Origin: Bacteroidaceae bacterium
GTDB lineage: Bacteria > Bacteroidota > Bacteroidia > Bacteroidales > Bacteroidaceae
Length of the DNA stretch: 63,160 nucleotides
Reading direction: 5' to 3'
Assembly: GCA_017470425.1 (NCBI GenBank)
Contig: JAFUYT010000022.1
Location: forward strand, 1 to 63,160
The notes beneath the pieces were generated by a model. The model had not been told where the DNA came from and did not search any database. It saw only the letters and a list, made by a program, of their open reading frames with translations. Of the stretch, positions 1 to 63,160 are shown one piece after another; the first letter of the stretch is position 1; every line of letters starts with the position of its first letter. A program made the translations under genes and the position numbers.

Positions 1-128
1 ACAAAAGATTTGTGACTTAGAGCACGTAAAAGGATAAAAATAGAGCGTATGTGAGCCTTGATCTCTTTTTTCGGGGCAATTTGTTCACATTTTTATCTCG
101 ACTGGCTTATAAGCTCGGAGATTTTATC

Positions 129-136
129 TATATTTG
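129..136 (+). promoter_or_regulatory. Bacteroidetes -7 element
   Basis: TATATTTG fits the Bacteroidetes -7 consensus TAnnTTTG and lies 26 bp before the cytidylyltransferase start at 163. No clear -33 TTG is visible at the right distance. Confidence 0.55.
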
Positions 137-162
137 CGCCCAATAACACTCAACATTGCAAC

Positions 163-597
163 ATGACTATCGGATATACGACTGGTGTCTATGATCTCTT
201 CCATGTGGGCCACCTGAACCTGCTGAAGAATGCTAAAGGAATGTGTGACAAGCTGATTGTCGGCGTCACCGTAGATGAACTTGTGGCTTACAAAGGCAAG
301 CGCGCGATGATTCCCTTCGAGGACCGCATTGAGATTGTGCGCAGCATCAAGTACGTAGATGCCGCCGTACCGCAGTATGACATGGACAAGCTCGCGGCGT
401 GCAAGAAACTCGGTGCCACAATGCTTTTCGTGGGCGATGACTGGTACGGCACGGAGAAGTGGCGCGAGTATGAGAAGCAGTTCAATGCCGAAGGCATCCG
501 CATCGTCTATTTCCCCTACACCCAGGGCATCTCCTCTACACAGATCACCAAGGCGCTGAACGCTGTCCGCGGGCAGAGTCTGGAGGATGTGAAGTAG
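163..597 (+). CDS. glycerol-3-phosphate cytidylyltransferase-like nucleotidyltransferase
   Basis: The protein has 144 residues and is a single cytidylyltransferase domain of the TagD type, which joins CTP to a phosphorylated alcohol and releases pyrophosphate. The nucleotide-binding motif HxGH is at residues 14-17 (within GVYDLFHVGHLNLLKNA), and the second family motif GISSTQI is near 122-128. The frame stays open upstream to 58, but the domain begins at this ATG and a TAnnTTTG promoter lies between, so 163 is the likely start. The neighbours are an asparagine-synthase-like protein and surface-glycan genes, so a role in an activated polyol or ethanolamine-type precursor is plausible. The substrate cannot be told from sequence alone. 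Confidence 0.85.
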   Translation: MTIGYTTGVYDLFHVGHLNLLKNAKGMCDKLIVGVTVDELVAYKGKRAMIPFEDRIEIVRSIKYVDAAVPQYDMDKLAACKKLGATMLFVGDDWYGTEKWREYEKQFNAEGIRIVYFPYTQGISSTQITKALNAVRGQSLEDVK

Positions 598-600
598 AGA

Positions 601-629
601 GTTTATCGTTTAAGGTTTAACGTTTAAAG
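601..629. repeat. 7-nt period repeat tract (GTTTANN)
   Basis: Four consecutive heptamers of the form GTTTANN fill the gap between the cytidylyltransferase stop and the next start. The same family recurs at 5517-5546. Confidence 0.75.
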
Positions 630-634
630 GGATT

Positions 635-1675
635 ATGACTGACAAAGATTTCTGTCTGAGTTCCTACATTGCCTTCCGCTATATCTGGAAGGACGGCGTA
701 GATTTTGCCGAGGGCTTTCAACACAAGAACTACCTGCCGCCCGCTGACAGCGAGCGTATTCCCGTGCACACCTCCGAGGACATTGACCGCGAGATCCGAC
801 AGCAGTTCGATGCTCTCTATGCCAAGTACGACCGCATCGGCATCCTCCTCTCCGGCGGCATGGACAGCGCCTGTCTGGCGGCCTACCTCAAGCCTGGCAG
901 CCACGCCTATACCTTCAACTCGGCCTCCGGAGAGTTTGATGCCGACGTGGAGCGCGCCAAGAAGTACTGCCGGAAATGGCAGCTACAGCACCACCTCATT
1001 GACATCACGATGGCCGACTACGAGCGTTACACGCCGATTGTCATGCGCTATAAGTTCGCGCCTGTTCATTCCATAGAGCCACAGATCTACAAGGCTGCTG
1101 AATTGGCCAAGGCCGACGACGTACAGCTGATGATTGTGGGCGAGAGCGCCGACCTCATCTTCGGCGGCATGGACAAGCTGATCTCGCCCGAGTGGTCCTT
1201 TGACGCCTTCGTCAAGCGCTATACCTTCCTCGACCCCGAGCTGGTGCTCACGCATCCTGTCAGCCAGGCCGCGCTTTTTGAGCCCTACCGCCTCGGCGCT
1301 GATGGAATCGATGTTCTCCGCTTCATGGACGATGTCTTCGCCATCGAGAGTTCCGGTTCTTATCTCAATGCTTTCGGTGCCGCGTGGATGCCCTACTATG
1401 ATCCTTACGCCCGCCTCGTCATGGCAGACCCGCTCAACATGCAGCGTGTGCGGGGTGGAGAGCCTAAGTATCTCGTCCGTGGCCTCTATGCCTTGAAATA
1501 TCCTGAGTTGGAGATCCCCTTCAAGATTCCTATGCCGCGACCTGTCGATGCCGTCTTCAAGAACTGGAGCGGCCCGTCGAGACCTGAGTTCCGCAAGGAT
1601 ATTCCAATGGATCAGCTGACAGGCAACCAGAAGTGGCAGCTCTGGTGTGCAGAGCAGTTCCTTAACAGCTTATAG
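635..1675 (+). CDS. asparagine synthase-like PP-loop protein
   Basis: The 346-residue protein carries the ATP-pyrophosphatase signature SGGMDS at residues 73-78, as in the synthetase half of asparagine synthase, followed by aspartate-rich segments typical of that fold. The N-terminal glutaminase domain is missing, including its catalytic Cys2, so it cannot hydrolyse glutamine itself. Stand-alone domains of this kind adenylate a carboxylate or amidate sugars in surface-polysaccharide clusters, and the cytidylyltransferase upstream and the glycan genes downstream fit that. It converges with the gene on the minus strand, with only 9 bp between the stops. The exact substrate is unknown. Confidence 0.75.
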   Translation: MTDKDFCLSSYIAFRYIWKDGVDFAEGFQHKNYLPPADSERIPVHTSEDIDREIRQQFDALYAKYDRIGILLSGGMDSACLAAYLKPGSHAYTFNSASGEFDADVERAKKYCRKWQLQHHLIDITMADYERYTPIVMRYKFAPVHSIEPQIYKAAELAKADDVQLMIVGESADLIFGGMDKLISPEWSFDAFVKRYTFLDPELVLTHPVSQAALFEPYRLGADGIDVLRFMDDVFAIESSGSYLNAFGAAWMPYYDPYARLVMADPLNMQRVRGGEPKYLVRGLYALKYPELEIPFKIPMPRPVDAVFKNWSGPSRPEFRKDIPMDQLTGNQKWQLWCAEQFLNSL

Positions 1676-1684
1676 AATCCCTGT

Positions 1685-2656
1685 TTACTCGTCAGTACAG
1701 CTATTCGTGGTGTCATTCCCTGTGCAGAGGAGGTCGATAGTTCCTTTCCCGTCGCGCTGAAGGATGGTAATCGGGACGTTGCCCAGGCAGGCGGCGATGG
1801 GCGAGAAGGTGGAGCCTGCGGAGCCGTAGATGTGGCGTGTGCGGCTAAGGGCGTACATCTCCACGAGGGCATCGCGGATGCCGTCGGTGTTGTCACGTGT
1901 GGCTTCAGCGGGTGAGGTGATGACGCGCGAGCCGTAGCGGCTACGCAACGCCGTCTTCGTGGCTTCGTCGTCGGTGGCGAGGTAGATGCGGAAATCTGTG
2001 CCAGGCCCCTCTCTATCTCCCCCCTGTGGGGGGAGGACCTCTGTGGGGGAGAGGATTTTATTGTAGTTCTCGATTTCTTGATCTACAGCCTCAAAGAAGA
2101 GCTCCAGCGGGCTCTCGTCGATGGCTTGCTGGTGGTCGGTGCGGCGGATGTGGAGGCCGATGGTGTAAGCGCTGAAGGCGGACGTGCGCTCGTCGATGAG
2201 GCGCTGCACCTCGTCGTTCGGCTGGAAGAGCAGGCGCAGGTCATCGGGCGTCCAGGGGCAGAAGTCACGGTAGGCCGTCATCAGCGTGTCGCCCTGCCGG
2301 AACCACGCTTCATAGTCGAAGCCGTCTTTATTCAAATTCCAGATCTGCGGTGCATAGATGATATGGCGGTAGCGGAGGCGCTGCAGGAGACGAGGCAGGT
2401 GTAGATTCTTCGCCGTGGGACGGGCAAAGAGCAGGCGCTCGAAGCCTGTGGCGTCGCGTATGAAGGCTCCCTCAGCCCCCTCCGTCCCCTCCGAGGGGGC
2501 CTTAAACAGCTCGTCAAACCTGCATCGCATCCCCCACTGCGACGTCCACAGGACACGCATCGGCACTCCCGCCCGTCGCGTCATGGCGTAGGCCGAAGCA
2601 GCCACGCGCATCCGGTTGCCAAGTCCGCCCTCGAGGATGATCCAGTTTTCTTTCAC
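1685..2656 (-). CDS. fucosyltransferase-like glycosyltransferase
   Basis: The 323-residue protein opens with a strand and the loop GGLGNRM (10-16), like the GGLGNQ motif of GT11 and related fucosyltransferases, and has HIRRTDH at 169-175, matching the GDP-fucose-binding HxRRxD motif. YLATDD near 225-230 is also typical. It probably adds fucose to a surface glycan. Its start overlaps the flippase stop by 4 bp, so the two are translationally coupled. Two Pro/Gly/Glu-rich stretches (about 53-65 and 201-220) coincide with GC-rich palindromes in the DNA and look like in-frame insertions between conserved segments. GT11 against NodZ-like assignment is not certain. Confidence 0.7.
   Translation of the reverse strand: MKENWIILEGGLGNRMRVAASAYAMTRRAGVPMRVLWTSQWGMRCRFDELFKAPSEGTEGAEGAFIRDATGFERLLFARPTAKNLHLPRLLQRLRYRHIIYAPQIWNLNKDGFDYEAWFRQGDTLMTAYRDFCPWTPDDLRLLFQPNDEVQRLIDERTSAFSAYTIGLHIRRTDHQQAIDESPLELFFEAVDQEIENYNKILSPTEVLPPQGGDREGPGTDFRIYLATDDEATKTALRSRYGSRVITSPAEATRDNTDGIRDALVEMYALSRTRHIYGSAGSTFSPIAACLGNVPITILQRDGKGTIDLLCTGNDTTNSCTDE
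2007..2052. repeat. GC palindrome inserted in frame in glycosyltransferase
   Basis: CTCCCCCC-TGT-GGGGGGAG (2017-2035) is a perfect 8-bp stem, followed by a half copy. On the coding strand it gives the linker SPTEVLPPQGGDREGPGT between the conserved helix and the strand DFRIYLATDD. Confidence 0.7.
2465..2501. repeat. GC palindrome inserted in frame in glycosyltransferase
   Basis: A C/G-rich stretch containing CCCCTCCGAGGGG encodes APSEGTEGAEGAF on the minus strand, in a low-complexity loop of the glycosyltransferase. Confidence 0.5.
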
Positions 2657-4197
2657 AATCGTGTAGCTTCGTTATTTCGTTCTTTTCGATGGAAGATGTA
2701 GTCGATGCTCTCGCGCAGTATCCGTGCGCGGGCGATCCAGAGGCTGCCGACGTAGAAGACGACGGCGATGAGGATGCGGAGGAAGAGACGGAGCCACGAG
2801 ATGGGAAGAGCACGAGTGGCGAAGTAGGCGGCGACCATCACGGCGAGGGCAAAGACGAAGAAGGGCGCGATGTCCTTCAAGGCGTTCCACCAGCTGAGGC
2901 CGATGAGGCGGCGGGCGCAGGCCTGCCACACGAGGAGCCAGCCGATGTTCAGCACGACGTAGAAGATGACCATCTCTGTGAGCTCATAGCCTAAGGCGTG
3001 CAGCACGATGATGCCGCCCCAGACGAGGGCGCAGTTCAGGAGGCCGATGACCATATTGATAGTAGAACGCCCGCGCGAGATGACAAGGTTGGAGTAGAGC
3101 GTCACCACGGGCGAGAAGGCACCGTAGAGGCATAGCATCGACATCAGTAGTGCGCTCTCGTGCCACTTCTCGCCTGCCAGCAGCACGATAAAGTCCTCGG
3201 CGATGAGGGCGAGACCCAGGAGGCAGGGAAACGAGACGAAGCAGGTGAAGCGCAGGAGCTTGCGGAAAGTGTTCAGGACGCCAGCAGCGCTGGCATCCTG
3301 AACACTTTCTCTCAGCACCGGCTGCGCCACGCCCTGCACCATACCGCCTATGGTAGCTATGGCGCGGTCGTCCCACTTGCGGGCGTTGTCGTAGATACCG
3401 GCGATGTAGCCGCCGGGGAAGAAGCGGTTGAGGAGGACGCCGAAGGCGTTGTTGTTCAGTTGAAAGGCGAGGCTGTTGATAAGGAGTTTGGACGAGAAGC
3501 CGAACATTTGCCAGGCGGGGCGGAGCGTGACGCGCAAGCCGCGGGGCCATGTGGGGCGCCACGGCGAGAACAGCCAGGCGAAGGCGGTGACGGAGGCGAC
3601 GTAGATGAGGCTCTGAGCGGCAAGGCCCCAGTAGGCAAGACCTGCCGAGGTGAGACAGACGGCAGCAATGCCGGAGAGGGTGATGGAGGCCAGCTGCATG
3701 ATACTGGTCTGCTTGACCATCAGGTGCCCGAAGAGGTAGGCACGTTGCGCGGTGCCGAAACTGGAGAAGACGAAGCCGAGGAACGCGAAGCGGCCGAGGG
3801 GGCGGAGGACGGGATCGTGGTAGAAGTCGGCTATAAGGGGTGCCGCGCAGAAGAGAATGATGTAGAGCGCGATGCCCACGAGGATGTTGAACCAGAAGAC
3901 GGCGTTGTACTCCTCGTGCGTCGGCTCACGCTTGTTGGCCAGTGCGGCCGTGAAGCCGCTCTCCTGGAGCACGCTGGCGATGTTGGAGAATATGACCAGC
4001 GCCGCCACCTTGCCGGAATCCTCGGGGGTGATGATGTTGAGGATCCACACGCCAAAGGCTGCTTGCAACAGCTGCATCATGCCATTGCTGAAGCCTCCCC
4101 AGATGAGACCTTGGGCAGTCTTGGATTTTAACGACCCACCCCCGCCCCCTCCCGTCGGGGAGGGGAGTGGCTGGCGCAATGTGGGTTCTTGTTTCAT
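2653..4197 (-). CDS. MOP-superfamily polysaccharide flippase (Wzx-like)
   Basis: The product is a polytopic inner-membrane protein of 514 residues with about 12 to 14 hydrophobic helices. It begins with AQGLIWGGFSNGMMQLLQAAFGVW-like sequence, which is characteristic of the PST/oligosaccharide flippase family that moves lipid-linked glycans across the membrane. The ATG at 4197 lies 1 bp after the waaA stop; an upstream ATG at 4236 would overlap waaA by 38 bp and is less likely. The N-terminal tail PLPSPTGGGGGGS is encoded by a GC-rich palindrome and is probably not part of the ancestral protein. It sits between waaA and a glycosyltransferase, so it likely exports an O-antigen or capsule unit. 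Confidence 0.85.
   Translation of the reverse strand: MKQEPTLRQPLPSPTGGGGGGSLKSKTAQGLIWGGFSNGMMQLLQAAFGVWILNIITPEDSGKVAALVIFSNIASVLQESGFTAALANKREPTHEEYNAVFWFNILVGIALYIILFCAAPLIADFYHDPVLRPLGRFAFLGFVFSSFGTAQRAYLFGHLMVKQTSIMQLASITLSGIAAVCLTSAGLAYWGLAAQSLIYVASVTAFAWLFSPWRPTWPRGLRVTLRPAWQMFGFSSKLLINSLAFQLNNNAFGVLLNRFFPGGYIAGIYDNARKWDDRAIATIGGMVQGVAQPVLRESVQDASAAGVLNTFRKLLRFTCFVSFPCLLGLALIAEDFIVLLAGEKWHESALLMSMLCLYGAFSPVVTLYSNLVISRGRSTINMVIGLLNCALVWGGIIVLHALGYELTEMVIFYVVLNIGWLLVWQACARRLIGLSWWNALKDIAPFFVFALAVMVAAYFATRALPISWLRLFLRILIAVVFYVGSLWIARARILRESIDYIFHRKERNNEATRL
4132..4170. repeat. GC palindrome at flippase N-terminus
   Basis: CCCTCCC and GGGAGGG arms around a 4-base loop form a hairpin just inside the flippase start. 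It encodes the Pro/Gly tail ahead of the first membrane helix. Confidence 0.7.
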
Positions 4198-4198
4198 C

Positions 4199-5515
4199 CT
4201 AAGAAAGCACAGCTTGATAGATGATGTCGGTAGCACCGGCGTTGTCGGCGATGTAGCTGCGGGCAGCGTTGGCAGCGCTGCGATAGGCCTCCTCGTCTGT
4301 CAGCAGGCGGTCGGCGATGTGGGCGAAGTCGGTGGCATCGTGCACCTCGAAGCAGGCGCCGGCATCGAGCAGGTAGCGGGCTTCGCGGAAGTTCTGGTTG
4401 TTGGGGCCGATGAGCACGGGGATGCCATAGACGGCGGCCTCGGGGATGTTATGGATGCCCACGCCGAAGCCTCCGCCGACCATAGCCAACTGCCCGTAGC
4501 GATAGATGCTGGAGAGGAGCCCGAAGCAGTCGATGAGGAGGACGTCGGCCTCGCCGACATTCGCCTCCGTGGCGGTGCTGTAGCGCAGGACGCGGTAGCC
4601 GTCGAGGGCCTGCTCAATGGCGTGCAGGTGGTCTTCGCCGATCATGTGGGGGGCGATGATGAGCCGCGGCGACGAAATCGCCGCGCACCCAACACGCCGC
4701 GCGGCGGTCTCTGGGGTAGCAGAGGAGGGGGAAGGGACGGCGGAGAGGCTGCCGGCGGCTCTCCTCTCTCGGAACCAGGGGATGAAGAGGGCTTCGTCGG
4801 GGGGCCAGCTGCTGCCGGCGACGAAGACGGTGTGACCCTGGGCGAATTGCTCGACCAGCGGCAGGGGCTTGGCGGCGTTGCGGATGTCAAGGACGCGGTC
4901 GAAGCGGGTGTCGCCCACGATGGTGACGTTGTCGGTGTGGCCGAGGGTGGCGAGGAGATCCTTGGACTGCTGGTTCTGGACAAAGAAATGAGTGATGCAG
5001 TTCAGCACACGGCGATAGCCGCCAAGGCGGCCGTACCAACGGAAGAAAATCTGCGTGGGGCGGAAGATGCTGCTCACCGAATAGACGGGGATGTTGCGCT
5101 TGCGACAAGCCTGCAGGTAGTTGTGCCAGAACTCATACTTGATCAGGAAGAGCATCTCGGGATGGACGTAGTGGAAGAAGATGCGGACGTTCGTGGGCGT
5201 GTCCAGCGGCAGGTAGCAGATGACGTCGGCACCTTCCCAGTCCTTGCGCACCTCGTAGCCCGAGGGGGAGAAGAATGTCAGCAGTATCTTGTACTCGGGG
5301 TGCTCACGGCGCAGGCGCTCCATCAGCGGGCGCCCCTGCTCGAACTCGCCCAGTGAGGCGGCATGGAACCAGATGTAGCGGGCATTCTTATCGACCTGCC
5401 GTTTGAGACGGACAAACGCGTACTGATGTCCGATAGCCAGCTTGCGGGCCCGCTTGTTGAAGATAGCAGCGATGCCCACGGCAAGCATATAGAGGTAGAT
5501 GGCGAAGCTGTACAA
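4199..5515 (-). CDS. waaA: 3-deoxy-D-manno-octulosonic acid (Kdo) transferase
   Basis: WaaA (KdtA) transfers Kdo from CMP-Kdo to lipid A at the cytoplasmic side of the inner membrane. The 438-residue protein has an N-terminal membrane anchor (about 3-19), the GT30 catalytic loop HAASLGEFEQ with the base Glu57, the segment KYEFWHNYL (126-134), and the CMP-binding motifs VAGSSWPPDE (232-241) and LIIAPH (285-290). Between those last two lies an extra stretch of about 33 residues (251-283) that is Ala/Ser/Pro/Arg-rich; in ordinary WaaA these strands are joined by a short loop. The DNA there is palindromic, so this looks like a repeat insertion. The gene follows gltX by 21 bp, the common Bacteroidetes order. 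Confidence 0.93.
   Translation of the reverse strand: MYSFAIYLYMLAVGIAAIFNKRARKLAIGHQYAFVRLKRQVDKNARYIWFHAASLGEFEQGRPLMERLRREHPEYKILLTFFSPSGYEVRKDWEGADVICYLPLDTPTNVRIFFHYVHPEMLFLIKYEFWHNYLQACRKRNIPVYSVSSIFRPTQIFFRWYGRLGGYRRVLNCITHFFVQNQQSKDLLATLGHTDNVTIVGDTRFDRVLDIRNAAKPLPLVEQFAQGHTVFVAGSSWPPDEALFIPWFRERRAAGSLSAVPSPSSATPETAARRVGCAAISSPRLIIAPHMIGEDHLHAIEQALDGYRVLRYSTATEANVGEADVLLIDCFGLLSSIYRYGQLAMVGGGFGVGIHNIPEAAVYGIPVLIGPNNQNFREARYLLDAGACFEVHDATDFAHIADRLLTDEEAYRSAANAARSYIADNAGATDIIYQAVLS
4664..4765. repeat. in-frame palindromic insertion in waaA
   Basis: About 100 bp with CGCGGCGA-CGAAA-TCGCCGCG and a further CCGCGCGG palindrome encode the extra waaA residues 251-283. The reading frame is kept. 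Confidence 0.65.
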
Positions 5516-5516
5516 C

Positions 5517-5546
5517 TTTAGTTTAAAGTTTATAGTTTAAAGTTGA
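5517..5546. repeat. 7-nt period repeat tract (AGTTTAN)
   Basis: Heptamers AGTTTAA, AGTTTAT, AGTTTAA, AGTTGAG cover the gltX-waaA gap and run over the last codons of gltX. Confidence 0.75.
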
Positions 5547-7099
5547 GAGATAGCGAAATCCATGCGGCGCAGCACTTCCTCCTTGCCCAGGAAGGCGGAG
5601 AGACCGTACATGTCGGGACCCTGTCCTTCGCCGACGAGGCAGACGCGCCAGGCATTCCAGGGCTTGATGCCCGACTGCTCCACCCACGGATCCACGACGG
5701 CCTTCTGGCCCTCGGCGGAGAAGTCATCGATGGTGGCCAGCACGTCGCGCAGCTGCTGCATCTCGGCAGCGGTCTCGGGCTTCCAGTTCTTCTTGATGAA
5801 CTTGTCCTCGCGGTCGAACGCCGTGGGCGCCACGAAGAAGAAGCGGCAGAGGGGCCAGAGGTCGCTGACGAAGGAGATATTGCGCTTGCGGGGACCTTCC
5901 TTCGTATCGTACTCGATGACCTTCGCCTTCATCATGCCCACGACCTCGGCGGCACGCTCCTCGGTGCACTCGATGCCTTGTTCCTTCAGGAGCTTCACGA
6001 AGGCGGGAGCCCACTCGGTGTCGGAGCGCTTCAGCAGGTATTCGCGGTTGAACCAGAAGCCCTTGACGTAGTCGAAGCGGGCACCGTTCTTGGAACATTT
6101 CTCGAGGTTGAATTTCTTTATCATGTCTTGCATCGACATAATCTCCTGGTCGTCGCCGGGGTTCCAGCCCAGCAGAGCCAGAAAGTTGACCACGGCCTCG
6201 GGCAGATAGCCCTTCTCGCGGTAGCCGCTGCTGACCTCGCCCGTCTCGGGGTTGTGCCATTCCAGCGGGAATACGGGGAATCCGAGGCGGTCGCCGTCGC
6301 GCTTGCTGAGCTTGCCCTTGCCGTCGGGCTTCAGTAGCAGCGGCAGGTGGGCGAAGCGGGGCATGGTGTCCTCCCATCCGAAGGCACGGTAGAGCAACAC
6401 ATGGAGCGGAGCCGACGGCAGCCACTCCTCGCCGCGGATGACGTGAGTGACCTCCATCAGGTGGTCATCGACGATGTTGGCCAGATGATAGGTCGGTAGC
6501 TGGTCGGCACTCTTCCACAGCACCTTGTCGTCGAGGATGGAGCTGTTGATGCAGACGTCGCCGCGGATGATGTCATCGATGTGCACATCCTCGCCCGGCT
6601 CAATGAGGAAGCGGACCACGTAGGGGTGTCCTTTGGCAATGAGGCGGTCGGTCTCCTCCAGCCCCAGGGTCAGTGAGTTGCGCATCTGCATACGGGTGGT
6701 GGAGTCGTACTGGAACTTGTCCTTCTCGCCGCCCTCGGCACGACGGGCATTCAGCTCCTCGGCCGTGTCGAAGGCCACGTAGGCGCGACCGTTGTCCAGC
6801 AGCTGCTGCACATATTTCTTATAGATGTCCTTGCGTTCACTCTGGCGGTAGGGGCCGTAGTTGCCTCCGTAGCTGACGCCCTCGTCGAACTGGATGCCGA
6901 GCCAGCGGAACGACTCGATGATATATTCCTCAGCTCCGGGGACCAGACGGGTACGGTCCGTATCCTCAATGCGGAAGATGAAGTCGCCGCCATGTTGGCG
7001 AGCGAAGAGATAGTTGTACAATGCTGTGCGCACGCCGCCAATATGCAGCGGTCCAGTGGGCGATGGCGCGAATCGAACGCGTACTTTTGGGGTATTCAT
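5537..7099 (-). CDS. gltX: glutamyl-tRNA synthetase
   Basis: This class I synthetase charges tRNA-Glu. The 520-residue protein starts [16 protein letters not shown] and carries the HIGH-type signature as PLHIGG near residues 17-22 and the KMSKS-type signature as KLSKRDGDR about halfway along. The reading frame is open upstream to 7999, but that part lies antisense to pgpH and has no synthetase sequence, so the ATG at 7099 is chosen; a consensus promoter lies 25 bp upstream of it. It probably leads an operon with waaA, the flippase and the glycosyltransferase. Confidence 0.96.
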
Positions 7100-7123
7100 A
7101 AGGCCTTTTAACGAAATTTTGTG

Positions 7124-7131
7124 CAAAAATA
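7124..7131 (-). promoter_or_regulatory. gltX promoter -7 element
   Basis: On the minus strand this reads TATTTTTG (TAnnTTTG), with TTTG at 7154-7157 placed 22 bp upstream as the -33 element. It is back-to-back with the pgpH promoter. Confidence 0.7.
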
Positions 7132-7165
7132 CAACAAATTCTTGGACGGGGCACAAATAATGTTG

Positions 7166-7173
7166 TATTTTTG
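7166..7173 (+). promoter_or_regulatory. pgpH promoter -7 element
   Basis: TATTTTTG lies 34 bp before the pgpH start, with TTG at 7142-7144 21 bp further upstream. The gltX and pgpH promoters overlap face to back, so the two may interfere. Confidence 0.7.
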
Positions 7174-7207
7174 TCCGCGAAAACGATAAAGTTGATACGA
7201 ATACCTT

Positions 7208-9382
7208 ATGAGCAGATACAATAAACCCCAAGAACGGACGTGGAAGAACTACCTCGTCCAGGCGCTCGTCGTGACGGCTGCCATCTTTGTCATCGTCTGG
7301 TTCCTGCCCCGTGGCGACCGTTCCACCATGCGCTTCGACGTAGGGCGTCCGTGGCCATACGGCCGCTTCATCGCTCCCTACGACTTCCCTATCTTCAAGA
7401 CGGCGGAGCAGCTGCAGCAGGAACGCGACAGCATCCACGCCTTCTACGAGCCCTACTTCGAGTTGCGGCAGGATGTCGTCACGCGCCAGATCACGGCCTT
7501 CCGCGCGGCGTTCCGTGAGCGCTATGCCGCGCTGCTCTCCCATCAGTACCGCACATACGTCGAGGGTCGCCTGCGCGAGATCTATGAGCGGGGCGTCGTC
7601 GATGCCAATGACCTGCAGGTGCTCCAGCTCGCCGGTACGCAGGCCGTCAGCGTCTATCACGGCACGGAGGCCATGACGACGCCCATCACACAGCTCTACA
7701 CGGAGAAGTCTGCCTATGAGCAGCTGCTGGACGTCCCCGATGAGAACGTGCTGAGTAAGGCGAAGCTCAAGCAGATGGACCTCAACGAGTTTGTTACCCC
7801 CAACCTCGTCTATGACGAGAGCCGCTCGCAGGCGGCATGGGAGGAGATGGAGAAGTCGCTCTCGCCCAGCTCTGGTGTGGTGCTGGCCGGACAGAACATC
7901 ATCGACCGCGGCGATATCGTGGATGAGCAGGTGGCGCAGATCCTGGAGAGCTACAGCCGTGCGCAGGCGTCGCGCCAGCAATCTACGAAAGCTGACCATC
8001 TCAGCATCCTGGGGCAGGTGCTCTACGTGGCTGTCGTCCTGCTGTGCCTCGCCTTCTACTTCAACCTCTTCCGGCAGGATTATATCAACAACTCACGCAG
8101 TGTGCTGTTGCTGCTGGCGTTGGTCCTCTCCTTCCCGCTGCTGACCTCGGCGCTGGTGCGCCACACATGGCTCTCGGTCTATATCATCCCGTATGCGATG
8201 CTGCCTATCTTCATCCGCGTGTTCATGGACTCCCGCACCGCGTTCTTCACCCACACGGTGATGGTGCTCCTCTGCGCCATCTCACTGCGTTATCCCTATG
8301 AGTTCGTGGCCACGCAGCTGATTGCGGGCTTGGTGGCCATCTACTCGCTGCGCGACCTCTCGGAGCGCTCCCAGATCTTCCGCACGGCCTTCCTGGTCAC
8401 CGGCTCCATCCTGGTCACCTTCATGAGCATCGACCTCATCCACGGGCGTATGCTCTTTGCCGACGACACGATGACGAGCGCCGACGTCTCCATGTACACC
8501 CACATGCTCATCTCCGGCGTGCTGCTGCTCTTTGCCTATCCGCTCATGTACCTGCTGGAGCGCATCTTCGGGTTCACGAGCAACGTGACGCTGGTGGAAC
8601 TCTCCAATGTCAACCGTGACCTCCTGCGTGAGCTCTCCCAGACCGCCCCCGGCACCTTCCAGCACTCTATGATGGTCAGCAACCTGGCTGCCGAGGTGGC
8701 CAACAAGATTGGTGCGAAGGCGCAGCTCGTGCGTACGGGCGCCCTCTACCATGACATCGGCAAGATGAAGAACCCGGAGTACTTCACGGAGAACCAACTG
8801 GGCGGCGTGAATCCCCACAACTTCCTCACCTGCAAGGAGAGCGCCGCCATCATCCTGCGGCACGTCACCGACGGTCTGGAGCTTGCCGACCGCCACCGGC
8901 TGCCGCGGAGCATCCGCGACTTCATCGCTACGCACCACGGTCGTGGCGTGGCCAAGTACTTCTATATCACCCAGAAAAACGAACACCCCGACGAGGAGAT
9001 CGACCTCGCGGACTACACCTACATCGGCCCCAATCCCAGCACGACGGAGCAGGCCATTCTGATGATGGTGGATGCCGTGGAGGCTTCGGCGCGTTCGCTG
9101 AAGGAATATACCGAGGAGAGCATCGGCGCCCTCGTCGAGAAGATCATCGACGGACAAATGGCCGACGGCTTCTTCCGGGACTGCCCCATCACCTTCGCCG
9201 ACATACAAACCACCAAGACCGTCCTCAAGGAGAAGCTCAAGACCATCTATCACACCCGCGTCTCCTATCCCACGCTGAAGACGGAGCCGGAGGCACTGGA
9301 GGCGGCATCCTCTACGGAAGAGGCTTCCCCAGTGTTGGACGCGAAGAAAGAAGAGAGTTATAAGGGATCTACGTCGAAGTAG
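7208..9382 (+). CDS. pgpH: 7TM-HD cyclic-di-AMP phosphodiesterase
   Basis: PgpH-type enzymes hydrolyse c-di-AMP to pApA at the cytoplasmic face of the membrane. The 724-residue protein has an N-terminal membrane helix (about 14-32), a long extracytoplasmic 7TMR-HDED domain (to about 265), a bundle of about seven helices (about 268-465) and a C-terminal HD phosphohydrolase domain. The metal-binding pair is His515-Asp516 in [10 protein letters not shown], and [15 protein letters not shown] and ATHHGRG carry further conserved histidines. The last 25 bp overlap the end of priA on the other strand, an unusually tight convergence of two conserved genes. Confidence 0.9.
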
Positions 9383-11370
9383 ATCGTGGCGGCGCCGTAG
9401 AGGCGTTCGGCGAGCAGCTCGCTGCGCGTCTGCAAAAGATACTGACGGGCGCGTGAGAAGGGGAGCGAGGGCTCCAACTTGATGATCAGACGGCGGATGT
9501 AGAGGCTCTGTACGCGAGGGATGGGCGGCTCGTCGGGTCCCAGGACGCGGGAACCGAAGATGCTGCGCAGCCGCACGGCGGCATCGCGCGCGAGAGCCTC
9601 GATGGTGCTGACGTGGCGGTGCTTCAGATAGACGATGACCATGCGCGAGAGGGGAGGGTAGTTGAAGTCGCGCCTCTCCAGCATCTGTTCCTGATAGAGC
9701 CCTTGGTAGTCATTGCCTACGACCTGATGGATGACCGCCAGGTCGGCGCTCATCGTCTGTAGCAGCACGCGTCCCTGGCGCTGGCGCCGTCCGGCGCGCC
9801 CTGCCACCTGCGACATCATCTGGAATGACCGCTCGAAGGCGCGGAAGTCGGGCTGGTGCAGCATCGTGTCGGCTGAGAGGATGCCCACGACGCTGACGTG
9901 CTCGAAGTCCAGTCCCTTCGTGACCATCTGCGTGCCCACGAGGATGTCTGTGCGGTGGGCTGCGAAGTCATCGATAATCTGCTCGTAGGCGGTGCGTGTG
10001 CGCGTCGTGTCGAGATCCATGCGTGCGACGCGCGCTGCAGGGAAGAGGCGCTGCAGCTCGTCCTCGATGCGCTCCGTGCCGAAGCCGTGTCCCCGCAGGT
10101 CGGGGGTCTCACAGGCAGGGCATTGCGCGGGAACCTCGGCGCTATAGCCGCAGTAGTGGCAGGTGAGGCGTCCGCTGCGCTTGTGCAGGGATAGCGGTAC
10201 GTCGCAGTGTGGACAGCGCGGCACCCAGCCGCAGACGTGGCATTGGAGCTGGGGGGCGTAGCCGCGGCGGTTCTGGAACAGGATGATCTGCTCGTCAGCG
10301 CTGAGGGCGCTCTGCATGGCTTCCAGGAGCTGCGGCGAGAACGGCCCTTGCATCAGGCGCTTGCGGCGCAGCTCCTTGACATCGACAATCTCCACTGCGG
10401 GCAGCTGCACCTGTCCGAAGCGCTCGGTGAGCGGCACCAGACCATACTTGCCCATGCGGGCGTTATAGTAGCTCTCAAACGACGGGGTGGCGGTGCCCAG
10501 CAGCGTGTGTGCACCGGCGCGGGCTGCCATGAGGATGGCCACGTTGCGGGCGTTGTAGCGCGGTGCGGGCTCTTGCTGCTTGAAGTTCACCTCGTGCTCC
10601 TCATCGACAATGACCAGCCCCAGCCGCTGGAAGGGCAGGAAGATGGAGGAGCGCACGCCCACGATGATGTCGTAGGGCTGTCGGGAGAGCTGCCGCTGCC
10701 AGACGGCGCCGCGCTCCTTGTCGCTGAACTTACTGTGATAGACGCCCAGGCGGTCGCCGAAGACGGCGCGCAGGCGGTCGGTGAGCTGTGTCGTCAGTAC
10801 GATCTCGGGCAGTAGGTACAGCACCTGTTCGCCGCGCTGGATGGCTTCTGCGATGAGGTGGGTATAGATCTCGGTCTTGCCTGACGAGGTGACACCGTGG
10901 AGCAGGCATACCTTGTGCGTCTGCCACTGCTCGCGGATGGCCGCGAGGGCTGCGGACTGGGCGGGGGAGAGAGAGGGGAGATCCGCCAAGCCTATGTCTT
11001 CAAAGGACGGGGAGTCCTCGCCCCCACGGGGGGGACGGGTGAGGGACTTCAGCTTCCCCGGCACTGCCGCCTTGAAGACCTCGCCGATGGTGCAGAGGTA
11101 GTAATCGGAGATCCACTGCCACAGTTGCCACTGCGTGGGCAGCAGGATCGGCTCGCGATCGACCAGCTCCTTCACCGTCTTGACCACCATCGTGGCATCG
11201 GCGGGCGGCTGCTCGTGGAGGCGCGCAATCATTCCCACCTTCGTCTGCTTGGCACCGAAGGGAACCACGACGCGACAGCCCACCTGTGCCTCGGCTGCCA
11301 GCGTCTCGGGCAGCTCATAGGTGAACAAGCCGGGCAGCGGCACGGGGAGAATGACGTCTGCGAACTTCAT
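9358..11370 (-). CDS. priA: primosomal replication restart helicase
   Basis: PriA reloads the replisome at stalled forks. The 670-residue protein shows the N-terminal fork-binding domain, Walker A GVTSSGKT (159-166), the DEEH box in VIVDEEHEVNFKQQ, and the paired zinc-binding cysteines CHVCGWVPRCPHC and CHYCGYSAEVPAQCPAC, then the second helicase lobe (VGTQMVTKGLDFEHV). A short Pro/Gly stretch TRPPRGGEDSPSFED (111-125) before the helicase core coincides with a GC-rich palindrome. The start overlaps the upstream barrel gene's stop (ATGA), so it is probably the last gene of the T9SS transcription unit. Confidence 0.95.
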   Translation of the reverse strand: MKFADVILPVPLPGLFTYELPETLAAEAQVGCRVVVPFGAKQTKVGMIARLHEQPPADATMVVKTVKELVDREPILLPTQWQLWQWISDYYLCTIGEVFKAAVPGKLKSLTRPPRGGEDSPSFEDIGLADLPSLSPAQSAALAAIREQWQTHKVCLLHGVTSSGKTEIYTHLIAEAIQRGEQVLYLLPEIVLTTQLTDRLRAVFGDRLGVYHSKFSDKERGAVWQRQLSRQPYDIIVGVRSSIFLPFQRLGLVIVDEEHEVNFKQQEPAPRYNARNVAILMAARAGAHTLLGTATPSFESYYNARMGKYGLVPLTERFGQVQLPAVEIVDVKELRRKRLMQGPFSPQLLEAMQSALSADEQIILFQNRRGYAPQLQCHVCGWVPRCPHCDVPLSLHKRSGRLTCHYCGYSAEVPAQCPACETPDLRGHGFGTERIEDELQRLFPAARVARMDLDTTRTRTAYEQIIDDFAAHRTDILVGTQMVTKGLDFEHVSVVGILSADTMLHQPDFRAFERSFQMMSQVAGRAGRRQRQGRVLLQTMSADLAVIHQVVGNDYQGLYQEQMLERRDFNYPPLSRMVIVYLKHRHVSTIEALARDAAVRLRSIFGSRVLGPDEPPIPRVQSLYIRRLIIKLEPSLPFSRARQYLLQTRSELLAERLYGAATIYFDVDPL
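10996..11050. repeat. GC palindrome inserted in frame in priA
   Basis: The CCCCCACGGGGG core at about 11024-11037 lies where PriA joins its N-terminal domain to the helicase core. It encodes a Pro/Arg/Gly linker. Confidence 0.6.
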
Positions 11371-11999
11371 CAGAAATAGAAATCAAGACCCACCTGCCAG
11401 CCGGAGCTCTTCATGTCGATCTCCTCGACGTGCTGCACCACGGTGTTGTAGGTTGAGGAGAGAAAGGAACCCTGCGATGTGAGGGGGAAGTTGTGGCTGA
11501 GGCTGATGTGCAGGCGCTTGAAGAAAATCACGCCGAGACCTACGTTCCAACTCAGTGTATGGTGGTCGAAGGTGGCCTTGAACTGGTCTGTGCTCTCCCA
11601 GGTGGATGGGCCGAGGTACCAGTCCCACTGTGGCCCCGTGGCCACGAAGATGCCGATGGCTTTCAGGGGCGTGATGTCCCATCGCACGTTCAGCGGTACC
11701 TCAATATAGCTCATCTTCTCCTTCTCATAAACATCGGTGCCCTCCGGCCCCCACACCTCGATGGCGGCATTCTTCTGGGCGTAGCGCAGGGCGACATCGG
11801 CACCCAGTCCCAGCTTGCGGATCTTGGCGTGGATCTTAGGGCCGAGGTAGAAGCCGGTGCGGTTCTTGGTATCGACCACCGACTTGGAAAAGCTCAGCTG
11901 CTGAATCCCCAATCCCAGATCAACACCGAAACGCAACTGAGCGCAGACACTGCTGGCCGCGCTCATTGCGATAAGAAGGGAAAGGAGAAATCGTTTCAT
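11370..11999 (-). CDS. outer membrane beta-barrel protein (PorT-like)
   Basis: The 209-residue protein has a signal peptide (MKRFLLSLLIAMSAASSVCA, cleavage before Q21) and then alternating amphipathic strands, ending in the aromatic residue of VGLDFYF as expected for a BamA-inserted barrel. It resembles the PorT-family 8-stranded barrels of Bacteroidetes. It lies 15 bp after gldN and overlaps priA by the ATGA arrangement. Its place in the secretion operon suggests a role in T9SS or envelope assembly, but the match to PorT itself is only at family level. Confidence 0.7.
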   Translation of the reverse strand: MKRFLLSLLIAMSAASSVCAQLRFGVDLGLGIQQLSFSKSVVDTKNRTGFYLGPKIHAKIRKLGLGADVALRYAQKNAAIEVWGPEGTDVYEKEKMSYIEVPLNVRWDITPLKAIGIFVATGPQWDWYLGPSTWESTDQFKATFDHHTLSWNVGLGVIFFKRLHISLSHNFPLTSQGSFLSSTYNTVVQHVEEIDMKSSGWQVGLDFYF

Positions 12000-12014
12000 T
12001 GTGTGAGGTGAAGG

Positions 12015-13163
12015 CTACCTGCGTTGCCGGCGGGCAGAGACGCGTGGCGCCGAGGAGCCGCCGCTCTTCTTGCTGGCGGCTGCCGACGAGGAGCTGCGGC
12101 GCGAACTGCTCTTCTCTTTCTTGGCGGCAGCCTTTTCGGCTTTCGCCTTGCTCTTGGCGGCCTTGCCCGTGAGGGGCGCCACGGCGACGCTGTCGAGGCT
12201 GTCCTTCTGCTCGGGCTGGTGCCAGATGTGTTCCTCGAAGTCCTTCAGCTGCTGTTCGATGCGCTCCTGCTCGCGGGTGCGGGTGCTGTCGTTGGCCAGA
12301 ATGCGTCCTTGCAGGTTGTTGGTCTTATAGATCCTACCCTTGTAGAGGTTCATGGTGAAGTAGTCGTCAACGGTCATGTTGGTGACGTTGTTCAGGTTCG
12401 ACGCCATGATGGGCATCCGCGAGAGATAGGAGGCGACGTCGTCGTACTTCACCCAGAAGAGCGGGTAGGGGGTGGCTTCGGTGCCGAAGTCATCGGCGCC
12501 GCGCATCAGCACGGGGCAGAGCGCCGTGACGCGGCTGCGGTAGGTGGCGGAGCGCTGGTCGAAGTAGCTGCTTTCTTTGATATACATACGTGTGACCTCG
12601 GCCGACGGGATGTCGCTCTCGGGCACGGAGACCTTGCCGTCCTTCTCCTCGTAGTAGATGGAGTAGCGGTCCAGCAGCTCGTGGGCATCGGCCTTGTCCT
12701 TGTCCTCGAAGCTCTCGTTGCCGTCGAGCTTGTAGGTATAGACGGGGATGCGGCCGGACACGAAGAGGCGGAACAGGTACGTGAACAGGTTCTGCTCCTT
12801 GCCGCGCGGCTCCACGGGGTAGTAGAGGGGTGCGTTGGCGTCCTCCATCAGATCCAGCTGGCGGTAGATGTCGCGGCGCCAGACCACATCCTCCGGCATC
12901 TCGTCGGTGGTGGGGAACATCAGGGCGGCGCGGTCGCTGCCGGGCGTGGCGGAGGCCTTCTTCTTGGAGGTCGTCGTGGTGCTGGATGATGCTACACGAC
13001 TCTTCTTGGGCTGAGCCTGAACACCTTGTGGTGAAATAAGAAATAATAAATAACAAATAATAAACAAGGTGGGGCCACACTGGACCATACGATGCAACCA
13101 AGCAGTACGCACCGTATCCTTTATATGTTGATTATTGTTCGTATTCATCATGCTATCTATCAT
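12015..13163 (-). CDS. gldN: type IX secretion system protein GldN/PorN
   Basis: GldN (PorN) forms, with GldK, the large periplasmic ring under the outer membrane that is part of the T9SS core. The family sequence runs from ALMFPTTDEMPEDVVWRRDIYRQLDL to the end of the folded domain at about residue 320, with the conserved YYPVEPRGKEQNLFTYLFRL segment. The tail of about 50 residues is unusually Lys/Arg/Ser/Ala-rich. The signal peptide core LFIICYLLFLIS is encoded by a 7-nt repeat tract. The start is uncertain: ATGs at 13163, 13148 and 13088 are in frame, and the one at 13088 gives the shortest normal signal peptide. Confidence 0.9.
   Translation of the reverse strand: MIDSMMNTNNNQHIKDTVRTAWLHRMVQCGPTLFIICYLLFLISPQGVQAQPKKSRVASSSTTTTSKKKASATPGSDRAALMFPTTDEMPEDVVWRRDIYRQLDLMEDANAPLYYPVEPRGKEQNLFTYLFRLFVSGRIPVYTYKLDGNESFEDKDKADAHELLDRYSIYYEEKDGKVSVPESDIPSAEVTRMYIKESSYFDQRSATYRSRVTALCPVLMRGADDFGTEATPYPLFWVKYDDVASYLSRMPIMASNLNNVTNMTVDDYFTMNLYKGRIYKTNNLQGRILANDSTRTREQERIEQQLKDFEEHIWHQPEQKDSLDSVAVAPLTGKAAKSKAKAEKAAAKKEKSSSRRSSSSAAASKKSGGSSAPRVSARRQRR
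13032..13069 (-). repeat. 7-nt repeat tract encoding GldN signal peptide core
   Basis: On the coding strand the heptamers TTATTAT, TTGTTAT, TTATTAT, TTCTTAT follow each other and encode the hydrophobic core of the GldN signal peptide. Confidence 0.7.
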
Positions 13164-13195
13164 TTATCATTTATGATTTATCATTTATTATTTCA
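13157..13195. repeat. 7-nt period repeat tract (ATTTATC)
   Basis: Heptamers ATTTATC, ATTTATG, ATTTATC, ATTTATT lie in the gldM-gldN gap and extend into the longest possible gldN start. Confidence 0.8.
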
Positions 13196-13199
13196 GCGA

Positions 13200-14765
13200 T
13201 TAGTTCACGGTCACGTCCATGGCGCCGTCGAGCGTGCGCTCCACGCCGTCGGGGCCGATGGCCCGGATGCGGGTGATGAAGAAGCGCTTGCCGCGAGCCA
13301 GGCTGCGGAACATATTCTTCTGGCGCGTCGTGAACTCGGCGGAGTTGCTGACCTCCGGGATGGCGTTGCCCATGTTGTCGTAGAACACCGTCTCGAAGCC
13401 CTGCACGCGGAACGGGATGTTCAGCAGGCCGTCATCGACGGCGGCACCGAGCACGTCGGCGTTCATGAGCACTTGCTTCGAGAGCTTGCCGCCCTTGAAG
13501 CGGTTCTCGCCGCCCTGCCCGTCGGGGTAGGCGATGAAGGCGGTCGGGTCGGGCAACTTGCGCACGCGGAACGTGAACTTACCCATCTCCTGCACGCGCC
13601 CTTCGGTCTGGGCTGCTACGGTGATGACGGCATCGCCACCCACGGCCGTGGGACGCGCCACGAACTTGCCGTCGCCCTTCGGCGTGAGGCTGCCGCCCGT
13701 CATGCTCACCTGCAGCTTGTTCGCCGGCACGCCGGGCACGCTGACGCTCATCGGGTTGTCATAGCCCGCATAGAGCACGTTCATCAGGTCGGCAGAGACG
13801 GTGGCCGAGGGAGCCACGACGCTGTACTTCTGCTCGAAGTCGCGGCGCACGAGCTCGCCCTGGGCGTTCATCATCTCGATGTAGCCCACGAGGGTGAAGT
13901 CGCCTGTCGTGTTGCAGACGGTCTCATAGATGCCGCGGTCGCTCTCGATCTTGCGGCCGCCGATATAGATGGTGGGACGGTTCGTCGTATCGACCGCCGC
14001 CATCAGGATCTGCGCCGAGAAGCGGCCGCCCTGCACGATGGTCTGCGCATTGGGGATCACGTAGGCGTTCAGCTCGTTCACGCGGATATCCTTCACGCCG
14101 ATGTTGGCGGCCAGGCCGTGCAGCACTTCGCCCTCGGCATAGCGCACGTCGCTCTGCAGCTTCGTGAGCAGCGTCACGGCAGCCGCCGTAGGCATCGACT
14201 CAAACATATACTCCTGCCAGTTCTTGCCCAGCGTGCGCACGTTCTGAGGCACGTCGGTCGAGAGGTTGCTGGCGATGATGCGGCGCTGCGCGCTGTCGGT
14301 CACCATCTGGATGATGCGCTCGCGGTAGCCGTTGATGCCATCGTAGAGTTCGCCGCCGCGGCCCGTGCCGGGTGCCAGCATCACGCTCGTGGCAGCCTCC
14401 AGGTCCTCGCGGTTCTGTATGTTGCGGACGTCGCCGTCCTTGCCGTCGCTCTTGCGCACGATGAGCTCCTTCAGTTCCTCGGCCAGGTTGAAGAGCGAGT
14501 CGGACATCAGGCGCACCTGCTGCGCCTTGTCGTACCACTCCTTCACCTTCTTCGGGTTCGCCTTCATCTGCTCCTCGAAGTCGTCGTAGATGCCTTGGTT
14601 CACCTGCGTGGCGTTGGAGGTGGTTGTCTGCAGACTCTTATCGACCAGCGAGAAGCCATTGAGCACGTCGCTCGACACGTTGAGCGCGAGCATAGCCATG
14701 AGGACGACGTACATCAGGTTGATCATCTTCTGGCGCGGAGAGACAGGTCTTTTCTTAACTGGCAT
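13200..14765 (-). CDS. gldM: type IX secretion system motor protein GldM/PorM
   Basis: GldM (PorM) spans the periplasm and, with GldL, forms the proton-driven motor of the T9SS. The 521-residue protein has a short cytoplasmic tail, one membrane helix (about 12-34, LMYVVLMAMLALNVSSDVLNGF region), a helical D1 domain with ANPKKVKEWYDKAQQV, and three C-terminal Ig-like domains with GMGNAIPEVSN-type strands near the end. Length and layout match the family. It lies 36 bp before gldN and 151 bp after gldL, with the latter gap filled by a palindrome pair. Confidence 0.95.
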   Translation of the reverse strand: MPVKKRPVSPRQKMINLMYVVLMAMLALNVSSDVLNGFSLVDKSLQTTTSNATQVNQGIYDDFEEQMKANPKKVKEWYDKAQQVRLMSDSLFNLAEELKELIVRKSDGKDGDVRNIQNREDLEAATSVMLAPGTGRGGELYDGINGYRERIIQMVTDSAQRRIIASNLSTDVPQNVRTLGKNWQEYMFESMPTAAAVTLLTKLQSDVRYAEGEVLHGLAANIGVKDIRVNELNAYVIPNAQTIVQGGRFSAQILMAAVDTTNRPTIYIGGRKIESDRGIYETVCNTTGDFTLVGYIEMMNAQGELVRRDFEQKYSVVAPSATVSADLMNVLYAGYDNPMSVSVPGVPANKLQVSMTGGSLTPKGDGKFVARPTAVGGDAVITVAAQTEGRVQEMGKFTFRVRKLPDPTAFIAYPDGQGGENRFKGGKLSKQVLMNADVLGAAVDDGLLNIPFRVQGFETVFYDNMGNAIPEVSNSAEFTTRQKNMFRSLARGKRFFITRIRAIGPDGVERTLDGAMDVTVN

Positions 14766-14770
14766 AATTG

Positions 14771-14918
14771 GAAGACCCGCCCCTCACCCTCCCGGTGAGG
14801 GAGGGAGTAGTTTCTACTCGAAGGATGAAAGGTTTTAGGGTCATAAAAAGAGTTTATTTATCAAAGTTCAATAGTCACAGGTGACCACTCCCACAGGGAG
14901 GGTGAGGGGTGGGTCTTC
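14771..14918. mobile_element. MITE-like element with 23-bp inverted repeats between gldL and gldM
   Basis: The left end starts GAAGACCCGCCCCTCACC and the right end is its inverted copy ending GGTGGGTCTTC; 22 of 23 positions match. Inside the left arm CCCTCACC-CTCCC-GGTGAGGG is a hairpin of its own. The right end runs into the gldL stop codon. The core between the arms is AT-rich and has no coding potential. Confidence 0.65.
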
Positions 14919-15864
14919 AAACTGGCGCAGCCCCCTTCGGCATATTGACCGTCAGCGCTTCTATCATGCGTGCATAGACGCCGTTGAGTTCTTCGATTTG
15001 TGCAGCCATCTTGCGCGTCTGGTCGTTAATCTGGTCGATGGTGCCGACCTGCTGGCTGACGCTCTTGAGCTGCATCTCGTAGATGGTGTTGATGCCGGTG
15101 AGGGTGCGGTTGAGGTTGAGCATCTCCTCGCTGTCCTGCGTCATGCGGCCAGCCTGTTCGCGCACGCGGCCCAGCACTTCGGTGAGCTGTTGCAGCTGAT
15201 CCACGTAGGCTTCGATGGCATCCTCCACCTCGGGCGCATTGGCTGCCTGTGCGTTGGCCAGCATCCCTTCGGCGTTGGCGGGCAGTCCGCCAGCCACGTT
15301 GGCTGCTGCCTGTGCCGCCGCAGCGAGGTTCGCCGCCGCCTCCTCAGAAATCCCTGCGCCACCGCCTCCGATGACTCCGCCGCCGTTCACAACAACCGCG
15401 CCAGCAGTCCCTTCTTCCGCCCCGTTGGTGGCGGTCTGTCCGCCACCTCCAATAGCGCCACCTCCCGCAGCGCCGCCAATCACCACCGTGCCTCCCGCCG
15501 GCGCACCGCCGCCGATGATGACGGCTCCGCCGCCCACGGCGGCAGGCTGTGTGCCCGCCTCGACGGCATTGTGTGCGGCTGCCTTCAGGGCCTCCAGTTC
15601 CTCGAGATCCACGAAGTCATCTGCGAGCTCTGCATCCTGCGATGCATTGAACGGGCGGTCGAAACCGGAGATGAAGAACACGAAGACCTCCGTGCCCATA
15701 CCGATGAACAACATCAGGTTGGCACCGGGGATGTGCGTCAGCTTGAAGAGCGTACCCAGGATGACCACGGCAGCGCCCCAGCTGTAGGCGTAGTTCATGA
15801 ATGTCTGGCCCGGCACGGAATCCATCCAGTGCTGTATGCGGGCTATTAATGAAAACTTGCTCAT
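14917..15864 (-). CDS. gldL: type IX secretion system motor protein GldL/PorL
   Basis: GldL (PorL) is the inner-membrane stator-like subunit of the T9SS motor. The 315-residue protein has two membrane helices within residues 22-72 (SWGAAVVILGTLFKL and LMLFIGMGTEVFVFFISGF), the second with the conserved membrane glutamate. Its C-terminal part (about 215-315) is a coiled coil with the conserved AYVDQLQQLTEVL and LNRTLTGINTIYEMQLKSVS segments. Between them lies a stretch of about 100 residues that is almost only Gly, Ala, Val, Ile and Thr, which is not needed in the family and looks like an expanded flexible linker. Confidence 0.93.
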   Translation of the reverse strand: MSKFSLIARIQHWMDSVPGQTFMNYAYSWGAAVVILGTLFKLTHIPGANLMLFIGMGTEVFVFFISGFDRPFNASQDAELADDFVDLEELEALKAAAHNAVEAGTQPAAVGGGAVIIGGGAPAGGTVVIGGAAGGGAIGGGGQTATNGAEEGTAGAVVVNGGGVIGGGGAGISEEAAANLAAAAQAAANVAGGLPANAEGMLANAQAANAPEVEDAIEAYVDQLQQLTEVLGRVREQAGRMTQDSEEMLNLNRTLTGINTIYEMQLKSVSQQVGTIDQINDQTRKMAAQIEELNGVYARMIEALTVNMPKGAAPV

Positions 15865-15870
15865 AATTGC

Positions 15871-15995
15871 AGACCCTCCCCCCTGCCCCTCCCTTGTAGG
15901 GCGGGGAGTAGATACTTTTATTATCAGAGATTAATGATTTTCATTGTCTTTTGGTGACCCCACCCCCTCCCTACAAGGGAGGGCGGGGGAGGGCT
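15871..15995. mobile_element. inverted GC-palindrome pair between gldK and gldL
   Basis: Two copies of a CCCTCCCTTGTAGGG-type palindrome (15871-15908 and 15956-15995) face each other around 47 bp of AT-rich DNA. The pair fills nearly the whole gldK-gldL gap. Confidence 0.65.
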
Positions 15996-15997
15996 CA

Positions 15998-17542
15998 CTA
16001 TTTCTTTCCTTTATTCTTCACGCCGCTGGCATCCTTCACCATCGAGCGAACGCAGCGGAAGCCGATGTAGCAGCGGGGTTGGTTCTGGTATTCATAGGAG
16101 CGCCATGCAGAGCGGATCAGGCTCTCGGGGTCTTTCCACGAGCCTCCGCGCACGCTCTTCTTCTTCAATCGGTAGGGGTCCTCCTTAGCGGCGTTGTAGC
16201 GCAGCTCAGGGTTCATGTCCGACATCGCCTCCACACCCGCTTCGGTATAGACCGTCGAGGTCCATTCGGCAACGTTACCGGCCATGTCGTACAGGCCGTT
16301 GCTATTGGCCGAGAAGATGCCGCACTTCGAGGTGATGAGCGAGCCGTCCTTGGTGTAGTTGCCGCGGTCGGGCTTGAAGTTGGCGTAGAAGCAGCCCTTG
16401 TCGCTCTTCACGTCCTTGGCTTCCCACGGGAACGGGTTGCCGTCCTTGCCGCGCGCGGCGTACTCCCATTCGATCTCCGTCGGCAGACGGTAGGGCTGGA
16501 TTTCTGCACCGGCTGCGCCGAGGCCCTTCAGCAGGTACGACGTGCGCCAGCGGCAGAACGCCTCGGCCTGCTCCCATGACACGCCCACCACGGGGTAGTC
16601 GTCGTAGGCCGGGTTGGAGAAGTACAGCCGCATATAGCGCTCGTTCTCGGCATTGCGGAAGTCATTGATCCAGCAAGTCGTGTCGGGGTAGATGTTCACG
16701 ATGTAGGTGTTCACGAAATCCCACGGTCCGGACAACGGGCGCGTGATGGTCTGACGCACCACCTTGCCCTCGTCGTCGATGTACGCCGTGTCCTTCGAGA
16801 TCATCACGTCGGCCTCCGAGAAGTCATGGTCGGTGTTCAGGTCGCGTTTCTCCAGCGAGGACACGCCGATGCCGTTGTCGCGCTCGTTCTTCAGACGGTG
16901 CTTGCGCAGCGCTGCGGCGGCATAGTCATAGACCTCGTAGCGGTAGTTCATCTGGCTGGCGTCCAGCATCTTCGTGCCGTCGAAGGGATGGGTGACATAG
17001 ACGCTCTCGATGGCGCGTTGCTCATCCTCGTTGGCCTTGCGCCAGGGGATGTTCTTGTTCCAGTTGAGATGCGGCGTGATGGGGTTGCCCTCCTTGTCCT
17101 CCTCGATCTTGTACGTCTCGTCGCCGCCGAAGGCAGGGTCGGCCAGACGCTCGCGGATGATGCTGTCGCGCACCCACATCACGAACTGGCGGTACTTGGC
17201 GTTGCTGACCTCCGTCTGGTCCATCCAGAAGCCATCGACACTGATGTCGCGCACCGGGAAACCGGCGCCCCACAGCGTGTCGCCCTCCTCGATACCTACG
17301 CGCAGCGAGCCCTTCGGCACAGCCACCATTCCGTAGGGAGCCGCCTCGGCAAACGACGTGCCGCGCACGCCCGTGATCTCGCCGCCCGTGGCCATCGCGT
17401 TGGAGCGCGAGCCGGCACAGGACGCAAAGCCACACGAGATAATAAATAATAAAGAATAAATGATAAATAATAGTTTGCGCTGAGGCTTCCATGCCTCGCG
17501 CGGACTAATTATTGATTTCATATTCTGTATAAAAACTTTCAT
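15998..17542 (-). CDS. gldK: type IX secretion system lipoprotein GldK/PorK
   Basis: GldK (PorK) is the outer-membrane lipoprotein that rings with GldN. The 514-residue protein has a lipoprotein signal ending at a Cys in GFASCAGS (about residue 42), and an FGE/sulfatase-modifying-factor fold with VSNAKYRQFVMWVRDS, RLPTEIEWEYAARG, YDMAGNVAEWTSTVY and VRGGSW as its markers. The hydrophobic core LLFIIYSLLFIIS of the signal peptide is encoded by a 7-nt repeat tract. An internal ATG at 17521 is an alternative start. Its neighbours porP and gldL are in the standard T9SS order. Confidence 0.95.
   Translation of the reverse strand: MKVFIQNMKSIISPREAWKPQRKLLFIIYSLLFIISCGFASCAGSRSNAMATGGEITGVRGTSFAEAAPYGMVAVPKGSLRVGIEEGDTLWGAGFPVRDISVDGFWMDQTEVSNAKYRQFVMWVRDSIIRERLADPAFGGDETYKIEEDKEGNPITPHLNWNKNIPWRKANEDEQRAIESVYVTHPFDGTKMLDASQMNYRYEVYDYAAAALRKHRLKNERDNGIGVSSLEKRDLNTDHDFSEADVMISKDTAYIDDEGKVVRQTITRPLSGPWDFVNTYIVNIYPDTTCWINDFRNAENERYMRLYFSNPAYDDYPVVGVSWEQAEAFCRWRTSYLLKGLGAAGAEIQPYRLPTEIEWEYAARGKDGNPFPWEAKDVKSDKGCFYANFKPDRGNYTKDGSLITSKCGIFSANSNGLYDMAGNVAEWTSTVYTEAGVEAMSDMNPELRYNAAKEDPYRLKKKSVRGGSWKDPESLIRSAWRSYEYQNQPRCYIGFRCVRSMVKDASGVKNKGKK
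17439..17474 (-). repeat. 7-nt repeat tract encoding GldK signal peptide core
   Basis: The coding strand carries TTATTTA/TTATTCT-type heptamers that encode LLFIIYSLLFIIS, the hydrophobic core of the lipoprotein signal. Confidence 0.7.
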
Positions 17543-17549
17543 CGTGTAT

Positions 17550-17613
17550 CTTATTTATTATTTATCATTTATTATTTCTTATTTATTATTTTTCATCTCT
17601 CATTTCTCATCTC
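17550..17613. repeat. 7-nt period repeat tract in porP-gldK gap
   Basis: About nine degenerate heptamers related to ATTTATT and ATTTCTC fill the 75-bp gap between the porP stop and the gldK start. Confidence 0.75.
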
Positions 17614-17617
17614 CCCC

Positions 17618-18559
17618 TCATAGGATCCTCACGCTCTGGTGCCGGTTCTTGCCCTTCTTGAACAAGTCCAGGTTCGTGGTGTAGCCCAGGCTGATCTCAT
17701 GCGTGCCGTTGAGGGCGCCGATGCCGCCCGTGTAGATCTCGTAGCAGTAGCCCAGCTGGATGCCGTGGAGGTCGCCGCCCACGAAGACCGATGCCGAGAT
17801 GGTCGGGCTGTAGCCCACGCCAGCGTACATCTTCAGCTTGGAGCTGTTGTACATGATGCGCGCCGTGATATCGCCACGCCAGGCGGTCAGGTCGGTGCGC
17901 ACGATGGCAGAGGTCTGCATTGATAATAACGGATTTCGGAAGCGAATATTGTATCCACCCGTCAAATAAAATACTTGAGGGACTTCATATTCATTGACTT
18001 TTGCCTCACCCAGCTCCACCGTGGGCGCCAGCGCGTGCATCACCGAGAAACCCGCGTACCACCGTTTGCCGTCGTAGCGGATGCCCGCGTCAAGGTCGAA
18101 GGAAGTGCCGTCGGCCTCTGACGTCGGAAACGCCTCGTCGCCAGACTCCTCAAGGTCCAGACCCGACCCGTCGAACGTCTCCGCGAGCAGCGCAGCGCGC
18201 ACGCCGGCACTCAGCCGACCGCCCCACAGCTTCTGGTGGTAGGCATACTGGATGTAGAACTTCTTGTGCTCGAACAGACCGATCTTGTCGTTCACGAAAC
18301 CCGCACCCACGCCGTGCGCCGGGCTGATCATCCAGAGCGGCAGGTCCGCCGTGATGATCATCGTCGCTGGAGCGTGCTCATATCCCACCAGCTGCATGGC
18401 GTAGCCGCCCTGCACGTCGATCTGACCCTTCAGACCCGAAGCAGCAGGATTATAAAACGATTGCAGCGCCCAATAATGATTGAACGCAGCATCGTATTGA
18501 GCGCGCATCGAAGCGCTGAACCCAACCGTCAGTAGCAGAAAGAGCCTGAGCCTTTTCAA
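17618..18559 (-). CDS. porP: type IX secretion system outer membrane protein PorP/SprF
   Basis: PorP/SprF proteins are 14-stranded outer-membrane barrels that link T9SS cargo or the ring to the surface. The domain begins with QYDAAFNHYWALQSFYNPAASG, the family hallmark, and ends in the barrel strands EISLGYTTNLDLF. The open frame runs upstream through a tRNA gene, but no ATG lies between the tRNA and the mature protein. The TTG at 18557-18559 gives a textbook signal peptide, MKRLRLFLLLTVGFSASMRA, and is chosen, giving 313 residues. The start lies 26 bp after the tRNA-Gln 3' end, so tRNA and porP probably share a transcript. Confidence 0.9.
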   Translation of the reverse strand: MKRLRLFLLLTVGFSASMRAQYDAAFNHYWALQSFYNPAASGLKGQIDVQGGYAMQLVGYEHAPATMIITADLPLWMISPAHGVGAGFVNDKIGLFEHKKFYIQYAYHQKLWGGRLSAGVRAALLAETFDGSGLDLEESGDEAFPTSEADGTSFDLDAGIRYDGKRWYAGFSVMHALAPTVELGEAKVNEYEVPQVFYLTGGYNIRFRNPLLSMQTSAIVRTDLTAWRGDITARIMYNSSKLKMYAGVGYSPTISASVFVGGDLHGIQLGYCYEIYTGGIGALNGTHEISLGYTTNLDLFKKGKNRHQSVRIL

Positions 18560-18585
18560 TTTCGCTTCTACCTCATGTCGTGGGG

Positions 18586-18659
18586 TGGTTGGGATACCCG
18601 GATTCGAACCAGGAAAAACAGAACCAAAACCTGTTGTGTTACCATTACACCATATCCCA
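18586..18659 (-). tRNA. tRNA-Gln (anticodon UUG)
   Basis: The acceptor stem is TGGGATA/TATCCCA, the D arm is GTGTAATGGTAACAC, the anticodon loop is TTTTGGT with UUG, and the T arm is CTGGTTCGAATCCGGG. A73 and an encoded CCA follow. It reads CAA codons. It stands directly upstream of the T9SS operon. Confidence 0.95.
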
Positions 18660-18689
18660 ATCCTAAGGCCTTTGTCTCCAAAAGCGCCG

Positions 18690-18697
18690 CAAAGGTA
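18690..18697 (-). promoter_or_regulatory. -7 element of tRNA-Gln / porP transcript
   Basis: TACCTTTG on the minus strand lies 30 bp upstream of the tRNA. No other TAnnTTTG occurs between it and porP, so it may drive the whole T9SS unit. A -33 TTG at the usual distance is not evident. Confidence 0.6.
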
Positions 18698-18756
18698 ATA
18701 ACAATTTTCCAATACCCCCGCACATTTTCCCAAATATTTTTCAAATCACGCAAAAA

Positions 18757-18850
18757 TTGCCTCGCCCTCCACCGCCCCTCCGCCATCCTCCGCCACCCTC
18801 CACCTATCCTCCACCGCCCTTCACCTATCCTCCACCTATCCTCCACCGTC
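18757..18850. repeat. 7-nt period repeat tract, C-rich (CCTCCAC)
   Basis: About 13 C-rich heptamers such as CCTCCAC, CACCTAT and CGCCCTT follow each other in register. It is the only GC-rich member of the heptamer tracts here. Confidence 0.7.
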
Positions 18851-18904
18851 CTTAGCCTTTCTCAATCATCCCTCAATCCGTCGAGCCATTGAACGAGCGC
18901 TGCA

Positions 18905-19203
18905 AAGCCCCTTCATGCAGGGCCTCTAACTTCAGATGCAAAGCTGCATCCGAGTTCCACGCATGGAACTCCCTCGAAGCTCGCGAGGTGTGAGGCGTAA
19001 GCTCGCGAGGTTAAGTGCATAAGCTCGCGAGCTTATGGGCGAAAGCACGCGAGCTTAAAGACGTAAGCTCGCAGGGTGTCGGGCGAAAGTCCACGGGGTG
19101 AAGAGAAAGAGCTCATGAGATGAAGGCTAATAACAGGACAGGTTCCTGTTTGAAACAGAGCAGGTCCCTGGTTGAAACTGGACAGGTTTCTGTTAAAATC
19201 TAG
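18905..19203. repeat. 22-bp phased array of short palindromes
   Basis: AAGCTCGCGAG-like units start at 18977, 18999, 19021, 19043, 19065, 19087 and 19109, exactly 22 bp apart. The phase continues as CAGGTTCCTG-like units at 19139, 19161 and 19183, again 22 bp apart. Each unit has a central palindrome (CTCGCGAG, CAGGNNCCTG); upstream, GAGTTCCA-CGCA-TGGAACTC (18953-18972) and GATGCAAAGCTGCATC look like older units. There are no unique spacers, so it is not a CRISPR array. No gene is seen in this stretch. Confidence 0.7.
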
Positions 19204-19469
19204 CGCGAACCCGACATCAGCCAAGGCGAGCAGAGCATCGTCAACGATGCCCTCACCCTCGGCCACCGCCTCATCCGGCTCCAGCATGAAGGCATGTCAG
19301 ACCTCTACGCCCCCTCCGAGCGCTTCGTAGCCCCGACCGCCCGCGGCCAGATCCTCTTCCTCGCCCCCTGGCCCAACCAACCCCAGTCCGTCCACCCCAC
19401 CAAAAGCCGCTTCGAACTCCTCAACGCCATCTGCCGCGTCCTCTGCGTCCTCCACCCCTCCCCCCAATA
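19204..19469 (+). pseudogene. 3' gene fragment, family not recognised
   Basis: An open frame without a start codon runs from just after a TAG at 19201 to a TAA at 19467. It has the C-ending codon use of the native genes and reads as protein: REPDISQGEQSIVNDALTLG at the beginning, then GHRLIRLQHEGMSDLYAPSE, then TARGQILFLAPWPNQPQ. The segments look like the C-terminal half of a Rossmann-type protein (Ser-x-GE, then a hydrophobic strand, then LFLAPW), perhaps DprA-like, but I cannot name it with confidence. Its 5' part is replaced by the 22-bp array, so it is probably a remnant. Confidence 0.5.
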
Positions 19470-19598
19470 ATCCTCCCTCCCCCTCCCCCTTTCCCTCCCG
19501 CCCCTGCCCTCCTTCCCCCTCGCCCGGCCCTCCCTTTGCCCTCCTTCCCCCTCGCCCTGCCCTCCCTTTGCCCTCCTTCTCTCCCCCCTTGCCCCGTT
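19470..19598. repeat. polypyrimidine tract with 32-bp tandem repeat
   Basis: About 130 bp of the + strand is nearly all C and T. A 32-bp unit beginning GCCCTCCTTCCCCCTCG starts at 19506 and 19538 and a broken third copy at 19570. Such a homopurine-homopyrimidine tract could form triplex DNA. Confidence 0.75.
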
Positions 19599-19761
19599 TC
19601 CGGCGGTCCGTCCGCCGGAGCAATCCCCCCCCGCAGAAAGCAGATGTCCCGCGCTTCGCAGCGCAGGACACCAAAATTCTAACAATAATAACTAACAACC
19701 AGGAGAAACGACCCCTGGTGCGGGGTATGACCGCCCGGCGACAAGGCTGACGCCGGGCGGC
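19599..19761. repeat. cluster of three hairpins downstream of the peptide gene
   Basis: TCCGGCGG-TCCGT-CCGCCGGA is at 19599-19619, TGTCC-c-GCGC / GCGC-a-GGACA at 19645-19670, and the 10-bp perfect stem CCGCCCGGCG / CGCCGGGCGG at 19731-19760. The last lies just after the stop of the 51-residue peptide on the minus strand and could act in termination, though no T-run follows. Confidence 0.6.
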
Positions 19762-19779
19762 GGTGTGGAGTGTGATGAC

Positions 19780-19935
19780 TTACCAGATGTCCCAGTCGCT
19801 GGACTCTTTGGTATCCATACCTTTATCAGGGTCTGCGGGTCCGTCGCTTGTGCCAGGCCCACTGACAGCCATCATGTTTTCTACATTCAGTTTCAAAACA
19901 TTGACGGCCGGAATGATATATGCTTTCTTATTCAT
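19780..19935 (-). CDS. 51-residue peptide, Prevotella small-peptide type
   Basis: The small gene begins ATG AAT AAG AAA and encodes MNKKAYIIPAVNVLKLNVEN, then MMAVSGPGTSDGPADPDKGM, then ends SSDWDIW. A Lys-rich start, a Tyr-Ile-x-Pro motif, an alternating hydrophobic segment with Met-Met-Ala and then a Gly/Pro/Asp/Ser-rich acidic tail ending in Trp is a pattern I recognise from many short Prevotella and Bacteroides open frames with no known function. It has no normal signal peptide. It lies 101 bp downstream of the large secreted protein on the same strand and may share its transcript. Codon use and strong pattern make it likely a real gene. Confidence 0.7.
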   Translation of the reverse strand: MNKKAYIIPAVNVLKLNVENMMAVSGPGTSDGPADPDKGMDTKESSDWDIW

Positions 19936-20036
19936 AGTTGTCTGATACGTTTAATAATTAATGTTTAATTCTTGAAGTTTCAAGCGAACAAGTTCGAGCG
20001 CGTGGCTTCATTCATGGTCGTTCATGAATTTTTCTC

Positions 20037-23000
20037 TTACTTCACGAGGACTTTCTTGCCGTTGATGATGTTCACGCCCTTCTGAACCTTGCTCATGCGT
20101 TGGCCTGCGAGGTTGTAGATCTGGGCATTGTCCATTATCAATTGTCCATTGTCCATTGAGCTCACGCCTGTTGCTGTGTCGTCGAAGTTGAGGAAGAAGG
20201 CCTTGGCTTCACCACCTGTTGCAGGTACATTCACGGTAAGGAATGCCTTATAGGCGGTAGCCGTGAAGTCTGCATCGACCTTGTAGAAAGCCTGCACATC
20301 ATCTTGCGTCTGGAGCACGTAGCGGAGAGCACCCGCATTCTCTGCCGTCGCAGCGACGCTGGCAGCAATAGTCTGTGCAGTATAGACCCCAGTTAGGAGC
20401 CCCGTTGTGTATTGATCAGCGGTAGCAGTACCCCAGCCTGTGAGAGCCTTGCTGAAGTCTGTGTCATTGCTATTCTTCACCAAATACGGTGTATTGGTTT
20501 CGGGCGTAGCAACAGTTTCCATCTGTACATTGTTCGTCTCCTCATTGATTTCTGCACAGCTGTAGAAGGTAATACCGTCGAAGCCTGTGCTCACATCAGG
20601 AGTGAACGGGAAGATGACGGTGCCAAACTTGCCAGCCTTTGCAGATACGGTAACGTTGGCTTGAGAGGCCTCGGCGATGGTGAAGTCCTTCATGTCAATA
20701 CTGGTATCAGTATAGAGTGACCCTTCGTCCTGGCAATCAATATAATTATCTACGTTATCATAAACGGTATTGACAATATTGAAGACATTAGCAGTAGAGG
20801 TAGCAACAATCTTGAACTCACCCTTAGCAGAGGCATCGGTTGTACCCTGAATCTGCTGAGTGGCCCATCCAGCAGCACTGTTGTTCAGTGAACCATAGGT
20901 CAGATAAACGGTTCCCTCAGGACGAACAGCACTGATGTTGTAGGTGTTTCCGCTAACTTGTGTGAAGATATAGGCACCGGCAACATGGGCTGCGGGTGAT
21001 GCACTAGCTGCGAAACCATAGCCAGTTTTATTGTTGTTACTTGTATTCCCTAGAGTAACAACCACAGCATTTCCTTCTTTGTCATGATTGGAGGTAGCTA
21101 CTTTCAGATAATAGCGCGTGTCAGCAGGAGTGTTCAGCGTTGTTCCTTCGTATGCAGTGACAGCTGTGCCCAATGCAGATACAGCGGAGGCTACTGCGCT
21201 TGCTGTGGCATTTACGTTGTCATAGACGGCCTGTGCATCAGAAATGGCATTTGCAAGTGCTGTACCTGCGCTGGTTGGGATCTGGAATACACCAGTTCCT
21301 TCGTTCGCCGCTTTGCGAGCAGCTGTTGCTGTGTTGATAGCGCTTTCCAGAGCGCTCTTGTCTGCAACAATTGTGGAGGTTACTGTGACATCAAAAGCAG
21401 GCATCTGGAAAGTGTAAACGTTGGTTGAAGGATTAGCTACATCGATGTTCACAACATTGTCTTCGTCATCAGTATATGAAACGCTTACATTGCTCACGGA
21501 GCAGTTCTCATCGGGTGTATAAGTCAAAGTCACAGTCTTCAGAGCCTTTGCAGATGTAGCCGTCTCGCCATCAACAGTCACTGCAACAGTACCATTAGCC
21601 ACGGAACCTGTTGTGATGTCATAGGTGGTATTGTCGGTATATTCTTTGTAAAGCTTCACATAGCCGATACCCATCCAGCGGAAAGTGTTACCCGTCAACG
21701 GCTTCAGACCAATCTTGACATTCTGCTTTGCATCATTGATAAATGAGATGCTGGCAGCAGTCAGTGTCTCAGCGGACACAAGTGAGCCCTGTGTATCGTT
21801 GGCATAGAAGTAAACTGCACTGGTGGTTGCATTTTCGTAACCATTAGCTGCGGCCAAAGCATAGCAATTAATGGTATATGTACCTTCAGGAAGATTCTCA
21901 ACGGTGTTATAGAGAGCAAACACATTATTTGCCTTTGGCGTTGCCGACCAATACTCAAAGAAGGCATCACCTTCTGAACATGCAACGCCTGCACTATGCT
22001 GTACATATTTATTCCCGTCTGGTTGGTCAGAAGACCATCCATCCACATCGTCAGCAGGAGTCCAACTTGCAAAATCCGTCAAGTCCGGATTTACAACCAT
22101 AAACGTCAAATCGAAGCGGTTACCCGAAGTCGGGTCGGCAGCACCTACATAAGTAACCATGGCAGCCTTCAGAGTAGCGGTTGCTGTTGCGAGATCAGAG
22201 GCTGTGGTAGCAGCCTCGGCTGCTGTTTTTTGAGCAGAAATAACACCTGCAAGCGTTGAATTAGCCTCGCTGTTATTATTGGCGACAGCTACAAGAGAAT
22301 TAGCAAGTCCCTTCATTTCGAGCCAAGCAGTATAACTGGGCTTCAGCAAATCAGCAGCAGCATACAAGGCCTGCACATCGTCGATGGCAGCAAGGAGTTC
22401 ATCAACATCTGAGTAAGTCTGGTTCTTGGCATTGACATCACTGACTAGCTGATTGTAAGCAGCGGTAGGGATTGTGCCCTCATAGTTGGAAACTTGTCCA
22501 CAAAGAGTGGTCAAAGCAGCAGCTACGTCGCCACAGAATTGCAATCTGAAATTATCGAAGTGAATCCAGTTAGCTGTACCCTCAGCAGTCTTACCGGCAG
22601 TGATTGTCAGGTCTTCGTTTTCTGCAAGAACGTAACCTACCGTATAATCCTTATCCTCTGTCCAACTGGCGGTCTTGCCATTCAGGTCGACGTATGTTCC
22701 GTTGCCACCCAGATTAGCAGTCAGCTTGTAATAACCTGCTGGGAGATTGGAAAGCGTTTGTGACATACTGCGGGCAGTCAATGCACCACTCGCCTGCCAC
22801 TTCTCAGCATAATAACCACCAACCTTGAATGACTGGGAATTGCTCTGCGTACCAAAAGCACCACTTTCGGAGAGTGTCCATCCAGTCATGTCACGATATT
22901 CAAAGCCCGGATTTGTGATGTAGCCCGTCACGTCAAAGGGAGCGTCCATCGCGGCTTCAATGTCGTTGTTAATCAGCTCGAACATACCAAGAATCATCCA

Positions 23001-23531
23001 TGATTTGGTGATGGAAGTGTTGAACGTACCATAGACACCAATCTCAATCTCAGTGTTGTCGGCATCGATAGTGAAATCGAGCGTGTTGCGGTACATCTTC
23101 GAGTCGAAGGCATTGGCACCCTCGGCTTGGCTGTTGGCATAACCAGCTGCTGTAATACTTCCAAGTGTTTTTACGAGAACCTGATTGTCACCAGCTTTCA
23201 GATAAGCACGTGATGTCGAAGCATCTGTGTCAGCATTTTGCCCCTCACGGAAGAATGAATAGTTGACAAGTGTGTAGTGACCTGCAGGAAGAGTAATCTT
23301 CTGCGTGAGGCTATAATTGCTCTTTTCAACGGAGCTCCATCCCTCATAGCACTCAGCTGCATATCCGGTAGTGTTATTACCCTGAACAGGAGTGTTGAAG
23401 TTTACATTCGTCCAGCCATTCAGACTTGACAGCGTAGCGTTCGTGATGTACTGAGAAGTGACATCTTTCTGTGCCCACGAACCGACCGTGCACAATAATG
23501 CCACGGTCATCGAAAGTAATTTTCGTTTCAT
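20037..23531 (-). CDS. large secreted surface protein with C-terminal T9SS-type sorting motif
   Basis: The 1164-residue protein has a signal peptide (MKRKLLSMTVALLCTVGSWA, cleavage before Q21). Two jelly-roll-like modules (about 22-190 and 200-335, each opening with a TNPGFE/ITNATL and GWT motif) look like carbohydrate- or adhesin-type domains. FIVAR-like helical repeats follow (about 336-465 and 725-800), with a third jelly-roll module between them and a repeat domain ending MPAFDVTV. The end IYNLAGQRMSKVQKGVNIIN then GKKVLVK is the Prevotella form of the T9SS sorting domain. A 7-nt repeat encodes SSMDNGQLIMDNAQ just before it. The function is unknown; a glycan-binding or adhesive surface protein is likely. 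The gene is less GC-rich than its neighbours. Confidence 0.8.
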   Translation of the reverse strand: MKRKLLSMTVALLCTVGSWAQKDVTSQYITNATLSSLNGWTNVNFNTPVQGNNTTGYAAECYEGWSSVEKSNYSLTQKITLPAGHYTLVNYSFFREGQNADTDASTSRAYLKAGDNQVLVKTLGSITAAGYANSQAEGANAFDSKMYRNTLDFTIDADNTEIEIGVYGTFNTSITKSWMILGMFELINNDIEAAMDAPFDVTGYITNPGFEYRDMTGWTLSESGAFGTQSNSQSFKVGGYYAEKWQASGALTARSMSQTLSNLPAGYYKLTANLGGNGTYVDLNGKTASWTEDKDYTVGYVLAENEDLTITAGKTAEGTANWIHFDNFRLQFCGDVAAALTTLCGQVSNYEGTIPTAAYNQLVSDVNAKNQTYSDVDELLAAIDDVQALYAAADLLKPSYTAWLEMKGLANSLVAVANNNSEANSTLAGVISAQKTAAEAATTASDLATATATLKAAMVTYVGAADPTSGNRFDLTFMVVNPDLTDFASWTPADDVDGWSSDQPDGNKYVQHSAGVACSEGDAFFEYWSATPKANNVFALYNTVENLPEGTYTINCYALAAANGYENATTSAVYFYANDTQGSLVSAETLTAASISFINDAKQNVKIGLKPLTGNTFRWMGIGYVKLYKEYTDNTTYDITTGSVANGTVAVTVDGETATSAKALKTVTLTYTPDENCSVSNVSVSYTDDEDNVVNIDVANPSTNVYTFQMPAFDVTVTSTIVADKSALESAINTATAARKAANEGTGVFQIPTSAGTALANAISDAQAVYDNVNATASAVASAVSALGTAVTAYEGTTLNTPADTRYYLKVATSNHDKEGNAVVVTLGNTSNNNKTGYGFAASASPAAHVAGAYIFTQVSGNTYNISAVRPEGTVYLTYGSLNNSAAGWATQQIQGTTDASAKGEFKIVATSTANVFNIVNTVYDNVDNYIDCQDEGSLYTDTSIDMKDFTIAEASQANVTVSAKAGKFGTVIFPFTPDVSTGFDGITFYSCAEINEETNNVQMETVATPETNTPYLVKNSNDTDFSKALTGWGTATADQYTTGLLTGVYTAQTIAASVAATAENAGALRYVLQTQDDVQAFYKVDADFTATAYKAFLTVNVPATGGEAKAFFLNFDDTATGVSSMDNGQLIMDNAQIYNLAGQRMSKVQKGVNIINGKKVLVK
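20127..20158 (-). repeat. 7-nt repeat tract (TTGTCCA) inside secreted protein gene
   Basis: Heptamers TTGTCCA, TTATCAA, TTGTCCA, TTGTCCA read on the other strand as ATGGACA units and encode SMDNGQLIMDN just before the sorting domain. The same family occurs between genes at 55036-55079. Confidence 0.75.
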
Positions 23532-23625
23532 TGTTTGTTAATAGAGTTAGTTGTTATCTTATGTTCGATTAGTTTAGCAATCAGAATAAGAGGGTTACTC
23601 GGTGTGTGATTCAGCGAGTCGTTGC

Positions 23626-23633
23626 CAAACTTA
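23626..23633 (-). promoter_or_regulatory. possible internal -7 element
   Basis: TAAGTTTG on the minus strand, with TTG at 23657-23659, lies 95 bp before the secreted-protein start. It lies downstream of the structured region, so it may be a second promoter or a chance match. Confidence 0.35.
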
Positions 23634-23664
23634 CGGGCATAAGAAAAGCGCAGACCCAACCATA

Positions 23665-23782
23665 TCTCGGTCAGGCCTACCACAGCCTCTAAACGTTACG
23701 GAGAGTCCACGCTTTATGCGTAACTCTAATACGTTTAGCTTTGCTCGTAGAATCTCTTTTCGAGGTGGTAGTTCGACCGAGA
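23665..23782 (-). ncRNA. structured leader or small RNA element
   Basis: TCTCGGTC/GACCGAGA and CTACCAC/GTGGTAG form an outer stem with an internal loop. Inside, CTAAACGT/ACGTTTAG, AGAGT/ACTCT and ACGC/GCGT stack into one long hairpin with a 5-nt loop (about 17 pairs), next to a small CTCG/CGAG stem. A consensus promoter lies 53 bp upstream on the minus strand (23835-23842), and the secreted-protein gene starts 134 bp downstream. It could be a cis-acting leader or an independent small RNA. Strand is inferred from the promoter. Confidence 0.55.
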
Positions 23783-23834
23783 ATTTGAGCAAATAAAGTA
23801 TGTGCAAACTGCCCATTGCGGACAAAATGCGGGA

Positions 23835-23865
23835 CAAAAGTATGGATTATCTGTGAAAGCACAAA
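23835..23865 (-). promoter_or_regulatory. promoter of the structured leader / secreted protein
   Basis: TACTTTTG (-7, 23835-23842) with TTTG (-33, 23862-23865) and a 19-bp spacer on the minus strand is a full Bacteroidetes consensus. Transcription would start near 23828 and give a leader of about 300 nt. Confidence 0.65.
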
Positions 23866-23938
23866 GGAATTTCGGTACTTTTTCGTCTTACACCACGAAT
23901 TTCGTGAAAATAACGTCGTCACATTTTTGCCGTTTTCT

Positions 23939-23969
23939 TTTGTGAGAAGGGAAGAAAGTGCTAACTTTG
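23939..23969 (+). promoter_or_regulatory. promoter of DUF3467 gene
   Basis: TTTG at 23939-23942, a 19-bp spacer and TAACTTTG at 23962-23969 give a full consensus, about 66 bp before the start at 24035. Confidence 0.7.
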
Positions 23970-24034
23970 CAGCGCCAAGACGGAAGAAGACTGTCTGGTC
24001 TCGCGCGCGTACATTATTATATATTATATACACT

Positions 24035-24352
24035 ATGCCGAACAACAACGAACAACAGAAACAGGGACAGGTGCAGGTGAACATGACGCCTGAAGTGGAG
24101 AAGGGTGTCTATTCGAACCTGACGATCATGGGCTTCACGCCCACAGAGTTTATCATGGACTTCGTGTTCCATCACCCCGGTATGCCACGTGCCAACGTGC
24201 AGAGTAGGGTAGTGATGTCACCCGTGCAGGCGAAGCGGCTGATGCGCCTGCTGGAACAGAACATGGCGAACTACGAAAAAGCCAACGGTGTCATCCCTCT
24301 GCCAGAGGATGCGAAGCCGCAAGGACCTATCTCGCCGTTCAAAGTCAACTGA
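24035..24352 (+). CDS. DUF3467 family protein
   Basis: This is a small soluble protein of 105 residues. VEKGVYSNLTIMGFTPTEFI, then MDFVFHHPGMPRANVQSRVVMSPVQAKRLMRLL, is the DUF3467 core, a family spread through Bacteroidetes and other phyla whose function is not known. The frame is open further upstream, but the promoter lies inside that part, so the ATG at 24035 is chosen. It stands alone in front of the ribosomal cluster and is followed by a strong hairpin. Confidence 0.85.
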   Translation: MPNNNEQQKQGQVQVNMTPEVEKGVYSNLTIMGFTPTEFIMDFVFHHPGMPRANVQSRVVMSPVQAKRLMRLLEQNMANYEKANGVIPLPEDAKPQGPISPFKVN

Positions 24353-24441
24353 AAGGACGCGAAAAGGTGTACTTTGACACCCTAAATGGTACCGCTTTTA
24401 GTTAAATCTTCTTAAATATCATCGAATTTGACCTTCTTTGG

Positions 24442-24474
24442 TGCCCTCGGAGTGATTTTCTGGCTCCGAGGGCA
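24442..24474 (+). terminator. strong hairpin after DUF3467 gene
   Basis: TGCCCTCGGAG / CTCCGAGGGCA is an 11-bp perfect stem with an 11-base loop. No U-run follows. It abuts the -33 of the rpsL promoter, so it may insulate the two units. Confidence 0.6.
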
Positions 24475-24504
24475 TTGTCGTATGGGGATTTTTACCTACC
24501 TTTG
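24475..24504 (+). promoter_or_regulatory. rpsL (str operon) promoter and leader
   Basis: TTG at 24475-24477 and TACCTTTG at 24497-24504 (19-bp spacer) form a full consensus. The leader of about 95 nt holds two small hairpins (GGGCA-TAGTA-TGCCC and GTGTGC-TTTG-GCGCAC) and then an A-rich stretch at the rpsL start. The hairpins may carry feedback control, but this is inference. Confidence 0.7.
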
Positions 24505-24603
24505 CAGCCCGAATGGGCATAGTATGCCCGTTTGTAGTGTGCTTTGGCGCACGAAAGACCTTGATAATTACACAATAATATAATAATTTAAAAACAACAA
24601 ACA

Positions 24604-24987
24604 ATGCCAACAATCCAACAACTTGTGCGGAAAGGTCGCAAGGTGCTTGTAGATAAGAGCAAGAGCCCTGCTCTGGACAGCTGCCCTCAGCGTCGCGGTG
24701 TCTGTGTTCGCGTCTATACCACCACACCTAAGAAACCTAACTCCGCCATGCGTAAGGTCGCGCGTGTGCGCCTTACCAACACAAAGGAAGTCAACAGCTA
24801 CATCCCCGGAGAGGGTCACAACCTGCAGGAGCACAGCATCGTGCTGGTGCGCGGTGGTCGTGTGAAGGATCTCCCCGGTGTACGTTATCACATCGTCCGC
24901 GGCACGCTCGATACGGCTGGTGTTGCCAACCGCACACAGCGTCGCTCCAAGTACGGTGCTAAGCGTCCGAAGGCTTCCAAGAAATAA
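24604..24987 (+). CDS. rpsL: 30S ribosomal protein S12 (uS12)
   Basis: The 127-residue protein has the family start [12 protein letters not shown] and the decoding-centre loops [17 protein letters not shown] and [19 protein letters not shown]; the Lys and Pro of these loops are the usual streptomycin-resistance positions and are wild type. First gene of the str part. Confidence 0.98.
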
Positions 24988-25108
24988 TTATCAACGTTTT
25001 GTGTTGTAGAAACGCGGTTGAGTAAATGCTGCAAGGGTTCCTCGCGACGAGGACGGCGGCGTTGAAGAACAGACGAATACAGCCAAACAAATAAAATCAC
25101 ACAAAACA

Positions 25109-25585
25109 ATGCGTAAAGCAAAACCAAAGAAAAGACTGGTCCTTCCCGATCCCGTGTATGGCGACGTGAAGGTGTCGAAGTTCGTCAATCACTTGATGTA
25201 TGACGGCAAGAAGAGCATCTCCTATCGTATCTTCTATGATGCTCTCGAAATCGTAAAGAACAAGATGCAGAACGAGGAGAAGAGCTCCCTCGAGATCTGG
25301 AAGGAAGCCCTCCAGAAGGTTACCCCGCAGGTGGAGGTTAAGAGCCGCCGCATCGGTGGTGCCACGTTCCAGGTGCCTACGGAGATCCGTCCCAGCCGTA
25401 AGGAGAGTGTCTCGATGAAGAACCTCATCCAGTATGCCCGCAAGCGTGGTGGCAAGACCATGGCCGACAAGCTCGCTGCTGAGATCATGGATGCCTACAA
25501 CGAGCAAGGTGGTGCCTTCAAGCGTAAGGAGGACATGCACCGCATGGCTGAGGCTAACCGTGCATTCGCGCACTTCCGCTTCTAG
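25109..25585 (+). CDS. rpsG: 30S ribosomal protein S7 (uS7)
   Basis: The 158-residue protein starts [20 protein letters not shown] and has the conserved [22 protein letters not shown] and [15 protein letters not shown] segments. S7 nucleates the 30S head. The 121-bp gap after rpsL has a CCTCG-CGA-CGAGG hairpin, at the place where S7 binds its own mRNA in E. coli; whether this one does so is unknown. Confidence 0.98.
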
Positions 25586-25716
25586 TAATTCATAATGCAC
25601 AATTCATAATTCACAATGAATAAAAGGTAGTTCATAGTTCAATTTCATAATAAGTAGCGTAAGGTAACGCTTCGCGAAATTACGAATTAAGAATTATGAA
25701 TTATGAATTAAACTCA
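25586..25716. repeat. heptamer tracts (AATTCAT) as an inverted pair
   Basis: TAATTCA/TAATGCA/CAATTCA heptamers at 25586-25620 and their inverse (GAATTAT/GAATTAA) at 25680-25716 flank about 60 bp containing AGCGTAAGGTAACGCT. It fills the rpsG-fusA gap. Confidence 0.7.
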
Positions 25717-25718
25717 AT

Positions 25719-27836
25719 ATGGCAAAACAAGATTTGCATTTGACCCGTAATATCGGCATCATGGCTCACATTGATGCTGGTAAGACCACTACGTCTGAGC
25801 GTATCCTCTTCTACACGGGTCTGACACATAAGATCGGTGAGGTGCACGACGGCGCTGCCACCATGGACTGGATGGCCCAGGAGCAGGAGCGCGGTATCAC
25901 TATCACCTCCGCTGCCACTACCACGTTCTGGAACTGGAACGGCAACAAGTACAAGATCAACCTGATTGACACCCCGGGACACGTCGATTTCACCGCCGAG
26001 GTGGAGCGTTCGCTGCGTGTGCTGGACGGCGCCGTGGCTGCCTACTGTGCAGTAGGCGGCGTGGAGCCCCAGTCCGAGACCGTGTGGCGTCAGGCTGACA
26101 AGTACAATGTTCCCCGCATCGGCTACGTCAACAAGATGGACCGTAGCGGTGCCGACTTCTTCGAGGTCGTGCGTCAGATGAAGGATGTGCTGGGCGCTAA
26201 GGCAGTGCCCGTGGTCATCCCCATCGGTGCTGAGGAGAACTTCAAGGGCGTCGTGGATCTCATCAAGATGAAGGCCATCCTGTGGCACGATGAGACGATG
26301 GGCGCCGAGTACAGCGTCGAGGAAATCCCCGCAGACCTGGTCGATGAGGCTCAGGAGTGGCGTGACAAGATGCTGGAGACCGTCGCCGAGTACGACGAGG
26401 CTCTCATGGAGAAGTTCTTCGACGATCCCGCCAGCATCACCGAGGAGGAGATCCTCGCCGGTCTGCGCGCTGCCACCGTCAGCATGGAGATTACGCCGAT
26501 GCTCTGCGGCTCCTCGTTTAAGAACAAGGGCGTGCAGACGCTGCTCGACTATGTCTGCGCCTTCCTGCCCAGCCCGCTGGACACGCCGAACGTCGTGGGT
26601 ACCAACCCCGACAGTGGCGAAGAGGAAGACCGCAAGCCCAGCGAGGACGAGAAGACCAGTGCGCTGGCCTTCAAGATTGCTACCGACCCGTATGTGGGCC
26701 GCCTGACCTTCATCCGCGTCTATTCCGGTAAGGTGGAGGCTGGCAGCTACATCTACAACACCCGTTCCGGCAAGAAGGAGCGTGTGAGCCGTCTGTTCCA
26801 GATGCACTCTAACCACCAGAACCCCGTAGAGGTGATTGGTGCTGGTGACATCGGCGCAGGCGTAGGCTTCAAGGATATCCGCACTGGTGACACCCTCTGC
26901 GATGAGGATGCACCCATCGTGCTGGAGTCTATGGACTTCCCCGATCCCGTGATCGGTATCGCCGTGGAGCCCAAGACGCAGAAGGACCTCGACAAGCTCA
27001 GCAATGGCCTCGCCAAGCTGGCCGAGGAGGATCCCACCTTCACTGTCCGCACCGACGAGCAGAGCGGCCAGACCGTCATCAGCGGTATGGGCGAGCTGCA
27101 CCTCGACATCATCATCGACCGTCTGAAGCGCGAGTTCAAGGTGGAGTGCAACCAGGGTAAGCCTCAGGTGAACTACAAGGAAGCCATCACCAAGACTGTC
27201 AACCTCCGCGAGGTCTATAAGAAGCAGTCCGGTGGTCGCGGTAAGTTCGCTGACATCATCGTCAACGTAGGTCCTGTGGATGACGACTTTGAAGGCACTG
27301 GCCTGCAGTTCATCAACAGCGTGACCGGCGGTAACATCCCCAAGGAGTTCATCCCTGCTGTGCAGAAGGGCTTCGAGAGCGCCATGAAGAACGGTGTCCT
27401 CGGCGGTTTCCCCATGGACAGCCTGAAGGTGGATCTGCTGGATGGTTCCTTCCACCCCGTTGACTCCGACCAGCTCTCCTTCGAGATCTGCGCCATCCAG
27501 GCTTACAAGAACGCCTGCTCGCAGGCTAAGCCCGTGCTGATGGAGCCCATCATGAAGCTCGAGGTGGTGACACCCGAGGAGAACATGGGTGACGTCATCG
27601 GCGACCTCAACAAGCGTCGCGGACAGGTCGAGGGCATGGATACCAGCCGCAGTGGTGCCCGCATCGTCAAGGCAATGGTGCCCCTGAGTGAGATGTTCGG
27701 CTATGTGACGGCACTGCGTACCATCACCTCCGGCCGTGCTACCTCCAGCATGACCTACGATCACCACGCTCCCGTCTCCAGCAGCATCGCCAAGAGTGTG
27801 CTTGAGGAGATCAAGGGCCGTGTCGATCTGGTGTAA
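25719..27836 (+). CDS. fusA: elongation factor G
   Basis: EF-G drives translocation with GTP. The 705-residue protein has the P-loop [19 protein letters not shown], the switch II motif [18 protein letters not shown], and domains II-V ending with [18 protein letters not shown]. tuf does not follow, unlike in E. coli; rpsJ does. Confidence 0.98.
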
Positions 27837-27852
27837 AAGACCCCATCCCCGA

Positions 27853-27873
27853 CCCCTCCCGTGAAGGGAGGGG
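27853..27873. repeat. GC palindrome between fusA and rpsJ
   Basis: CCCCTCCC-GTGAA-GGGAGGGG is an 8-bp perfect stem just after the fusA stop, of the same family as the copies elsewhere. No T-run follows, so it is not a typical terminator. Confidence 0.7.
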
Positions 27874-27922
27874 AGAGGGCTACGGTCAAGCAAATGACTC
27901 TTTGGCCGTCAGTCCTCAAAAG

Positions 27923-27967
27923 AATCAAATCGTAAATCGTAACATCATTAAATCGTAACATCAAATC
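27923..27967. repeat. 7-nt period repeat tract (AAATCGT) before rpsJ
   Basis: AAATCGT, AAATCGT, AACATCA, TTAAATC, GTAACAT and CAAATCA lie in register up to the rpsJ ATG. Confidence 0.7.
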
Positions 27968-28273
27968 ATGAGTCAGAAAATCAGAATCAAGCTGAAGTCC
28001 TACGACCACAACCTCGTCGATAAGTCGGCCGAGAAGATCGTGAAGACCGTGAAGGCTACGGGTGCTATCGTGAGCGGTCCTATCCCCCTCCCCACCCACA
28101 AGCGCATCTTCACCGTGAACCGTTCCACCTTCGTCAACAAGAAGGCCCGTGAACAATTCCAGCTCAGCAGCTACAAGCGCCTCATCGACATCTACTCGAG
28201 CACTGCTCAGACCGTGGATGCACTGATGAAGCTCGAGTTGCCCAGCGGCGTGGAAGTAGAGATTAAGGTGTAA
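27968..28273 (+). CDS. rpsJ: 30S ribosomal protein S10 (uS10)
   Basis: The 101-residue protein has the family loops [17 protein letters not shown] and [23 protein letters not shown]. It opens the S10 part of the cluster; in E. coli it is also NusE. Confidence 0.98.
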
Positions 28274-28295
28274 GACGGAATGTCTATAGCAATAA

Positions 28296-28337
28296 GTAAT
28301 CTTTAAATAGACGAATCATTAAATTATTAAATTACTG
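28296..28337. repeat. 7-nt period repeat tract before rplC
   Basis: Degenerate heptamers related to AATCATT and AAATTAT fill the rpsJ-rplC gap. Confidence 0.6.
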
Positions 28338-28339
28338 AA

Positions 28340-28957
28340 ATGCCAGGATTATTAGGAAAGAAAATCGGAATGACTTCCGTTTTCAGTGCCGACGGCAAGA
28401 ACGTGCCGTGCACTGTTATCGAATTAGGTCCTTGCGTAGTTACCCAGGTGAAGAGCGTCGAGAAGGACGGCTATGCAGCCGTGCAGCTCGGCTTCGAGGA
28501 GGCTAAGGAGAAGAACACCACTAAGCCCATGCTCGGACACTTCGCCAAGAGCGGTACAACACCCAAGCGCCACTTGGCCGAGTTCACAGGTTTCGAAGGC
28601 GACATCAACCTCGGTGACACCATCACCGTTGACCTGTTCGCTGACGCCACTTACGTCGATGTGATTGGCACAAGTAAAGGTAAAGGTTTCCAGGGCGTCG
28701 TGAAGCGCCACGGTTTCGGCGGCGTAGGCCAGACCACCCACGGTCAGGACGACCGCGCCCGCAAGCCGGGTTCCATCGGTGCCTGTTCCTATCCCGCCAA
28801 GGTCTTCAAGGGCCTGCGCATGGGCGGTCAGATGGGCAATGCCCGTGTGACTACGCACAACCTGCAAGTGTTAAAGGTGATCCCCGAGCACAACCTGCTC
28901 CTCATCAAGGGCAGTATCCCGGGTTTCAAAGGTTCAATCGTTAGCGTTATTAAGTAA
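28340..28957 (+). CDS. rplC: 50S ribosomal protein L3 (uL3)
   Basis: The 205-residue protein starts [15 protein letters not shown] and has the extension [20 protein letters not shown] that reaches the peptidyl transferase centre. The next start follows the stop directly, so L3 and L4 are coupled. Confidence 0.98.
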
Positions 28958-28958
28958 G

Positions 28959-29588
28959 ATGGAAGTCAGTGTATTGAATATCAAGGGTCAGGACACCGGT
29001 CGCAAGGTGGTCCTCGATGATGCTATCTATGGCATTGAACCCAACGACCACGCAATCTATCTCGATGTCAAGCTCTTCCTCGCTAACCAGCGTCAGGGCA
29101 CTGCCAAGGCCAAGGAGCGCTCCGAGGTAAGCGGTTCCACCCGCAAGCTCGGTCGCCAGAAGGGCGGCGGCGGCGCACGTCGTGGTGACATCAACTCCCC
29201 CGTGCTCGTAGGCGGTGGCCGTGTGTTCGGTCCCCAGCCCCGCGACTATGGCTTCAAGCTCAACAAGAAACTCCGTCGTCTGGCCCGTAAGAGCGCCCTT
29301 GCCTACAAGGCACAGGAGAACGCCATCGTGGTCGTCGAGGACTTCACTTTTGAGGCTCCGAAGACTAAAAACTTCGTCGAAGTCATAAATAATCTTAAAG
29401 TTGACGGCAAAAAGGCCCTCTTCGTTTTGCCGGGTACAGATAAAGCCGTATATTTGTCGGCTCGAAATATCGAGCGCGTCAATGTGATGGCGGCTTCTGC
29501 ACTGAACACCTACAAGGTGCTCGATGCAGATGTGCTTGTGCTCACAGAGGGTGCTCTCGGCGTTGTCGGCGAAAATCTTAACAAGTAA
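28959..29588 (+). CDS. rplD: 50S ribosomal protein L4 (uL4)
   Basis: The 209-residue protein has [23 protein letters not shown], the exit-tunnel loop, and ends in the globular part. In E. coli L4 represses the S10 operon by its leader; no equivalent is clear here. Confidence 0.97.
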
Positions 29589-29602
29589 AGGACAAGACAG
29601 TC

Positions 29603-29893
29603 ATGGGATATATCATCAAACCCCTGGTCACTGAGAAGATGACCAACATCACGGAGAAGCAGAACAAGTTCGGCTTCATCGTCCGTCCTGAGGCCAACAA
29701 GGTCGAGATCAAGAACGAGGTAGAGGCTCTCTACAACGTCAGCGTCGTAGGCATCAGCACCTCCCGCTATGCCGGCAAGAACAAGACCCGCTATACGAAG
29801 GCCGGCCTGATTAAGGGCCGCACCAATGCCTTCAAGAAGGCTATCGTCACTCTCAAGGAGGGCGAGACAATCGATTTCTACAGTAACATTTAA
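29603..29893 (+). CDS. rplW: 50S ribosomal protein L23 (uL23)
   Basis: The 96-residue protein has the family core [19 protein letters not shown] and [20 protein letters not shown]. It sits at the exit of the tunnel and receives SRP and trigger factor. Confidence 0.97.
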
Positions 29894-29901
29894 GCAAAGA
29901 G

Positions 29902-30729
29902 ATGGCAGTACGTAAATTAAAGCCCACAACACCGGGCCAAAGACACAAGATTATAGGTACGTTCGAAGAGATTACTGCATCTGTACCTGAGAAGTCTCTC
30001 ACTTACGGCAAGCGCAGCACCGGCGGCCGTAACAACACCGGTAAGATGACCGTCCGCTACATGGGTGGCGGTCACAAGCGTAAGTTCCGCTTCATCGATT
30101 TCAAGCGAGAGAAAGATGGTGTTCCCGCAGTCGTGAAGACTATTGAGTACGATCCGAACCGTTCGGCTCGCATCGCTCTGCTCTTCTACGCTGACGGCGA
30201 AAAACGTTATATCATTGCTCCCAACGGTCTGAAGGTCGGCCAGACAGTGATGTCCGGCGCCGAGGCAGCTCCCGAGGTCGGCAACGCACTCCCCCTGCAG
30301 AACATCCCCGTCGGTACGGTGATCCACAACATCGAGCTCCGTCCGGGTCAGGGTGCCCTGCTCGTGCGCTCCGCTGGTAACTTCGCGCAGCTGACGTCCC
30401 GCGAGGACCGCTACTGCGTCATCAAGCTCCCTTCGGGCGAGACGCGTAAGATCCTGAGCGCTTGCAAGGCTACCATCGGTAGCGTAGGCAACAGCGACCA
30501 TGCCCTGGAGGCTTCCGGCAAGGCCGGTCGCAGCCGCTGGCTCGGCCGTCGCCCGCACAACCGTGGTGTCGTCATGAACCCCCACGATCACCCGATGGGT
30601 GGTGGTGAAGGTCGCCAGAGCGGTGGACATCCGCGTTCACGTAAGGGCCTCTATGCTAAGGGTCTCAAGACGCGTGCACCGAAGAAGCAGTCTAGCAAGT
30701 ACATCATTGAAAGAGCCAACAAGAAGTAA
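29902..30729 (+). CDS. rplB: 50S ribosomal protein L2 (uL2)
   Basis: The 275-residue protein starts [17 protein letters not shown] and has the conserved [21 protein letters not shown] segment with the peptidyl-transferase-near histidine. It follows rplW by 8 bp. Confidence 0.98.
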
Positions 30730-30752
30730 TTACCGTTAACGAAGAAAACATT

Positions 30753-31022
30753 ATGAGTCGTTCACTTAAGAAAGGTCCATACATCGCAGTAAGCCTTGAG
30801 AAGAAGGTGCTCGCCATGAACGAGAGCGGCAAGAAGAACGTCGTGAAGACTTGGGCTCGTGCTTCAATGATCAGCCCCGACTTCGTCGGCCACACGATTG
30901 CCGTCCACAACGGAAACAAGTTCATTCCTGTGTATGTCACTGAGAACATGGTCGGTCACAAGCTGGGTGAGTTCGCTCCCACCCGCAAGTTCGGCGGCCA
31001 CGCTGGTCAGAAGAAGAAGTAA
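30753..31022 (+). CDS. rpsS: 30S ribosomal protein S19 (uS19)
   Basis: The 89-residue protein starts [18 protein letters not shown] and has the core [27 protein letters not shown]. It is in the head of the 30S subunit. Confidence 0.98.
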
Positions 31023-31068
31023 GCAGGACCTCTGATTCACAAATCGAATAATATAGAGTAATCATATA

Positions 31069-31467
31069 ATGGGAAAAAGAAAAAGACTTGCAGCTGAAGC
31101 AAGAAAGGCTGCACAGAAGACCCAGTACTTTGCCAAGGCCAAGAGCGTACCCTCCTCACCCCGGAAGATGCGTTATGTGGTGGATTTGATCCGCGGCATG
31201 GAGGTCAACCGCGCTTTGGCTACCCTGCACTTCAACAAGAAGGCCGCAGCTGCCGACGTGGAGAAGCTCCTGCGCTCGGCCATTGCCAACTGGGAACAGA
31301 AGAACGATCGCAAGGCCGAGGACGGCGAGCTGATTGTCTCGAGAGTATTTGTCGATGAGGGCGCTACCCTCAAGCGTATGCGTCCCGCACCCCAAGGTCG
31401 TGGCTACCGCATCCGCAAGCGCAGCAACCACGTCACATTGTTCGTTGACACTAAAACTAATGATTAA
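31069..31467 (+). CDS. rplV: 50S ribosomal protein L22 (uL22)
   Basis: The 132-residue protein has the start [20 protein letters not shown] and the tunnel-lining hairpin [20 protein letters not shown]. The N-terminus is extended by about 15 basic residues against E. coli. Confidence 0.97.
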
Positions 31468-31478
31468 TCAGTAACAGT

Positions 31479-32213
31479 ATGGGACAGAAAGTTAATCCTA
31501 TCAGCAACCGTCTCGGCATCGTCCGCGGTTGGGATTCCAATTGGTATGGTGGCAAGAACTTCGGCGATTCCATCCTTGAGGACAGCAAAATCCGCAAGTA
31601 CCTCATGGCTCGCCTGGGTGATGCCAGCATCTCCCGCATTGTCATTGAACGCACGCTGAAGCTCGTGACCATCACGATCTGCACGTCGCGTCCTGGTGTT
31701 ATCATTGGCAAAGGTGGCGAGAAGGTAGATGCTCTGAAGAGAGAGCTCAAGAAGATTACAGACAAGGAGATCCAGCTCAACATCTTTGAGGTGAAGAAAC
31801 CCGATCTCGATGCCAACATCGTAGGCGCCAACATCGCCAAGCAGGTGGAGGGCAAGATTGCCTATCGTCGTGCCATCAAGATGGCTATCGGCAACACCAT
31901 GCGTGCCGGTGCCGAGGGCATCAAGGTGCTCATCTCCGGCCGTCTGAACGGCGCTGAGATCGCCCGCTCCGAGATGTTCAAGGAAGGCCGCACGCCGTTG
32001 CACACCTTCCGCGCAGACATCGACTACTGCCAGACAGAGGCTCTCACGAAGGTGGGCCTGCTCGGCATCAAGGTGTGGATCTGCCGCGGCGAGGTATATG
32101 GCAAGAAGGATCTCGCTCCTAACTTCGCTCAGCAGAAGGAGACCGGCCGCTTCGGCGGTAACGACCGTGGCGGTCGTCGTGGTCCCCGCCGTCCGCGCAA
32201 CAACAATCGTTAA
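31479..32213 (+). CDS. rpsC: 30S ribosomal protein S3 (uS3)
   Basis: The 244-residue protein starts [20 protein letters not shown] and has the KH loop [18 protein letters not shown]. It ends in a Gly/Arg-rich tail ([20 protein letters not shown]) that is longer than in E. coli. Confidence 0.98.
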
Positions 32214-32233
32214 ACAACAGAAAGAACGTAATT

Positions 32234-32659
32234 ATGTTACAGCCGAAAAGAACTAAATATAGAAGACCGCAAAAGGGCCGTTGCAAGGGCAATGCCCAGC
32301 GCGGCAACCAGCTTGCTTTCGGATCGTTCGGTATCAAGAGCTTGGATACGCACTGGATCACGGCACGCCAGATTGAAGCTGCCCGTGTGGCCGTGACGCG
32401 CTACATGCAGCGTGAGGGTCAGGTGTGGATCCGCATCTTCCCGGACAAGCCCATCACCAAGAAGCCTGCTGACGTACGTATGGGTAAAGGTAAGGGTGAT
32501 CCCGTAGGCTACGTGTTCCCCATCACACCCGGACGTATCATCTTCGAGGTCGAAGGTGTACCCTATGAGACAGCCAAAGAAGCCCTGCGCCTCGCCGCAC
32601 AGAAGCTTCCCGTGACTACAAAGTTCATTGTTAGACGAGATTACGACAAAAACGCTTGA
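32234..32659 (+). CDS. rplP: 50S ribosomal protein L16 (uL16)
   Basis: The 141-residue protein starts [20 protein letters not shown] and has [20 protein letters not shown] with the Arg-rich loop near the A-site tRNA. It ends just before rpmC. Confidence 0.98.
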
Positions 32660-32661
32660 TT

Positions 32662-32859
32662 ATGAAGACAGCAGAAGTAAGAGCCCTCTCCGTTGAGGAG
32701 CTCGCTGAGAAAATCGAAACGGCAAAGGCACAGTACAACCAGACGTTGCTCAACCATGCCGTCTCTCCTCTGGAGAATCCTTCTGAAATCAAGAAGGCAC
32801 GTCGTGACATCGCACGCATGATGACTATTCTCACGGAGAAAAAGAATGCTAATCAATAA
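32662..32859 (+). CDS. rpmC: 50S ribosomal protein L29 (uL29)
   Basis: The 65-residue protein is two helices, with [20 protein letters not shown] at the C-end. The stop overlaps the next possible start (TAATG). A TTG two codons upstream is a weaker alternative start. Confidence 0.95.
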
Positions 32860-32870
32860 TGGTCTTAGAC

Positions 32871-33128
32871 ATGGAAGTTAGAAACTTAAGAAAGACAAGA
32901 ACAGGTGTTGTCGTCAGCGACAAGATGGATAAGACCATTGTAGTGGCTGCCAAGTACAAGGAAAGACACCCGATCTATGGTAAGTTCGTCCAGAAGACGA
33001 AGAAGTACCATGCTCACGACGAGAAGAACGACTGCCACAAAGGCGACACCGTCCTCATCATGGAGACTCGTCCCCTGAGCAAAACCAAGAGATGGAGAGT
33101 AGTAGAAATCGTAGAAAGAGCTAAGTAA
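32871..33128 (+). CDS. rpsQ: 30S ribosomal protein S17 (uS17)
   Basis: The protein starts [20 protein letters not shown] and has [20 protein letters not shown]. The ATG at 32859 overlaps the rpmC stop and adds four residues; the start at 32871 fits the family better. Either is possible. Confidence 0.93.
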
Positions 33129-33130
33129 TT

Positions 33131-33496
33131 ATGATACAGGCAGAATCTAGATTAGTCGTTGCAGACAACAGCGGTGCCAAGGAGTGCCTCTGCATCCGTG
33201 TGCTGGGTGGCACCAAGCGTCGCTATGCAACCGTGGGGGACGTCATCGTCGTCTCTGTGAAGAGCGTCATCCCCTCCAGTGATATTAAAAAGGGTGCTGT
33301 GTCGAAAGCTTTGATCGTCCGTACAAGCAAGGAAGTCCGTCGTGCAGACGGTTCCTACATCCGCTTCGACGACAACGCTTGCGTACTGTTGAACAATGCT
33401 GGTGAACTTCGCGGTAGCCGTATCTTCGGCCCTGTGGCCCGTGAGCTGCGTGCTGCCAATATGAAGGTGGTATCACTCGCACCCGAGGTTCTTTAA
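33131..33496 (+). CDS. rplN: 50S ribosomal protein L14 (uL14)
   Basis: The 121-residue protein starts [20 protein letters not shown] and has [11 protein letters not shown] near the end. RsfS, encoded at 43251, acts on this protein. Confidence 0.98.
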
Positions 33497-33520
33497 TCAT
33501 CTAAAGATTCAATTACAGTA

Positions 33521-33841
33521 ATGGCAAAGTTACATATCAAGAAAGGCGACACCGTGCAGATCCTCGCTGGCAACAGCAAGGGCCAGACAGGTAAGGTGCT
33601 GAAGGTGTTCGTCAAGGAGCAGAAGGCGATCGTGGAGGGCCAGAACATGGTCTCCAAGAGCCAGAAGCCCAGCGCCAAGAACCCTCAGGGTGGCATCGTG
33701 AAGCAGGAAGCCCCCATCCACATCTCCAACCTGAATGTGGTGGATCCCAAGTCTGGGAAGGCAACCCGCATTGGACGTAAGTTGAACGCAGAGGGCAAGC
33801 TTGTCCGTTATGCAAAAAAATCAGGAGAGGAGATTAAGTAA
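33521..33841 (+). CDS. rplX: 50S ribosomal protein L24 (uL24)
   Basis: The 106-residue protein has the KOW motif [20 protein letters not shown]. Its last A overlaps the rplE start (TAATG), so the two are coupled. Confidence 0.97.
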
Positions 33842-34395
33842 TGGCAAATACAGCAAGACTGAAGCAGGAATATACAGAACGTATTGCTCCCGCATTGAAA
33901 GAGAAGTTCGGCTATACCTCTGCTATGCAGATTCCCGTCCTGAAGAAGATCGTCATCAATCAGGGCCTCGGTATCGCTACCGCCGACAAGAAGATCATCG
34001 AAGTGGCTATCAACGAGCTCACGGCCATCACTGGCCAGAAGGCTGTTGCTACCATCTCCAAGAAGGACGTGGCTAACTTCAAGCTCCGTAAGAAGATGCC
34101 CATCGGCGTCATGGTTACCCTGCGCCGCGAGCGTATGTACGAGTTCCTCGAGAAGCTCGTGAAGGTGGCTCTGCCCCGTATCCGTGACTTCAAGGGTATC
34201 GAAAGCAAGCTCGACGGCCGTGGCAACTACACCCTCGGCATCCAGGAGCAGATCATCTTCCCCGAGATCAACATCGATGCCATCGATCGTATCGTCGGTA
34301 TGAACATCACTTTCGTCACGACCGCTCAGACCGACGAGGAGGGCTTCGCCCTGCTCAAGGAGTTCGGCCTTCCCTTCAAAAACGCTAAAGACTAA
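33841..34395 (+). CDS. rplE: 50S ribosomal protein L5 (uL5)
   Basis: The 184-residue protein has the core [20 protein letters not shown] and [20 protein letters not shown]. It binds 5S rRNA with L18. Confidence 0.98.
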
Positions 34396-34401
34396 AGAGA
34401 T

Positions 34402-34701
34402 ATGGCAAAAGAATCAATGAAGGCCCGCGAGGTCAAGCGCGCCAAGCTCGTTGCCAAGTATGCTGCCAAGCGTGCTGCCCTGAAGAAGATCGTCAACACG
34501 GGTGATCCCGTTGACGCTTTCGAGGCTGCCCAGAAGCTGCAGAACATCCCCCGCAACGCCAACCCCATCCGCCTGCACAACCGTTGCAAGATCACGGGTC
34601 GTCCGAAGGGCTACATCCGCCAGTTCGGTCTCTCCCGTATCCAGTTCCGCGAGATGGCATCCCAGGGTCTCATCCCCGGCGTGAAGAAGGCCAGCTGGTA
34701 A
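34402..34701 (+). CDS. rpsN: 30S ribosomal protein S14 (uS14), zinc-free long form
   Basis: The 99-residue protein has the family end [20 protein letters not shown] and [22 protein letters not shown]. Only one Cys is present, so it is the long form without zinc. Confidence 0.97.
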
Positions 34702-34774
34702 TCGACGCAGACAAGTAACTCTATTTTTTTTAATATTGTCGGCAGAGTGCCGATTAATTAAAACAACAAACAAA

Positions 34775-35170
34775 ATGACAGATCCTATTGCAGACTATCT
34801 GACACGGTTGCGCAACGCCATCATGGCGAAGCACAGGATTGTGGAAATCCCCGCGTCGAATCTGAAGAAGGAGATCACTAAGATCCTCTTCGAGAAGGGA
34901 TACATCCTCAACTACAAGTTCCTGGAGGATGGCCCTCAGGGCACCATCAAGGTGGCTCTGAAGTACGATGCCGTTAACAAGGTTAACGCCATCAAGAAAC
35001 TCATCCGTGTGTCCCGCCCCGGTATGCGTAAGTACACCGGTTACAAGGACATGCCCCGTGTCATCAACGGCCTGGGTATCGCCATCATTTCCACTTCCCG
35101 TGGCGTGATGACGAACAAGGAAGCTGCCGAGCAGAAGATCGGCGGCGAGGTACTTTGCTACGTCTATTAA
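34775..35170 (+). CDS. rpsH: 30S ribosomal protein S8 (uS8)
   Basis: The 131-residue protein starts MTDPIADYLTRLRNAIMAKH and ends GIAIISTSRGVMTNKEA...GGEVLCYVY. The ATG at 34775 is chosen from the family start; the frame is open 13 codons further upstream. In E. coli S8 represses the spc operon. Confidence 0.97.
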   Translation: MTDPIADYLTRLRNAIMAKHRIVEIPASNLKKEITKILFEKGYILNYKFLEDGPQGTIKVALKYDAVNKVNAIKKLIRVSRPGMRKYTGYKDMPRVINGLGIAIISTSRGVMTNKEAAEQKIGGEVLCYVY

Positions 35171-35174
35171 TTAA

Positions 35175-35180
35175 AGGAGG
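35175..35180 (+). promoter_or_regulatory. strong Shine-Dalgarno of rplF
   Basis: AAAGGAGG lies 8 bp before the rplF ATG. Bacteroidetes genes mostly lack such a site, so it stands out here. Confidence 0.8.
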
Positions 35181-35187
35181 AATTAAC

Positions 35188-35769
35188 ATGTCAAGAATTG
35201 GTAAATTGCCCATAAACATCCCCGCAGGTGTTGAGATTTCCATTGACGGCAACAAGATCACCGTCAAAGGCAAGGAGGGTGTTTTAACCCAAGAGGTTAA
35301 TCCTTCCATCAAAGTGAACTACGACAAGGAGAAGGCTGAAATCACCTTCACCATTGATGAGGAATACGATCCCATCAACGTCTCCATGAAGCAGAAGCAG
35401 GCTTATCACGGCCTCTACCGCGCACTCGTACACAACATGGTTGTCGGCGTGAGCGAGGGCTACACGAAGCAGATGGAGCTCGTCGGTGTCGGCTATCGCG
35501 TGAGCAACAAGGGCAACCTCGTGGAGTTTTCGCTGGGCTACACTCACAGCATCTTCATCCAGCTCCCCGAGGAGATCAAGGTGGAGACGAAGGCCGAGCG
35601 TAACCAGAATCCTCAGATCATCTTGAAGTCTTGTGACAAACAGCTCCTCGGACAGGTTTGTGCCAAGATCCGTTCTTTCCGTAAGCCCGAACCTTACAAA
35701 GGCAAGGGTATCTTGTTCGTTGGCGAACAGATTCGCAGAAAGTCTGGTAAGTCAGCAGGTGCTAAGTAA
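35188..35769 (+). CDS. rplF: 50S ribosomal protein L6 (uL6)
   Basis: The 193-residue protein starts MSRIGKLPINIPAGVEISID and ends with the conserved KPEPYKGKGILFVGEQIRRKSGKSAG. The ATG at 35188, with AAAGGAGG before it, is chosen over the upstream TTG. Confidence 0.98.
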   Translation: MSRIGKLPINIPAGVEISIDGNKITVKGKEGVLTQEVNPSIKVNYDKEKAEITFTIDEEYDPINVSMKQKQAYHGLYRALVHNMVVGVSEGYTKQMELVGVGYRVSNKGNLVEFSLGYTHSIFIQLPEEIKVETKAERNQNPQIILKSCDKQLLGQVCAKIRSFRKPEPYKGKGILFVGEQIRRKSGKSAGAK

Positions 35770-35793
35770 TAGTAACTCTAAAATCGCGTAATC

Positions 35794-36135
35794 ATGACAA
35801 CGAAAATAGAAAGACGAATCAAGATCAAGTATAGAGTTCGCAACAAGATCTCCGGCACTGCTGAGCGCCCCCGCATGAGTGTGTTCCGCAGCAACAAGCA
35901 GATCTATGTACAGGTCATCAACGACCAGACGGGCACCACGCTGTGCGCTGCTTCATCCCTCGGGATGGAGGCTTGCCCCAAGAAGGAGCAGGCTGCCAAG
36001 GTCGGTGAGCTCATCGCCAAGAAGGCTCTCGAAGCCGGTATCACTACTGTCGTTTTCGACCGTAACGGTTATCTCTACCATGGTAGAGTGAAGGAAGTTG
36101 CAGATGCAGCACGTAACGGTGGACTTAAATTCTAA
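35794..36135 (+). CDS. rplR: 50S ribosomal protein L18 (uL18)
   Basis: The 113-residue protein has [20 protein letters not shown] and [24 protein letters not shown]. It binds 5S rRNA. Confidence 0.98.
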
Positions 36136-36140
36136 TCATT

Positions 36141-36653
36141 ATGGCAATCAAGAATGTAAAGATCAATAGCGATGTTGAATTGAAGGACCGCCTCGTAGCC
36201 ATCAACCGTGTCACCAAGGTGACCAAGGGTGGCCGCACCTTCACATTTGCAGCAATCGTTGTAGTCGGCGACGGCAAGGGTATCATCGGTTATGGCCTCG
36301 GCAAGGCCGGTGAGGTCACCGCCGCTATCGCCAAGGGCGTGGAAGCTGCCAAGAAGAACCTTGTGCAGGTTCCCGTCATCAAGGGTACAGTTCCCCATGA
36401 GCAGGCCGCTAAGTTCGGCGGCGCTGAGGTCCTCATCATGCCGGCATCGACCGGTACGGGTGTGGTGGCCGGCGGCGCTATGCGTGCTGTGCTCGAGAGT
36501 GTTGGTATCACTGACTGTCTGGCCAAGTCCAAGGGTTCCTCGAACCCCCACAACCTGGTGAAGGCTACCATCGCAGCGCTCGCTGAGATGCGCGACGCAC
36601 GTCAGGTGGCACAGAACCGTGGCATCAGTGTAGAGAAAGTATTCAGAGGTTAA
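36141..36653 (+). CDS. rpsE: 30S ribosomal protein S5 (uS5)
   Basis: The 170-residue protein has [20 protein letters not shown] and the loop [20 protein letters not shown]. Wild-type at the known ram and spectinomycin positions as far as I can read. Confidence 0.98.
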
Positions 36654-36654
36654 C

Positions 36655-36663
36655 GAAGGAGGT
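36655..36663 (+). promoter_or_regulatory. strong Shine-Dalgarno of rpmD
   Basis: AAGGAGG lies 9 bp before the rpmD ATG, the second such site in the spc part. Confidence 0.75.
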
Positions 36664-36671
36664 TCAAGACT

Positions 36672-36848
36672 ATGGCAACTATCAAAGTAAAGCAGATCAA
36701 GAGCCGCATCGGCGCCCCCAAGAATCAGAAGCGCACGCTCGACGCTATGGGGCTTAAGAAGTTGAATCAAGTCGTGGAGGTCGAGGACACTCCCTCCCTG
36801 CGCGGTCAGATCCAGAAGGTGTTCCATCTGGTGAAGGTCGTTGACTAA
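36672..36848 (+). CDS. rpmD: 50S ribosomal protein L30 (uL30)
   Basis: This 58-residue protein, MATIKVKQIKSRIGAPKNQK and then RTLDAMGLKKLNQVVEVEDT and HLVKVVD, is a clear L30. It is too short for a usual 60-residue cut-off but lies in the fixed position between rpsE and rplO. Confidence 0.96.
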   Translation: MATIKVKQIKSRIGAPKNQKRTLDAMGLKKLNQVVEVEDTPSLRGQIQKVFHLVKVVD

Positions 36849-36850
36849 GC

Positions 36851-36894
36851 ATCCAACTCTCAACATTCAACTCTAAACTTTAACTTTTCAAAAC
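36851..36894. repeat. 7-nt period repeat tract (TCAACTC) before rplO
   Basis: CCAACTC, TCAACAT, TCAACTC, TAAACTT, TAACTTT lie in register in the rpmD-rplO gap. Confidence 0.75.
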
Positions 36895-36903
36895 CGACAC
36901 GTT

Positions 36904-37347
36904 ATGAAATTGAATACATTGCAACCCGCAGCAGGCAGCACCAAGACGCGCAAGCGCATTGGTCGTGGTCCCGGTTCCGGCCTCGGTGGTACCTCCACCC
37001 GTGGTCACAAGGGTGCCAAGGCTCGTTCGGGTTATAAGAAGAAGATTGGCTTCGAAGGTGGTCAGATGCCTCTCCAGCGTCGTCTGCCGAAGTTCGGCTT
37101 CAAGAACATCAACCGCAAGGAGTACGCTCCCGTCAACCTGAACATCATCCAGCAGCTCGCAGAGCAGGGCCTCGAGAAGATCGGCGTCGCTGAGATTGTC
37201 GCTGCAGGCTATGCCAAGGCTGGCGAGCTGGTCAAGGTGCTCGGCAACGGCGAGCTCAAGGCCAAGGTCGCTGTGGAGGCCAACGCTTTCTCCAAGAGTG
37301 CTGAGGCTGCCATCCAGGCTGCCGGCGGTACCGCAACAACTCTCTAA
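36904..37347 (+). CDS. rplO: 50S ribosomal protein L15 (uL15)
   Basis: The 147-residue protein has the Gly/Arg-rich start STKTRKRIGRGPGSGLGGTS and GFEGGQMPLQRRLPKFGFKN. It precedes secY as usual. Confidence 0.98.
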   Translation: MKLNTLQPAAGSTKTRKRIGRGPGSGLGGTSTRGHKGAKARSGYKKKIGFEGGQMPLQRRLPKFGFKNINRKEYAPVNLNIIQQLAEQGLEKIGVAEIVAAGYAKAGELVKVLGNGELKAKVAVEANAFSKSAEAAIQAAGGTATTL

Positions 37348-37359
37348 GACTAAAGACTC

Positions 37360-38706
37360 ATGAAGAAGTTTTTTGCAACACTGAAGAACATATGGATGAT
37401 CGAGGACCTTCGCATGAAGATCCTCATCACCATAGGTTTTGCTGCCATCTACCGCTTTGGCTCGTTCGTGGTGCTCCCCGGCATCAGCCCGAACCATCTG
37501 GTAGCCCTGCGCGAGCAGACCAGCGAGGGCCTGATGAGCCTTCTGAATATGTTCTCGGGAGGTGCGTTCTCCAATGCCTCTATCTTCGCGTTGGGAATCA
37601 TGCCCTACATCACGGCTTCCATCGTCATCCAGCTGCTGGCTGTCGCTGTACCTTACTTCCAGAAGATGCAGCGCGAGGGTGAGAGCGGACGCCGTAAGAT
37701 CAATCAGTACACCCGTTATCTGACGCTTTTCATCCTGCTGTTCCAGGCTCCCGGCTATCTGGTGAACCTCAAGAATATGTCGGGTGGTGCTCTGGCTCCC
37801 TCCATCGGCTGGACTTCGTTCATGATTTCCTCGACGGTGATCCTCATGGCTGGTAGCATGTTCATCCTCTGGCTGGGTGAGCGCATCACGGACAAGGGTA
37901 TCGGTAACGGTGTCTCCATGATCATCATGCTGGGTATCATCGCCCGTCTGCCCCAGGCCTTTGGTCAGGAGGCTGTTAGCCGTCTGAACAACCTGAGTGG
38001 TGGCGGTCTGGTGATGTTCCTCATCGAGCTGGTCATCCTGTTCCTCGTCGTCATGGCAGCTATCATGCTGACGCAGGCTACCCGCAAGGTGCCCGTGCAG
38101 TATGCCAAGCGCGTCATGGGCGGTCAGCAGATCGGCGGTGCCCGTCAGTACATCCCCTTGAAGCTGTTTGCTGCTAATGTGATGCCTATCATCTTCGCGC
38201 AGGCCATCATGTTCCTGCCGATCACGCTGCTGCAGGCATTCTCAGACGGTCAGAATCCCAGTGCTGTGCTCATGGCACTGTCCGACCACCGCAGCTGGGC
38301 CTATAACTTGGTGTTTGCGCTGCTCATCATCGTGTTCACCTATATGTACACGGCCATCACCATGAACCCCGTTCAGATGGCAGAGGACATGAAGCGTAAC
38401 AACGGGTTCATCCCCGGCGTGCGCCCCGGTAAGGACACGGCAGACTACATCGATACGGTGATGACTCGCATCATGTTCCCGGGCTCCCTCTTCCTGGCGT
38501 TCATTGCCTGTATGCCCGCCTTCGCAGGCCTGCTCAATGTCCAGCCGGAGTTCGCCCAGTTCTTTGGTGGTACCTCCTTGCTCATTCTGGTAGGTGTCGT
38601 CCTGGACACCCTGCAACAGATCGAAAGCTATCTGCTCATGCGCCACTACGACGGTCTGCTCGAATCGGGCCGTATCCGTGGCCGCGGCGGAATGACTGCA
38701 TATTAA
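37360..38706 (+). CDS. secY: protein translocase subunit SecY
   Basis: SecY forms the channel for secretory and membrane proteins. The 448-residue protein has ten membrane helices and the conserved YASIVIQ-like ITASIVIQLLAVAVPYFQ, and the loops GERITDKGIGNGVSMII and KRNNGFIPGVRPGKDTADYI. All T9SS cargo, including the secreted protein at 20037, must pass it first. Confidence 0.98.
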   Translation: MKKFFATLKNIWMIEDLRMKILITIGFAAIYRFGSFVVLPGISPNHLVALREQTSEGLMSLLNMFSGGAFSNASIFALGIMPYITASIVIQLLAVAVPYFQKMQREGESGRRKINQYTRYLTLFILLFQAPGYLVNLKNMSGGALAPSIGWTSFMISSTVILMAGSMFILWLGERITDKGIGNGVSMIIMLGIIARLPQAFGQEAVSRLNNLSGGGLVMFLIELVILFLVVMAAIMLTQATRKVPVQYAKRVMGGQQIGGARQYIPLKLFAANVMPIIFAQAIMFLPITLLQAFSDGQNPSAVLMALSDHRSWAYNLVFALLIIVFTYMYTAITMNPVQMAEDMKRNNGFIPGVRPGKDTADYIDTVMTRIMFPGSLFLAFIACMPAFAGLLNVQPEFAQFFGGTSLLILVGVVLDTLQQIESYLLMRHYDGLLESGRIRGRGGMTAY

Positions 38707-38721
38707 GCGTTCAGTGAATTC

Positions 38722-39519
38722 ATGATATATCTGAAGACCGAGGACGAGATAGAGCTGATGCGTGCTGCCAATCAGTTGGTGGCGCAGACGCTGGCAGAGG
38801 TCGGAAAGGCGATTCAGCCCGGCGTCACTACAGCACAGCTCGACCGTCTTGCCGAGGAATTCATTCGAGATCATGGTGCAGAGCCCACCTTCAAGGGATT
38901 CCCGAATCCCTATGGTGGCCCCTTCCCTGGAAGCATCTGCACATCGGTCAACGAAGTCGTAGTCCATGGCGTCCCCTCGGAGCAGACCATCTTGCGTGAT
39001 GGTGACATCATCTCCGTAGATTGTGGGACACTGCTCAATGGTTACAATGGAGACTCCTGCTACACCTTCATGGTGGGTGAGGTCTCGGAGGAGGTACAAC
39101 GCCTGCTCCGTACCACAAAGGAGGCGCTCTATAAAGGCATTGAGGCAGCCGTGGCCGGACATCGCGTCGGCGACATCAGCTATGCCGTGCAGACACACTG
39201 CGAGGCACAGGGCTACGGCGTCGTACGCGAGTTCGTCGGTCATGGAATCGGCAAGGAGATGCATGAGGACCCGCAGGTGCCCAACTATGGCCGTCGCGGT
39301 CAGGGCAAGCAGCTGAAGAACGGTCTCTGCATCGCCATTGAGCCGATGATTGCGATGGGAACCTATGAAGTCTATATGATGCCAGACAAGTGGACCATCA
39401 AGACGCGTGACGGCAAACCAGCCGCCCACTTCGAGCACACCCTCGCCATCCACCACGGCAAACCGGAGATCCTCTCTTCCTTCGAGGAGATTGAGCGCAT
39501 GGAAGTCGCACGGCACTGA
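38722..39519 (+). CDS. map: methionine aminopeptidase type I
   Basis: It removes the N-terminal Met of new proteins. The 265-residue protein has the metal ligands in ISVDCGTLLNGYNGDSC (two Asp), VGHGIGKEMHED (His), EPMIAMG (Glu) and AAHFEHTLAI (Glu). It has the usual place after secY. Confidence 0.96.
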   Translation: MIYLKTEDEIELMRAANQLVAQTLAEVGKAIQPGVTTAQLDRLAEEFIRDHGAEPTFKGFPNPYGGPFPGSICTSVNEVVVHGVPSEQTILRDGDIISVDCGTLLNGYNGDSCYTFMVGEVSEEVQRLLRTTKEALYKGIEAAVAGHRVGDISYAVQTHCEAQGYGVVREFVGHGIGKEMHEDPQVPNYGRRGQGKQLKNGLCIAIEPMIAMGTYEVYMMPDKWTIKTRDGKPAAHFEHTLAIHHGKPEILSSFEEIERMEVARH

Positions 39520-39566
39520 GACATCGCCTCGTACCTTCAGAGACATAACAAGAAACGAAAGCATAT

Positions 39567-39785
39567 ATGGCAAAACAATCCGCTATCGAGCAAGACGGCC
39601 AGATTATTGAAGCGCTCTCCAATGCCATGTTCCGCGTGGAGCTGGAGAACGGCCATCAGATTACAGCGCACATCTCTGGCAAGATGCGTATGCACTACAT
39701 CAAGATCCTGCCTGGAGATAAAGTGAAGGTCGAGATGAGCCCTTACGACCTCACCAAGGGGCGCATCGTATTCCGATTCAAGTAA
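39567..39785 (+). CDS. infA: translation initiation factor IF-1
   Basis: The 72-residue S1-like barrel has [20 protein letters not shown] and GRIVFRFK. It blocks the A site during initiation. Confidence 0.97.
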
Positions 39786-39798
39786 AAAAGTCAACAAT

Positions 39799-39915
39799 AT
39801 GAAAACAAGAGCATCTTTGAAGAAGCGTACCCCCGACTGCAAGATTGTCCGTCGTAAGGGACGTCTGTATGTGATCAACAAGAAGAACCCTAAGTTCAAG
39901 ACACGTCAGGGTTAA
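39799..39915 (+). CDS. rpmJ: 50S ribosomal protein L36 (bL36), zinc-free form
   Basis: The 38-residue protein, [20 protein letters not shown] and [18 protein letters not shown], is L36. Of the four zinc ligands (C-x2-C ... C ... H), only one Cys remains, so it cannot bind zinc. Confidence 0.95.
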
Positions 39916-39948
39916 TCCGTAGTAACGAAAAACGAATAGTATTATAAT

Positions 39949-40329
39949 ATGGCAATAAGAATTGTTGGTGTCGATTTGCCTCAGAACAAACGAGGTGAAA
40001 TCGCTTTGACCTATGTCTTCGGCATCGGTCGCAGTAGCTCCGCTAAGATTCTGGAGAAAGCCGGTGTCGATAAGGACATCAAGGTGAAGGACTGGACGGA
40101 CGACCAGGCCTCCAAGATCCGCGAGGTCATTGCTGCAGATTACAAGGTGGAGGGTGACCTCCGCTCCGAGATCGCTATGAACATCAAGCGCCTGATGGAT
40201 ATCGGCTGCTACCGTGGTGTTCGCCATCGTAATGGACTTCCTGTCCGCGGACAGAGCACGAAGAACAATGCTCGTACGCGCAAGGGTAAGAAGAAGACCG
40301 TTGCAAACAAGAAGAAGGCCACTAAGTAA
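39949..40329 (+). CDS. rpsM: 30S ribosomal protein S13 (uS13)
   Basis: The 126-residue protein has [20 protein letters not shown] and [25 protein letters not shown]. It contacts the P-site tRNA and the 50S. Confidence 0.98.
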
Positions 40330-40355
40330 TTGAAATTAGAAAATTGAAGATTAAT

Positions 40356-40745
40356 ATGGCAAAGAAAACAGTTGCAGCAAAGAAAAGAAACGTGAAGGTT
40401 GACGCGCTGGGCCAGCTCCATGTGCACAGCTCCTTCAACAACGTCATCGTTTCGCTTGCCAATAGCGAGGGTCAGGTGATCTCCTGGTCCAGCGCAGGTA
40501 AGATGGGTTTCCGTGGTTCCAAGAAGAACACCCCCTACGCCGCTCAGATGGCCGCTCAGGATTGCGCTAAGGTCGCTTATGATCTCGGCCTGCGCAAGGT
40601 GAAAGCCTATGTGAAGGGTCCGGGTAACGGCCGTGAGTCAGCAATTCGTACCATCCATGGTGCAGGCATCGAGGTTGTCGAGATCGTTGACGTGACGCCG
40701 CTGCCCCACAACGGCTGCCGTCCTCCGAAACGTCGTAGAGTGTAA
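40356..40745 (+). CDS. rpsK: 30S ribosomal protein S11 (uS11)
   Basis: The 129-residue protein has [20 protein letters not shown] and ends [21 protein letters not shown] at 40356 (MAKKTVAAK) is chosen over the TTG four codons upstream. Confidence 0.97.
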
Positions 40746-40750
40746 TAAGA

Positions 40751-40789
40751 TGCGTTATATCGTAATAACGTCATATCGCAATAACGAAA
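40751..40789. repeat. 7-nt period repeat tract before rpsD
   Basis: Degenerate heptamers such as GTTATAT, CGTAATA, ACGTCAT, ATCGCAA and TAACGAA fill the rpsK-rpsD gap. Confidence 0.55.
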
Positions 40790-40804
40790 ACATTTATATA
40801 GATT

Positions 40805-41410
40805 ATGGCAAGATATACAGGTCCTAAATCTAAGATCGCTCGCCGTTTCGGCGAAGCCATTTTCGGTCCCGACAAGGTTCTGTCCAAGCGTAACTTCCCT
40901 CCCGGGCAGCATGGCAACAACCGTCGTCGCAAGACCTCTGAGTATGGAATCATGCTTGCTGAGAAGCAAAAGGCAAAATACACCTATGGCGTTCTCGAGA
41001 AGCAGTTCCGCAACATGTTCGAGAAGGCTGCCCGCACCAATGGCATTACTGGTGAGATCCTGCTTCAGAACCTCGAGTGCCGTCTGGACAACGTCGTCTT
41101 CCGTCTTGGCATCGCTCCTACCCGCGCCGCTGCCCGTCAGCTCGTCAGCCACCGCCACATCGTCGTTGATGGCAAGGTCGTCAACATCCCGTCCTATGCT
41201 GTGAAGCCCGGACAGATTGTCGGCGTCCGCGAGAAGGCCAAGTCCCTCGAGGTGATTGCTGCTGCCCTCGCAGGCTTCAACCACAGCAAGTACCCCTGGA
41301 TTGAATGGGACGAGTCTCAGAAGGCCGGCAAGCTCCTCCACAAGCCTGAGCGTGCTGACATTCCTGAGAACATCAAGGAGCAACTGATCGTTGAATTGTA
41401 CTCTAAATAA
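40805..41410 (+). CDS. rpsD: 30S ribosomal protein S4 (uS4)
   Basis: The 201-residue protein starts [20 protein letters not shown] and has the S4 RNA-binding domain [20 protein letters not shown]. In E. coli it represses the alpha operon. Confidence 0.98.
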
Positions 41411-41419
41411 AAACTAATC

Positions 41420-42412
41420 ATGGCGATATTAGCATTTCAAAAACCTGACAAGGTGTTAATGGTGGAGGCCGACGACAAATACGGCAAGTTCGAATTTCGT
41501 CCGTTGGAGCCCGGCTTCGGTATTACCGTAGGTAATGCTCTTCGCCGTATTCTGCTTTCTTCACTGGAGGGTTATGCCATCAATACCATTCGTATTGAGG
41601 GCGTAGAACACGAATTCGCATCGGTTCCCGGTGTGAAGGAGGATGTCACGAACATTATCCTCAACTTGAAGCAGGTCCGCTTCAAGCAGGTGGTCGAAGA
41701 ATTCGAGAACGAGAAAGTGACAGTCACTGTCGAGAACACCACTGAGTTCAAGGCAGGCGACTTCAACAAGTATCTGACTGGATTTGAAGTGTTAAACCCT
41801 GAATTAGTGATTTGTCATTTAGACGCAAAGGCAACGATGCAGATGGAGATCAGCATCAACAAAGGCCGTGGCTATGTACCCAGCGAGGAGAATCGCGAGT
41901 TCTGCACGGACGTGAATGTGCTCCCCATCGATTCAATTTACACTCCTATCCGCAACGTCAAGTACGCTGTCGAGAACTATCGTGTCGAGCAGAAGACCGA
42001 CTACGAGAAACTCGTCATTGAAATCACCACCGATGGTTCCATCCACCCGAAGAATGCCTTGAAAGAGGCGGCCAAGATCCTCATCTACCACTTCATGCTC
42101 TTCTCTGATGAGAAGATCACTCTGGAGAACTCCGATGCCGACGGCAACGAAGAGTTTGATGAGGAAGTTCTGCATATGCGCCAGCTCTTGAAGACCAAGC
42201 TCGTTGACATGGATCTCTCCGTGCGCGCGCTCAACTGTCTGAAGGCAGCTGATGTCGAGACGCTCGGCGATCTCGTGCAGTTCAACAAGACCGACCTCCT
42301 CAAGTTCCGCAACTTCGGTAAGAAATCGCTCACTGAGCTTGATGATTTGCTCGAGAGTCTGAATCTGTCGTTTGGAACCGACATTTCAAAGTATAAATTA
42401 GACAAAGAATAA
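41420..42412 (+). CDS. rpoA: RNA polymerase subunit alpha
   Basis: The 330-residue protein has the dimerisation domain ([20 protein letters not shown]) and the C-terminal DNA- and activator-binding domain ([36 protein letters not shown]). Confidence 0.98.
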
Positions 42413-42415
42413 ACA

Positions 42416-42910
42416 ATGAGACACGGTAAGAAATTTAACCATCTGGGCCGTACTGCATCCCACAGAGATGCCATGCTCTCCAACATGGCCACTTCTCTGA
42501 TCATGCACAAAAGAATCACTACGACCCTTGCCAAGGCCAAGGAACTCAAGAAGTTCATCGAGCCCCTGCTGACCAAGTCCAAGCAGGATACCACCAACGC
42601 ACGTCGCGTCGTGTTCAGTCACTTGCAGAACAAGTACGCTGTCACGGAGCTCTTCCAGGTCATCAGCCCGAAGATTGCTGATCGTCCCGGTGGCTACACC
42701 CGCATCATAAAGACCGGTTTCCGTCAGGGTGACCAGGCTGCAATGTGCTTCATCGAGCTCGTAGATTTCGATGAGAAGATGGCCAAGGAACAGAAGAAGG
42801 CTACCCGCACCCGTCGTAGCCGCAAGTCGGCCGCTCCCGCTGCCGAGACTCCCGCAGTGGAGGCTCCTGCTACGGAGGAGGCTGCACCCGCAGAGCAAGC
42901 TGCAGAATAA
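42416..42910 (+). CDS. rplQ: 50S ribosomal protein L17 (bL17) with acidic tail
   Basis: The 164-residue protein starts [20 protein letters not shown] and has the family core to about residue 120. The last 40 residues are a Lys/Arg stretch and then an Ala/Pro/Glu-rich tail ([20 protein letters not shown]), longer than in E. coli (127 residues). Confidence 0.96.
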
Positions 42911-42931
42911 TTCTATTGACCCATATTACAG

Positions 42932-42965
42932 AAGGAAGGGCGACTCGCGAGAGCCGCCCTTCCTT
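42932..42965 (+). terminator. hairpin at end of ribosomal cluster
   Basis: AAGGAAGGGCG / CGCCCTTCCTT is an 11-bp perfect stem right after rplQ. Confidence 0.7.
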
Positions 42966-42988
42966 ATCGGATGGATGTACAGAAAATG

Positions 42989-43018
42989 AGTGAGGCGGTT
43001 CTCATGAACCGCCTCACT
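42989..43018 (-). terminator. hairpin downstream of tRNA-Gln(CUG)
   Basis: AGTGAGGCGGTTC-TCAT-GAACCGCCTCACT is a 13-bp perfect stem. On the minus strand it follows the tRNA and is trailed by CATTTTCT. Confidence 0.7.
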
Positions 43019-43025
43019 CTGTGCG

Positions 43026-43096
43026 TTGGGCTACCCGGACTCGAACCAGGAAAGGCAGGACCAGAATCTGCAGTGTTACCATTACACCATAGCCCA
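43026..43096 (-). tRNA. tRNA-Gln (anticodon CUG)
   Basis: Acceptor stem TGGGCTA/TAGCCCA, anticodon loop TTCTGGT with CUG, T arm CTGGTTCGAGTCCGGG and A73 are clear. CCA is not encoded, unlike in the other tRNA-Gln of the window. Confidence 0.95.
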
Positions 43097-43128
43097 ATAT
43101 CAGAGATGTCATTTCTGATTTGCGGGTG

Positions 43129-43136
43129 CAAAAGTA
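43129..43136 (-). promoter_or_regulatory. promoter of tRNA-Gln(CUG)
   Basis: TACTTTTG on the minus strand, with TTG at 43157-43159 (20-bp spacer), lies 33 bp upstream of the tRNA. Confidence 0.65.
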
Positions 43137-43220
43137 GGGAGTTTTTCGGAAACGTGCAAGCTTTTCCCTAAAAAAATCAAATTTTATCCCTCATTTTCCT
43201 TCTATTCGCGGAAATCATCG

Positions 43221-43228
43221 TATCTTTG
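43221..43228 (+). promoter_or_regulatory. rsfS -7 element
   Basis: TATCTTTG lies 22 bp before the rsfS start. The -33 is weak. Confidence 0.6.
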
Positions 43229-43250
43229 CGACCCGAATAAGACATAAAAG

Positions 43251-43613
43251 ATGAATTTACAGACAGAACAACTCATTCAGCACATTCAAGCCGGTATCGA
43301 GGAGAAGAAAGGTCGAGATATCGTTGTGGCAGACTTCTCACAATTGGACGACACCATCTGCAAGGCGTTCGTGATATGTTCCGGCAACTCACCATCCCAC
43401 GTGCAGGCGCTGGCAGAGAGCGTAGGAGAATTTGCACGTAAGGGAGCCGGTGCCCGTCCCACGGCCGTAGATGGACTGCGCAATGCGCAGTGGGTGGCGA
43501 TGGACTACACGGATGTCATCGTTCATATCTTCCTGCCCGATGTGCGCGAGTTCTATGATCTCGAGCACCTTTGGGCAGATGCGGAGCTCACAGAGATACC
43601 TAATCTGGATTAG
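43251..43613 (+). CDS. rsfS: ribosomal silencing factor RsfS
   Basis: RsfS binds L14 and blocks subunit joining in starvation. The 120-residue protein has the family motifs FVICSGNSPSHVQALAESVG and WVAMDYTDVIVHIFLPDVRE followed by FYDLEHLW. It starts a unit with ftsH and cdsA. Confidence 0.95.
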   Translation: MNLQTEQLIQHIQAGIEEKKGRDIVVADFSQLDDTICKAFVICSGNSPSHVQALAESVGEFARKGAGARPTAVDGLRNAQWVAMDYTDVIVHIFLPDVREFYDLEHLWADAELTEIPNLD

Positions 43614-43636
43614 AGAATAAAGTTGAAGGATTTTAT

Positions 43637-45664
43637 ATGGAAGAGCAAGATCACTTGAAAAACGCTACGTCACAGAATACGTCGCGCAATGGCGGTAACA
43701 ACAAGAAGCCGCGCATGAGCTTCACGTGGGTCTATATCGTGATTGCCCTGGCGCTGGGCTATCTTTTCTTTGCGGGTGACGACCTGCAGAAGAGTGGCAC
43801 GGCTTCGAAGAATATTACCTATACACAGTTCCAGGAGTACGTGGAGAACGGCTATGCCAACAAGATTGTGGCCAATAAGGATGAAGGAACCGCGCGCATG
43901 TACGTGAAGCCCGAGCATATCCGTGATGTCTTCAAGTCGGGTGTAGAGCAGACTGGCAAGCAGCCCTACGTGCAGACGGAGTACGGCTCCCCCGACAAGT
44001 TGGAGGAGTTCATCACGCAACAGAAGGAACTGGGTAACTTCACGGGAGAACTCAGCTACAGGCGCTCCAATGACACGCTGATGCAGCTCTTCTGGAATGT
44101 GTTCCCGCTCCTGTTGATTATTTTTGTGTGGATGTTCATCATGCGGCGTATGGGCAATAGCGGTGGCGGCTTCGGTGGTATGGGAGGCATCTTCAATGTG
44201 GGGCGTTCACGCGCGCAGCTCGTAGAGAAGGGCGGCGAGAACGAGTCGAAGGTAACCTTCAAGGATGTCGCTGGACAAGCCTCTGCCAAGCAGGAGGTGC
44301 AGGAGATAGTCGAGTTCCTGAAGAACCCCAAGAAGTTCACCGACCTGGGTGGTAAGATTCCAAAGGGCGCATTGCTCGTGGGCCCTCCGGGCACGGGTAA
44401 GACGTTGCTGGCAAAAGCCGTAGCGGGCGAGGCCGATGTCCCGTTCTTCTCCATGTCGGGCTCCGACTTTGTGGAGATGTTCGTGGGCGTGGGTGCCAGC
44501 CGTGTGCGCGATTTGTTCCGTCAGGCCAAGGAGAAGGCACCTTGCATTATCTTTATCGACGAGATTGATGCGGTGGGCCGCGCCCGCGCCAACAACGCGA
44601 TGATGGGCGGCAACGACGAACGCGAGAGCACCCTCAACCAGCTCCTTACGGAGATGGACGGCTTCGGAACCAACTCCGGTGTCATCATCATGGCTGCCAC
44701 GAACCGTGCCGATATCCTCGACAAGGCTCTGTTGCGTGCAGGTCGCTTCGACCGTCAGATTCATGTGGATCTCCCCGATCTGAACGAGCGTAAGGCCGTG
44801 TTCAAGGTGCATCTGAAACCTATCAAGGTAGATAAGTCACTCGACATCGATCTGCTGGCACGTCAGACACCAGGCTTCAGCGGAGCCGACATCGCCAACG
44901 TCTGCAACGAGGCAGCCCTTATCGCAGCGCGCCATGGCAAGCAGGCTGTCACGAAGGAGGACTTCATCGCCGCCGTGGATCGCATTGTGGGTGGTCTGGA
45001 GAAGAAGACCAAGGTGATGACCGAAGAAGAGAAGCGCACCATCGCGCTTCACGAGGCCGGTCATGCCACCATTTCCTGGAACTTGCAGTATGCTAATCCT
45101 CTCATTAAAGTAACGATCGTACCACGCGGACGTGCGCTGGGTGCAGCCTGGTACTTGCCTGAGGAGCGACAGATCACGACGCGTGAACAGATGCTCGACG
45201 AGATGTGCGCCACCCTCGGCGGCCGTGCGGCAGAGGAACTCTTCACAGGCCACATCTCCAGCGGAGCCATGAATGATCTGGAGCGCGTCACAAAGCAGGC
45301 TTACGGCATGATAGCCTACATGGGTATGAGTGATGCCCTTCCCAACCTGTGCTACTATAATCAACAGGAATACTCGTGGCAACGTCCCTATAGCGAGGCT
45401 ACCGCGCAGCTCATTGACCAGGAGGTGAAGCGCATGATCAACGAACAGTATGAGCGTGCGAAGCAGCTCCTGTTGGAGAAACAAAAGGGACATGCCGCCC
45501 TCGCGAACCTGCTCGTAGAGCGTGAGGTGATCTATGCCGAGGATGTCGAGAAGATCTTTGGCAAGCGCCCCTGGGTGAGCCGCACCGAGGAACTGTTGAC
45601 CAGTCAGGAGGAGCCCGCAACGGAACAACCCGAAACAGAACCTTCAGAAGAACAAAAAGCATGA
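43637..45664 (+). CDS. ftsH: ATP-dependent zinc metalloprotease FtsH
   Basis: FtsH degrades membrane and soluble proteins. The 675-residue protein has two membrane helices (about 31-47 and 150-172), Walker A GPPGTGKT (249-256), Walker [12 protein letters not shown], the second region of homology [20 protein letters not shown], and the zinc site HEAGH (472-476). Its stop overlaps cdsA (ATGA). Confidence 0.97.
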
Positions 45665-46512
45665 AGAATCTCATCATCCGCACCCTCACGGGTGTCCTCT
45701 TTGTCGCTGCCATGGTTGGCGGCATCCTGTACAGCCCCCTCACCTTCGGCCTGTTGTTTACCGTCGTCACCTGCCTGAGCGTATGGGAGTTCACGGGCAT
45801 TGTGAACCAACGTGCCGATGTCGAAGTGAACCGTCTGATTACCACCGTGGCCGGCGGCTGCCTCTTTGTAGGCTTCTTTGGCTACGCTGTCGGCATCGCC
45901 GATGCAGGCGTACTGTTCGTGCCCTGGCTGCTGAGTATGCTCTATCTGTTGATTACCGAGCTGTACCTGCAACGCGAGAGCCCGCTCAACAACTGGGCCT
46001 ACTCGGTGCTTTCGCAGGTCTATGTCGCTCTTCCCTTCTCTCTCCTGTGCCTGCTGGAGTTCCCCGGCAGTGACCTGACAGCAGTGAGCCTGGGCGGCGG
46101 GCAGAGCGGCGCGTGGCTCGTACTCTCCATTTACATCTTCCTCTGGTGCAATGACACGGGTGCCTACTGCGTGGGCTCCCTTCTGGGACGCCACAAGCTG
46201 TTCCCCCGTGTCTCCCCTGGTAAATCGTTGGAAGGAAGCATCGGCGGCGGCGTGTTGTGTCTCGCCGTCTCGCAGGTTTTCGCCCATTATCTGCCGCTGC
46301 TTGCGCCGTTGGAATGGGCGATATTCGCTCTTGTCGTGGTTGTCTTCGGCACGTGGGGAGACTTGTGTGAGAGCCTGCTGAAGCGGCAGATCGGCATCAA
46401 GGACAGCGGTCATATCCTGCCTGGTCATGGTGGTATGCTCGACCGTTTCGACAGCAGTCTGCTGGCCATCCCCGCAGTGGTCATCTTCCTTTATGTCCTT
46501 TCCGTGTTCTAA
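45661..46512 (+). CDS. cdsA: phosphatidate cytidylyltransferase
   Basis: CdsA makes CDP-diacylglycerol, the precursor of all phospholipids. The 283-residue membrane protein has about eight helices and the signature KRQIGIKDSGHILPGHGG, then MLDRFDS. Its ATG overlaps the ftsH stop. Confidence 0.95.
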   Translation: MKNLIIRTLTGVLFVAAMVGGILYSPLTFGLLFTVVTCLSVWEFTGIVNQRADVEVNRLITTVAGGCLFVGFFGYAVGIADAGVLFVPWLLSMLYLLITELYLQRESPLNNWAYSVLSQVYVALPFSLLCLLEFPGSDLTAVSLGGGQSGAWLVLSIYIFLWCNDTGAYCVGSLLGRHKLFPRVSPGKSLEGSIGGGVLCLAVSQVFAHYLPLLAPLEWAIFALVVVVFGTWGDLCESLLKRQIGIKDSGHILPGHGGMLDRFDSSLLAIPAVVIFLYVLSVF

Positions 46513-46521
46513 ATAAACGTT

Positions 46522-46561
46522 AAAAGGAGGAACAGCCGTTAAACGACTTGTTCCTTCTTTT
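46522..46561 (+). terminator. terminator after cdsA
   Basis: AAAAGGAGGAACA and TGTTCCTTCTTTT form a 13-bp stem with one G-T pair, ending in a T-run. Confidence 0.75.
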
Positions 46562-46629
46562 GTCTGACATCGTAGTGTCGGGTGGCATAGCTGTTCGGCG
46601 CCTCATACCGTTGAACCAGCAAGCACATT

Positions 46630-49600
46630 ATGAAACACCTGCTCGCATCCTTCTTTTTCCTTCTCGTCGCGCTGACGGCTACTGCCCAGAAGGGCACGGT
46701 CAGCGGTACCATCGTAGATTCTGACGGTGAACCCCTCCCGGGTGCTACCATCGTCATCATGAACCCCGACAGCACACAGGTGACGGGGCAGCAGACGCGC
46801 TCTGACGGCACCTTCAGCATCTCTTCCGTGAAGGTAGGTGACTACCTGCTGCGCGCCTCTTTCGTGGGCTACAAGACCGTCTTCCGTCCCATCTCCCTCA
46901 CCAAGAAGCAGCGTTCGATTGCACTTGGTGAGATTACGTTGCGCGACAATGCCCAGCTGATGAAGGAAGCCGAGGTGACCGCCCGTGCAGCACAGGTCGA
47001 AATGAAAGCCGACACGTTCATCTATAATGCCGATGCCTTCCGCATCCCAGAGGGCTCCAACTTCGAAGCCCTTCTCAAGAAATTCCCCGGCGCGGAGATT
47101 ACCGAGCAGGGAACAATCAAGATCAATGGCAAGGAGGTGAAGAAGATTCTGGTCAACGAGAAGGAATTCTTCGGTGGCGACACCGAGATGACGCTCAAGA
47201 ACCTCCCCGCAGACATCGTCAGCAAGGTGAAGGCCTACGACCGGAAGAGTGACTACAGCCGCGTCACCGGCATCGATGACGGTGAAGAGGAGACCGTGCT
47301 GGACCTGACCGTCAAGAAGGGCATGACGAAGGGTTGGAACCTCAACCTCGATGCGGCTGGCGGTACGCCGATGGAATCGAGCGTCCGCGACGAGTATCCC
47401 TTCCTCTACTCCGGCAAGCTCAACCTCAGCCGTTTCACGGATAACTTGAATCTGGCCGTCATGGGTTCCATCAATAACATTGGCGACCGAGGCTTCGGTG
47501 GCTGGGGACGTGGCGGCAGCGGTATCACCACCATCAAGAACCCCGGCGCCAACTTTGCCTGGACAAATGGGCTGAAGAAGAACGAGGCAGGCTACATGGA
47601 GGTCGGCGGCAACGTGCGCTATCGTCATACAACCAACGACGTACAGACCAAGACCAATAGCGAGTCGTTCCTCACCTCGACCCAGTCGCAGTTCGTCAAT
47701 AGCCTGAGCCAGAGCCTCTCGAAGAACGCTAATGTCAATTCCGACTTCCGCTTTGAGTGGCAACCCGACTCCATGACGAACATCATCTTCCGTCCCAATT
47801 TCTCCTACGGTACCAGTGACAGCGAGAGTACCAGCCAGAGCGTCACCTTCAACAACAGCCCCTACGATGCCGGCATGAGCGATCCTCTCACCGAGTTCGG
47901 TGCCACAGGCGATGACGGTCAGCTCCTGTACAAGGATATCCTCGTCAACGACAACCACCGCCAAAACCAGAGCAACAGTCACAACTACAATCTCGACGGC
48001 TCCCTGCAAGTCAACCGGCAGCTCGGCATCGGTCGCAACGTGACGTTGGACCTTGGCGGCTCCATCAGCCGTAGCGCCAGTGAGAGCTACAGCCGCAGCC
48101 TCGTCAACTACTACCAGCGTAGCCGCGACCCCTTCACCTTTACCAACCAATACACCGATAATCCCTCGAAGAGCTGGAATTGGCGCGTCCGTGCCAGCTA
48201 CAGCGAGCCCCTCTTCAAGGGTGCCAACTTGCAGCTCAGCTATCAGTTCCAGCGCCGTTTCTCCGATAGCGACCGCTCTCTTTACAGTATCGACTCCCTG
48301 CTCTATAACAAGGATCAGTACGGTGTCTTCAGCGGCATGACCGACGCGGAGCTCATCCAGCTCCTCGTGCTCGGCTACCAACCTTCACAGGAAGTCCTTG
48401 CGGGGCTGCGTAACCTGGAAAACTCGCAGTATGCCACCTACAACGAGTACAACCACAACGCCTCTCTCATGTTTCGCTATAAGTTCGGGGACTTCAACCT
48501 CAACGCCGGCGTGAGCTTCCAGCCGCAGACGACTCACATGGACTACCAGAAGAACCGCCTCGATACCACCGTCGTGCGCCACGTCTTCAACTGGGCTCCG
48601 CGCATCGATCTACGCTGGAAACGCACCAATACCAGCCAAGTGCGTGCCCGCTACAATGCCCGAATGAGCCAGCCCTCGATGACCAATCTCCTCGATGTCG
48701 ATGATACCAGCGACCCGCTCAACGTCAGTCATGGTAACCCCGGTCTGAAGCCCTCGTGGACGAACAACTTCTTCGTCTTCTACAACGATTATCTTGTGGA
48801 ACGCCAGATGGGGTGGGCCGCCAATGTGCGCTTCAGCAACACCCTTAACAGCATCTCCAACCGCACGGTCTATGATGTGGAGACTGGTAAGCGCGAGACC
48901 ACGCCCGAGAATATCAACGGCAACTGGAATGCTGGAGCCTTCGCCATGTTCAATACAGCCCTTGATCCCGGGAAGTACTGGAACATCAGCAACAGCATCA
49001 ACTACAACTACAGCAACAGCGTCGGCTATATGAGCCTTGACCAGACATCCACCTCGGTGAAATCGACGACTAAACAGTCCTCTGTGGGCGACAATATGCG
49101 TCTGAACTACCGCAACGACTGGCTCGAAGTGGGTGTCAACGGAGGCTTCAACTTCAACCATGCCCGCAATGCCATCCGCGAGAGTGCCAACCTGGACACG
49201 TGGAACTTCAACTATGGCGGCAACCTACAGATCAACGCCCCCTGGGGTACCAGCTTCGCCACCGACATCACCCAGGAGAGCCGCCGCGGCTACGAGGATG
49301 CCACGATGAACACCAACGAGCTCATCTGGAATGCGCAGGTCTCGCAGAGTTTCCTCAAGGGCAACGCCCTGACCGTCTCCCTCCAGTGGTACGACATCCT
49401 GCGCCAGCGCTCCAGCATCAGCCGCGCTATCAGCGCGATGCAACGTAGCGACAGCTGGTCCAATGCTATTCACTCCTATGTGATGGTCCATGTCATCTAC
49501 AAACTGAACCTCTTCGGGGACAAGGATGCCCGTCGCGAAGCCTTTGGCCCTGATGGCCCTGGAGGTCCTGACCGTCCCGATCGTGGCGATCGTGGCGGGC

Positions 49601-49668
49601 GAGGTGGTGACCGCGGAGGCCGTGGCGGCTTCAGTGGTGGCCCAGGTGGTCCCGGCGGACGCTTCTGA
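46630..49668 (+). CDS. outer membrane TonB-dependent-receptor-like barrel protein
   Basis: The 1012-residue protein has a signal peptide (cleavage after ATAQ, about residue 19), a carboxypeptidase-regulatory-like domain (about 22-100, GTVSGTIVDSDGEPLPGATI), a plug-like domain with KINGKEVKKILVNEKEFFGG (about 160-180) and a long barrel of the OMP_b-brl_3 type. No TonB box is evident. After the last strand (HVIYKLNLFG) a tail of about 45 residues of Gly, Arg, Pro and Asp (RGGRGGDRGGRGG) ends in Phe. Transport substrate unknown; it stands alone, without a SusD partner. Confidence 0.85.
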   Translation: MKHLLASFFFLLVALTATAQKGTVSGTIVDSDGEPLPGATIVIMNPDSTQVTGQQTRSDGTFSISSVKVGDYLLRASFVGYKTVFRPISLTKKQRSIALGEITLRDNAQLMKEAEVTARAAQVEMKADTFIYNADAFRIPEGSNFEALLKKFPGAEITEQGTIKINGKEVKKILVNEKEFFGGDTEMTLKNLPADIVSKVKAYDRKSDYSRVTGIDDGEEETVLDLTVKKGMTKGWNLNLDAAGGTPMESSVRDEYPFLYSGKLNLSRFTDNLNLAVMGSINNIGDRGFGGWGRGGSGITTIKNPGANFAWTNGLKKNEAGYMEVGGNVRYRHTTNDVQTKTNSESFLTSTQSQFVNSLSQSLSKNANVNSDFRFEWQPDSMTNIIFRPNFSYGTSDSESTSQSVTFNNSPYDAGMSDPLTEFGATGDDGQLLYKDILVNDNHRQNQSNSHNYNLDGSLQVNRQLGIGRNVTLDLGGSISRSASESYSRSLVNYYQRSRDPFTFTNQYTDNPSKSWNWRVRASYSEPLFKGANLQLSYQFQRRFSDSDRSLYSIDSLLYNKDQYGVFSGMTDAELIQLLVLGYQPSQEVLAGLRNLENSQYATYNEYNHNASLMFRYKFGDFNLNAGVSFQPQTTHMDYQKNRLDTTVVRHVFNWAPRIDLRWKRTNTSQVRARYNARMSQPSMTNLLDVDDTSDPLNVSHGNPGLKPSWTNNFFVFYNDYLVERQMGWAANVRFSNTLNSISNRTVYDVETGKRETTPENINGNWNAGAFAMFNTALDPGKYWNISNSINYNYSNSVGYMSLDQTSTSVKSTTKQSSVGDNMRLNYRNDWLEVGVNGGFNFNHARNAIRESANLDTWNFNYGGNLQINAPWGTSFATDITQESRRGYEDATMNTNELIWNAQVSQSFLKGNALTVSLQWYDILRQRSSISRAISAMQRSDSWSNAIHSYVMVHVIYKLNLFGDKDARREAFGPDGPGGPDRPDRGDRGGRGGDRGGRGGFSGGPGGPGGRF

Positions 49669-49739
49669 TGCAACGCACGCGCGCGGTTAAATAATGTTAA
49701 GTGTTGCGCGGTGATTTATGGATTGAAGCGAGAAATGCG

Positions 49740-49747
49740 TATTTTTG
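49740..49747 (+). promoter_or_regulatory. -7 element of GH88 gene
   Basis: TATTTTTG lies 34 bp before the ATG at 49782. No -33 TTG at the proper distance is seen. Confidence 0.55.
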
Positions 49748-49781
49748 CAAGCTATTATTGAAACTTCAATCCGTGACCATC

Positions 49782-50990
49782 ATGAAGCGAACAGTTCTCT
49801 CCCTCTTGTGCCTGACAATTTCCCTCCTTTCTGTACAGGCTTTCGATGCTGACCGTCAGTTGCAGTATTGTGCCGAGCAGACTCAGCGGGCACTGGCTTT
49901 GTTACGTCCCTATCAGTTTAATCAGGAGCCCCGAAACATCCTCACGACCGACACGGGGAAGGGCTGGAACTGCCGTCCGGCTGTCGCCGAGGAGTGGTGC
50001 TCCGGTTTCTGGCCGGGGATCCTCTGGATGGACTACGCTTACCTGAAGCAGGGAGGAAGCGGCAAGAAGGCTGAGGCCGCCCGCGTCCGCGAGGCTGCCG
50101 AGGGCTACACCGATGTGCTGGGTTTCCTGGCCGAGCGCCCCGTCTTCGACCATGACCTGGGATTCCTTGTCATCAACTCTTTCCTCAAGGGCTACGAGCA
50201 AACAGGCGACGAGCGTTACAAGCGCATCGCCCTGGCATGTGCCGACACGCTTGCCAATCTCTATAATCCCAAGGTGGGCACACTCCTGAGCTGGCCCCGC
50301 CACGTGACGGACTTCGGCGGTCACAATACCATCATGGACAACATGATCAACCTGGAGCTCCTTCTCTGGGCTTCAGAGAACGGAGGCTCCCGTCTGTTGC
50401 GTGACATCGCCATTAACCATGCTGTCACAACGATGCGTCATCACTTCCGCCCCGATGGCACGTGCTATCATGTCGCCATCTATGATACGCTCACAGGCGA
50501 GTTCCTGCGCGGCAAGACCCACCAGGGCCTCGCGGATTATTCCACCTGGTCGCGTGGGCAGTCATGGGCCGTCTATGGCTACACGATGATGTACCGCTAC
50601 ACGCGCGACCCGCTCTTCCTCGCCTTCGCCCAGCGTGTCACCGATGCCTACCTGAAGCGTCTTCATGAGACCAGTGACGACTGGGTGCCCCGTTGGGACA
50701 TGGATGACATGCGGGCACAGGCGCCCAAGGATGCCTCCACGGCGGCCATCGTGGCATCGGCTCTGCTGGACCTGTCCGGCTTTGTGGGTGGCTTCAAGGG
50801 TGACTACTATCGCGATGCGGCCGTCCAGATGCTCACGGACCTGAGCAGCGAGTGTTATCAGAGCCGTGAGCGCAACGTGGCCTTCCTCATGCACTCCGTG
50901 GGCAACCATCCCGCCGGCAGCGAGGTCGATGCCAGCATCATCTATGCCGACTATTATTACATCGAAGCCCTCCTGAAGCTGAAGAGATAG
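49782..50990 (+). CDS. GH88 unsaturated glucuronyl hydrolase
   Basis: GH88 enzymes remove the 4,5-unsaturated uronic acid left by polysaccharide lyases. The 402-residue protein has a signal peptide (MKRTVLSLLCLTISLLSVQA), so it acts in the periplasm or outside. The alpha/alpha barrel shows DLGFLVINSFLKGYEQTGDE, the active-site Asp186 in HNTIMDNMINLELLLWAS, and THQGLADYSTWSRGQSWAVYGY. The frame is open upstream to 49701, but the promoter lies in that part. No lyase is nearby, so the glycan cannot be named. Confidence 0.9.
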   Translation: MKRTVLSLLCLTISLLSVQAFDADRQLQYCAEQTQRALALLRPYQFNQEPRNILTTDTGKGWNCRPAVAEEWCSGFWPGILWMDYAYLKQGGSGKKAEAARVREAAEGYTDVLGFLAERPVFDHDLGFLVINSFLKGYEQTGDERYKRIALACADTLANLYNPKVGTLLSWPRHVTDFGGHNTIMDNMINLELLLWASENGGSRLLRDIAINHAVTTMRHHFRPDGTCYHVAIYDTLTGEFLRGKTHQGLADYSTWSRGQSWAVYGYTMMYRYTRDPLFLAFAQRVTDAYLKRLHETSDDWVPRWDMDDMRAQAPKDASTAAIVASALLDLSGFVGGFKGDYYRDAAVQMLTDLSSECYQSRERNVAFLMHSVGNHPAGSEVDASIIYADYYYIEALLKLKR

Positions 50991-51021
50991 GGTAGTGCTG
51001 AAATGATACTGTCTGTCGAGA

Positions 51022-52953
51022 ATGATTTCCGTTGAACATCTTTCCGTTGAGTTCAGTGCCAAGCCCCTCTTCACGGATGTGAGCTTCGTCATCAATGACC
51101 GCGACCGCATCGCCCTCACGGGCAAGAATGGTGCGGGCAAGAGCACCATGCTCAAGATCATTGCCGGAGAACAGCAGCCTACAGACGGCGTCGTGGCGCT
51201 GCCCAAAGGCTGCACCGTGGGCTATCTGCCGCAGGTCATGGAGCTTGCCGGCAACCGCACGGTGATGGAGGAGGCGCTGCTTGCCTTTGACCATATCCGC
51301 GAGTTGCAGGCCGACATCGAGCGCATGAATCTCGAGATGGCCGAGCGCACCGACTACGAGAGCGAGGATTATATGTCCCTCGTCGAGCGCTACACCCATG
51401 CCGAGGAGCGTTTCCAGATGATGGGCGGTCTCAATTTCCATGCCGAGGTGGAGCGGACGCTGATGGGCCTTGGCTTCGAACGCTCCGAGTTCCAACGCCC
51501 CACCCGCGAACTCAGCGGAGGCTGGCGGATGCGCATCGAGCTGGCCAAGCTCCTGCTGCGCGCCCCCGACGTGCTCCTCCTTGACGAGCCCACGAACCAT
51601 CTCGACATCGAGAGTATCCAGTGGTTGGAACAGTATCTCCAGCAGCGGGCCGGTGCCGTCATCCTCGTCAGCCATGACCGCGCTTTCATCAACAACGTCA
51701 CCACACGCACGCTTGAGATCTCGTGTGGGCGTGTCTGGGATTATAAGGTGAAGTACGACGCCTATGTGCGCCTGCGCGCCGAGCGTCGGGAACAGCAACT
51801 ACGTGCCTATGAGAACCAGCAGAAGGAGATCGCCGACCTCAAGGACTTTATCGAGCGCTTCCGCTACAAGCCCACTAAGGCCGTACAAGTGCAGGAGCGC
51901 ATCAAGCAGCTGAACCGCATCGTGCCCATTGAGGTCGATGACGTTGACAACAGCGCGCTCCACCTGAAGTTCCCGCCCTGTCAGCGCAGTGGCGACTTCC
52001 CGCTCATCGTGGAAGACCTGAGTAAGAGCTACGACCACCCTGTCATCCAGCACGTCAACCTGACCATTCGCCGGGGTGAGAAGGTCGCTTTCGTGGGGCG
52101 CAACGGCGAGGGCAAATCCACGCTCGTCAAGTGCATCCTCGGCGAGATCCCCTTTGAGGGGACGCTCAAGGTGGGGCACAATGCGCAGATTGGTTACTTC
52201 GCCCAGAATCAGGCTCAGTTGCTCGACCCGGAGCTCACGGTCTTCGACACCATTGACCGCGTGGCTCGCGGCGACATACGCACCCGCATCCGCGACATCC
52301 TCGGCGCCTTCATGTTCGGCGGCGAGGCTTCCGACAAGAAGGTGAAGGTCCTCTCTGGCGGCGAGCGCTCCCGTCTGGCCATGATCAAACTCCTTCTGGA
52401 GCCCGTCAACTTCCTGATCCTCGATGAGCCCACGAACCATTTGGACATGCGTTCCAAGGATGTCCTGAAGGAGGCCATCGCCGCCTTCGACGGCACCGTC
52501 ATCGTGGTCAGCCACGACCGCCAGTTCCTCGACGGCCTCGTGGAGCGCGTCTATAGTTTCGGCGGCGGTCGTGTCCGTGAACACTTAGGAGGCATTTATG
52601 ATTGGTTGAGCAAGGCTTCTCATTCGCTCTCCGAAGGGGGCACCGCGTCATTGCCTCCCGCCCACAAAGTAACAGAAGCCCCCTCGGGGGCCGTAGGCGA
52701 GGCTGCTTCCTCCTGGGCAGCTCAGAAGGCGGCTGCGCGCCAGCGTAAGAAGCTGGAGAAAGCGGTAACCGATGCCGAGGAGAAGGTCGCTCAACTGGAG
52801 GCCGCCATCCATCTCATCGAGGACCAATTGGCCACCCCAGAGGGCGCTGCCGACACGACGCTCTACGACAAATACACACGCTTCAAGCAACAGCTGGCGG
52901 CGGCAGAAGAGGAATGGATGACCGCCTCAGAGGCTCTCGCCTCCTGCCCATAA
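51022..52953 (+). CDS. ABC-F family ATP-binding protein
   Basis: ABC-F proteins bind the ribosomal E site. The 643-residue protein has two ATPase domains: Walker A GKNGAGKS (34-41) and GRNGEGKS (359-366), signatures LSGGWRMRIELA and LSGGERSRLAMI, Walker B LLLDEPTNHLD and LILDEPTNHLD. Between them is the helical linker with YKPTKAVQVQERIKQL. A coiled coil forms the end (RKKLEKAVTDAEEKVAQLEA). Before it lies a low-complexity stretch (about 534-563) that is encoded by a GC-rich palindromic repeat. Closest to the Uup/YdiF-type; a resistance role cannot be inferred. Confidence 0.93.
   Translation: MISVEHLSVEFSAKPLFTDVSFVINDRDRIALTGKNGAGKSTMLKIIAGEQQPTDGVVALPKGCTVGYLPQVMELAGNRTVMEEALLAFDHIRELQADIERMNLEMAERTDYESEDYMSLVERYTHAEERFQMMGGLNFHAEVERTLMGLGFERSEFQRPTRELSGGWRMRIELAKLLLRAPDVLLLDEPTNHLDIESIQWLEQYLQQRAGAVILVSHDRAFINNVTTRTLEISCGRVWDYKVKYDAYVRLRAERREQQLRAYENQQKEIADLKDFIERFRYKPTKAVQVQERIKQLNRIVPIEVDDVDNSALHLKFPPCQRSGDFPLIVEDLSKSYDHPVIQHVNLTIRRGEKVAFVGRNGEGKSTLVKCILGEIPFEGTLKVGHNAQIGYFAQNQAQLLDPELTVFDTIDRVARGDIRTRIRDILGAFMFGGEASDKKVKVLSGGERSRLAMIKLLLEPVNFLILDEPTNHLDMRSKDVLKEAIAAFDGTVIVVSHDRQFLDGLVERVYSFGGGRVREHLGGIYDWLSKASHSLSEGGTASLPPAHKVTEAPSGAVGEAASSWAAQKAAARQRKKLEKAVTDAEEKVAQLEAAIHLIEDQLATPEGAADTTLYDKYTRFKQQLAAAEEEWMTASEALASCP
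52621..52710. repeat. GC palindromic repeat inserted in frame in ABC-F gene
   Basis: CCCCTCGGGGG and partner G/C blocks give HSLSEGGTASLPPAHKVTEA and then PSGAVGEAAS before the C-terminal coiled coil. Confidence 0.6.
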
Positions 52954-53004
52954 GCCCCATAGCCCCATTAGTCCCATAAAATCAATAAAAACTCTCTTCA
53001 TAGA

Positions 53005-55035
53005 ATGACTCTAAAAAAACTCTTTCCCCTTATGGCCCTTACCCTCCTCGCATCCTGCGGCGGACAGCAGGCCACCCTCACGACAGGCATCGACCTAAAC
53101 AATCTCGACACCACGGCCGCCCCTGGCGCCGACTTCTACCGCTTCGCTACCGGTGGCTGGAGTGCCGCCCACCCGCTGACACCGGAGTATGCCCGCTTCG
53201 GCAGCTTCGACCAACTGGCCGAGAACAACCGCGAGCAGTTGCGCGACCTCATCGAGGAGATTGCAGGCCGGCAGAATGAGGAAGGCTCCATCGCTGACAA
53301 GATTGCGGCGATGTACAACAGCGCCATGGACAGCGTCAGCCTCAACAAGCAAGGCATCGAGCCCATCCGTGAGGATCTCCAGCGGATCAGCCAGTGCTAC
53401 GACAAGGATGAACTCTTCCGCCTCTATTCTTCACTACAGGTGAAGGGTATCCCCGGCATGTTCGGCTTCTTCATCAATGCTGATATCAAGGACAGCAAGA
53501 ACAACCTCCTGCAAGTCTATCAGGGCGGTCTGCACATGGGACAGCGCGAGTACTATCTCGACGATGACTCGGCAACGGTCGCCATCCGCGATGCGTACAA
53601 GGCATACATGGGCCGCCTCTTCGCACGGTGCAAGGTCGCCACAGAACAGGAAGCGCCTGCGCGCGTAGCGGGGGTGCTGGCCCTGGAGACGCGTCTGGCC
53701 AAGGCCTCCAAGAGCCGGACAGAGCTGCGCGACGACGAGGCCAACTACCACAAGATGGCTACTCAGCAGTTCTACGCCCAGTATCCCGCGCTCCAGCTCC
53801 AGCATTACCTCGAGATCCACGGCGCTAAGGAGGCTCACGAGGTGAGCGTCGGCCAACCGGAGTTCATGAAGGAGGTCGAGGCTCTCTGGAACGAGGCTTC
53901 CCTCGATGTGCTCAAGGACTATGTCCGTTGGCAGCTCATCGATGCCGCTGCCAGCTATCTCGACGATGCCATGCGCGCCGAGACCTTCGCCTTCTACGGA
54001 ACGGTCATGACGGGCCGCCAGGAAGACCGCCCGCGGTGGAAGCGTGCCGTCAGCGCTACGGAGACAGCCCTCGGCGAGGCCGTCGGGCAGCTCTACGTGG
54101 AGAAGTACTTCCCCGCAGAAGCCAAGGAGCGGATGGTGCAGCTCGTCCGCAACCTGCAGGTCGCCCTCGGCGAGCGCATCGATGCACAGGATTGGATGTC
54201 GGACAGCACCAAGACCGTGGCCCACGAGAAGCTGGAGGCGTTCATCGTGAAGATCGGCTACCCCGACACGTGGAAGGACTACAGCCGCCTGGAGATCGGC
54301 CGCAACTACTGGGCGAACATTAAGAATGTGGCCGCATGGAATAACTTCGACGAGGTGGAGCGTAAGCTCAATAAACCTGTCGATAACACGGAGTGGTACA
54401 TGACGCCCCAGACCGTCAACGCCTACTATAATCCCACGACCAACGAGATCTGCTTCCCCGCCGGCATCTTGCAGCCGCCCTTCTTCGACATGAATGCCGA
54501 CGATGCCTTCAACTACGGCGCCATCGGCGTGGTCATCGGTCATGAGATGACGCACGGCTTCGATGACCAGGGCGCCAAGTACGATAAAGATGGCAACCTG
54601 CGCCAATGGTGGACTGCGGATGACACCCGTCGTTTCGAAGAACGTACACACGTGATGCGCGACTTCTTCAATAAGATCGAGGTACTGCCCGGCTTGTTCG
54701 CCAACGGACAGCTCACCCTCGGCGAGAACATGGCCGATCATGGTGGCCTCCAGGTGGCCTTCCGCGCCTTCCAGAACGCCACCAAGGATGCGCCGTTGCA
54801 GGACTGCGACGGCTTCACCCCCGAGCAGCGCTTCTTCATCGCTTACGCAGGCGTGTGGGCCGGTAACATTCGCGACGAGGAGATCCGTAACCGCACCAAG
54901 TCCGATCCTCATGCCCTCGGCCGCTGGCGCGTGAACGGTGCCCTGCCTCATATCGATGCCTGGTACGATGCCTTCGGGATCACCGAGTCCGATCCGATGT
55001 TCGTCCCCAAAGCGGACCGCGTCACCATCTGGTAA
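53005..55035 (+). CDS. M13 family zinc metallopeptidase lipoprotein
   Basis: The 676-residue neprilysin-like peptidase has a lipoprotein signal with the lipid Cys at residue 18 (TLLASCGGQQ), so it is anchored in the envelope. The N-terminal domain starts LDTTAAPGADFYRFATGGW. The zinc site is HEMTH (513-517) with Glu574 in ENMADHGGL; MTPQTVNAYYNPTTNEI fixes the substrate. It ends in the family Trp (VTIW). It probably degrades oligopeptides. Confidence 0.95.
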   Translation: MTLKKLFPLMALTLLASCGGQQATLTTGIDLNNLDTTAAPGADFYRFATGGWSAAHPLTPEYARFGSFDQLAENNREQLRDLIEEIAGRQNEEGSIADKIAAMYNSAMDSVSLNKQGIEPIREDLQRISQCYDKDELFRLYSSLQVKGIPGMFGFFINADIKDSKNNLLQVYQGGLHMGQREYYLDDDSATVAIRDAYKAYMGRLFARCKVATEQEAPARVAGVLALETRLAKASKSRTELRDDEANYHKMATQQFYAQYPALQLQHYLEIHGAKEAHEVSVGQPEFMKEVEALWNEASLDVLKDYVRWQLIDAAASYLDDAMRAETFAFYGTVMTGRQEDRPRWKRAVSATETALGEAVGQLYVEKYFPAEAKERMVQLVRNLQVALGERIDAQDWMSDSTKTVAHEKLEAFIVKIGYPDTWKDYSRLEIGRNYWANIKNVAAWNNFDEVERKLNKPVDNTEWYMTPQTVNAYYNPTTNEICFPAGILQPPFFDMNADDAFNYGAIGVVIGHEMTHGFDDQGAKYDKDGNLRQWWTADDTRRFEERTHVMRDFFNKIEVLPGLFANGQLTLGENMADHGGLQVAFRAFQNATKDAPLQDCDGFTPEQRFFIAYAGVWAGNIRDEEIRNRTKSDPHALGRWRVNGALPHIDAWYDAFGITESDPMFVPKADRVTIW

Positions 55036-55079
55036 TGTCCATTATCCATTTTCAATTGTCCATTGTCCATTATACATTA
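55036..55079. repeat. 7-nt period repeat tract (TTGTCCA)
   Basis: ATTATCCATTTTCAATTGTC and following TTGTCCA units fill the gap between the peptidase and metA. This is the same family as in the secreted protein gene at 20127. Confidence 0.75.
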
Positions 55080-55086
55080 AGACGAA

Positions 55087-56004
55087 GTGCCTCTCACCCT
55101 TCCCGATAGACTGCCTGCGATTAACTTGCTCAAGGAGGAAAACATCTTCGTGATGGCTTCCTCCCGCGCCTCCTCGCAGGACATACGACCGCTGCGCATT
55201 GTGGTGTTGAACCTGATGCCCATCAAGATCACGACAGAGACGGATCTCGTGCGTGTGCTCTCCAACTCGCCCTTGCAGCTGGACCTCACGCTGATGAAAA
55301 TCAAGAGCCACACCTCCAAGAATACTCCCGTAGAGCACATGCGAGCTTTCTACAAGGATTTTGAGCTCCTGCGCCATCAGAAGTTCGACGGGATGATCAT
55401 CACCGGTGCCCCCGTGGAGCATCTCGACTTCGAGGACGTGACCTATTGGAGCGAGCTCTCAGACATCTTCGCCTGGGCTCGCACCCATGTCACCTCCACG
55501 CTGTATATCTGCTGGGCTGCCCAGGCCGGGCTCTACTACCACTATGGCATCCCCAAGTACCCGCTGCCGGCCAAGATGTTCGGCATCTTCCCGCAGCGGC
55601 CTCTCCAGCCTCAGCTCCCCATCTTCCGCGGCTTCGACGACCTGTTCCAGATGCCCCACAGCCGCCACACCGAGATCCGGCGAGCGGACATCGAGGCGGT
55701 GCCGGAGCTGACCATCATCGCCGAGAGCGATGAGTCGGGGGTCTGCATGGTGATGGCTCGTGAGGGGCGCGAGTTCTTCATCACAGGTCACGCCGAGTAC
55801 TCCCCGCTCACGCTCGACACCGAGTACCGTCGCGACCTGGCGAAGGGACTGCCCATCGAGCAGCCCCGTCACTACTATCGCGGCGATGATCCCGCGCAAG
55901 GTCCTCTCGTCAGCTGGCGGGCCCATGCCAATCTCCTGTTCACGAACTGGCTGAACTACTACGTCTATCAGGAAACGCCCTTCGACATCGAAGCCATCCA
56001 TTAA
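55087..56004 (+). CDS. metA: homoserine O-acyltransferase (MetA)
   Basis: MetA acylates homoserine (succinyl or acetyl) as the first committed step to methionine. The 305-residue protein starts at a GTG and reads PLTLPDRLPAINLLKEENIF, the family start. The nucleophile Cys142 lies in YICWAAQAGLYYHYGIPKYP, and His235 and Glu237 in HAEYS. Which acyl group it uses depends on residue 111 region and is not decided here. Confidence 0.95.
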   Translation: MPLTLPDRLPAINLLKEENIFVMASSRASSQDIRPLRIVVLNLMPIKITTETDLVRVLSNSPLQLDLTLMKIKSHTSKNTPVEHMRAFYKDFELLRHQKFDGMIITGAPVEHLDFEDVTYWSELSDIFAWARTHVTSTLYICWAAQAGLYYHYGIPKYPLPAKMFGIFPQRPLQPQLPIFRGFDDLFQMPHSRHTEIRRADIEAVPELTIIAESDESGVCMVMAREGREFFITGHAEYSPLTLDTEYRRDLAKGLPIEQPRHYYRGDDPAQGPLVSWRAHANLLFTNWLNYYVYQETPFDIEAIH

Positions 56005-56019
56005 GCCCCTCCGCATCTC

Positions 56020-57921
56020 ATGCCCCGTGCCATAGAGCTCCTCTCGCCCGCCAAGAACCTCGAATGTGGCATCGAAGCCATCCGTCATGGTGCCGATGCC
56101 GTCTATATCGGCGCACCGCGTTTCGGCGCCCGCGCCGCTGCGGGCAACAGCGTGGAGGACATTGCGGAGCTGGTGGCCTATGCCCATCTCTTCGATGCCC
56201 GCATCTATGTCACCCTCAACACCCTGCTCTACGACGATGAGCTCCCCGCTGTGCAGGCGCTCATCCGTGAGTTGGCCGCCGCCCACGTGGATGCCCTCAT
56301 CACCCAGGACCCGCGCATCACCTCTCCCATCCCCCTGCACGCCTCCACGCAGATGGACAACCGCACCATCGATGATGTCCGTGCCCGTGCCGAGGCCGGC
56401 TACGAGCAGACCGTCCTGGCCCGTGAGCTGTCGCTCGATGAGATCCGCGCCATCCATGACGCTGTCCCGGAGATGGCGTTGGAAGCCTTTGTGCACGGCG
56501 CCTTATGTGTCAGCTACAGCGGTCGCTGCTATGCCAGCGAGTACTGCTTCGGCCGCAGTGCCAACCGTGGTGAGTGCGCCCAGTTCTGCCGCCTCCCCTT
56601 CGACCTCATCGATGCCGACGGGCAAGTGGTGAGCGCCCCCGCCAATGCCCCTGCCTCCCGCCTTGGGAGTGTGCCCGACGGTTTTCCCGTCGGGAAACCC
56701 CTCCGTCAGCGCCACCTCCTCTCCTTGAAGGACCTGAACCGCTCCCGCGATCTCGAAGCGATGATGGACGCCGGCATCTCCTCCTTCAAAATCGAGGGCC
56801 GCCTCAAGGATGTCTCCTACGTCAAGAACATCACCGCCTACTACCGCCAGCAGTTGGATGCCATCCTGGCCCGCCGCCCGCAGGACTACTGCCGCGCCTC
56901 CTATGGCGCCAGCACCCTCTCCTTCCAGCCGAATCCCCTGAAGAGCTTTAATCGCGGCTTCACCGATTATTTCCTGCATGGGCGCACTGCCGACATGGCC
57001 AACTTCGCCACGCCCAAATCTCTGGGTGAGCCCGTGGGCAGCGTGAAGGAGTTGCATCCGGCATCGTTGTCCGTTGCTGGCACGGCGACCTTCTCCAATG
57101 GTGACGGCCTCTGCTTCTTCGCCTCCGACGGCCACCTGCAAGGTTTCCGCGTGAACCGCATCGACCAGCAGGGCCGCCTCTATCCCGCCGACCCCTCCGT
57201 GCTGACGTTCCTCCGCAAAGGCACAGCCCTCTACCGCAACCTCGACGCCGCCTTCGAGCGCGTGCTCTCGCGCCCCACCGCCGACCGCCGCATCCCCGTC
57301 CGCTGGCTCCTGGAGGACATCCCCCTCCCCGCAGTCCCCTCGCCGCCAGGCGAGATCCCCCTCCCCGCCGCAGTGCCCTCGCCGTCAGGCGAGCCCCCCC
57401 TCCCTGCCGCAGTGCCCTCGCCGTCAGGCGAGGTCTCTCCCCCCCTCCCCGCTTTCCGCCTCACCCTCACCACCGAGTCCGGCCGCACCGCCTCCCGCAC
57501 CTTCCCCTATCCCCACGAACTCGCCCGCACTCCGCAGACCGACAACCTGCGCCGCCAGCTCCTGCGCCTCGGCGACACCCCCTATACCTGCACAGAGGCT
57601 GACATAGACATCCGCTTCACCGACAACTGGTTCCTCCCCGCCTCTGTGCTGGGCGAGTGGAGGCGGATGGTGGTCTCAGATCTCCGCTTCAAGCCCTCTG
57701 TGCGCACGGCGCAAGGCGGTGTGAAGACGGAAGGCTTGAAACCGAGGCCCGCCGCTCTCATGACCTGTCGCTACTGCCTCCGTCATGCCCTAGGCTACTG
57801 CACGCGCGACGGCCGCCGCCTCCCTGTCCGTGAACCCCTCTCCCTGCGCCTTGCCGATGGCCGCACGTTCCCCCTGCATTTCGACTGCCGCCGCTGTGAG
57901 ATGCAAGTGCTGAAGGATTAA
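56020..57921 (+). CDS. U32 family peptidase / RlhA-like protein with repeat insertions
   Basis: The 633-residue protein has the U32 core from ELLSPAKNLECGIEAIRHGA (6-25) to the catalytic and iron-sulfur cysteines GALCVSYSGRCYASEYCFGR and NRGECAQFCRLP (about 164-195). RlhA, a family member, makes 5-hydroxycytidine in 23S rRNA, so this may be its role. The C-terminal part carries CRYCLRHALGYC and CRRCEMQ. Two DNA insertions sit in frame: a hairpin at 56650-56700 (SVPDGFPVGKPLRQ) and three tandem hairpins at 57326-57446. Confidence 0.85.
   Translation: MPRAIELLSPAKNLECGIEAIRHGADAVYIGAPRFGARAAAGNSVEDIAELVAYAHLFDARIYVTLNTLLYDDELPAVQALIRELAAAHVDALITQDPRITSPIPLHASTQMDNRTIDDVRARAEAGYEQTVLARELSLDEIRAIHDAVPEMALEAFVHGALCVSYSGRCYASEYCFGRSANRGECAQFCRLPFDLIDADGQVVSAPANAPASRLGSVPDGFPVGKPLRQRHLLSLKDLNRSRDLEAMMDAGISSFKIEGRLKDVSYVKNITAYYRQQLDAILARRPQDYCRASYGASTLSFQPNPLKSFNRGFTDYFLHGRTADMANFATPKSLGEPVGSVKELHPASLSVAGTATFSNGDGLCFFASDGHLQGFRVNRIDQQGRLYPADPSVLTFLRKGTALYRNLDAAFERVLSRPTADRRIPVRWLLEDIPLPAVPSPPGEIPLPAAVPSPSGEPPLPAAVPSPSGEVSPPLPAFRLTLTTESGRTASRTFPYPHELARTPQTDNLRRQLLRLGDTPYTCTEADIDIRFTDNWFLPASVLGEWRRMVVSDLRFKPSVRTAQGGVKTEGLKPRPAALMTCRYCLRHALGYCTRDGRRLPVREPLSLRLADGRTFPLHFDCRRCEMQVLKD
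56651..56700. repeat. hairpin repeat in frame in U32 gene
   Basis: CCCGACGG-TTTTC-CCGTCGGG (56674-56694) is a perfect 8-bp stem within coding sequence. Confidence 0.65.
57326..57446. repeat. triple tandem hairpin repeat in frame in U32 gene
   Basis: Three units of about 39-42 bp each contain CTCGCC-GYCA-GGCGAG and encode PLPAAVPSPSGE-type peptides. Units two and three are nearly identical, a sign of recent duplication. Confidence 0.85.
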
Positions 57922-57933
57922 AGCTGAAGGATT

Positions 57934-58938
57934 ATGATGAAAAGGTATCATTTATTATTTATCATTTATCATTTATCATTTGTGATTGCCCTTGCAATCA
58001 CCCTCTCCTCCTGCTATGCTCCCCCCCAGCACATCATCCTGGATGCGTCGGACGGCAGTGACAGCAGCGCCCCGCAGCTCAGCCGCCCGTATGGGGTAGG
58101 GTACAACCTCCAAGTGGAGGCCGACAGCCTTCTGCTCGTCGAAGACCGGCCCATGCACTGGAGCGAGGGCGTCGCAGAGAGCAGTGACAGCTTCTGGGTG
58201 ACGAAGCACAACCAACTCGTCATCGCGGCCATCACGACCATCCCCGAGGACTCCGTGGACAGCGTATGGATCAAGGTCGCCCGTGACCAATCCACGATGG
58301 GGTGGCTCCACGAGAGCGATCTCCTCGATGCCACCACCCCCGATGACCCCATCAGCCGTTTCATCCATTTCTTCTCCAGTCGCCATGCCCTCTGGTTTCT
58401 GGTCGTCACGGCCCTGGCCACCATCGTCGCCCTCGTGCGCCGCGTCCGCCGCCAACGCTTCCAGATGATCCTGTTCGATGACATCCCCAGCATCTATCCC
58501 ACGCTGATGACGCTGACGTTGACGCTGTCCGCCGTCCTCTATGCCGTCATTCAGCACGCGATGCCGCAGACCTGGGCCTTCTTCTATTTCCATCCCACGC
58601 TGAACCCCTTCTCGCAGCCCCTCCTGCTCTGTCTGTTCCTCTGTTCCGTGTGGGCTCTTTTCTTCCTGACGTTGGCCAGCATCGATGATGTGGTCAAGAT
58701 GCTGCCTGCGTCCGGTGCCGCCCTTTACCTCCTGTCCTTGCTGGCCGTCTGTGCCGTCATCTACTTGTGCGTCTCCCTCCTGCCCGTCTTCCTGGCCATC
58801 CTCTTGAGCCTCGCCTACATCCTCTTCGCCCTCTACCGCTATTTCTCCTATGCCCGCCCCCGTTACCTCTGCGGCCGTTGTCGCCAGCGTTTACAGCAAA
58901 AAGGCCGCTGCCCCTATTGCGGTGCCATCAACGACTGA
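57934..58938 (+). CDS. membrane lipoprotein with C-terminal zinc ribbon
   Basis: The 334-residue protein opens with a lipoprotein signal ending LSSC (Cys27), whose hydrophobic core HLLFIIYHLSFVI is encoded by a 7-nt repeat tract. A small SH3-like domain follows (about 45-125, with VWIKVARDQSTMGWLHESDL), then about five membrane helices (about 145-300) and the ribbon CGRCRQRLQQKGRCPYCG. The family is not named; the layout is seen in Prevotella proteins of unknown role. Confidence 0.8.
   Translation: MMKRYHLLFIIYHLSFVIALAITLSSCYAPPQHIILDASDGSDSSAPQLSRPYGVGYNLQVEADSLLLVEDRPMHWSEGVAESSDSFWVTKHNQLVIAAITTIPEDSVDSVWIKVARDQSTMGWLHESDLLDATTPDDPISRFIHFFSSRHALWFLVVTALATIVALVRRVRRQRFQMILFDDIPSIYPTLMTLTLTLSAVLYAVIQHAMPQTWAFFYFHPTLNPFSQPLLLCLFLCSVWALFFLTLASIDDVVKMLPASGAALYLLSLLAVCAVIYLCVSLLPVFLAILLSLAYILFALYRYFSYARPRYLCGRCRQRLQQKGRCPYCGAIND
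57946..57987 (+). repeat. 7-nt repeat tract encoding lipoprotein signal core
   Basis: ATTTATT/ATTTATC/ATTTATC/ATTTGTG heptamers encode HLLFIIYHLSFVI at the N-terminus of the zinc-ribbon protein. Confidence 0.75.
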
Positions 58939-58949
58939 CACCGCCCATC

Positions 58950-58968
58950 CGCAAAAAAACTTTTTGCG
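58950..58968 (+). terminator. hairpin after zinc-ribbon gene
   Basis: CGCAAAAA and TTTTTGCG form a stem with a short loop; the T-stretch is in the 3' arm. Confidence 0.5.
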
Positions 58969-58974
58969 AAAAAC

Positions 58975-59000
58975 ATTACGAAGATTACGAATATCACGAG
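58975..59000. repeat. 7-nt period repeat tract (TTACGAA)
   Basis: ATTACGA-AGATTACG-AATATCACG units follow the terminator. The rest of 59001-59098 shows nothing further. Confidence 0.5.
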
Positions 59001-59098
59001 CCTTCCGTGGCGGCAGATACCTGTTCGTTATTTATGTAGAAGAGGACAGCCACGTGCATGAAAAGTGGCGAAAATGATAAAATGTAAGGAAAACGACC

Positions 59099-59365
59099 TT
59101 GAAAACGAAAATTCATATCGTTTCATTCGCTCAATACATCCCAGGTTTTCTTCACAAAAGTACTTATCTGGGGTGGCGTTCTGTTTTGGAGGGCAAACAT
59201 GGTGAAGCTGCGTACTTTGCCTATTTTGACAGGAACCTGGGAGCCAGAACTATTTTAGTTATGCGCAAAATGAAAAACGGCGGCCCATACAAGCCCTATG
59301 CTATCATTGATGAGTATGTGTTTGCTGCCACCATAGGTTCCTTACACACGGGAACTCCGCTTTAA
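59099..59365 (+). CDS. hypothetical protein, possibly a fragment
   Basis: An 88-residue open frame starts at a TTG and has no ATG or promoter. It reads partly protein-like (FLHKSTYLGWRSVLEGKHGE, ARTILVMRKMKNGGPYKPYA) but matches no family I know. Its end runs into a structured repeat region. It could be the remnant of a longer gene. Confidence 0.3.
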   Translation: MKTKIHIVSFAQYIPGFLHKSTYLGWRSVLEGKHGEAAYFAYFDRNLGARTILVMRKMKNGGPYKPYAIIDEYVFAATIGSLHTGTPL

Positions 59366-59645
59366 TGGCCTTGCTTGCCGGACCAACCGGGGCTATCCAT
59401 CTGAAGCGGAGCTGTGGAGTGCTGCATTAATAAGTCACTTGCCAGACCAACCGGGGTTCTTATCCTATGCAAGCACTTTTTTTCTGAAGGCAAAAGTACA
59501 ACTTTTCCTCTTTCTCACCAAATATTCCCGCCTTTTTCTTTCATTCGCCCCGCATTTTGCCTCTTTTTGAAAGAAAATGCACCCAATTTGACTCCATCGC
59601 TGAAAAAAGTCGGCACTTCTTTGTGCTTCATTCAATCCTTTTGGC
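59366..59645. repeat. gene-free stretch with two 19-bp direct repeats
   Basis: CTTGCCGGACCAACCGGGG (59374-59392) and CTTGCCAGACCAACCGGGG (59438-59456) differ at one base. The first copy lies inside an imperfect hairpin (AACTCCGCTTTA / TGAAGCGGAGCT). The remaining DNA up to the next promoter is AT-rich with no gene. Confidence 0.6.
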
Positions 59646-59653
59646 TATATTTG
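59620..59653 (+). promoter_or_regulatory. promoter of DUF4143 ATPase gene
   Basis: TTTG at 59620-59623 and TATATTTG at 59646-59653 (22-bp spacer) lie 75 bp before the start. Confidence 0.6.
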
Positions 59654-59727
59654 CAACGGATTTATGGTAAAACTGACAAAAATCCGTAATGCCCAAGGGC
59701 AAATATAAGGTTAAGTAGCTTGAAAAG

Positions 59728-60984
59728 ATGAAGATAGAAAGGCCATCATATATGCAGCAGCTCATCGAATCCAAGGATAATGGGCTGATAAAGATAGTGA
59801 CGGGATTAAGGCGTGTCGGAAAATCATACCTCCTGAAGACTCTCTTCAAGGAGTATTTGTTGAATGAAGGCGTCAGAAAAGACCACGTCCTCATTATCGA
59901 CTTGGAGGATCGGAAGCAGAACGCCTTCCGAGACCCGGACTATCTGTTGGATTGGGTGGACAGACAAATGCAGAATGAGGAGCAATACTACATTATCATC
60001 GATGAAGTGCAGAAAGTTGATGAGTTTGTTGACATGCTCGGTTCTCTGGCCATCAAGGAGAATGCCGATGTCTATGTGACTGGTTCAAACTCACATTTCC
60101 TTTCCAGTGACATCGCCACTGAGTTCCGTGGCCGTGGCGACGAGATACACGTATGGCCACTTTCCTTCAAGGAATATATGACGGCATACGACGGAGATGT
60201 ATATGACGGATGGCAAGAGTATTATACTTATGGTGGACTGCCCAAAATCCTTTCCATCAAGGGCGATGACAAGAAGGCAACCTACTTGAGAAATCTTTAC
60301 CGTACCGTTTATTTGAGTGACATCTATGAGCGGCATGAGATAGAGAATAAGGCTGAGTTCGAAGAGCTGGTGCGCATCCTTGCCTCAAGCGTCGGAAGCC
60401 CTGTTAACCCCACGAATCTGGCAAACACATTCAAGACCGTAAAGCGTCTGAACAATATCACCGACAAAACTATTGAGACTTATGTCGGCTATCTGGAGGA
60501 TGCCTTCATGATAGAAAAAGCTGAGCGTTATGACGTTAAGGGCAAAAAATATGTCGGCACGACACCCAAATACTACTTCAAGGACTTGGGGCTAAGAAAT
60601 GCTATTCTTTCTTTCAGGCAGACAGAAGAGAACCATCTGATGGAAAATATCATCTACAACGAGATGCGCCATCGCGGTTTCCTCGTTGACGTTGGCAATG
60701 TATATGTCAGGATGAAGAATGAGAAAGGCGACTGGCAGCGAGTTACTCTTGAAGTTGATTTCGTCTGCAACCTCGGTTCCCGCAGGTATTATCTGCAATC
60801 GGCCTACAGATTGCCTGATGAAGAGAAGATTCAGCAGGAGAGACGTTCGCTGACTCAGATAGCCGACTCTTTCAAGAAAATTGTTGTTGTGGGCGAACGC
60901 ATGAAGTTGCGGCGTGATGATATTGGTATTGTATGGATGGGAATCTATGAATTCCTTGCAGATGAAAAAATGATGGATGTGTAA
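59728..60984 (+). CDS. AAA+ ATPase with DUF4143
   Basis: The 418-residue protein has Walker A GLRRVGKS (26-33), Walker B IIIDEVQ (89-95), the sensor VYVTGSNSHFL and the C-terminal DUF4143 domain (about 190-390), which has a PD-(D/E)xK-like fold (KYYFKDLGLRNAIL, LEVDFVCNL). These proteins are very common and often multi-copy in Bacteroidales; their role is unknown, with defence or mobile-element roles suggested. Codon use is more AT-rich than upstream genes. Confidence 0.9.
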   Translation: MKIERPSYMQQLIESKDNGLIKIVTGLRRVGKSYLLKTLFKEYLLNEGVRKDHVLIIDLEDRKQNAFRDPDYLLDWVDRQMQNEEQYYIIIDEVQKVDEFVDMLGSLAIKENADVYVTGSNSHFLSSDIATEFRGRGDEIHVWPLSFKEYMTAYDGDVYDGWQEYYTYGGLPKILSIKGDDKKATYLRNLYRTVYLSDIYERHEIENKAEFEELVRILASSVGSPVNPTNLANTFKTVKRLNNITDKTIETYVGYLEDAFMIEKAERYDVKGKKYVGTTPKYYFKDLGLRNAILSFRQTEENHLMENIIYNEMRHRGFLVDVGNVYVRMKNEKGDWQRVTLEVDFVCNLGSRRYYLQSAYRLPDEEKIQQERRSLTQIADSFKKIVVVGERMKLRRDDIGIVWMGIYEFLADEKMMDV

Positions 60985-60990
60985 AATGAC

Positions 60991-61024
60991 AAGGAATCCT
61001 TACCGCAGGGTTCCTTTTTCTTTT
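60991..61024 (+). terminator. terminator after DUF4143 gene
   Basis: AAGGAATCC-TTACCGCA-GGGTTCCTT (one G-T pair) followed by a T-rich run is a good intrinsic terminator. Confidence 0.8.
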
Positions 61025-61190
61025 GTGCCCATCTTCCTGCCCGTTGCCCATCCATTTTCTGCCACTTTTCACCATCCGTTTTCACAGACAAACCGACAAT
61101 TTGGCCTACATTCACTGCAAATTTTCCTCAAAACGATGTCCTTTAAGATAGTTTAGGAAGGTAAACCGCCGAGATATTGTAAGAAAATGT

Positions 61191-61198
61191 TACCTTTG
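61191..61198 (+). promoter_or_regulatory. -7 element of methyltransferase gene
   Basis: TACCTTTG lies 63 bp before the start at 61262. The rest of 61025-61190 has no gene. Confidence 0.6.
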
Positions 61199-61261
61199 CA
61201 GCAAAATAACACAAAAACTTGATGATTCCTCGTCATCACGGGATGATATTAAAGTGTACCT

Positions 61262-62296
61262 ATGACCGACTTTAGCTCAAAGATAGGCTGGATGCTCACA
61301 CCTCATATTCAGGAAGAGGCTGTTGTTCTCGACTTGTTTGCAGGTTGTGGGGGGCTGTCACTTGGATTTGAGGCAGCAGGCTTCCGTACCATCGGTTATG
61401 AAATGGCGGAGTCTGCCGTTGAAACATATAATAGGAATCTGAAGGGCCATTGCTATAACCAGTTTTTGGAAGTTGGATTTGAATACCCAGAAGCGGACAA
61501 TATAGACATAGTTATTGGCGGTCCTCCATGCCAACCATTTAGCAGGTTTGGTAATCAGATGGGGATTGACGATGCACGCGATGGTTTCCCTGTTTTCATT
61601 GATGCTGTCCGACGTATTCGTCCACGTGTGTTTCTCTTTGAGAATGTTGCCAACATTCTTGGAAGGCATAAATGGTATCTGGAACTCATCGTTTCGGAAC
61701 TGCGGCGGTTGGGATATTGTGTTGAGTATCGCATCGTGAATGCTGTTGATTATGGAGTGCCTCAGAACCGTGAGCGACTTATTTGTGTAGGGCATAAAGC
61801 TTCTTTCCAGTTCCCAAGAACAGAAGCAAGGCGTACCACTGTCGAGGAAGCCATTGGCGACCTGATGTACAGTTATGATGAGAACAGCAAATTCTTGACG
61901 CCGGAGCAGGAGAGATACATCGCTGTCTATGAGGAGAAGTCTCATTGTATTACCCCTCGCGACCTACATCCAGACCGACCTGCCCGCACTATCACGTGCA
62001 GGAATCTAGCAGGTGCTACCAGCGACATGCAGCGCGTGAAACTACCCGATGGCCGTCGGCGCAGGATTGAGGTGAGGGAAGCTGCTCGCCTACAGAGCTT
62101 CCCGGACTGGTTTGAGTTCTGTGGGACGGAAAGCCGCCAGTTCTATCAGATAGGGAATGCCGTTCCACCTCTGTTAGCGTATAAACTTGCAATATGCCTA
62201 AAGCAAACCTACGAGATGCCTATTCGAGAACAGGCGGAAATCAGAGAAATCAATACTTTCCAAGAACAAACACTATTTGATGCTGTATGCGTATAA
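61262..62296 (+). CDS. DNA (cytosine-5) methyltransferase
   Basis: The 344-residue protein carries all main C5 motifs: I LDLFAGCGGLSLGFEAAGF, IV GGPPCQPFS with the catalytic Cys90, VI FENV, VIII PQNRERLI, IX RPARTITCRN and X YQIGNAVPP. It modifies DNA in a restriction-modification system; its last 10 bp overlap the endonuclease gene. Its target cannot be read from sequence. Confidence 0.96.
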   Translation: MTDFSSKIGWMLTPHIQEEAVVLDLFAGCGGLSLGFEAAGFRTIGYEMAESAVETYNRNLKGHCYNQFLEVGFEYPEADNIDIVIGGPPCQPFSRFGNQMGIDDARDGFPVFIDAVRRIRPRVFLFENVANILGRHKWYLELIVSELRRLGYCVEYRIVNAVDYGVPQNRERLICVGHKASFQFPRTEARRTTVEEAIGDLMYSYDENSKFLTPEQERYIAVYEEKSHCITPRDLHPDRPARTITCRNLAGATSDMQRVKLPDGRRRRIEVREAARLQSFPDWFEFCGTESRQFYQIGNAVPPLLAYKLAICLKQTYEMPIREQAEIREINTFQEQTLFDAVCV

Positions 62297-63075
62297 AATT
62301 TAAAGTTGAAAAGACTGAGGAGGTCAAGAAACTGTATGAAGACATGCTTGACGTGTTGGTAGCAGTTGGCATACCCGTATCAGAACTACCTTCCGACCGC
62401 AGAAGGGAGAAAATGGCTGGTGCCTGTTTGGCTGTGGGACAGATAGTAACCTCGTTTCGGGAAGCCAAATCTGTCATGAATGGTAGTTTCCTAAAGACGC
62501 GGGACATCATAAAGTTTGAAAACGATCATTATGGCGAACAAATATCATCAGGCTCATATGATGACATACGTCGGAAAGATCTCAAACAGCTGCAAGAGGC
62601 AGGTCTCGTCATCAACTCATCCTTGTTAGATCAGTCGGCTACAAATGATCCCAACAGAGGTTATGCACTTGATGCTCAGTTTGCCAGCCTGTTAAAGGCA
62701 TTCAGGACCAGGAAGTGGGAAGAGAAACTGGCCTATTTCCTTGAAATACGTCAGCAAGTTAGAGATGAGCTGGAGCGCAAAAAAGCGATGGAGCGTATTC
62801 CCGTTACACTCCCATCTGGCTTGACACTGGAGCTTTCCACGGGTGAACATAACCTGATACAGAAAAAGGTGATTGAAGACTTCCTGCCATTTTGGGGAAT
62901 GGGCGCAGAGGTCCTTTATTTTGGTGACACGACGGACAAATTCCTTCATCACAAAGTCGAAACGCTTCAGGAACTGCATATCAAGCTCGAACATGGGGAA
63001 CTGCCTGACATCATTGCTTATTGGAAAAGCCGCGCGAGTTTGACCCCCGAGGGCAAAGCGACGATGACCCCTTAA
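62287..63075 (+). CDS. BsuBI/PstI-type restriction endonuclease, 3'-truncated
   Basis: The 262-residue product has the N-terminal helical DNA-binding domain of this family (about 20-170) and the start of the nuclease domain with TGEHNLIQKKVIEDFLPFWG, GAEVLYFGDTTDKF and the catalytic-region LPDIIAYWKS. Family members have about 310-330 residues; after KS the sequence turns to SLTPEGKATMTP and stops, so the second half of the nuclease core, including its Glu-x-Lys-type residues, is absent. The break matches an IS-like end at 63038. The enzyme is probably dead. Confidence 0.85.
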   Translation: MRIKFKVEKTEEVKKLYEDMLDVLVAVGIPVSELPSDRRREKMAGACLAVGQIVTSFREAKSVMNGSFLKTRDIIKFENDHYGEQISSGSYDDIRRKDLKQLQEAGLVINSSLLDQSATNDPNRGYALDAQFASLLKAFRTRKWEEKLAYFLEIRQQVRDELERKKAMERIPVTLPSGLTLELSTGEHNLIQKKVIEDFLPFWGMGAEVLYFGDTTDKFLHHKVETLQELHIKLEHGELPDIIAYWKSRASLTPEGKATMTP

Positions 63076-63160
63076 AACTTTTTATTTTTGACCCCTGTAA
63101 AGTCCTGACCGACGGGGTCATTTTTATTTTGCCCTTTTACTTCTTTGCATTCATCTTGCG
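63038..63160. mobile_element. IS end with phased TGACCCC repeats (IS21-like), partial
   Basis: TGACCCC occurs at 63041, 63065 and 63089, exactly 24 bp apart, and its inverse GGGGTCA at 63114-63120. Repeated subterminal transposase sites of this kind are typical of the IS21 family. It interrupts the endonuclease gene and continues beyond the window. The family is an inference. Confidence 0.55.

Follow-up and report, generated by a model that had tools for sequence, protein, structure and literature searches.

Palindromes in the window

The window, i.e. the whole 63,160-nucleotide stretch analyzed here, carries GC-rich palindromes or repeats inside and between genes, and these lie where a first-pass annotation had listed them or a few bases away. 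The sites and their host genes are given below; F1, F2 and F3 are our own labels for element families.

1685..2656, minus strand: fucosyltransferase-like host gene (name from the first-pass annotation), an ORF aligned with five relatives
2002..2041, plus strand: F2-like half element GCCCCTCTCTATCTCCCCCCTGTGGGGGGAG in the fucosyltransferase-like gene, with minus-strand reading LPPQGGDREG
2472..2500, no strand assigned: GC-rich palindrome in the fucosyltransferase-like gene, element origin uncertain
2653..4236, minus strand: flippase ORF (Polysacc_synt_3), with a Pfam match from residue 41
4133..4171, plus strand: F1 REP-like hairpin (nhmmer 27.6 bits), flippase leader DNA or N-terminal extension QPLPSPTGGGGGGS
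4199..5515, minus strand: waaA (KDO transferase), host gene, Pfam PF04413
4667..4702, no strand assigned: palindrome CGGCGACGAAATCGCCG... in waaA, with two further places in the genome, L031/L018 (one place) and L078
9358..11370, minus strand: priA, host gene, Pfam PriA_3primeBD, DEAD and Zn_ribbon_PriA
10998..11035, minus strand: F2-derived insert in priA, which reads PPRGGEDSPSFEDIGLAD and lies between the 3'BD and helicase domains
14774..14915, no strand assigned: F1 inverted pair (14774-14812 plus, 14890-14915 minus) between gldM and gldL
15872..15989, no strand assigned: F1 inverted pair (15872-15912 plus, 15961-15989 minus) between gldL and an FGE-sulfatase-type gene
27843..27877, plus strand: F1 single copy between the EF-G gene (end 27836) and the ribosomal protein S10 gene
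51022..52953, plus strand: ABC-F ATPase, host gene, Pfam ABC_tran, ABC_tran_Xtn and ABC_tran_CTD
52605..52697, plus strand: F3 element SEGGTASLPPAHKVTEAPSGAVGE, in frame in the ABC-F linker before the C-terminal domain
56020..57921, plus strand: peptidase U32, host gene, Pfam Peptidase_U32 and DUF3656
56664..56704, plus strand: palindrome GTGCCCGACGGTTTTCCCGTCGGG (GSVPDGFPVGKP) in U32, to which three other genome sequences are weakly related
57326..57446, plus strand: Pro-rich tandem minisatellite in U32, low-complexity, element origin not established

The first-pass annotation described all of these as one palindrome family, inserted in frame between conserved blocks of genes and present between genes as well. 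In-frame insertion holds for the fucosyltransferase-like gene, waaA, priA, ABC-F and U32, where the ORF is open on both sides and same-genus orthologs align outside the insert, but not for the flippase copy, which we placed by aligning flippase N-termini with those of relatives. This copy precedes the Pfam domain (residue 41) and comes after the stop codon of waaA (4199), and so must either extend the flippase N-terminus or belong to the leader. The intergenic copies (14774/14890, 15872/15961 and 27843) are as described. A Pfam family search with the fucosyltransferase-like gene (1685..2656) returned no family.

The palindromes belong to at least three families

The notion of a single family does not survive comparison with the rest of the genome, a 72%-complete draft (G000). 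Sites 4132, 14771, 15871 and 27853 of the first-pass annotation are F1, 10996 and 2007 are F2-derived, and 52621 is F3. The half element at 2002..2041 is 87.5% identical to F2 over 40 bp (blastn), and the 2007 site gave 81 matches in own-genome loci, some of them overlapping, versus none for the reversed query. For the priA insert (10996), there were 46 such matches, again some overlapping and none for the reversed query; its 19 genome matches include itself, the others being short stretches of 74–96% identity. F3 has seven matches at six places, the best (93 bp, 75%, E 1.7e-15) to L034, with further ones at L029, L027 and L067 (IleRS) plus two short exact matches.

The remaining sites match rarer repeats only, or less. 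The waaA palindrome (4664) has three matches, two of them the same place (best 36 bp, 86%, E 5.9e-6), and U32 56664..56704 (listed as 56651) also has three (34–40 bp, 77–82%, E 1.8e-4 to 5.3e-4). A single weak match elsewhere (29 bp, 93%, E 3.4e-4) was obtained for 2472..2500 (listed as 2465). At 57326, the supposed family palindrome is a low-complexity tandem repeat for which the reversed control also matches (two versus five for the true query). Reversed queries gave no matches for 10 of the 11 window sites. Judged from such matches, priA, ABC-F and, as a half-copy, the fucosyltransferase-like gene hold element DNA; the matches of waaA and U32 are weak and are to less common repeats.

Genome-wide, the exact core of F1, a REP-type hairpin, occurs 142 times, compared to 0 for its backwards control. 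The exact core of F2 occurs 38 times forward and 49 times in reverse (87 in the genome; control, 0) and is absent from all 392 further genomes sampled from the order, a sample without other members of the genus. This large excess over chance bears on the possibility that the linkers are GC-rich low-complexity sequences that drifted to palindromes gene by gene, without any insertion. Drift of this kind would be in keeping with the naturally variable loops of relatives, the tandem Pro-rich repeat at 57326, and the few, weak matches of waaA 4664 and fucosyltransferase-like 2465. It does not account for near-identical DNA, beyond similar composition, across dozens of unrelated genes, nor for the core counts and the silent reversed queries, and we regard it as highly improbable. 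By the exact-core and reversed controls, composition-driven linkers can be rejected for F1, F2 and F3, though not for 2465 and 57326.

F2 is a near-perfect 108-nt inverted repeat, formed by two CTCCCCCCGTGGGGGGGAG hairpins separated by a spacer of ∼35–40 nt, with a folding energy of −76.3 (shuffles, −53.0 ± 4.4). It thus has the anatomy of a REP/REPIN element, an inverted hairpin pair that folds as one and is present in high copy number. Pairing of the flanks was not above that of shuffles, so an outward extension of the F2 palindrome was rejected. At no length from 1 to 8 nt did more than 1 of 35 flank pairs show a target-site duplication. F2 is nested or tandem within F2 at L055, L066 and L072.

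F2 lies in frame inside unrelated genes

Our listing of F2 comprised 50 copies, three of which fell in duplicate contig stretches (L084, L085), leaving 47 distinct sites. As the genome is a 72%-complete draft and scoring covered 150 of the 1783 initial candidates, the true number is at least 47 and the set is biased toward good matches. With one exception, these sites (46 of 47) lie within ORFs that are ≥200 aa long and extend ≥40 aa to either side of the element, and for 45 of the 46 both flanks have positive codon-usage scores. At L070 and L074 the host strand was taken from codon usage; choice by ORF length gave the opposite strand. F1 is different: only 10 of 53 sampled copies are gene-internal by codon usage (17 of 53 by open frames ≥60 aa on both sides alone), and the family lies mostly outside genes or at gene ends, so F1 was rejected as the in-frame family.

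All 46 in-gene copies of F2 are free of stops in the host frame, which continues beyond them. In 15 of the 46, the length of the element is not divisible by three, and the host frame is still intact. A single frame (PLSNSPRGGED...) dominates, being used at 34 of 46 sites versus 13.1 expected if open frames were equally likely; tolerance of several frames, suggested earlier, is not supported as the rule. The hosts are functionally unrelated to one another and include seven aminoacyl-tRNA synthetases, TsaD, TruA, TruB, PurL and ClpB. Within the spacer, differences are spread evenly over codon positions (163/174/182; 47 non-independent pairs), and single-change codons comprise 60 synonymous and 153 nonsynonymous cases. 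Given this lack of codon-position bias, the spacer peptides seem to be tolerated rather than conserved.

Could the inserts be skipped, by ribosome bypass of the hairpin or by RNA processing, such that the proteins lack insert peptides such as PLSNSPRGGEDS? Mobile bypassing elements are known in yeast mitochondria, the F2 RNA folds into a very stable hairpin expected to hinder translation, and many of the host enzymes are essential and conserved. Skipping, however, would not require an open frame, yet every in-gene copy is stop-free and in frame, including those whose length is not a multiple of three. We therefore consider skipping very unlikely.

F2 sites in related genomes

Ten conserved hosts, picked among the 46 F2 sites, were compared with four to five relatives each, and both flanks could be aligned in 47 of 50 pairs. 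For nine of the ten, the F2 peptide is found in none of the relatives compared; for CysRS, it is present in two of five. What relatives show at these sites is a variable loop of short length or a different peptide, and at most of the sites the native loop residues are gone. In CysRS, half elements lie on either side of a native helix. Other palindrome-like peptides occupy the same spots in relatives of ClpB, PurL, PriA, the fucosyltransferase-like protein and ABC-F.

Similar variation is seen in the window. The loop at 2002..2041 is missing from G010, G018 and G040, is a short SPRGELERG in G041 and is replaced by another long insert in G016; at 2472..2500, relatives show a variable loop. At waaA 4667..4702, the loop is shorter in G040 and G011 and different in G018 and G041. 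For U32, the loop at 56664..56704 is missing from G040 and G041, shorter in G010, G011 and G016 and longer in G018, and the repeat at 57326..57446 is missing from G010, G011, G040 and G041. The priA linker likewise differs among same-genus relatives. Same-genus orthologs, then, mostly lack the linker or have a different peptide, in support of a likeness to Rickettsia palindromic elements. For PriA, the one protein checked outside the genus sample, 17 named orthologs read by eye had no palindrome peptide at the insert spot (0/17). Of the two outcomes that the first-pass annotation had named as refuting its reading, identical linkers in distant orthologs and no genome-wide excess of the palindrome, neither was observed, the former within this PriA comparison. 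The top-listed named PriA matches are from a rumen Bacteroidaceae MAG (Tb.RUG.95, whose PriA linker is identical to that of same-genus G031), Prevotellaceae MAGs and Paraprevotella, and these do not confirm Prevotella, the source earlier assumed. One caveat is that a precise empty site was not seen: in our sample of 61 genomes from a larger genus, even the nearest PriA shares only 77% identity, too distant for a close strain pair with and without an insert.

F2 is not confined to this genome. Matches to an F2 model were found in 31 of 48 same-genus genomes, and of 41 copies that we examined across 19 related genomes, 31 are ORF-internal and 10 are not by the rule used. Ten cross-species pairs share the same site, those in ClpB and PheT (with G015) among them; hence, these ten insertions are shared between species and could be of some age. 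Their arms are 83–97% identical, often above the flanking gene DNA (69–93%). Such figures would suit domestication, i.e. selection at fixed sites for a function of the hairpin or peptide in RNA stability, translation pausing or protein interaction. But in six of the ten pairs the spacer is more similar to a copy from a non-orthologous site, so arm identity may also stem from copying between elements. Together with the lack of codon bias in the spacer, the absence of the element from the relatives compared for 9 of 10 hosts, and the functional diversity of the hosts, this makes domestication unlikely.

We favor the view, with a probability of about 0.78, that the inserts derive by copying from palindromic elements of the REP/REPIN type, which survive in genes where the frame stays open and the encoded peptide replaces a variable loop or linker. 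Elements would be copied into genes and persist only where a Pro/Gly/Ser-rich, hydrophilic peptide can substitute for a short variable segment. The peptides would be translated within the host proteins and be neutral passengers. In-frame placement would reflect purifying selection after insertion and not any sensing of frame, and at orthologous sites an element may sometimes be swapped for another copy. A bolder version, which we offer tentatively and think rather doubtful, is that F2 is a REPIN lineage adapted to coding sequence: its dominant frame would encode a neutral soluble loop, it would replace existing loops instead of just lengthening them, and resident copies would be swapped again and again by RAYT-like enzymes or gene conversion. 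If so, fixed permissive loops of essential enzymes would be sites of ongoing transposase-driven loop exchange.

RAYT-like genes

Copying could be carried out by RAYT-like Y1 HUH transposases encoded in the same genome, acting on single-stranded DNA hairpins. Four RAYT-like genes were identified in this genome; the idea that it lacks RAYTs was dropped once sub-threshold matches were examined as proteins. Pfam Y1_Tnp scores of its proteins are weak, at 18.9 and 19.4 bits (cut-off, 23), compared to 24.4 for a protein of G081. The motifs MPDHxHL and YHxRI...Y...NPxR, read by eye, are conserved in a three-row alignment, and a PDB search with the HUH part matched transposase structures with E values no better than 0.016. 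The proteins also have a low-complexity middle, and their C-terminal ∼200 residues are conserved; no DprA-like C-terminal domain was found by Pfam, NCBIfam or PDB search.

Across the genus, RAYT-like matches occur in 36 of 61 genomes, G000 included. F2-model matches were found in 23 of 29 RAYT-positive versus 8 of 19 RAYT-negative same-genus genomes (Fisher P = 0.013; rank correlation, 0.56), an association uncorrected for kinship. Eight RAYT-negative genomes thus have F2-model matches nonetheless. One of the four genes has an F2 half-copy ∼300 bases or less from its open frame, and none (0/4) has the REPtron layout of flanking element pairs. The lack of REPtrons, the missing native loop residues, the CysRS helix flanked by half elements and the turnover of elements at the same site could all point to a different mover, namely another transposase, or template switching or gene conversion among palindromes. 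Against this stand the distribution of RAYT-like genes in the genus and their association with F2, and although another mover is a serious possibility, we would put it somewhat short of even odds. On the sequence evidence, the RAYT-like enzymes are likely but unproven movers of the elements.

Comparison with known elements

Rickettsia palindromic elements (RPE-1, RPE-4, RPE-6 and others) are repeated small palindromes found in frame in unrelated ORFs, according to the accessible parts of two papers (PMC10969869, PMC3733652). The likeness seen in the first-pass annotation is one of behavior and is borne out: here too a many-copy palindrome has been copied, in frame, into variable linkers of unrelated conserved genes, with a conserved encoded peptide, as in those accounts. 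RPEs are ∼150 bp, whereas F2 is a ∼108-bp REPIN-like double hairpin from a different phylum (here Bacteroidales). A further difference is that here a single family sits nearly always within genes and is read mostly in one frame. Protein-coding palindromes have so far been a curiosity linked mainly to Rickettsia. The present elements represent a separate, large case in Bacteroidales, with 46 in-frame sites for one family in a single draft genome. Sister species have similar copies, the genomes concerned also encode candidate enzymes, and the conserved hosts can be expressed for testing. Hence, the origin of new protein segments from selfish palindromes becomes directly testable. Housekeeping enzymes of this gut-type Bacteroidales genome appear, from these sequences, to contain an additional, tolerated loop that was copied from a repeat, and in such genomes repeat DNA may underlie linkers annotated as Pro/Gly-rich.

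MITEs such as QMITE1 of Coxiella and ERIC are described in the accessible text of one paper (PMC10969869) as non-autonomous inverted repeats able to extend or enter ORFs. They resemble F2 as inverted-repeat elements in ORFs and differ in that target-site duplication is absent here, an absence that fits Y1/HUH systems.

Nor is such behavior confined to Rickettsia. In the accessible part of Di Nocera et al. (2013), GTAG/CGTC REPs are reported as monomers and dimers in ORFs, encoding ∼20–30 aa, with hosts that, as here, include tRNA synthetases and TruB, and CGTC repeats are reported from Bacteroidetes (PMC3733652). Those REPs are said there to be mostly intergenic (PMC3733652); F2 is not. A constant GTAG or CGTC tag at the stem foot was not found in F1 or F2 (GTAG in 12/44 F1 and 6/47 F2 stretches; CGTC in 6/44 and 9/47). 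In searches limited to open-access papers, we found no description of intragenic REPs of Bacteroidales.

REPINs and their RAYTs (BIME, TnpA-REP) share with the present system the inverted REP pair forming one large hairpin, the high copy number and the Y1 HUH-type genes. The genes differ from RAYTs in lacking REPtrons, in their low-complexity middle and conserved C-terminal ∼200 residues, and in that four are seen in one genome; TnpA-Y1 subclasses without REPs but with a large conserved C-terminal domain do exist, according to the accessible text of PMC6006769. REPs are by name extragenic, which F2, internal at 46 of 47 sites, is not. F1 is extragenic in the main, with 43 of the 53 sampled copies not internal to genes.

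Palindrome families in the window

GC-rich palindromes or repeats were found at or near every coordinate named by the first-pass annotation. That annotation had assigned them to a single family, a view that we revise here: three families, labelled here F1 (a REP-type hairpin), F2 (an inverted repeat of two REP-like hairpins) and F3, could be told apart among the window sites. Each site was compared by BLAST with loci of its own genome (G000, a draft of 2.42 Mb, 72% complete, in which the window is contig C19 with 63,160 bases); as these loci overlap, hits are not copy numbers.

Own-genome BLAST hits of each window site
2007: 81
27853: 48
10996: 46
4132: 44
14771: 26
15871: 21
52621: 7
57326: 5 (reversed control 2)
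4664: 3
56651: 3
2465: 1

Reversed queries gave no own-genome hits for the ten sites other than 57326.

F1 was defined by a profile of its clearest copies (GACYCWCCCCCnn-CCCTCCC-n4-GGGAGGG-AG). The genome has 142 instances of its exact core, CCCTCCCN{3,9}GGGAGGG, versus 0 for the backwards control, and inverted pairs are frequent, with spacing mostly of ~60–220 bp.

F1 copies in the window
4133: 5' of the conserved part of the flippase
14774/14890: between gldM and gldL
15872/15961: between gldL and an FGE-sulfatase type gene
27843: between the EF-G and S10 genes

Across 453 kb (sampled genome stretches plus the window), 10 of 53 F1 copies count as gene-internal when codon-usage scores (with nine window genes as the training set) must exceed 8 on both flanks, with ≥25 aa on each side; 45 of 46 F2 sites satisfy the same rule. 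At three loci (L025:18715, L037:2096 and L042:12666), F1 lies near ORF starts, downstream of signal-peptide-like segments (TTPSLIGRAGGES and similar), and hence F1 may be a source of N-terminal sequence. F3 is the family of the 52621 insert (...PPEGGTAP...TEAPSGAVGGA). IleRS holds two families, since F3 (L067:137-223) sits there alongside F2.

F2 lies inside genes, mostly in one frame

F2 was reached through priA, whose linker (10998–11035) matches 18 further places in the genome; the seven examined (loci L002–L008) are F2. The element, ~108 bp, consists of GCCCCTCTCTAACTCCCCCCGTGGGGGGGAGGACTCC, a variable spacer of ~35–40 nt and an inverted counterpart ending GAG(A/C)GGGGC. One copy folded as RNA gave –76.3 kcal/mol, compared to –53.0 ± 4.4 for shuffles. 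A covariance model found at least 106 matches on both strands, a lower bound because scoring covered 150 of 1783 first-look candidates. From these matches 50 copies were listed, and removal of three that repeat other contigs (one at L084, two at L085) left 47 sites. The draft contains near-duplicate contig stretches (C26 and C34, C22 and C31), and duplicate copies were left out of counts. Sister families may account for a few of the weakest sites (L025, L087, L081 at C34:25367, L042). Copies nested within, or fused to, another copy are seen at L055, L066 and L072, some genes hold two sites (e.g. L055, L066), and F2 units of ~63 and 69 bp occur in tandem, in frame, at L041:15694-15934 and L083 (TruA), making up ~80 residues of the host protein. 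No target-site duplication was seen among 35 flank pairs.

All sites but one (46/47; the exception is L079) lie inside an ORF of ≥200 aa with ≥40 aa on each side, and codon-usage scores are positive on both flanks at 45 of the 46, L059 being weak on the left. Hosts above the NCBIfam curated cut-off include the valine, methionine, isoleucine, histidine, cysteine and arginine tRNA ligases, PheT, TruA, TruB, TsaD, RlmN, PyrF, ProA, FeoB, HemW, CobQ, a MazG-type pyrophosphohydrolase and methylmalonyl-CoA mutase. Below that cut-off are the matches of ClpB and PurL (each gene cut short by the locus end), AroE and an RlmB/TrmH-type methyltransferase.

Tolerance of translation in several frames had been suggested. 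As a rule this is not supported: a single frame, (K/R/W/Q/E/G)PLSNSPRGGEDS...LPPTGG or ...SPPRGERGEG, or sequence variants, is the host frame at 34 of 46 sites (32 direct; L027 and L082 have offset hit starts), compared to 13.1 expected if stop-free frames were equally likely. The remainder read in +2 (n = 4), –0 (n = 4), –2 (n = 3) and –1 (n = 1). In 47 non-independent equal-length pairs, spacer differences spread over codon positions 1/2/3 (163/174/182), and single-change codons are 60 synonymous and 153 not, a pattern that is, judged from sequence, the expectation for a peptide free to vary.

Relatives lack F2 at most of the host sites compared

Ten conserved hosts, chosen as well known among the 46 sites, were compared with up to five same-genus genomes each; alignments cover the 47 of 50 host–genome pairs in which both flanks were present. 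As the insertion reading predicted, the F2 peptide is absent from all compared relatives for nine hosts. There, relatives hold either a short native loop (few to ~14 residues) that the window genome lacks or a different peptide, which is longer in some cases. In CysRS (L038:5018-5167; G000 C5:65018-65167), two inverted F2-like halves flank a native helix, each replacing a loop, as if host sequence were acting as the F2 spacer; G016 and G040 share this arrangement with G000. Other species carry different palindrome-like peptides at the corresponding position, namely in PriA (G018, G015, G043), PurL (G040), ClpB (G041), the fucosyltransferase-like gene (G016) and ABC-F (G040).

Of 23 PriA loci taken, those of G042 and G003 were excluded, as no ORF there had the motifs. 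By eye, none of 17 named orthologs carries the palindrome peptide; G041, G040 and G011 have only a plain short linker, and the linker of rumen MAG Tb.RUG.95 (L207) equals that of same-genus G031. Compared with the window gene (9358–11370), PriA at L138 and L139 shows that some species of the genus have ~150 more residues between the 3'BD and helicase domains, residues that seem to have been lost in the window genome's own clade. Because G090 and G014 have ~150 additional residues at the linker, a lost domain has probably left part of the linker as its scar.

Shared sites and copies in related genomes

The scan of other genomes gave F2-model hits in 31/48 same-genus and 2/32 other-family genomes (34/81 counting G000). 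Forty-one copies from 19 related genomes were examined (one each from 18 genomes, at the best locus, and another 23 top-listed ones from G015, G016, G042 and G043), some weaker hits among them beginning like F1 or other GC-rich palindromes. By a stricter rule, 31 are internal to ORFs, reading in the main frame (16), –2 (7), –0 (6) and +2 (2).

Ten pairs, picked for look-alike peptides, have F2 at the same site in G000 and in G015, G002, G040, G042 or G043.

Genes with F2 shared across species
ClpB
PheT
alpha-galactosidase-like (L047)
HemW
helicase (L068)
L071
biotin-carrier (L074)
FeoB

Identity is 83–97% in arms, 57–93% in spacers and 69–93% in 150-bp flanks. In 4/10 pairs (HemW twice, L074 twice) the closest spacer is that of the orthologous copy, and in 6/10 other G000 copies are closer; by this sequence measure, inheritance explains some of the insertions, and elsewhere F2 seems to have undergone exchange or a renewed insertion.

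A candidate mover

Two G000 ORFs match Pfam Y1_Tnp below cut-off (18.9 and 19.4 bits). In sequence they look like HUH/Tyr enzymes, carrying the motifs MPDHxHL and YHDRI...Y...NPLRA. Four genes resembling RAYTs (TnpA-REP transposases) were seen in G000.

RAYT-like genes
L044:1228-2589
L045:205-1980
L309:2421-3944
L310:1468-3231

Their products combine a low-complexity middle (VPAATVPAAT and similar) with a conserved region of ~200 residues at the C-terminal end, which matched no Pfam or NCBIfam model in the two scanned (L044, L045). TnpA-Y1 subclasses without REPs, described in PMC6006769, similarly have a large conserved C-terminal domain. Of 61 genus genomes, counting G000, 36 have RAYT-like matches. 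Among 48 relatives, F2-model hits were found in 23/29 genomes with such a gene versus 8/19 without (Fisher P = 0.013; rank correlation 0.56; neither corrected for kinship). No flanking element pairs were found at the RAYT-like genes of G000, so copying by a RAYT is something that we infer.

Relation to known elements

The kind of element is already known, in line with the earlier comparison to Rickettsia palindromic elements (RPEs). Within the literature drawn on (which includes PMC5771137), RPEs within ORFs appear in PMC10969869, and PMC3733652 describes intragenic GTAG and CGTC REPs, mostly of Opitutus terrae and Rickettsia conorii, with tRNA synthetases and TruB also among the hosts. Among the matches listed in open-access literature, none described in-frame palindromes in Bacteroidales. 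The novelty lies in the phylum, in F2 being almost exclusively intragenic and having a dominant frame, and in the loop replacement and apparent exchange at shared sites.

Other features of the window

Outside the families studied, a strong palindrome with 14-bp arms lies at 42988–43019, and adjoining CATAAGCTCG and GCGAGCTTA palindromes lie at 19018–19072. The GluRS ORF (5537–7999) has ~300 open codons ahead of the likely start, probably an overlapping spurious frame.
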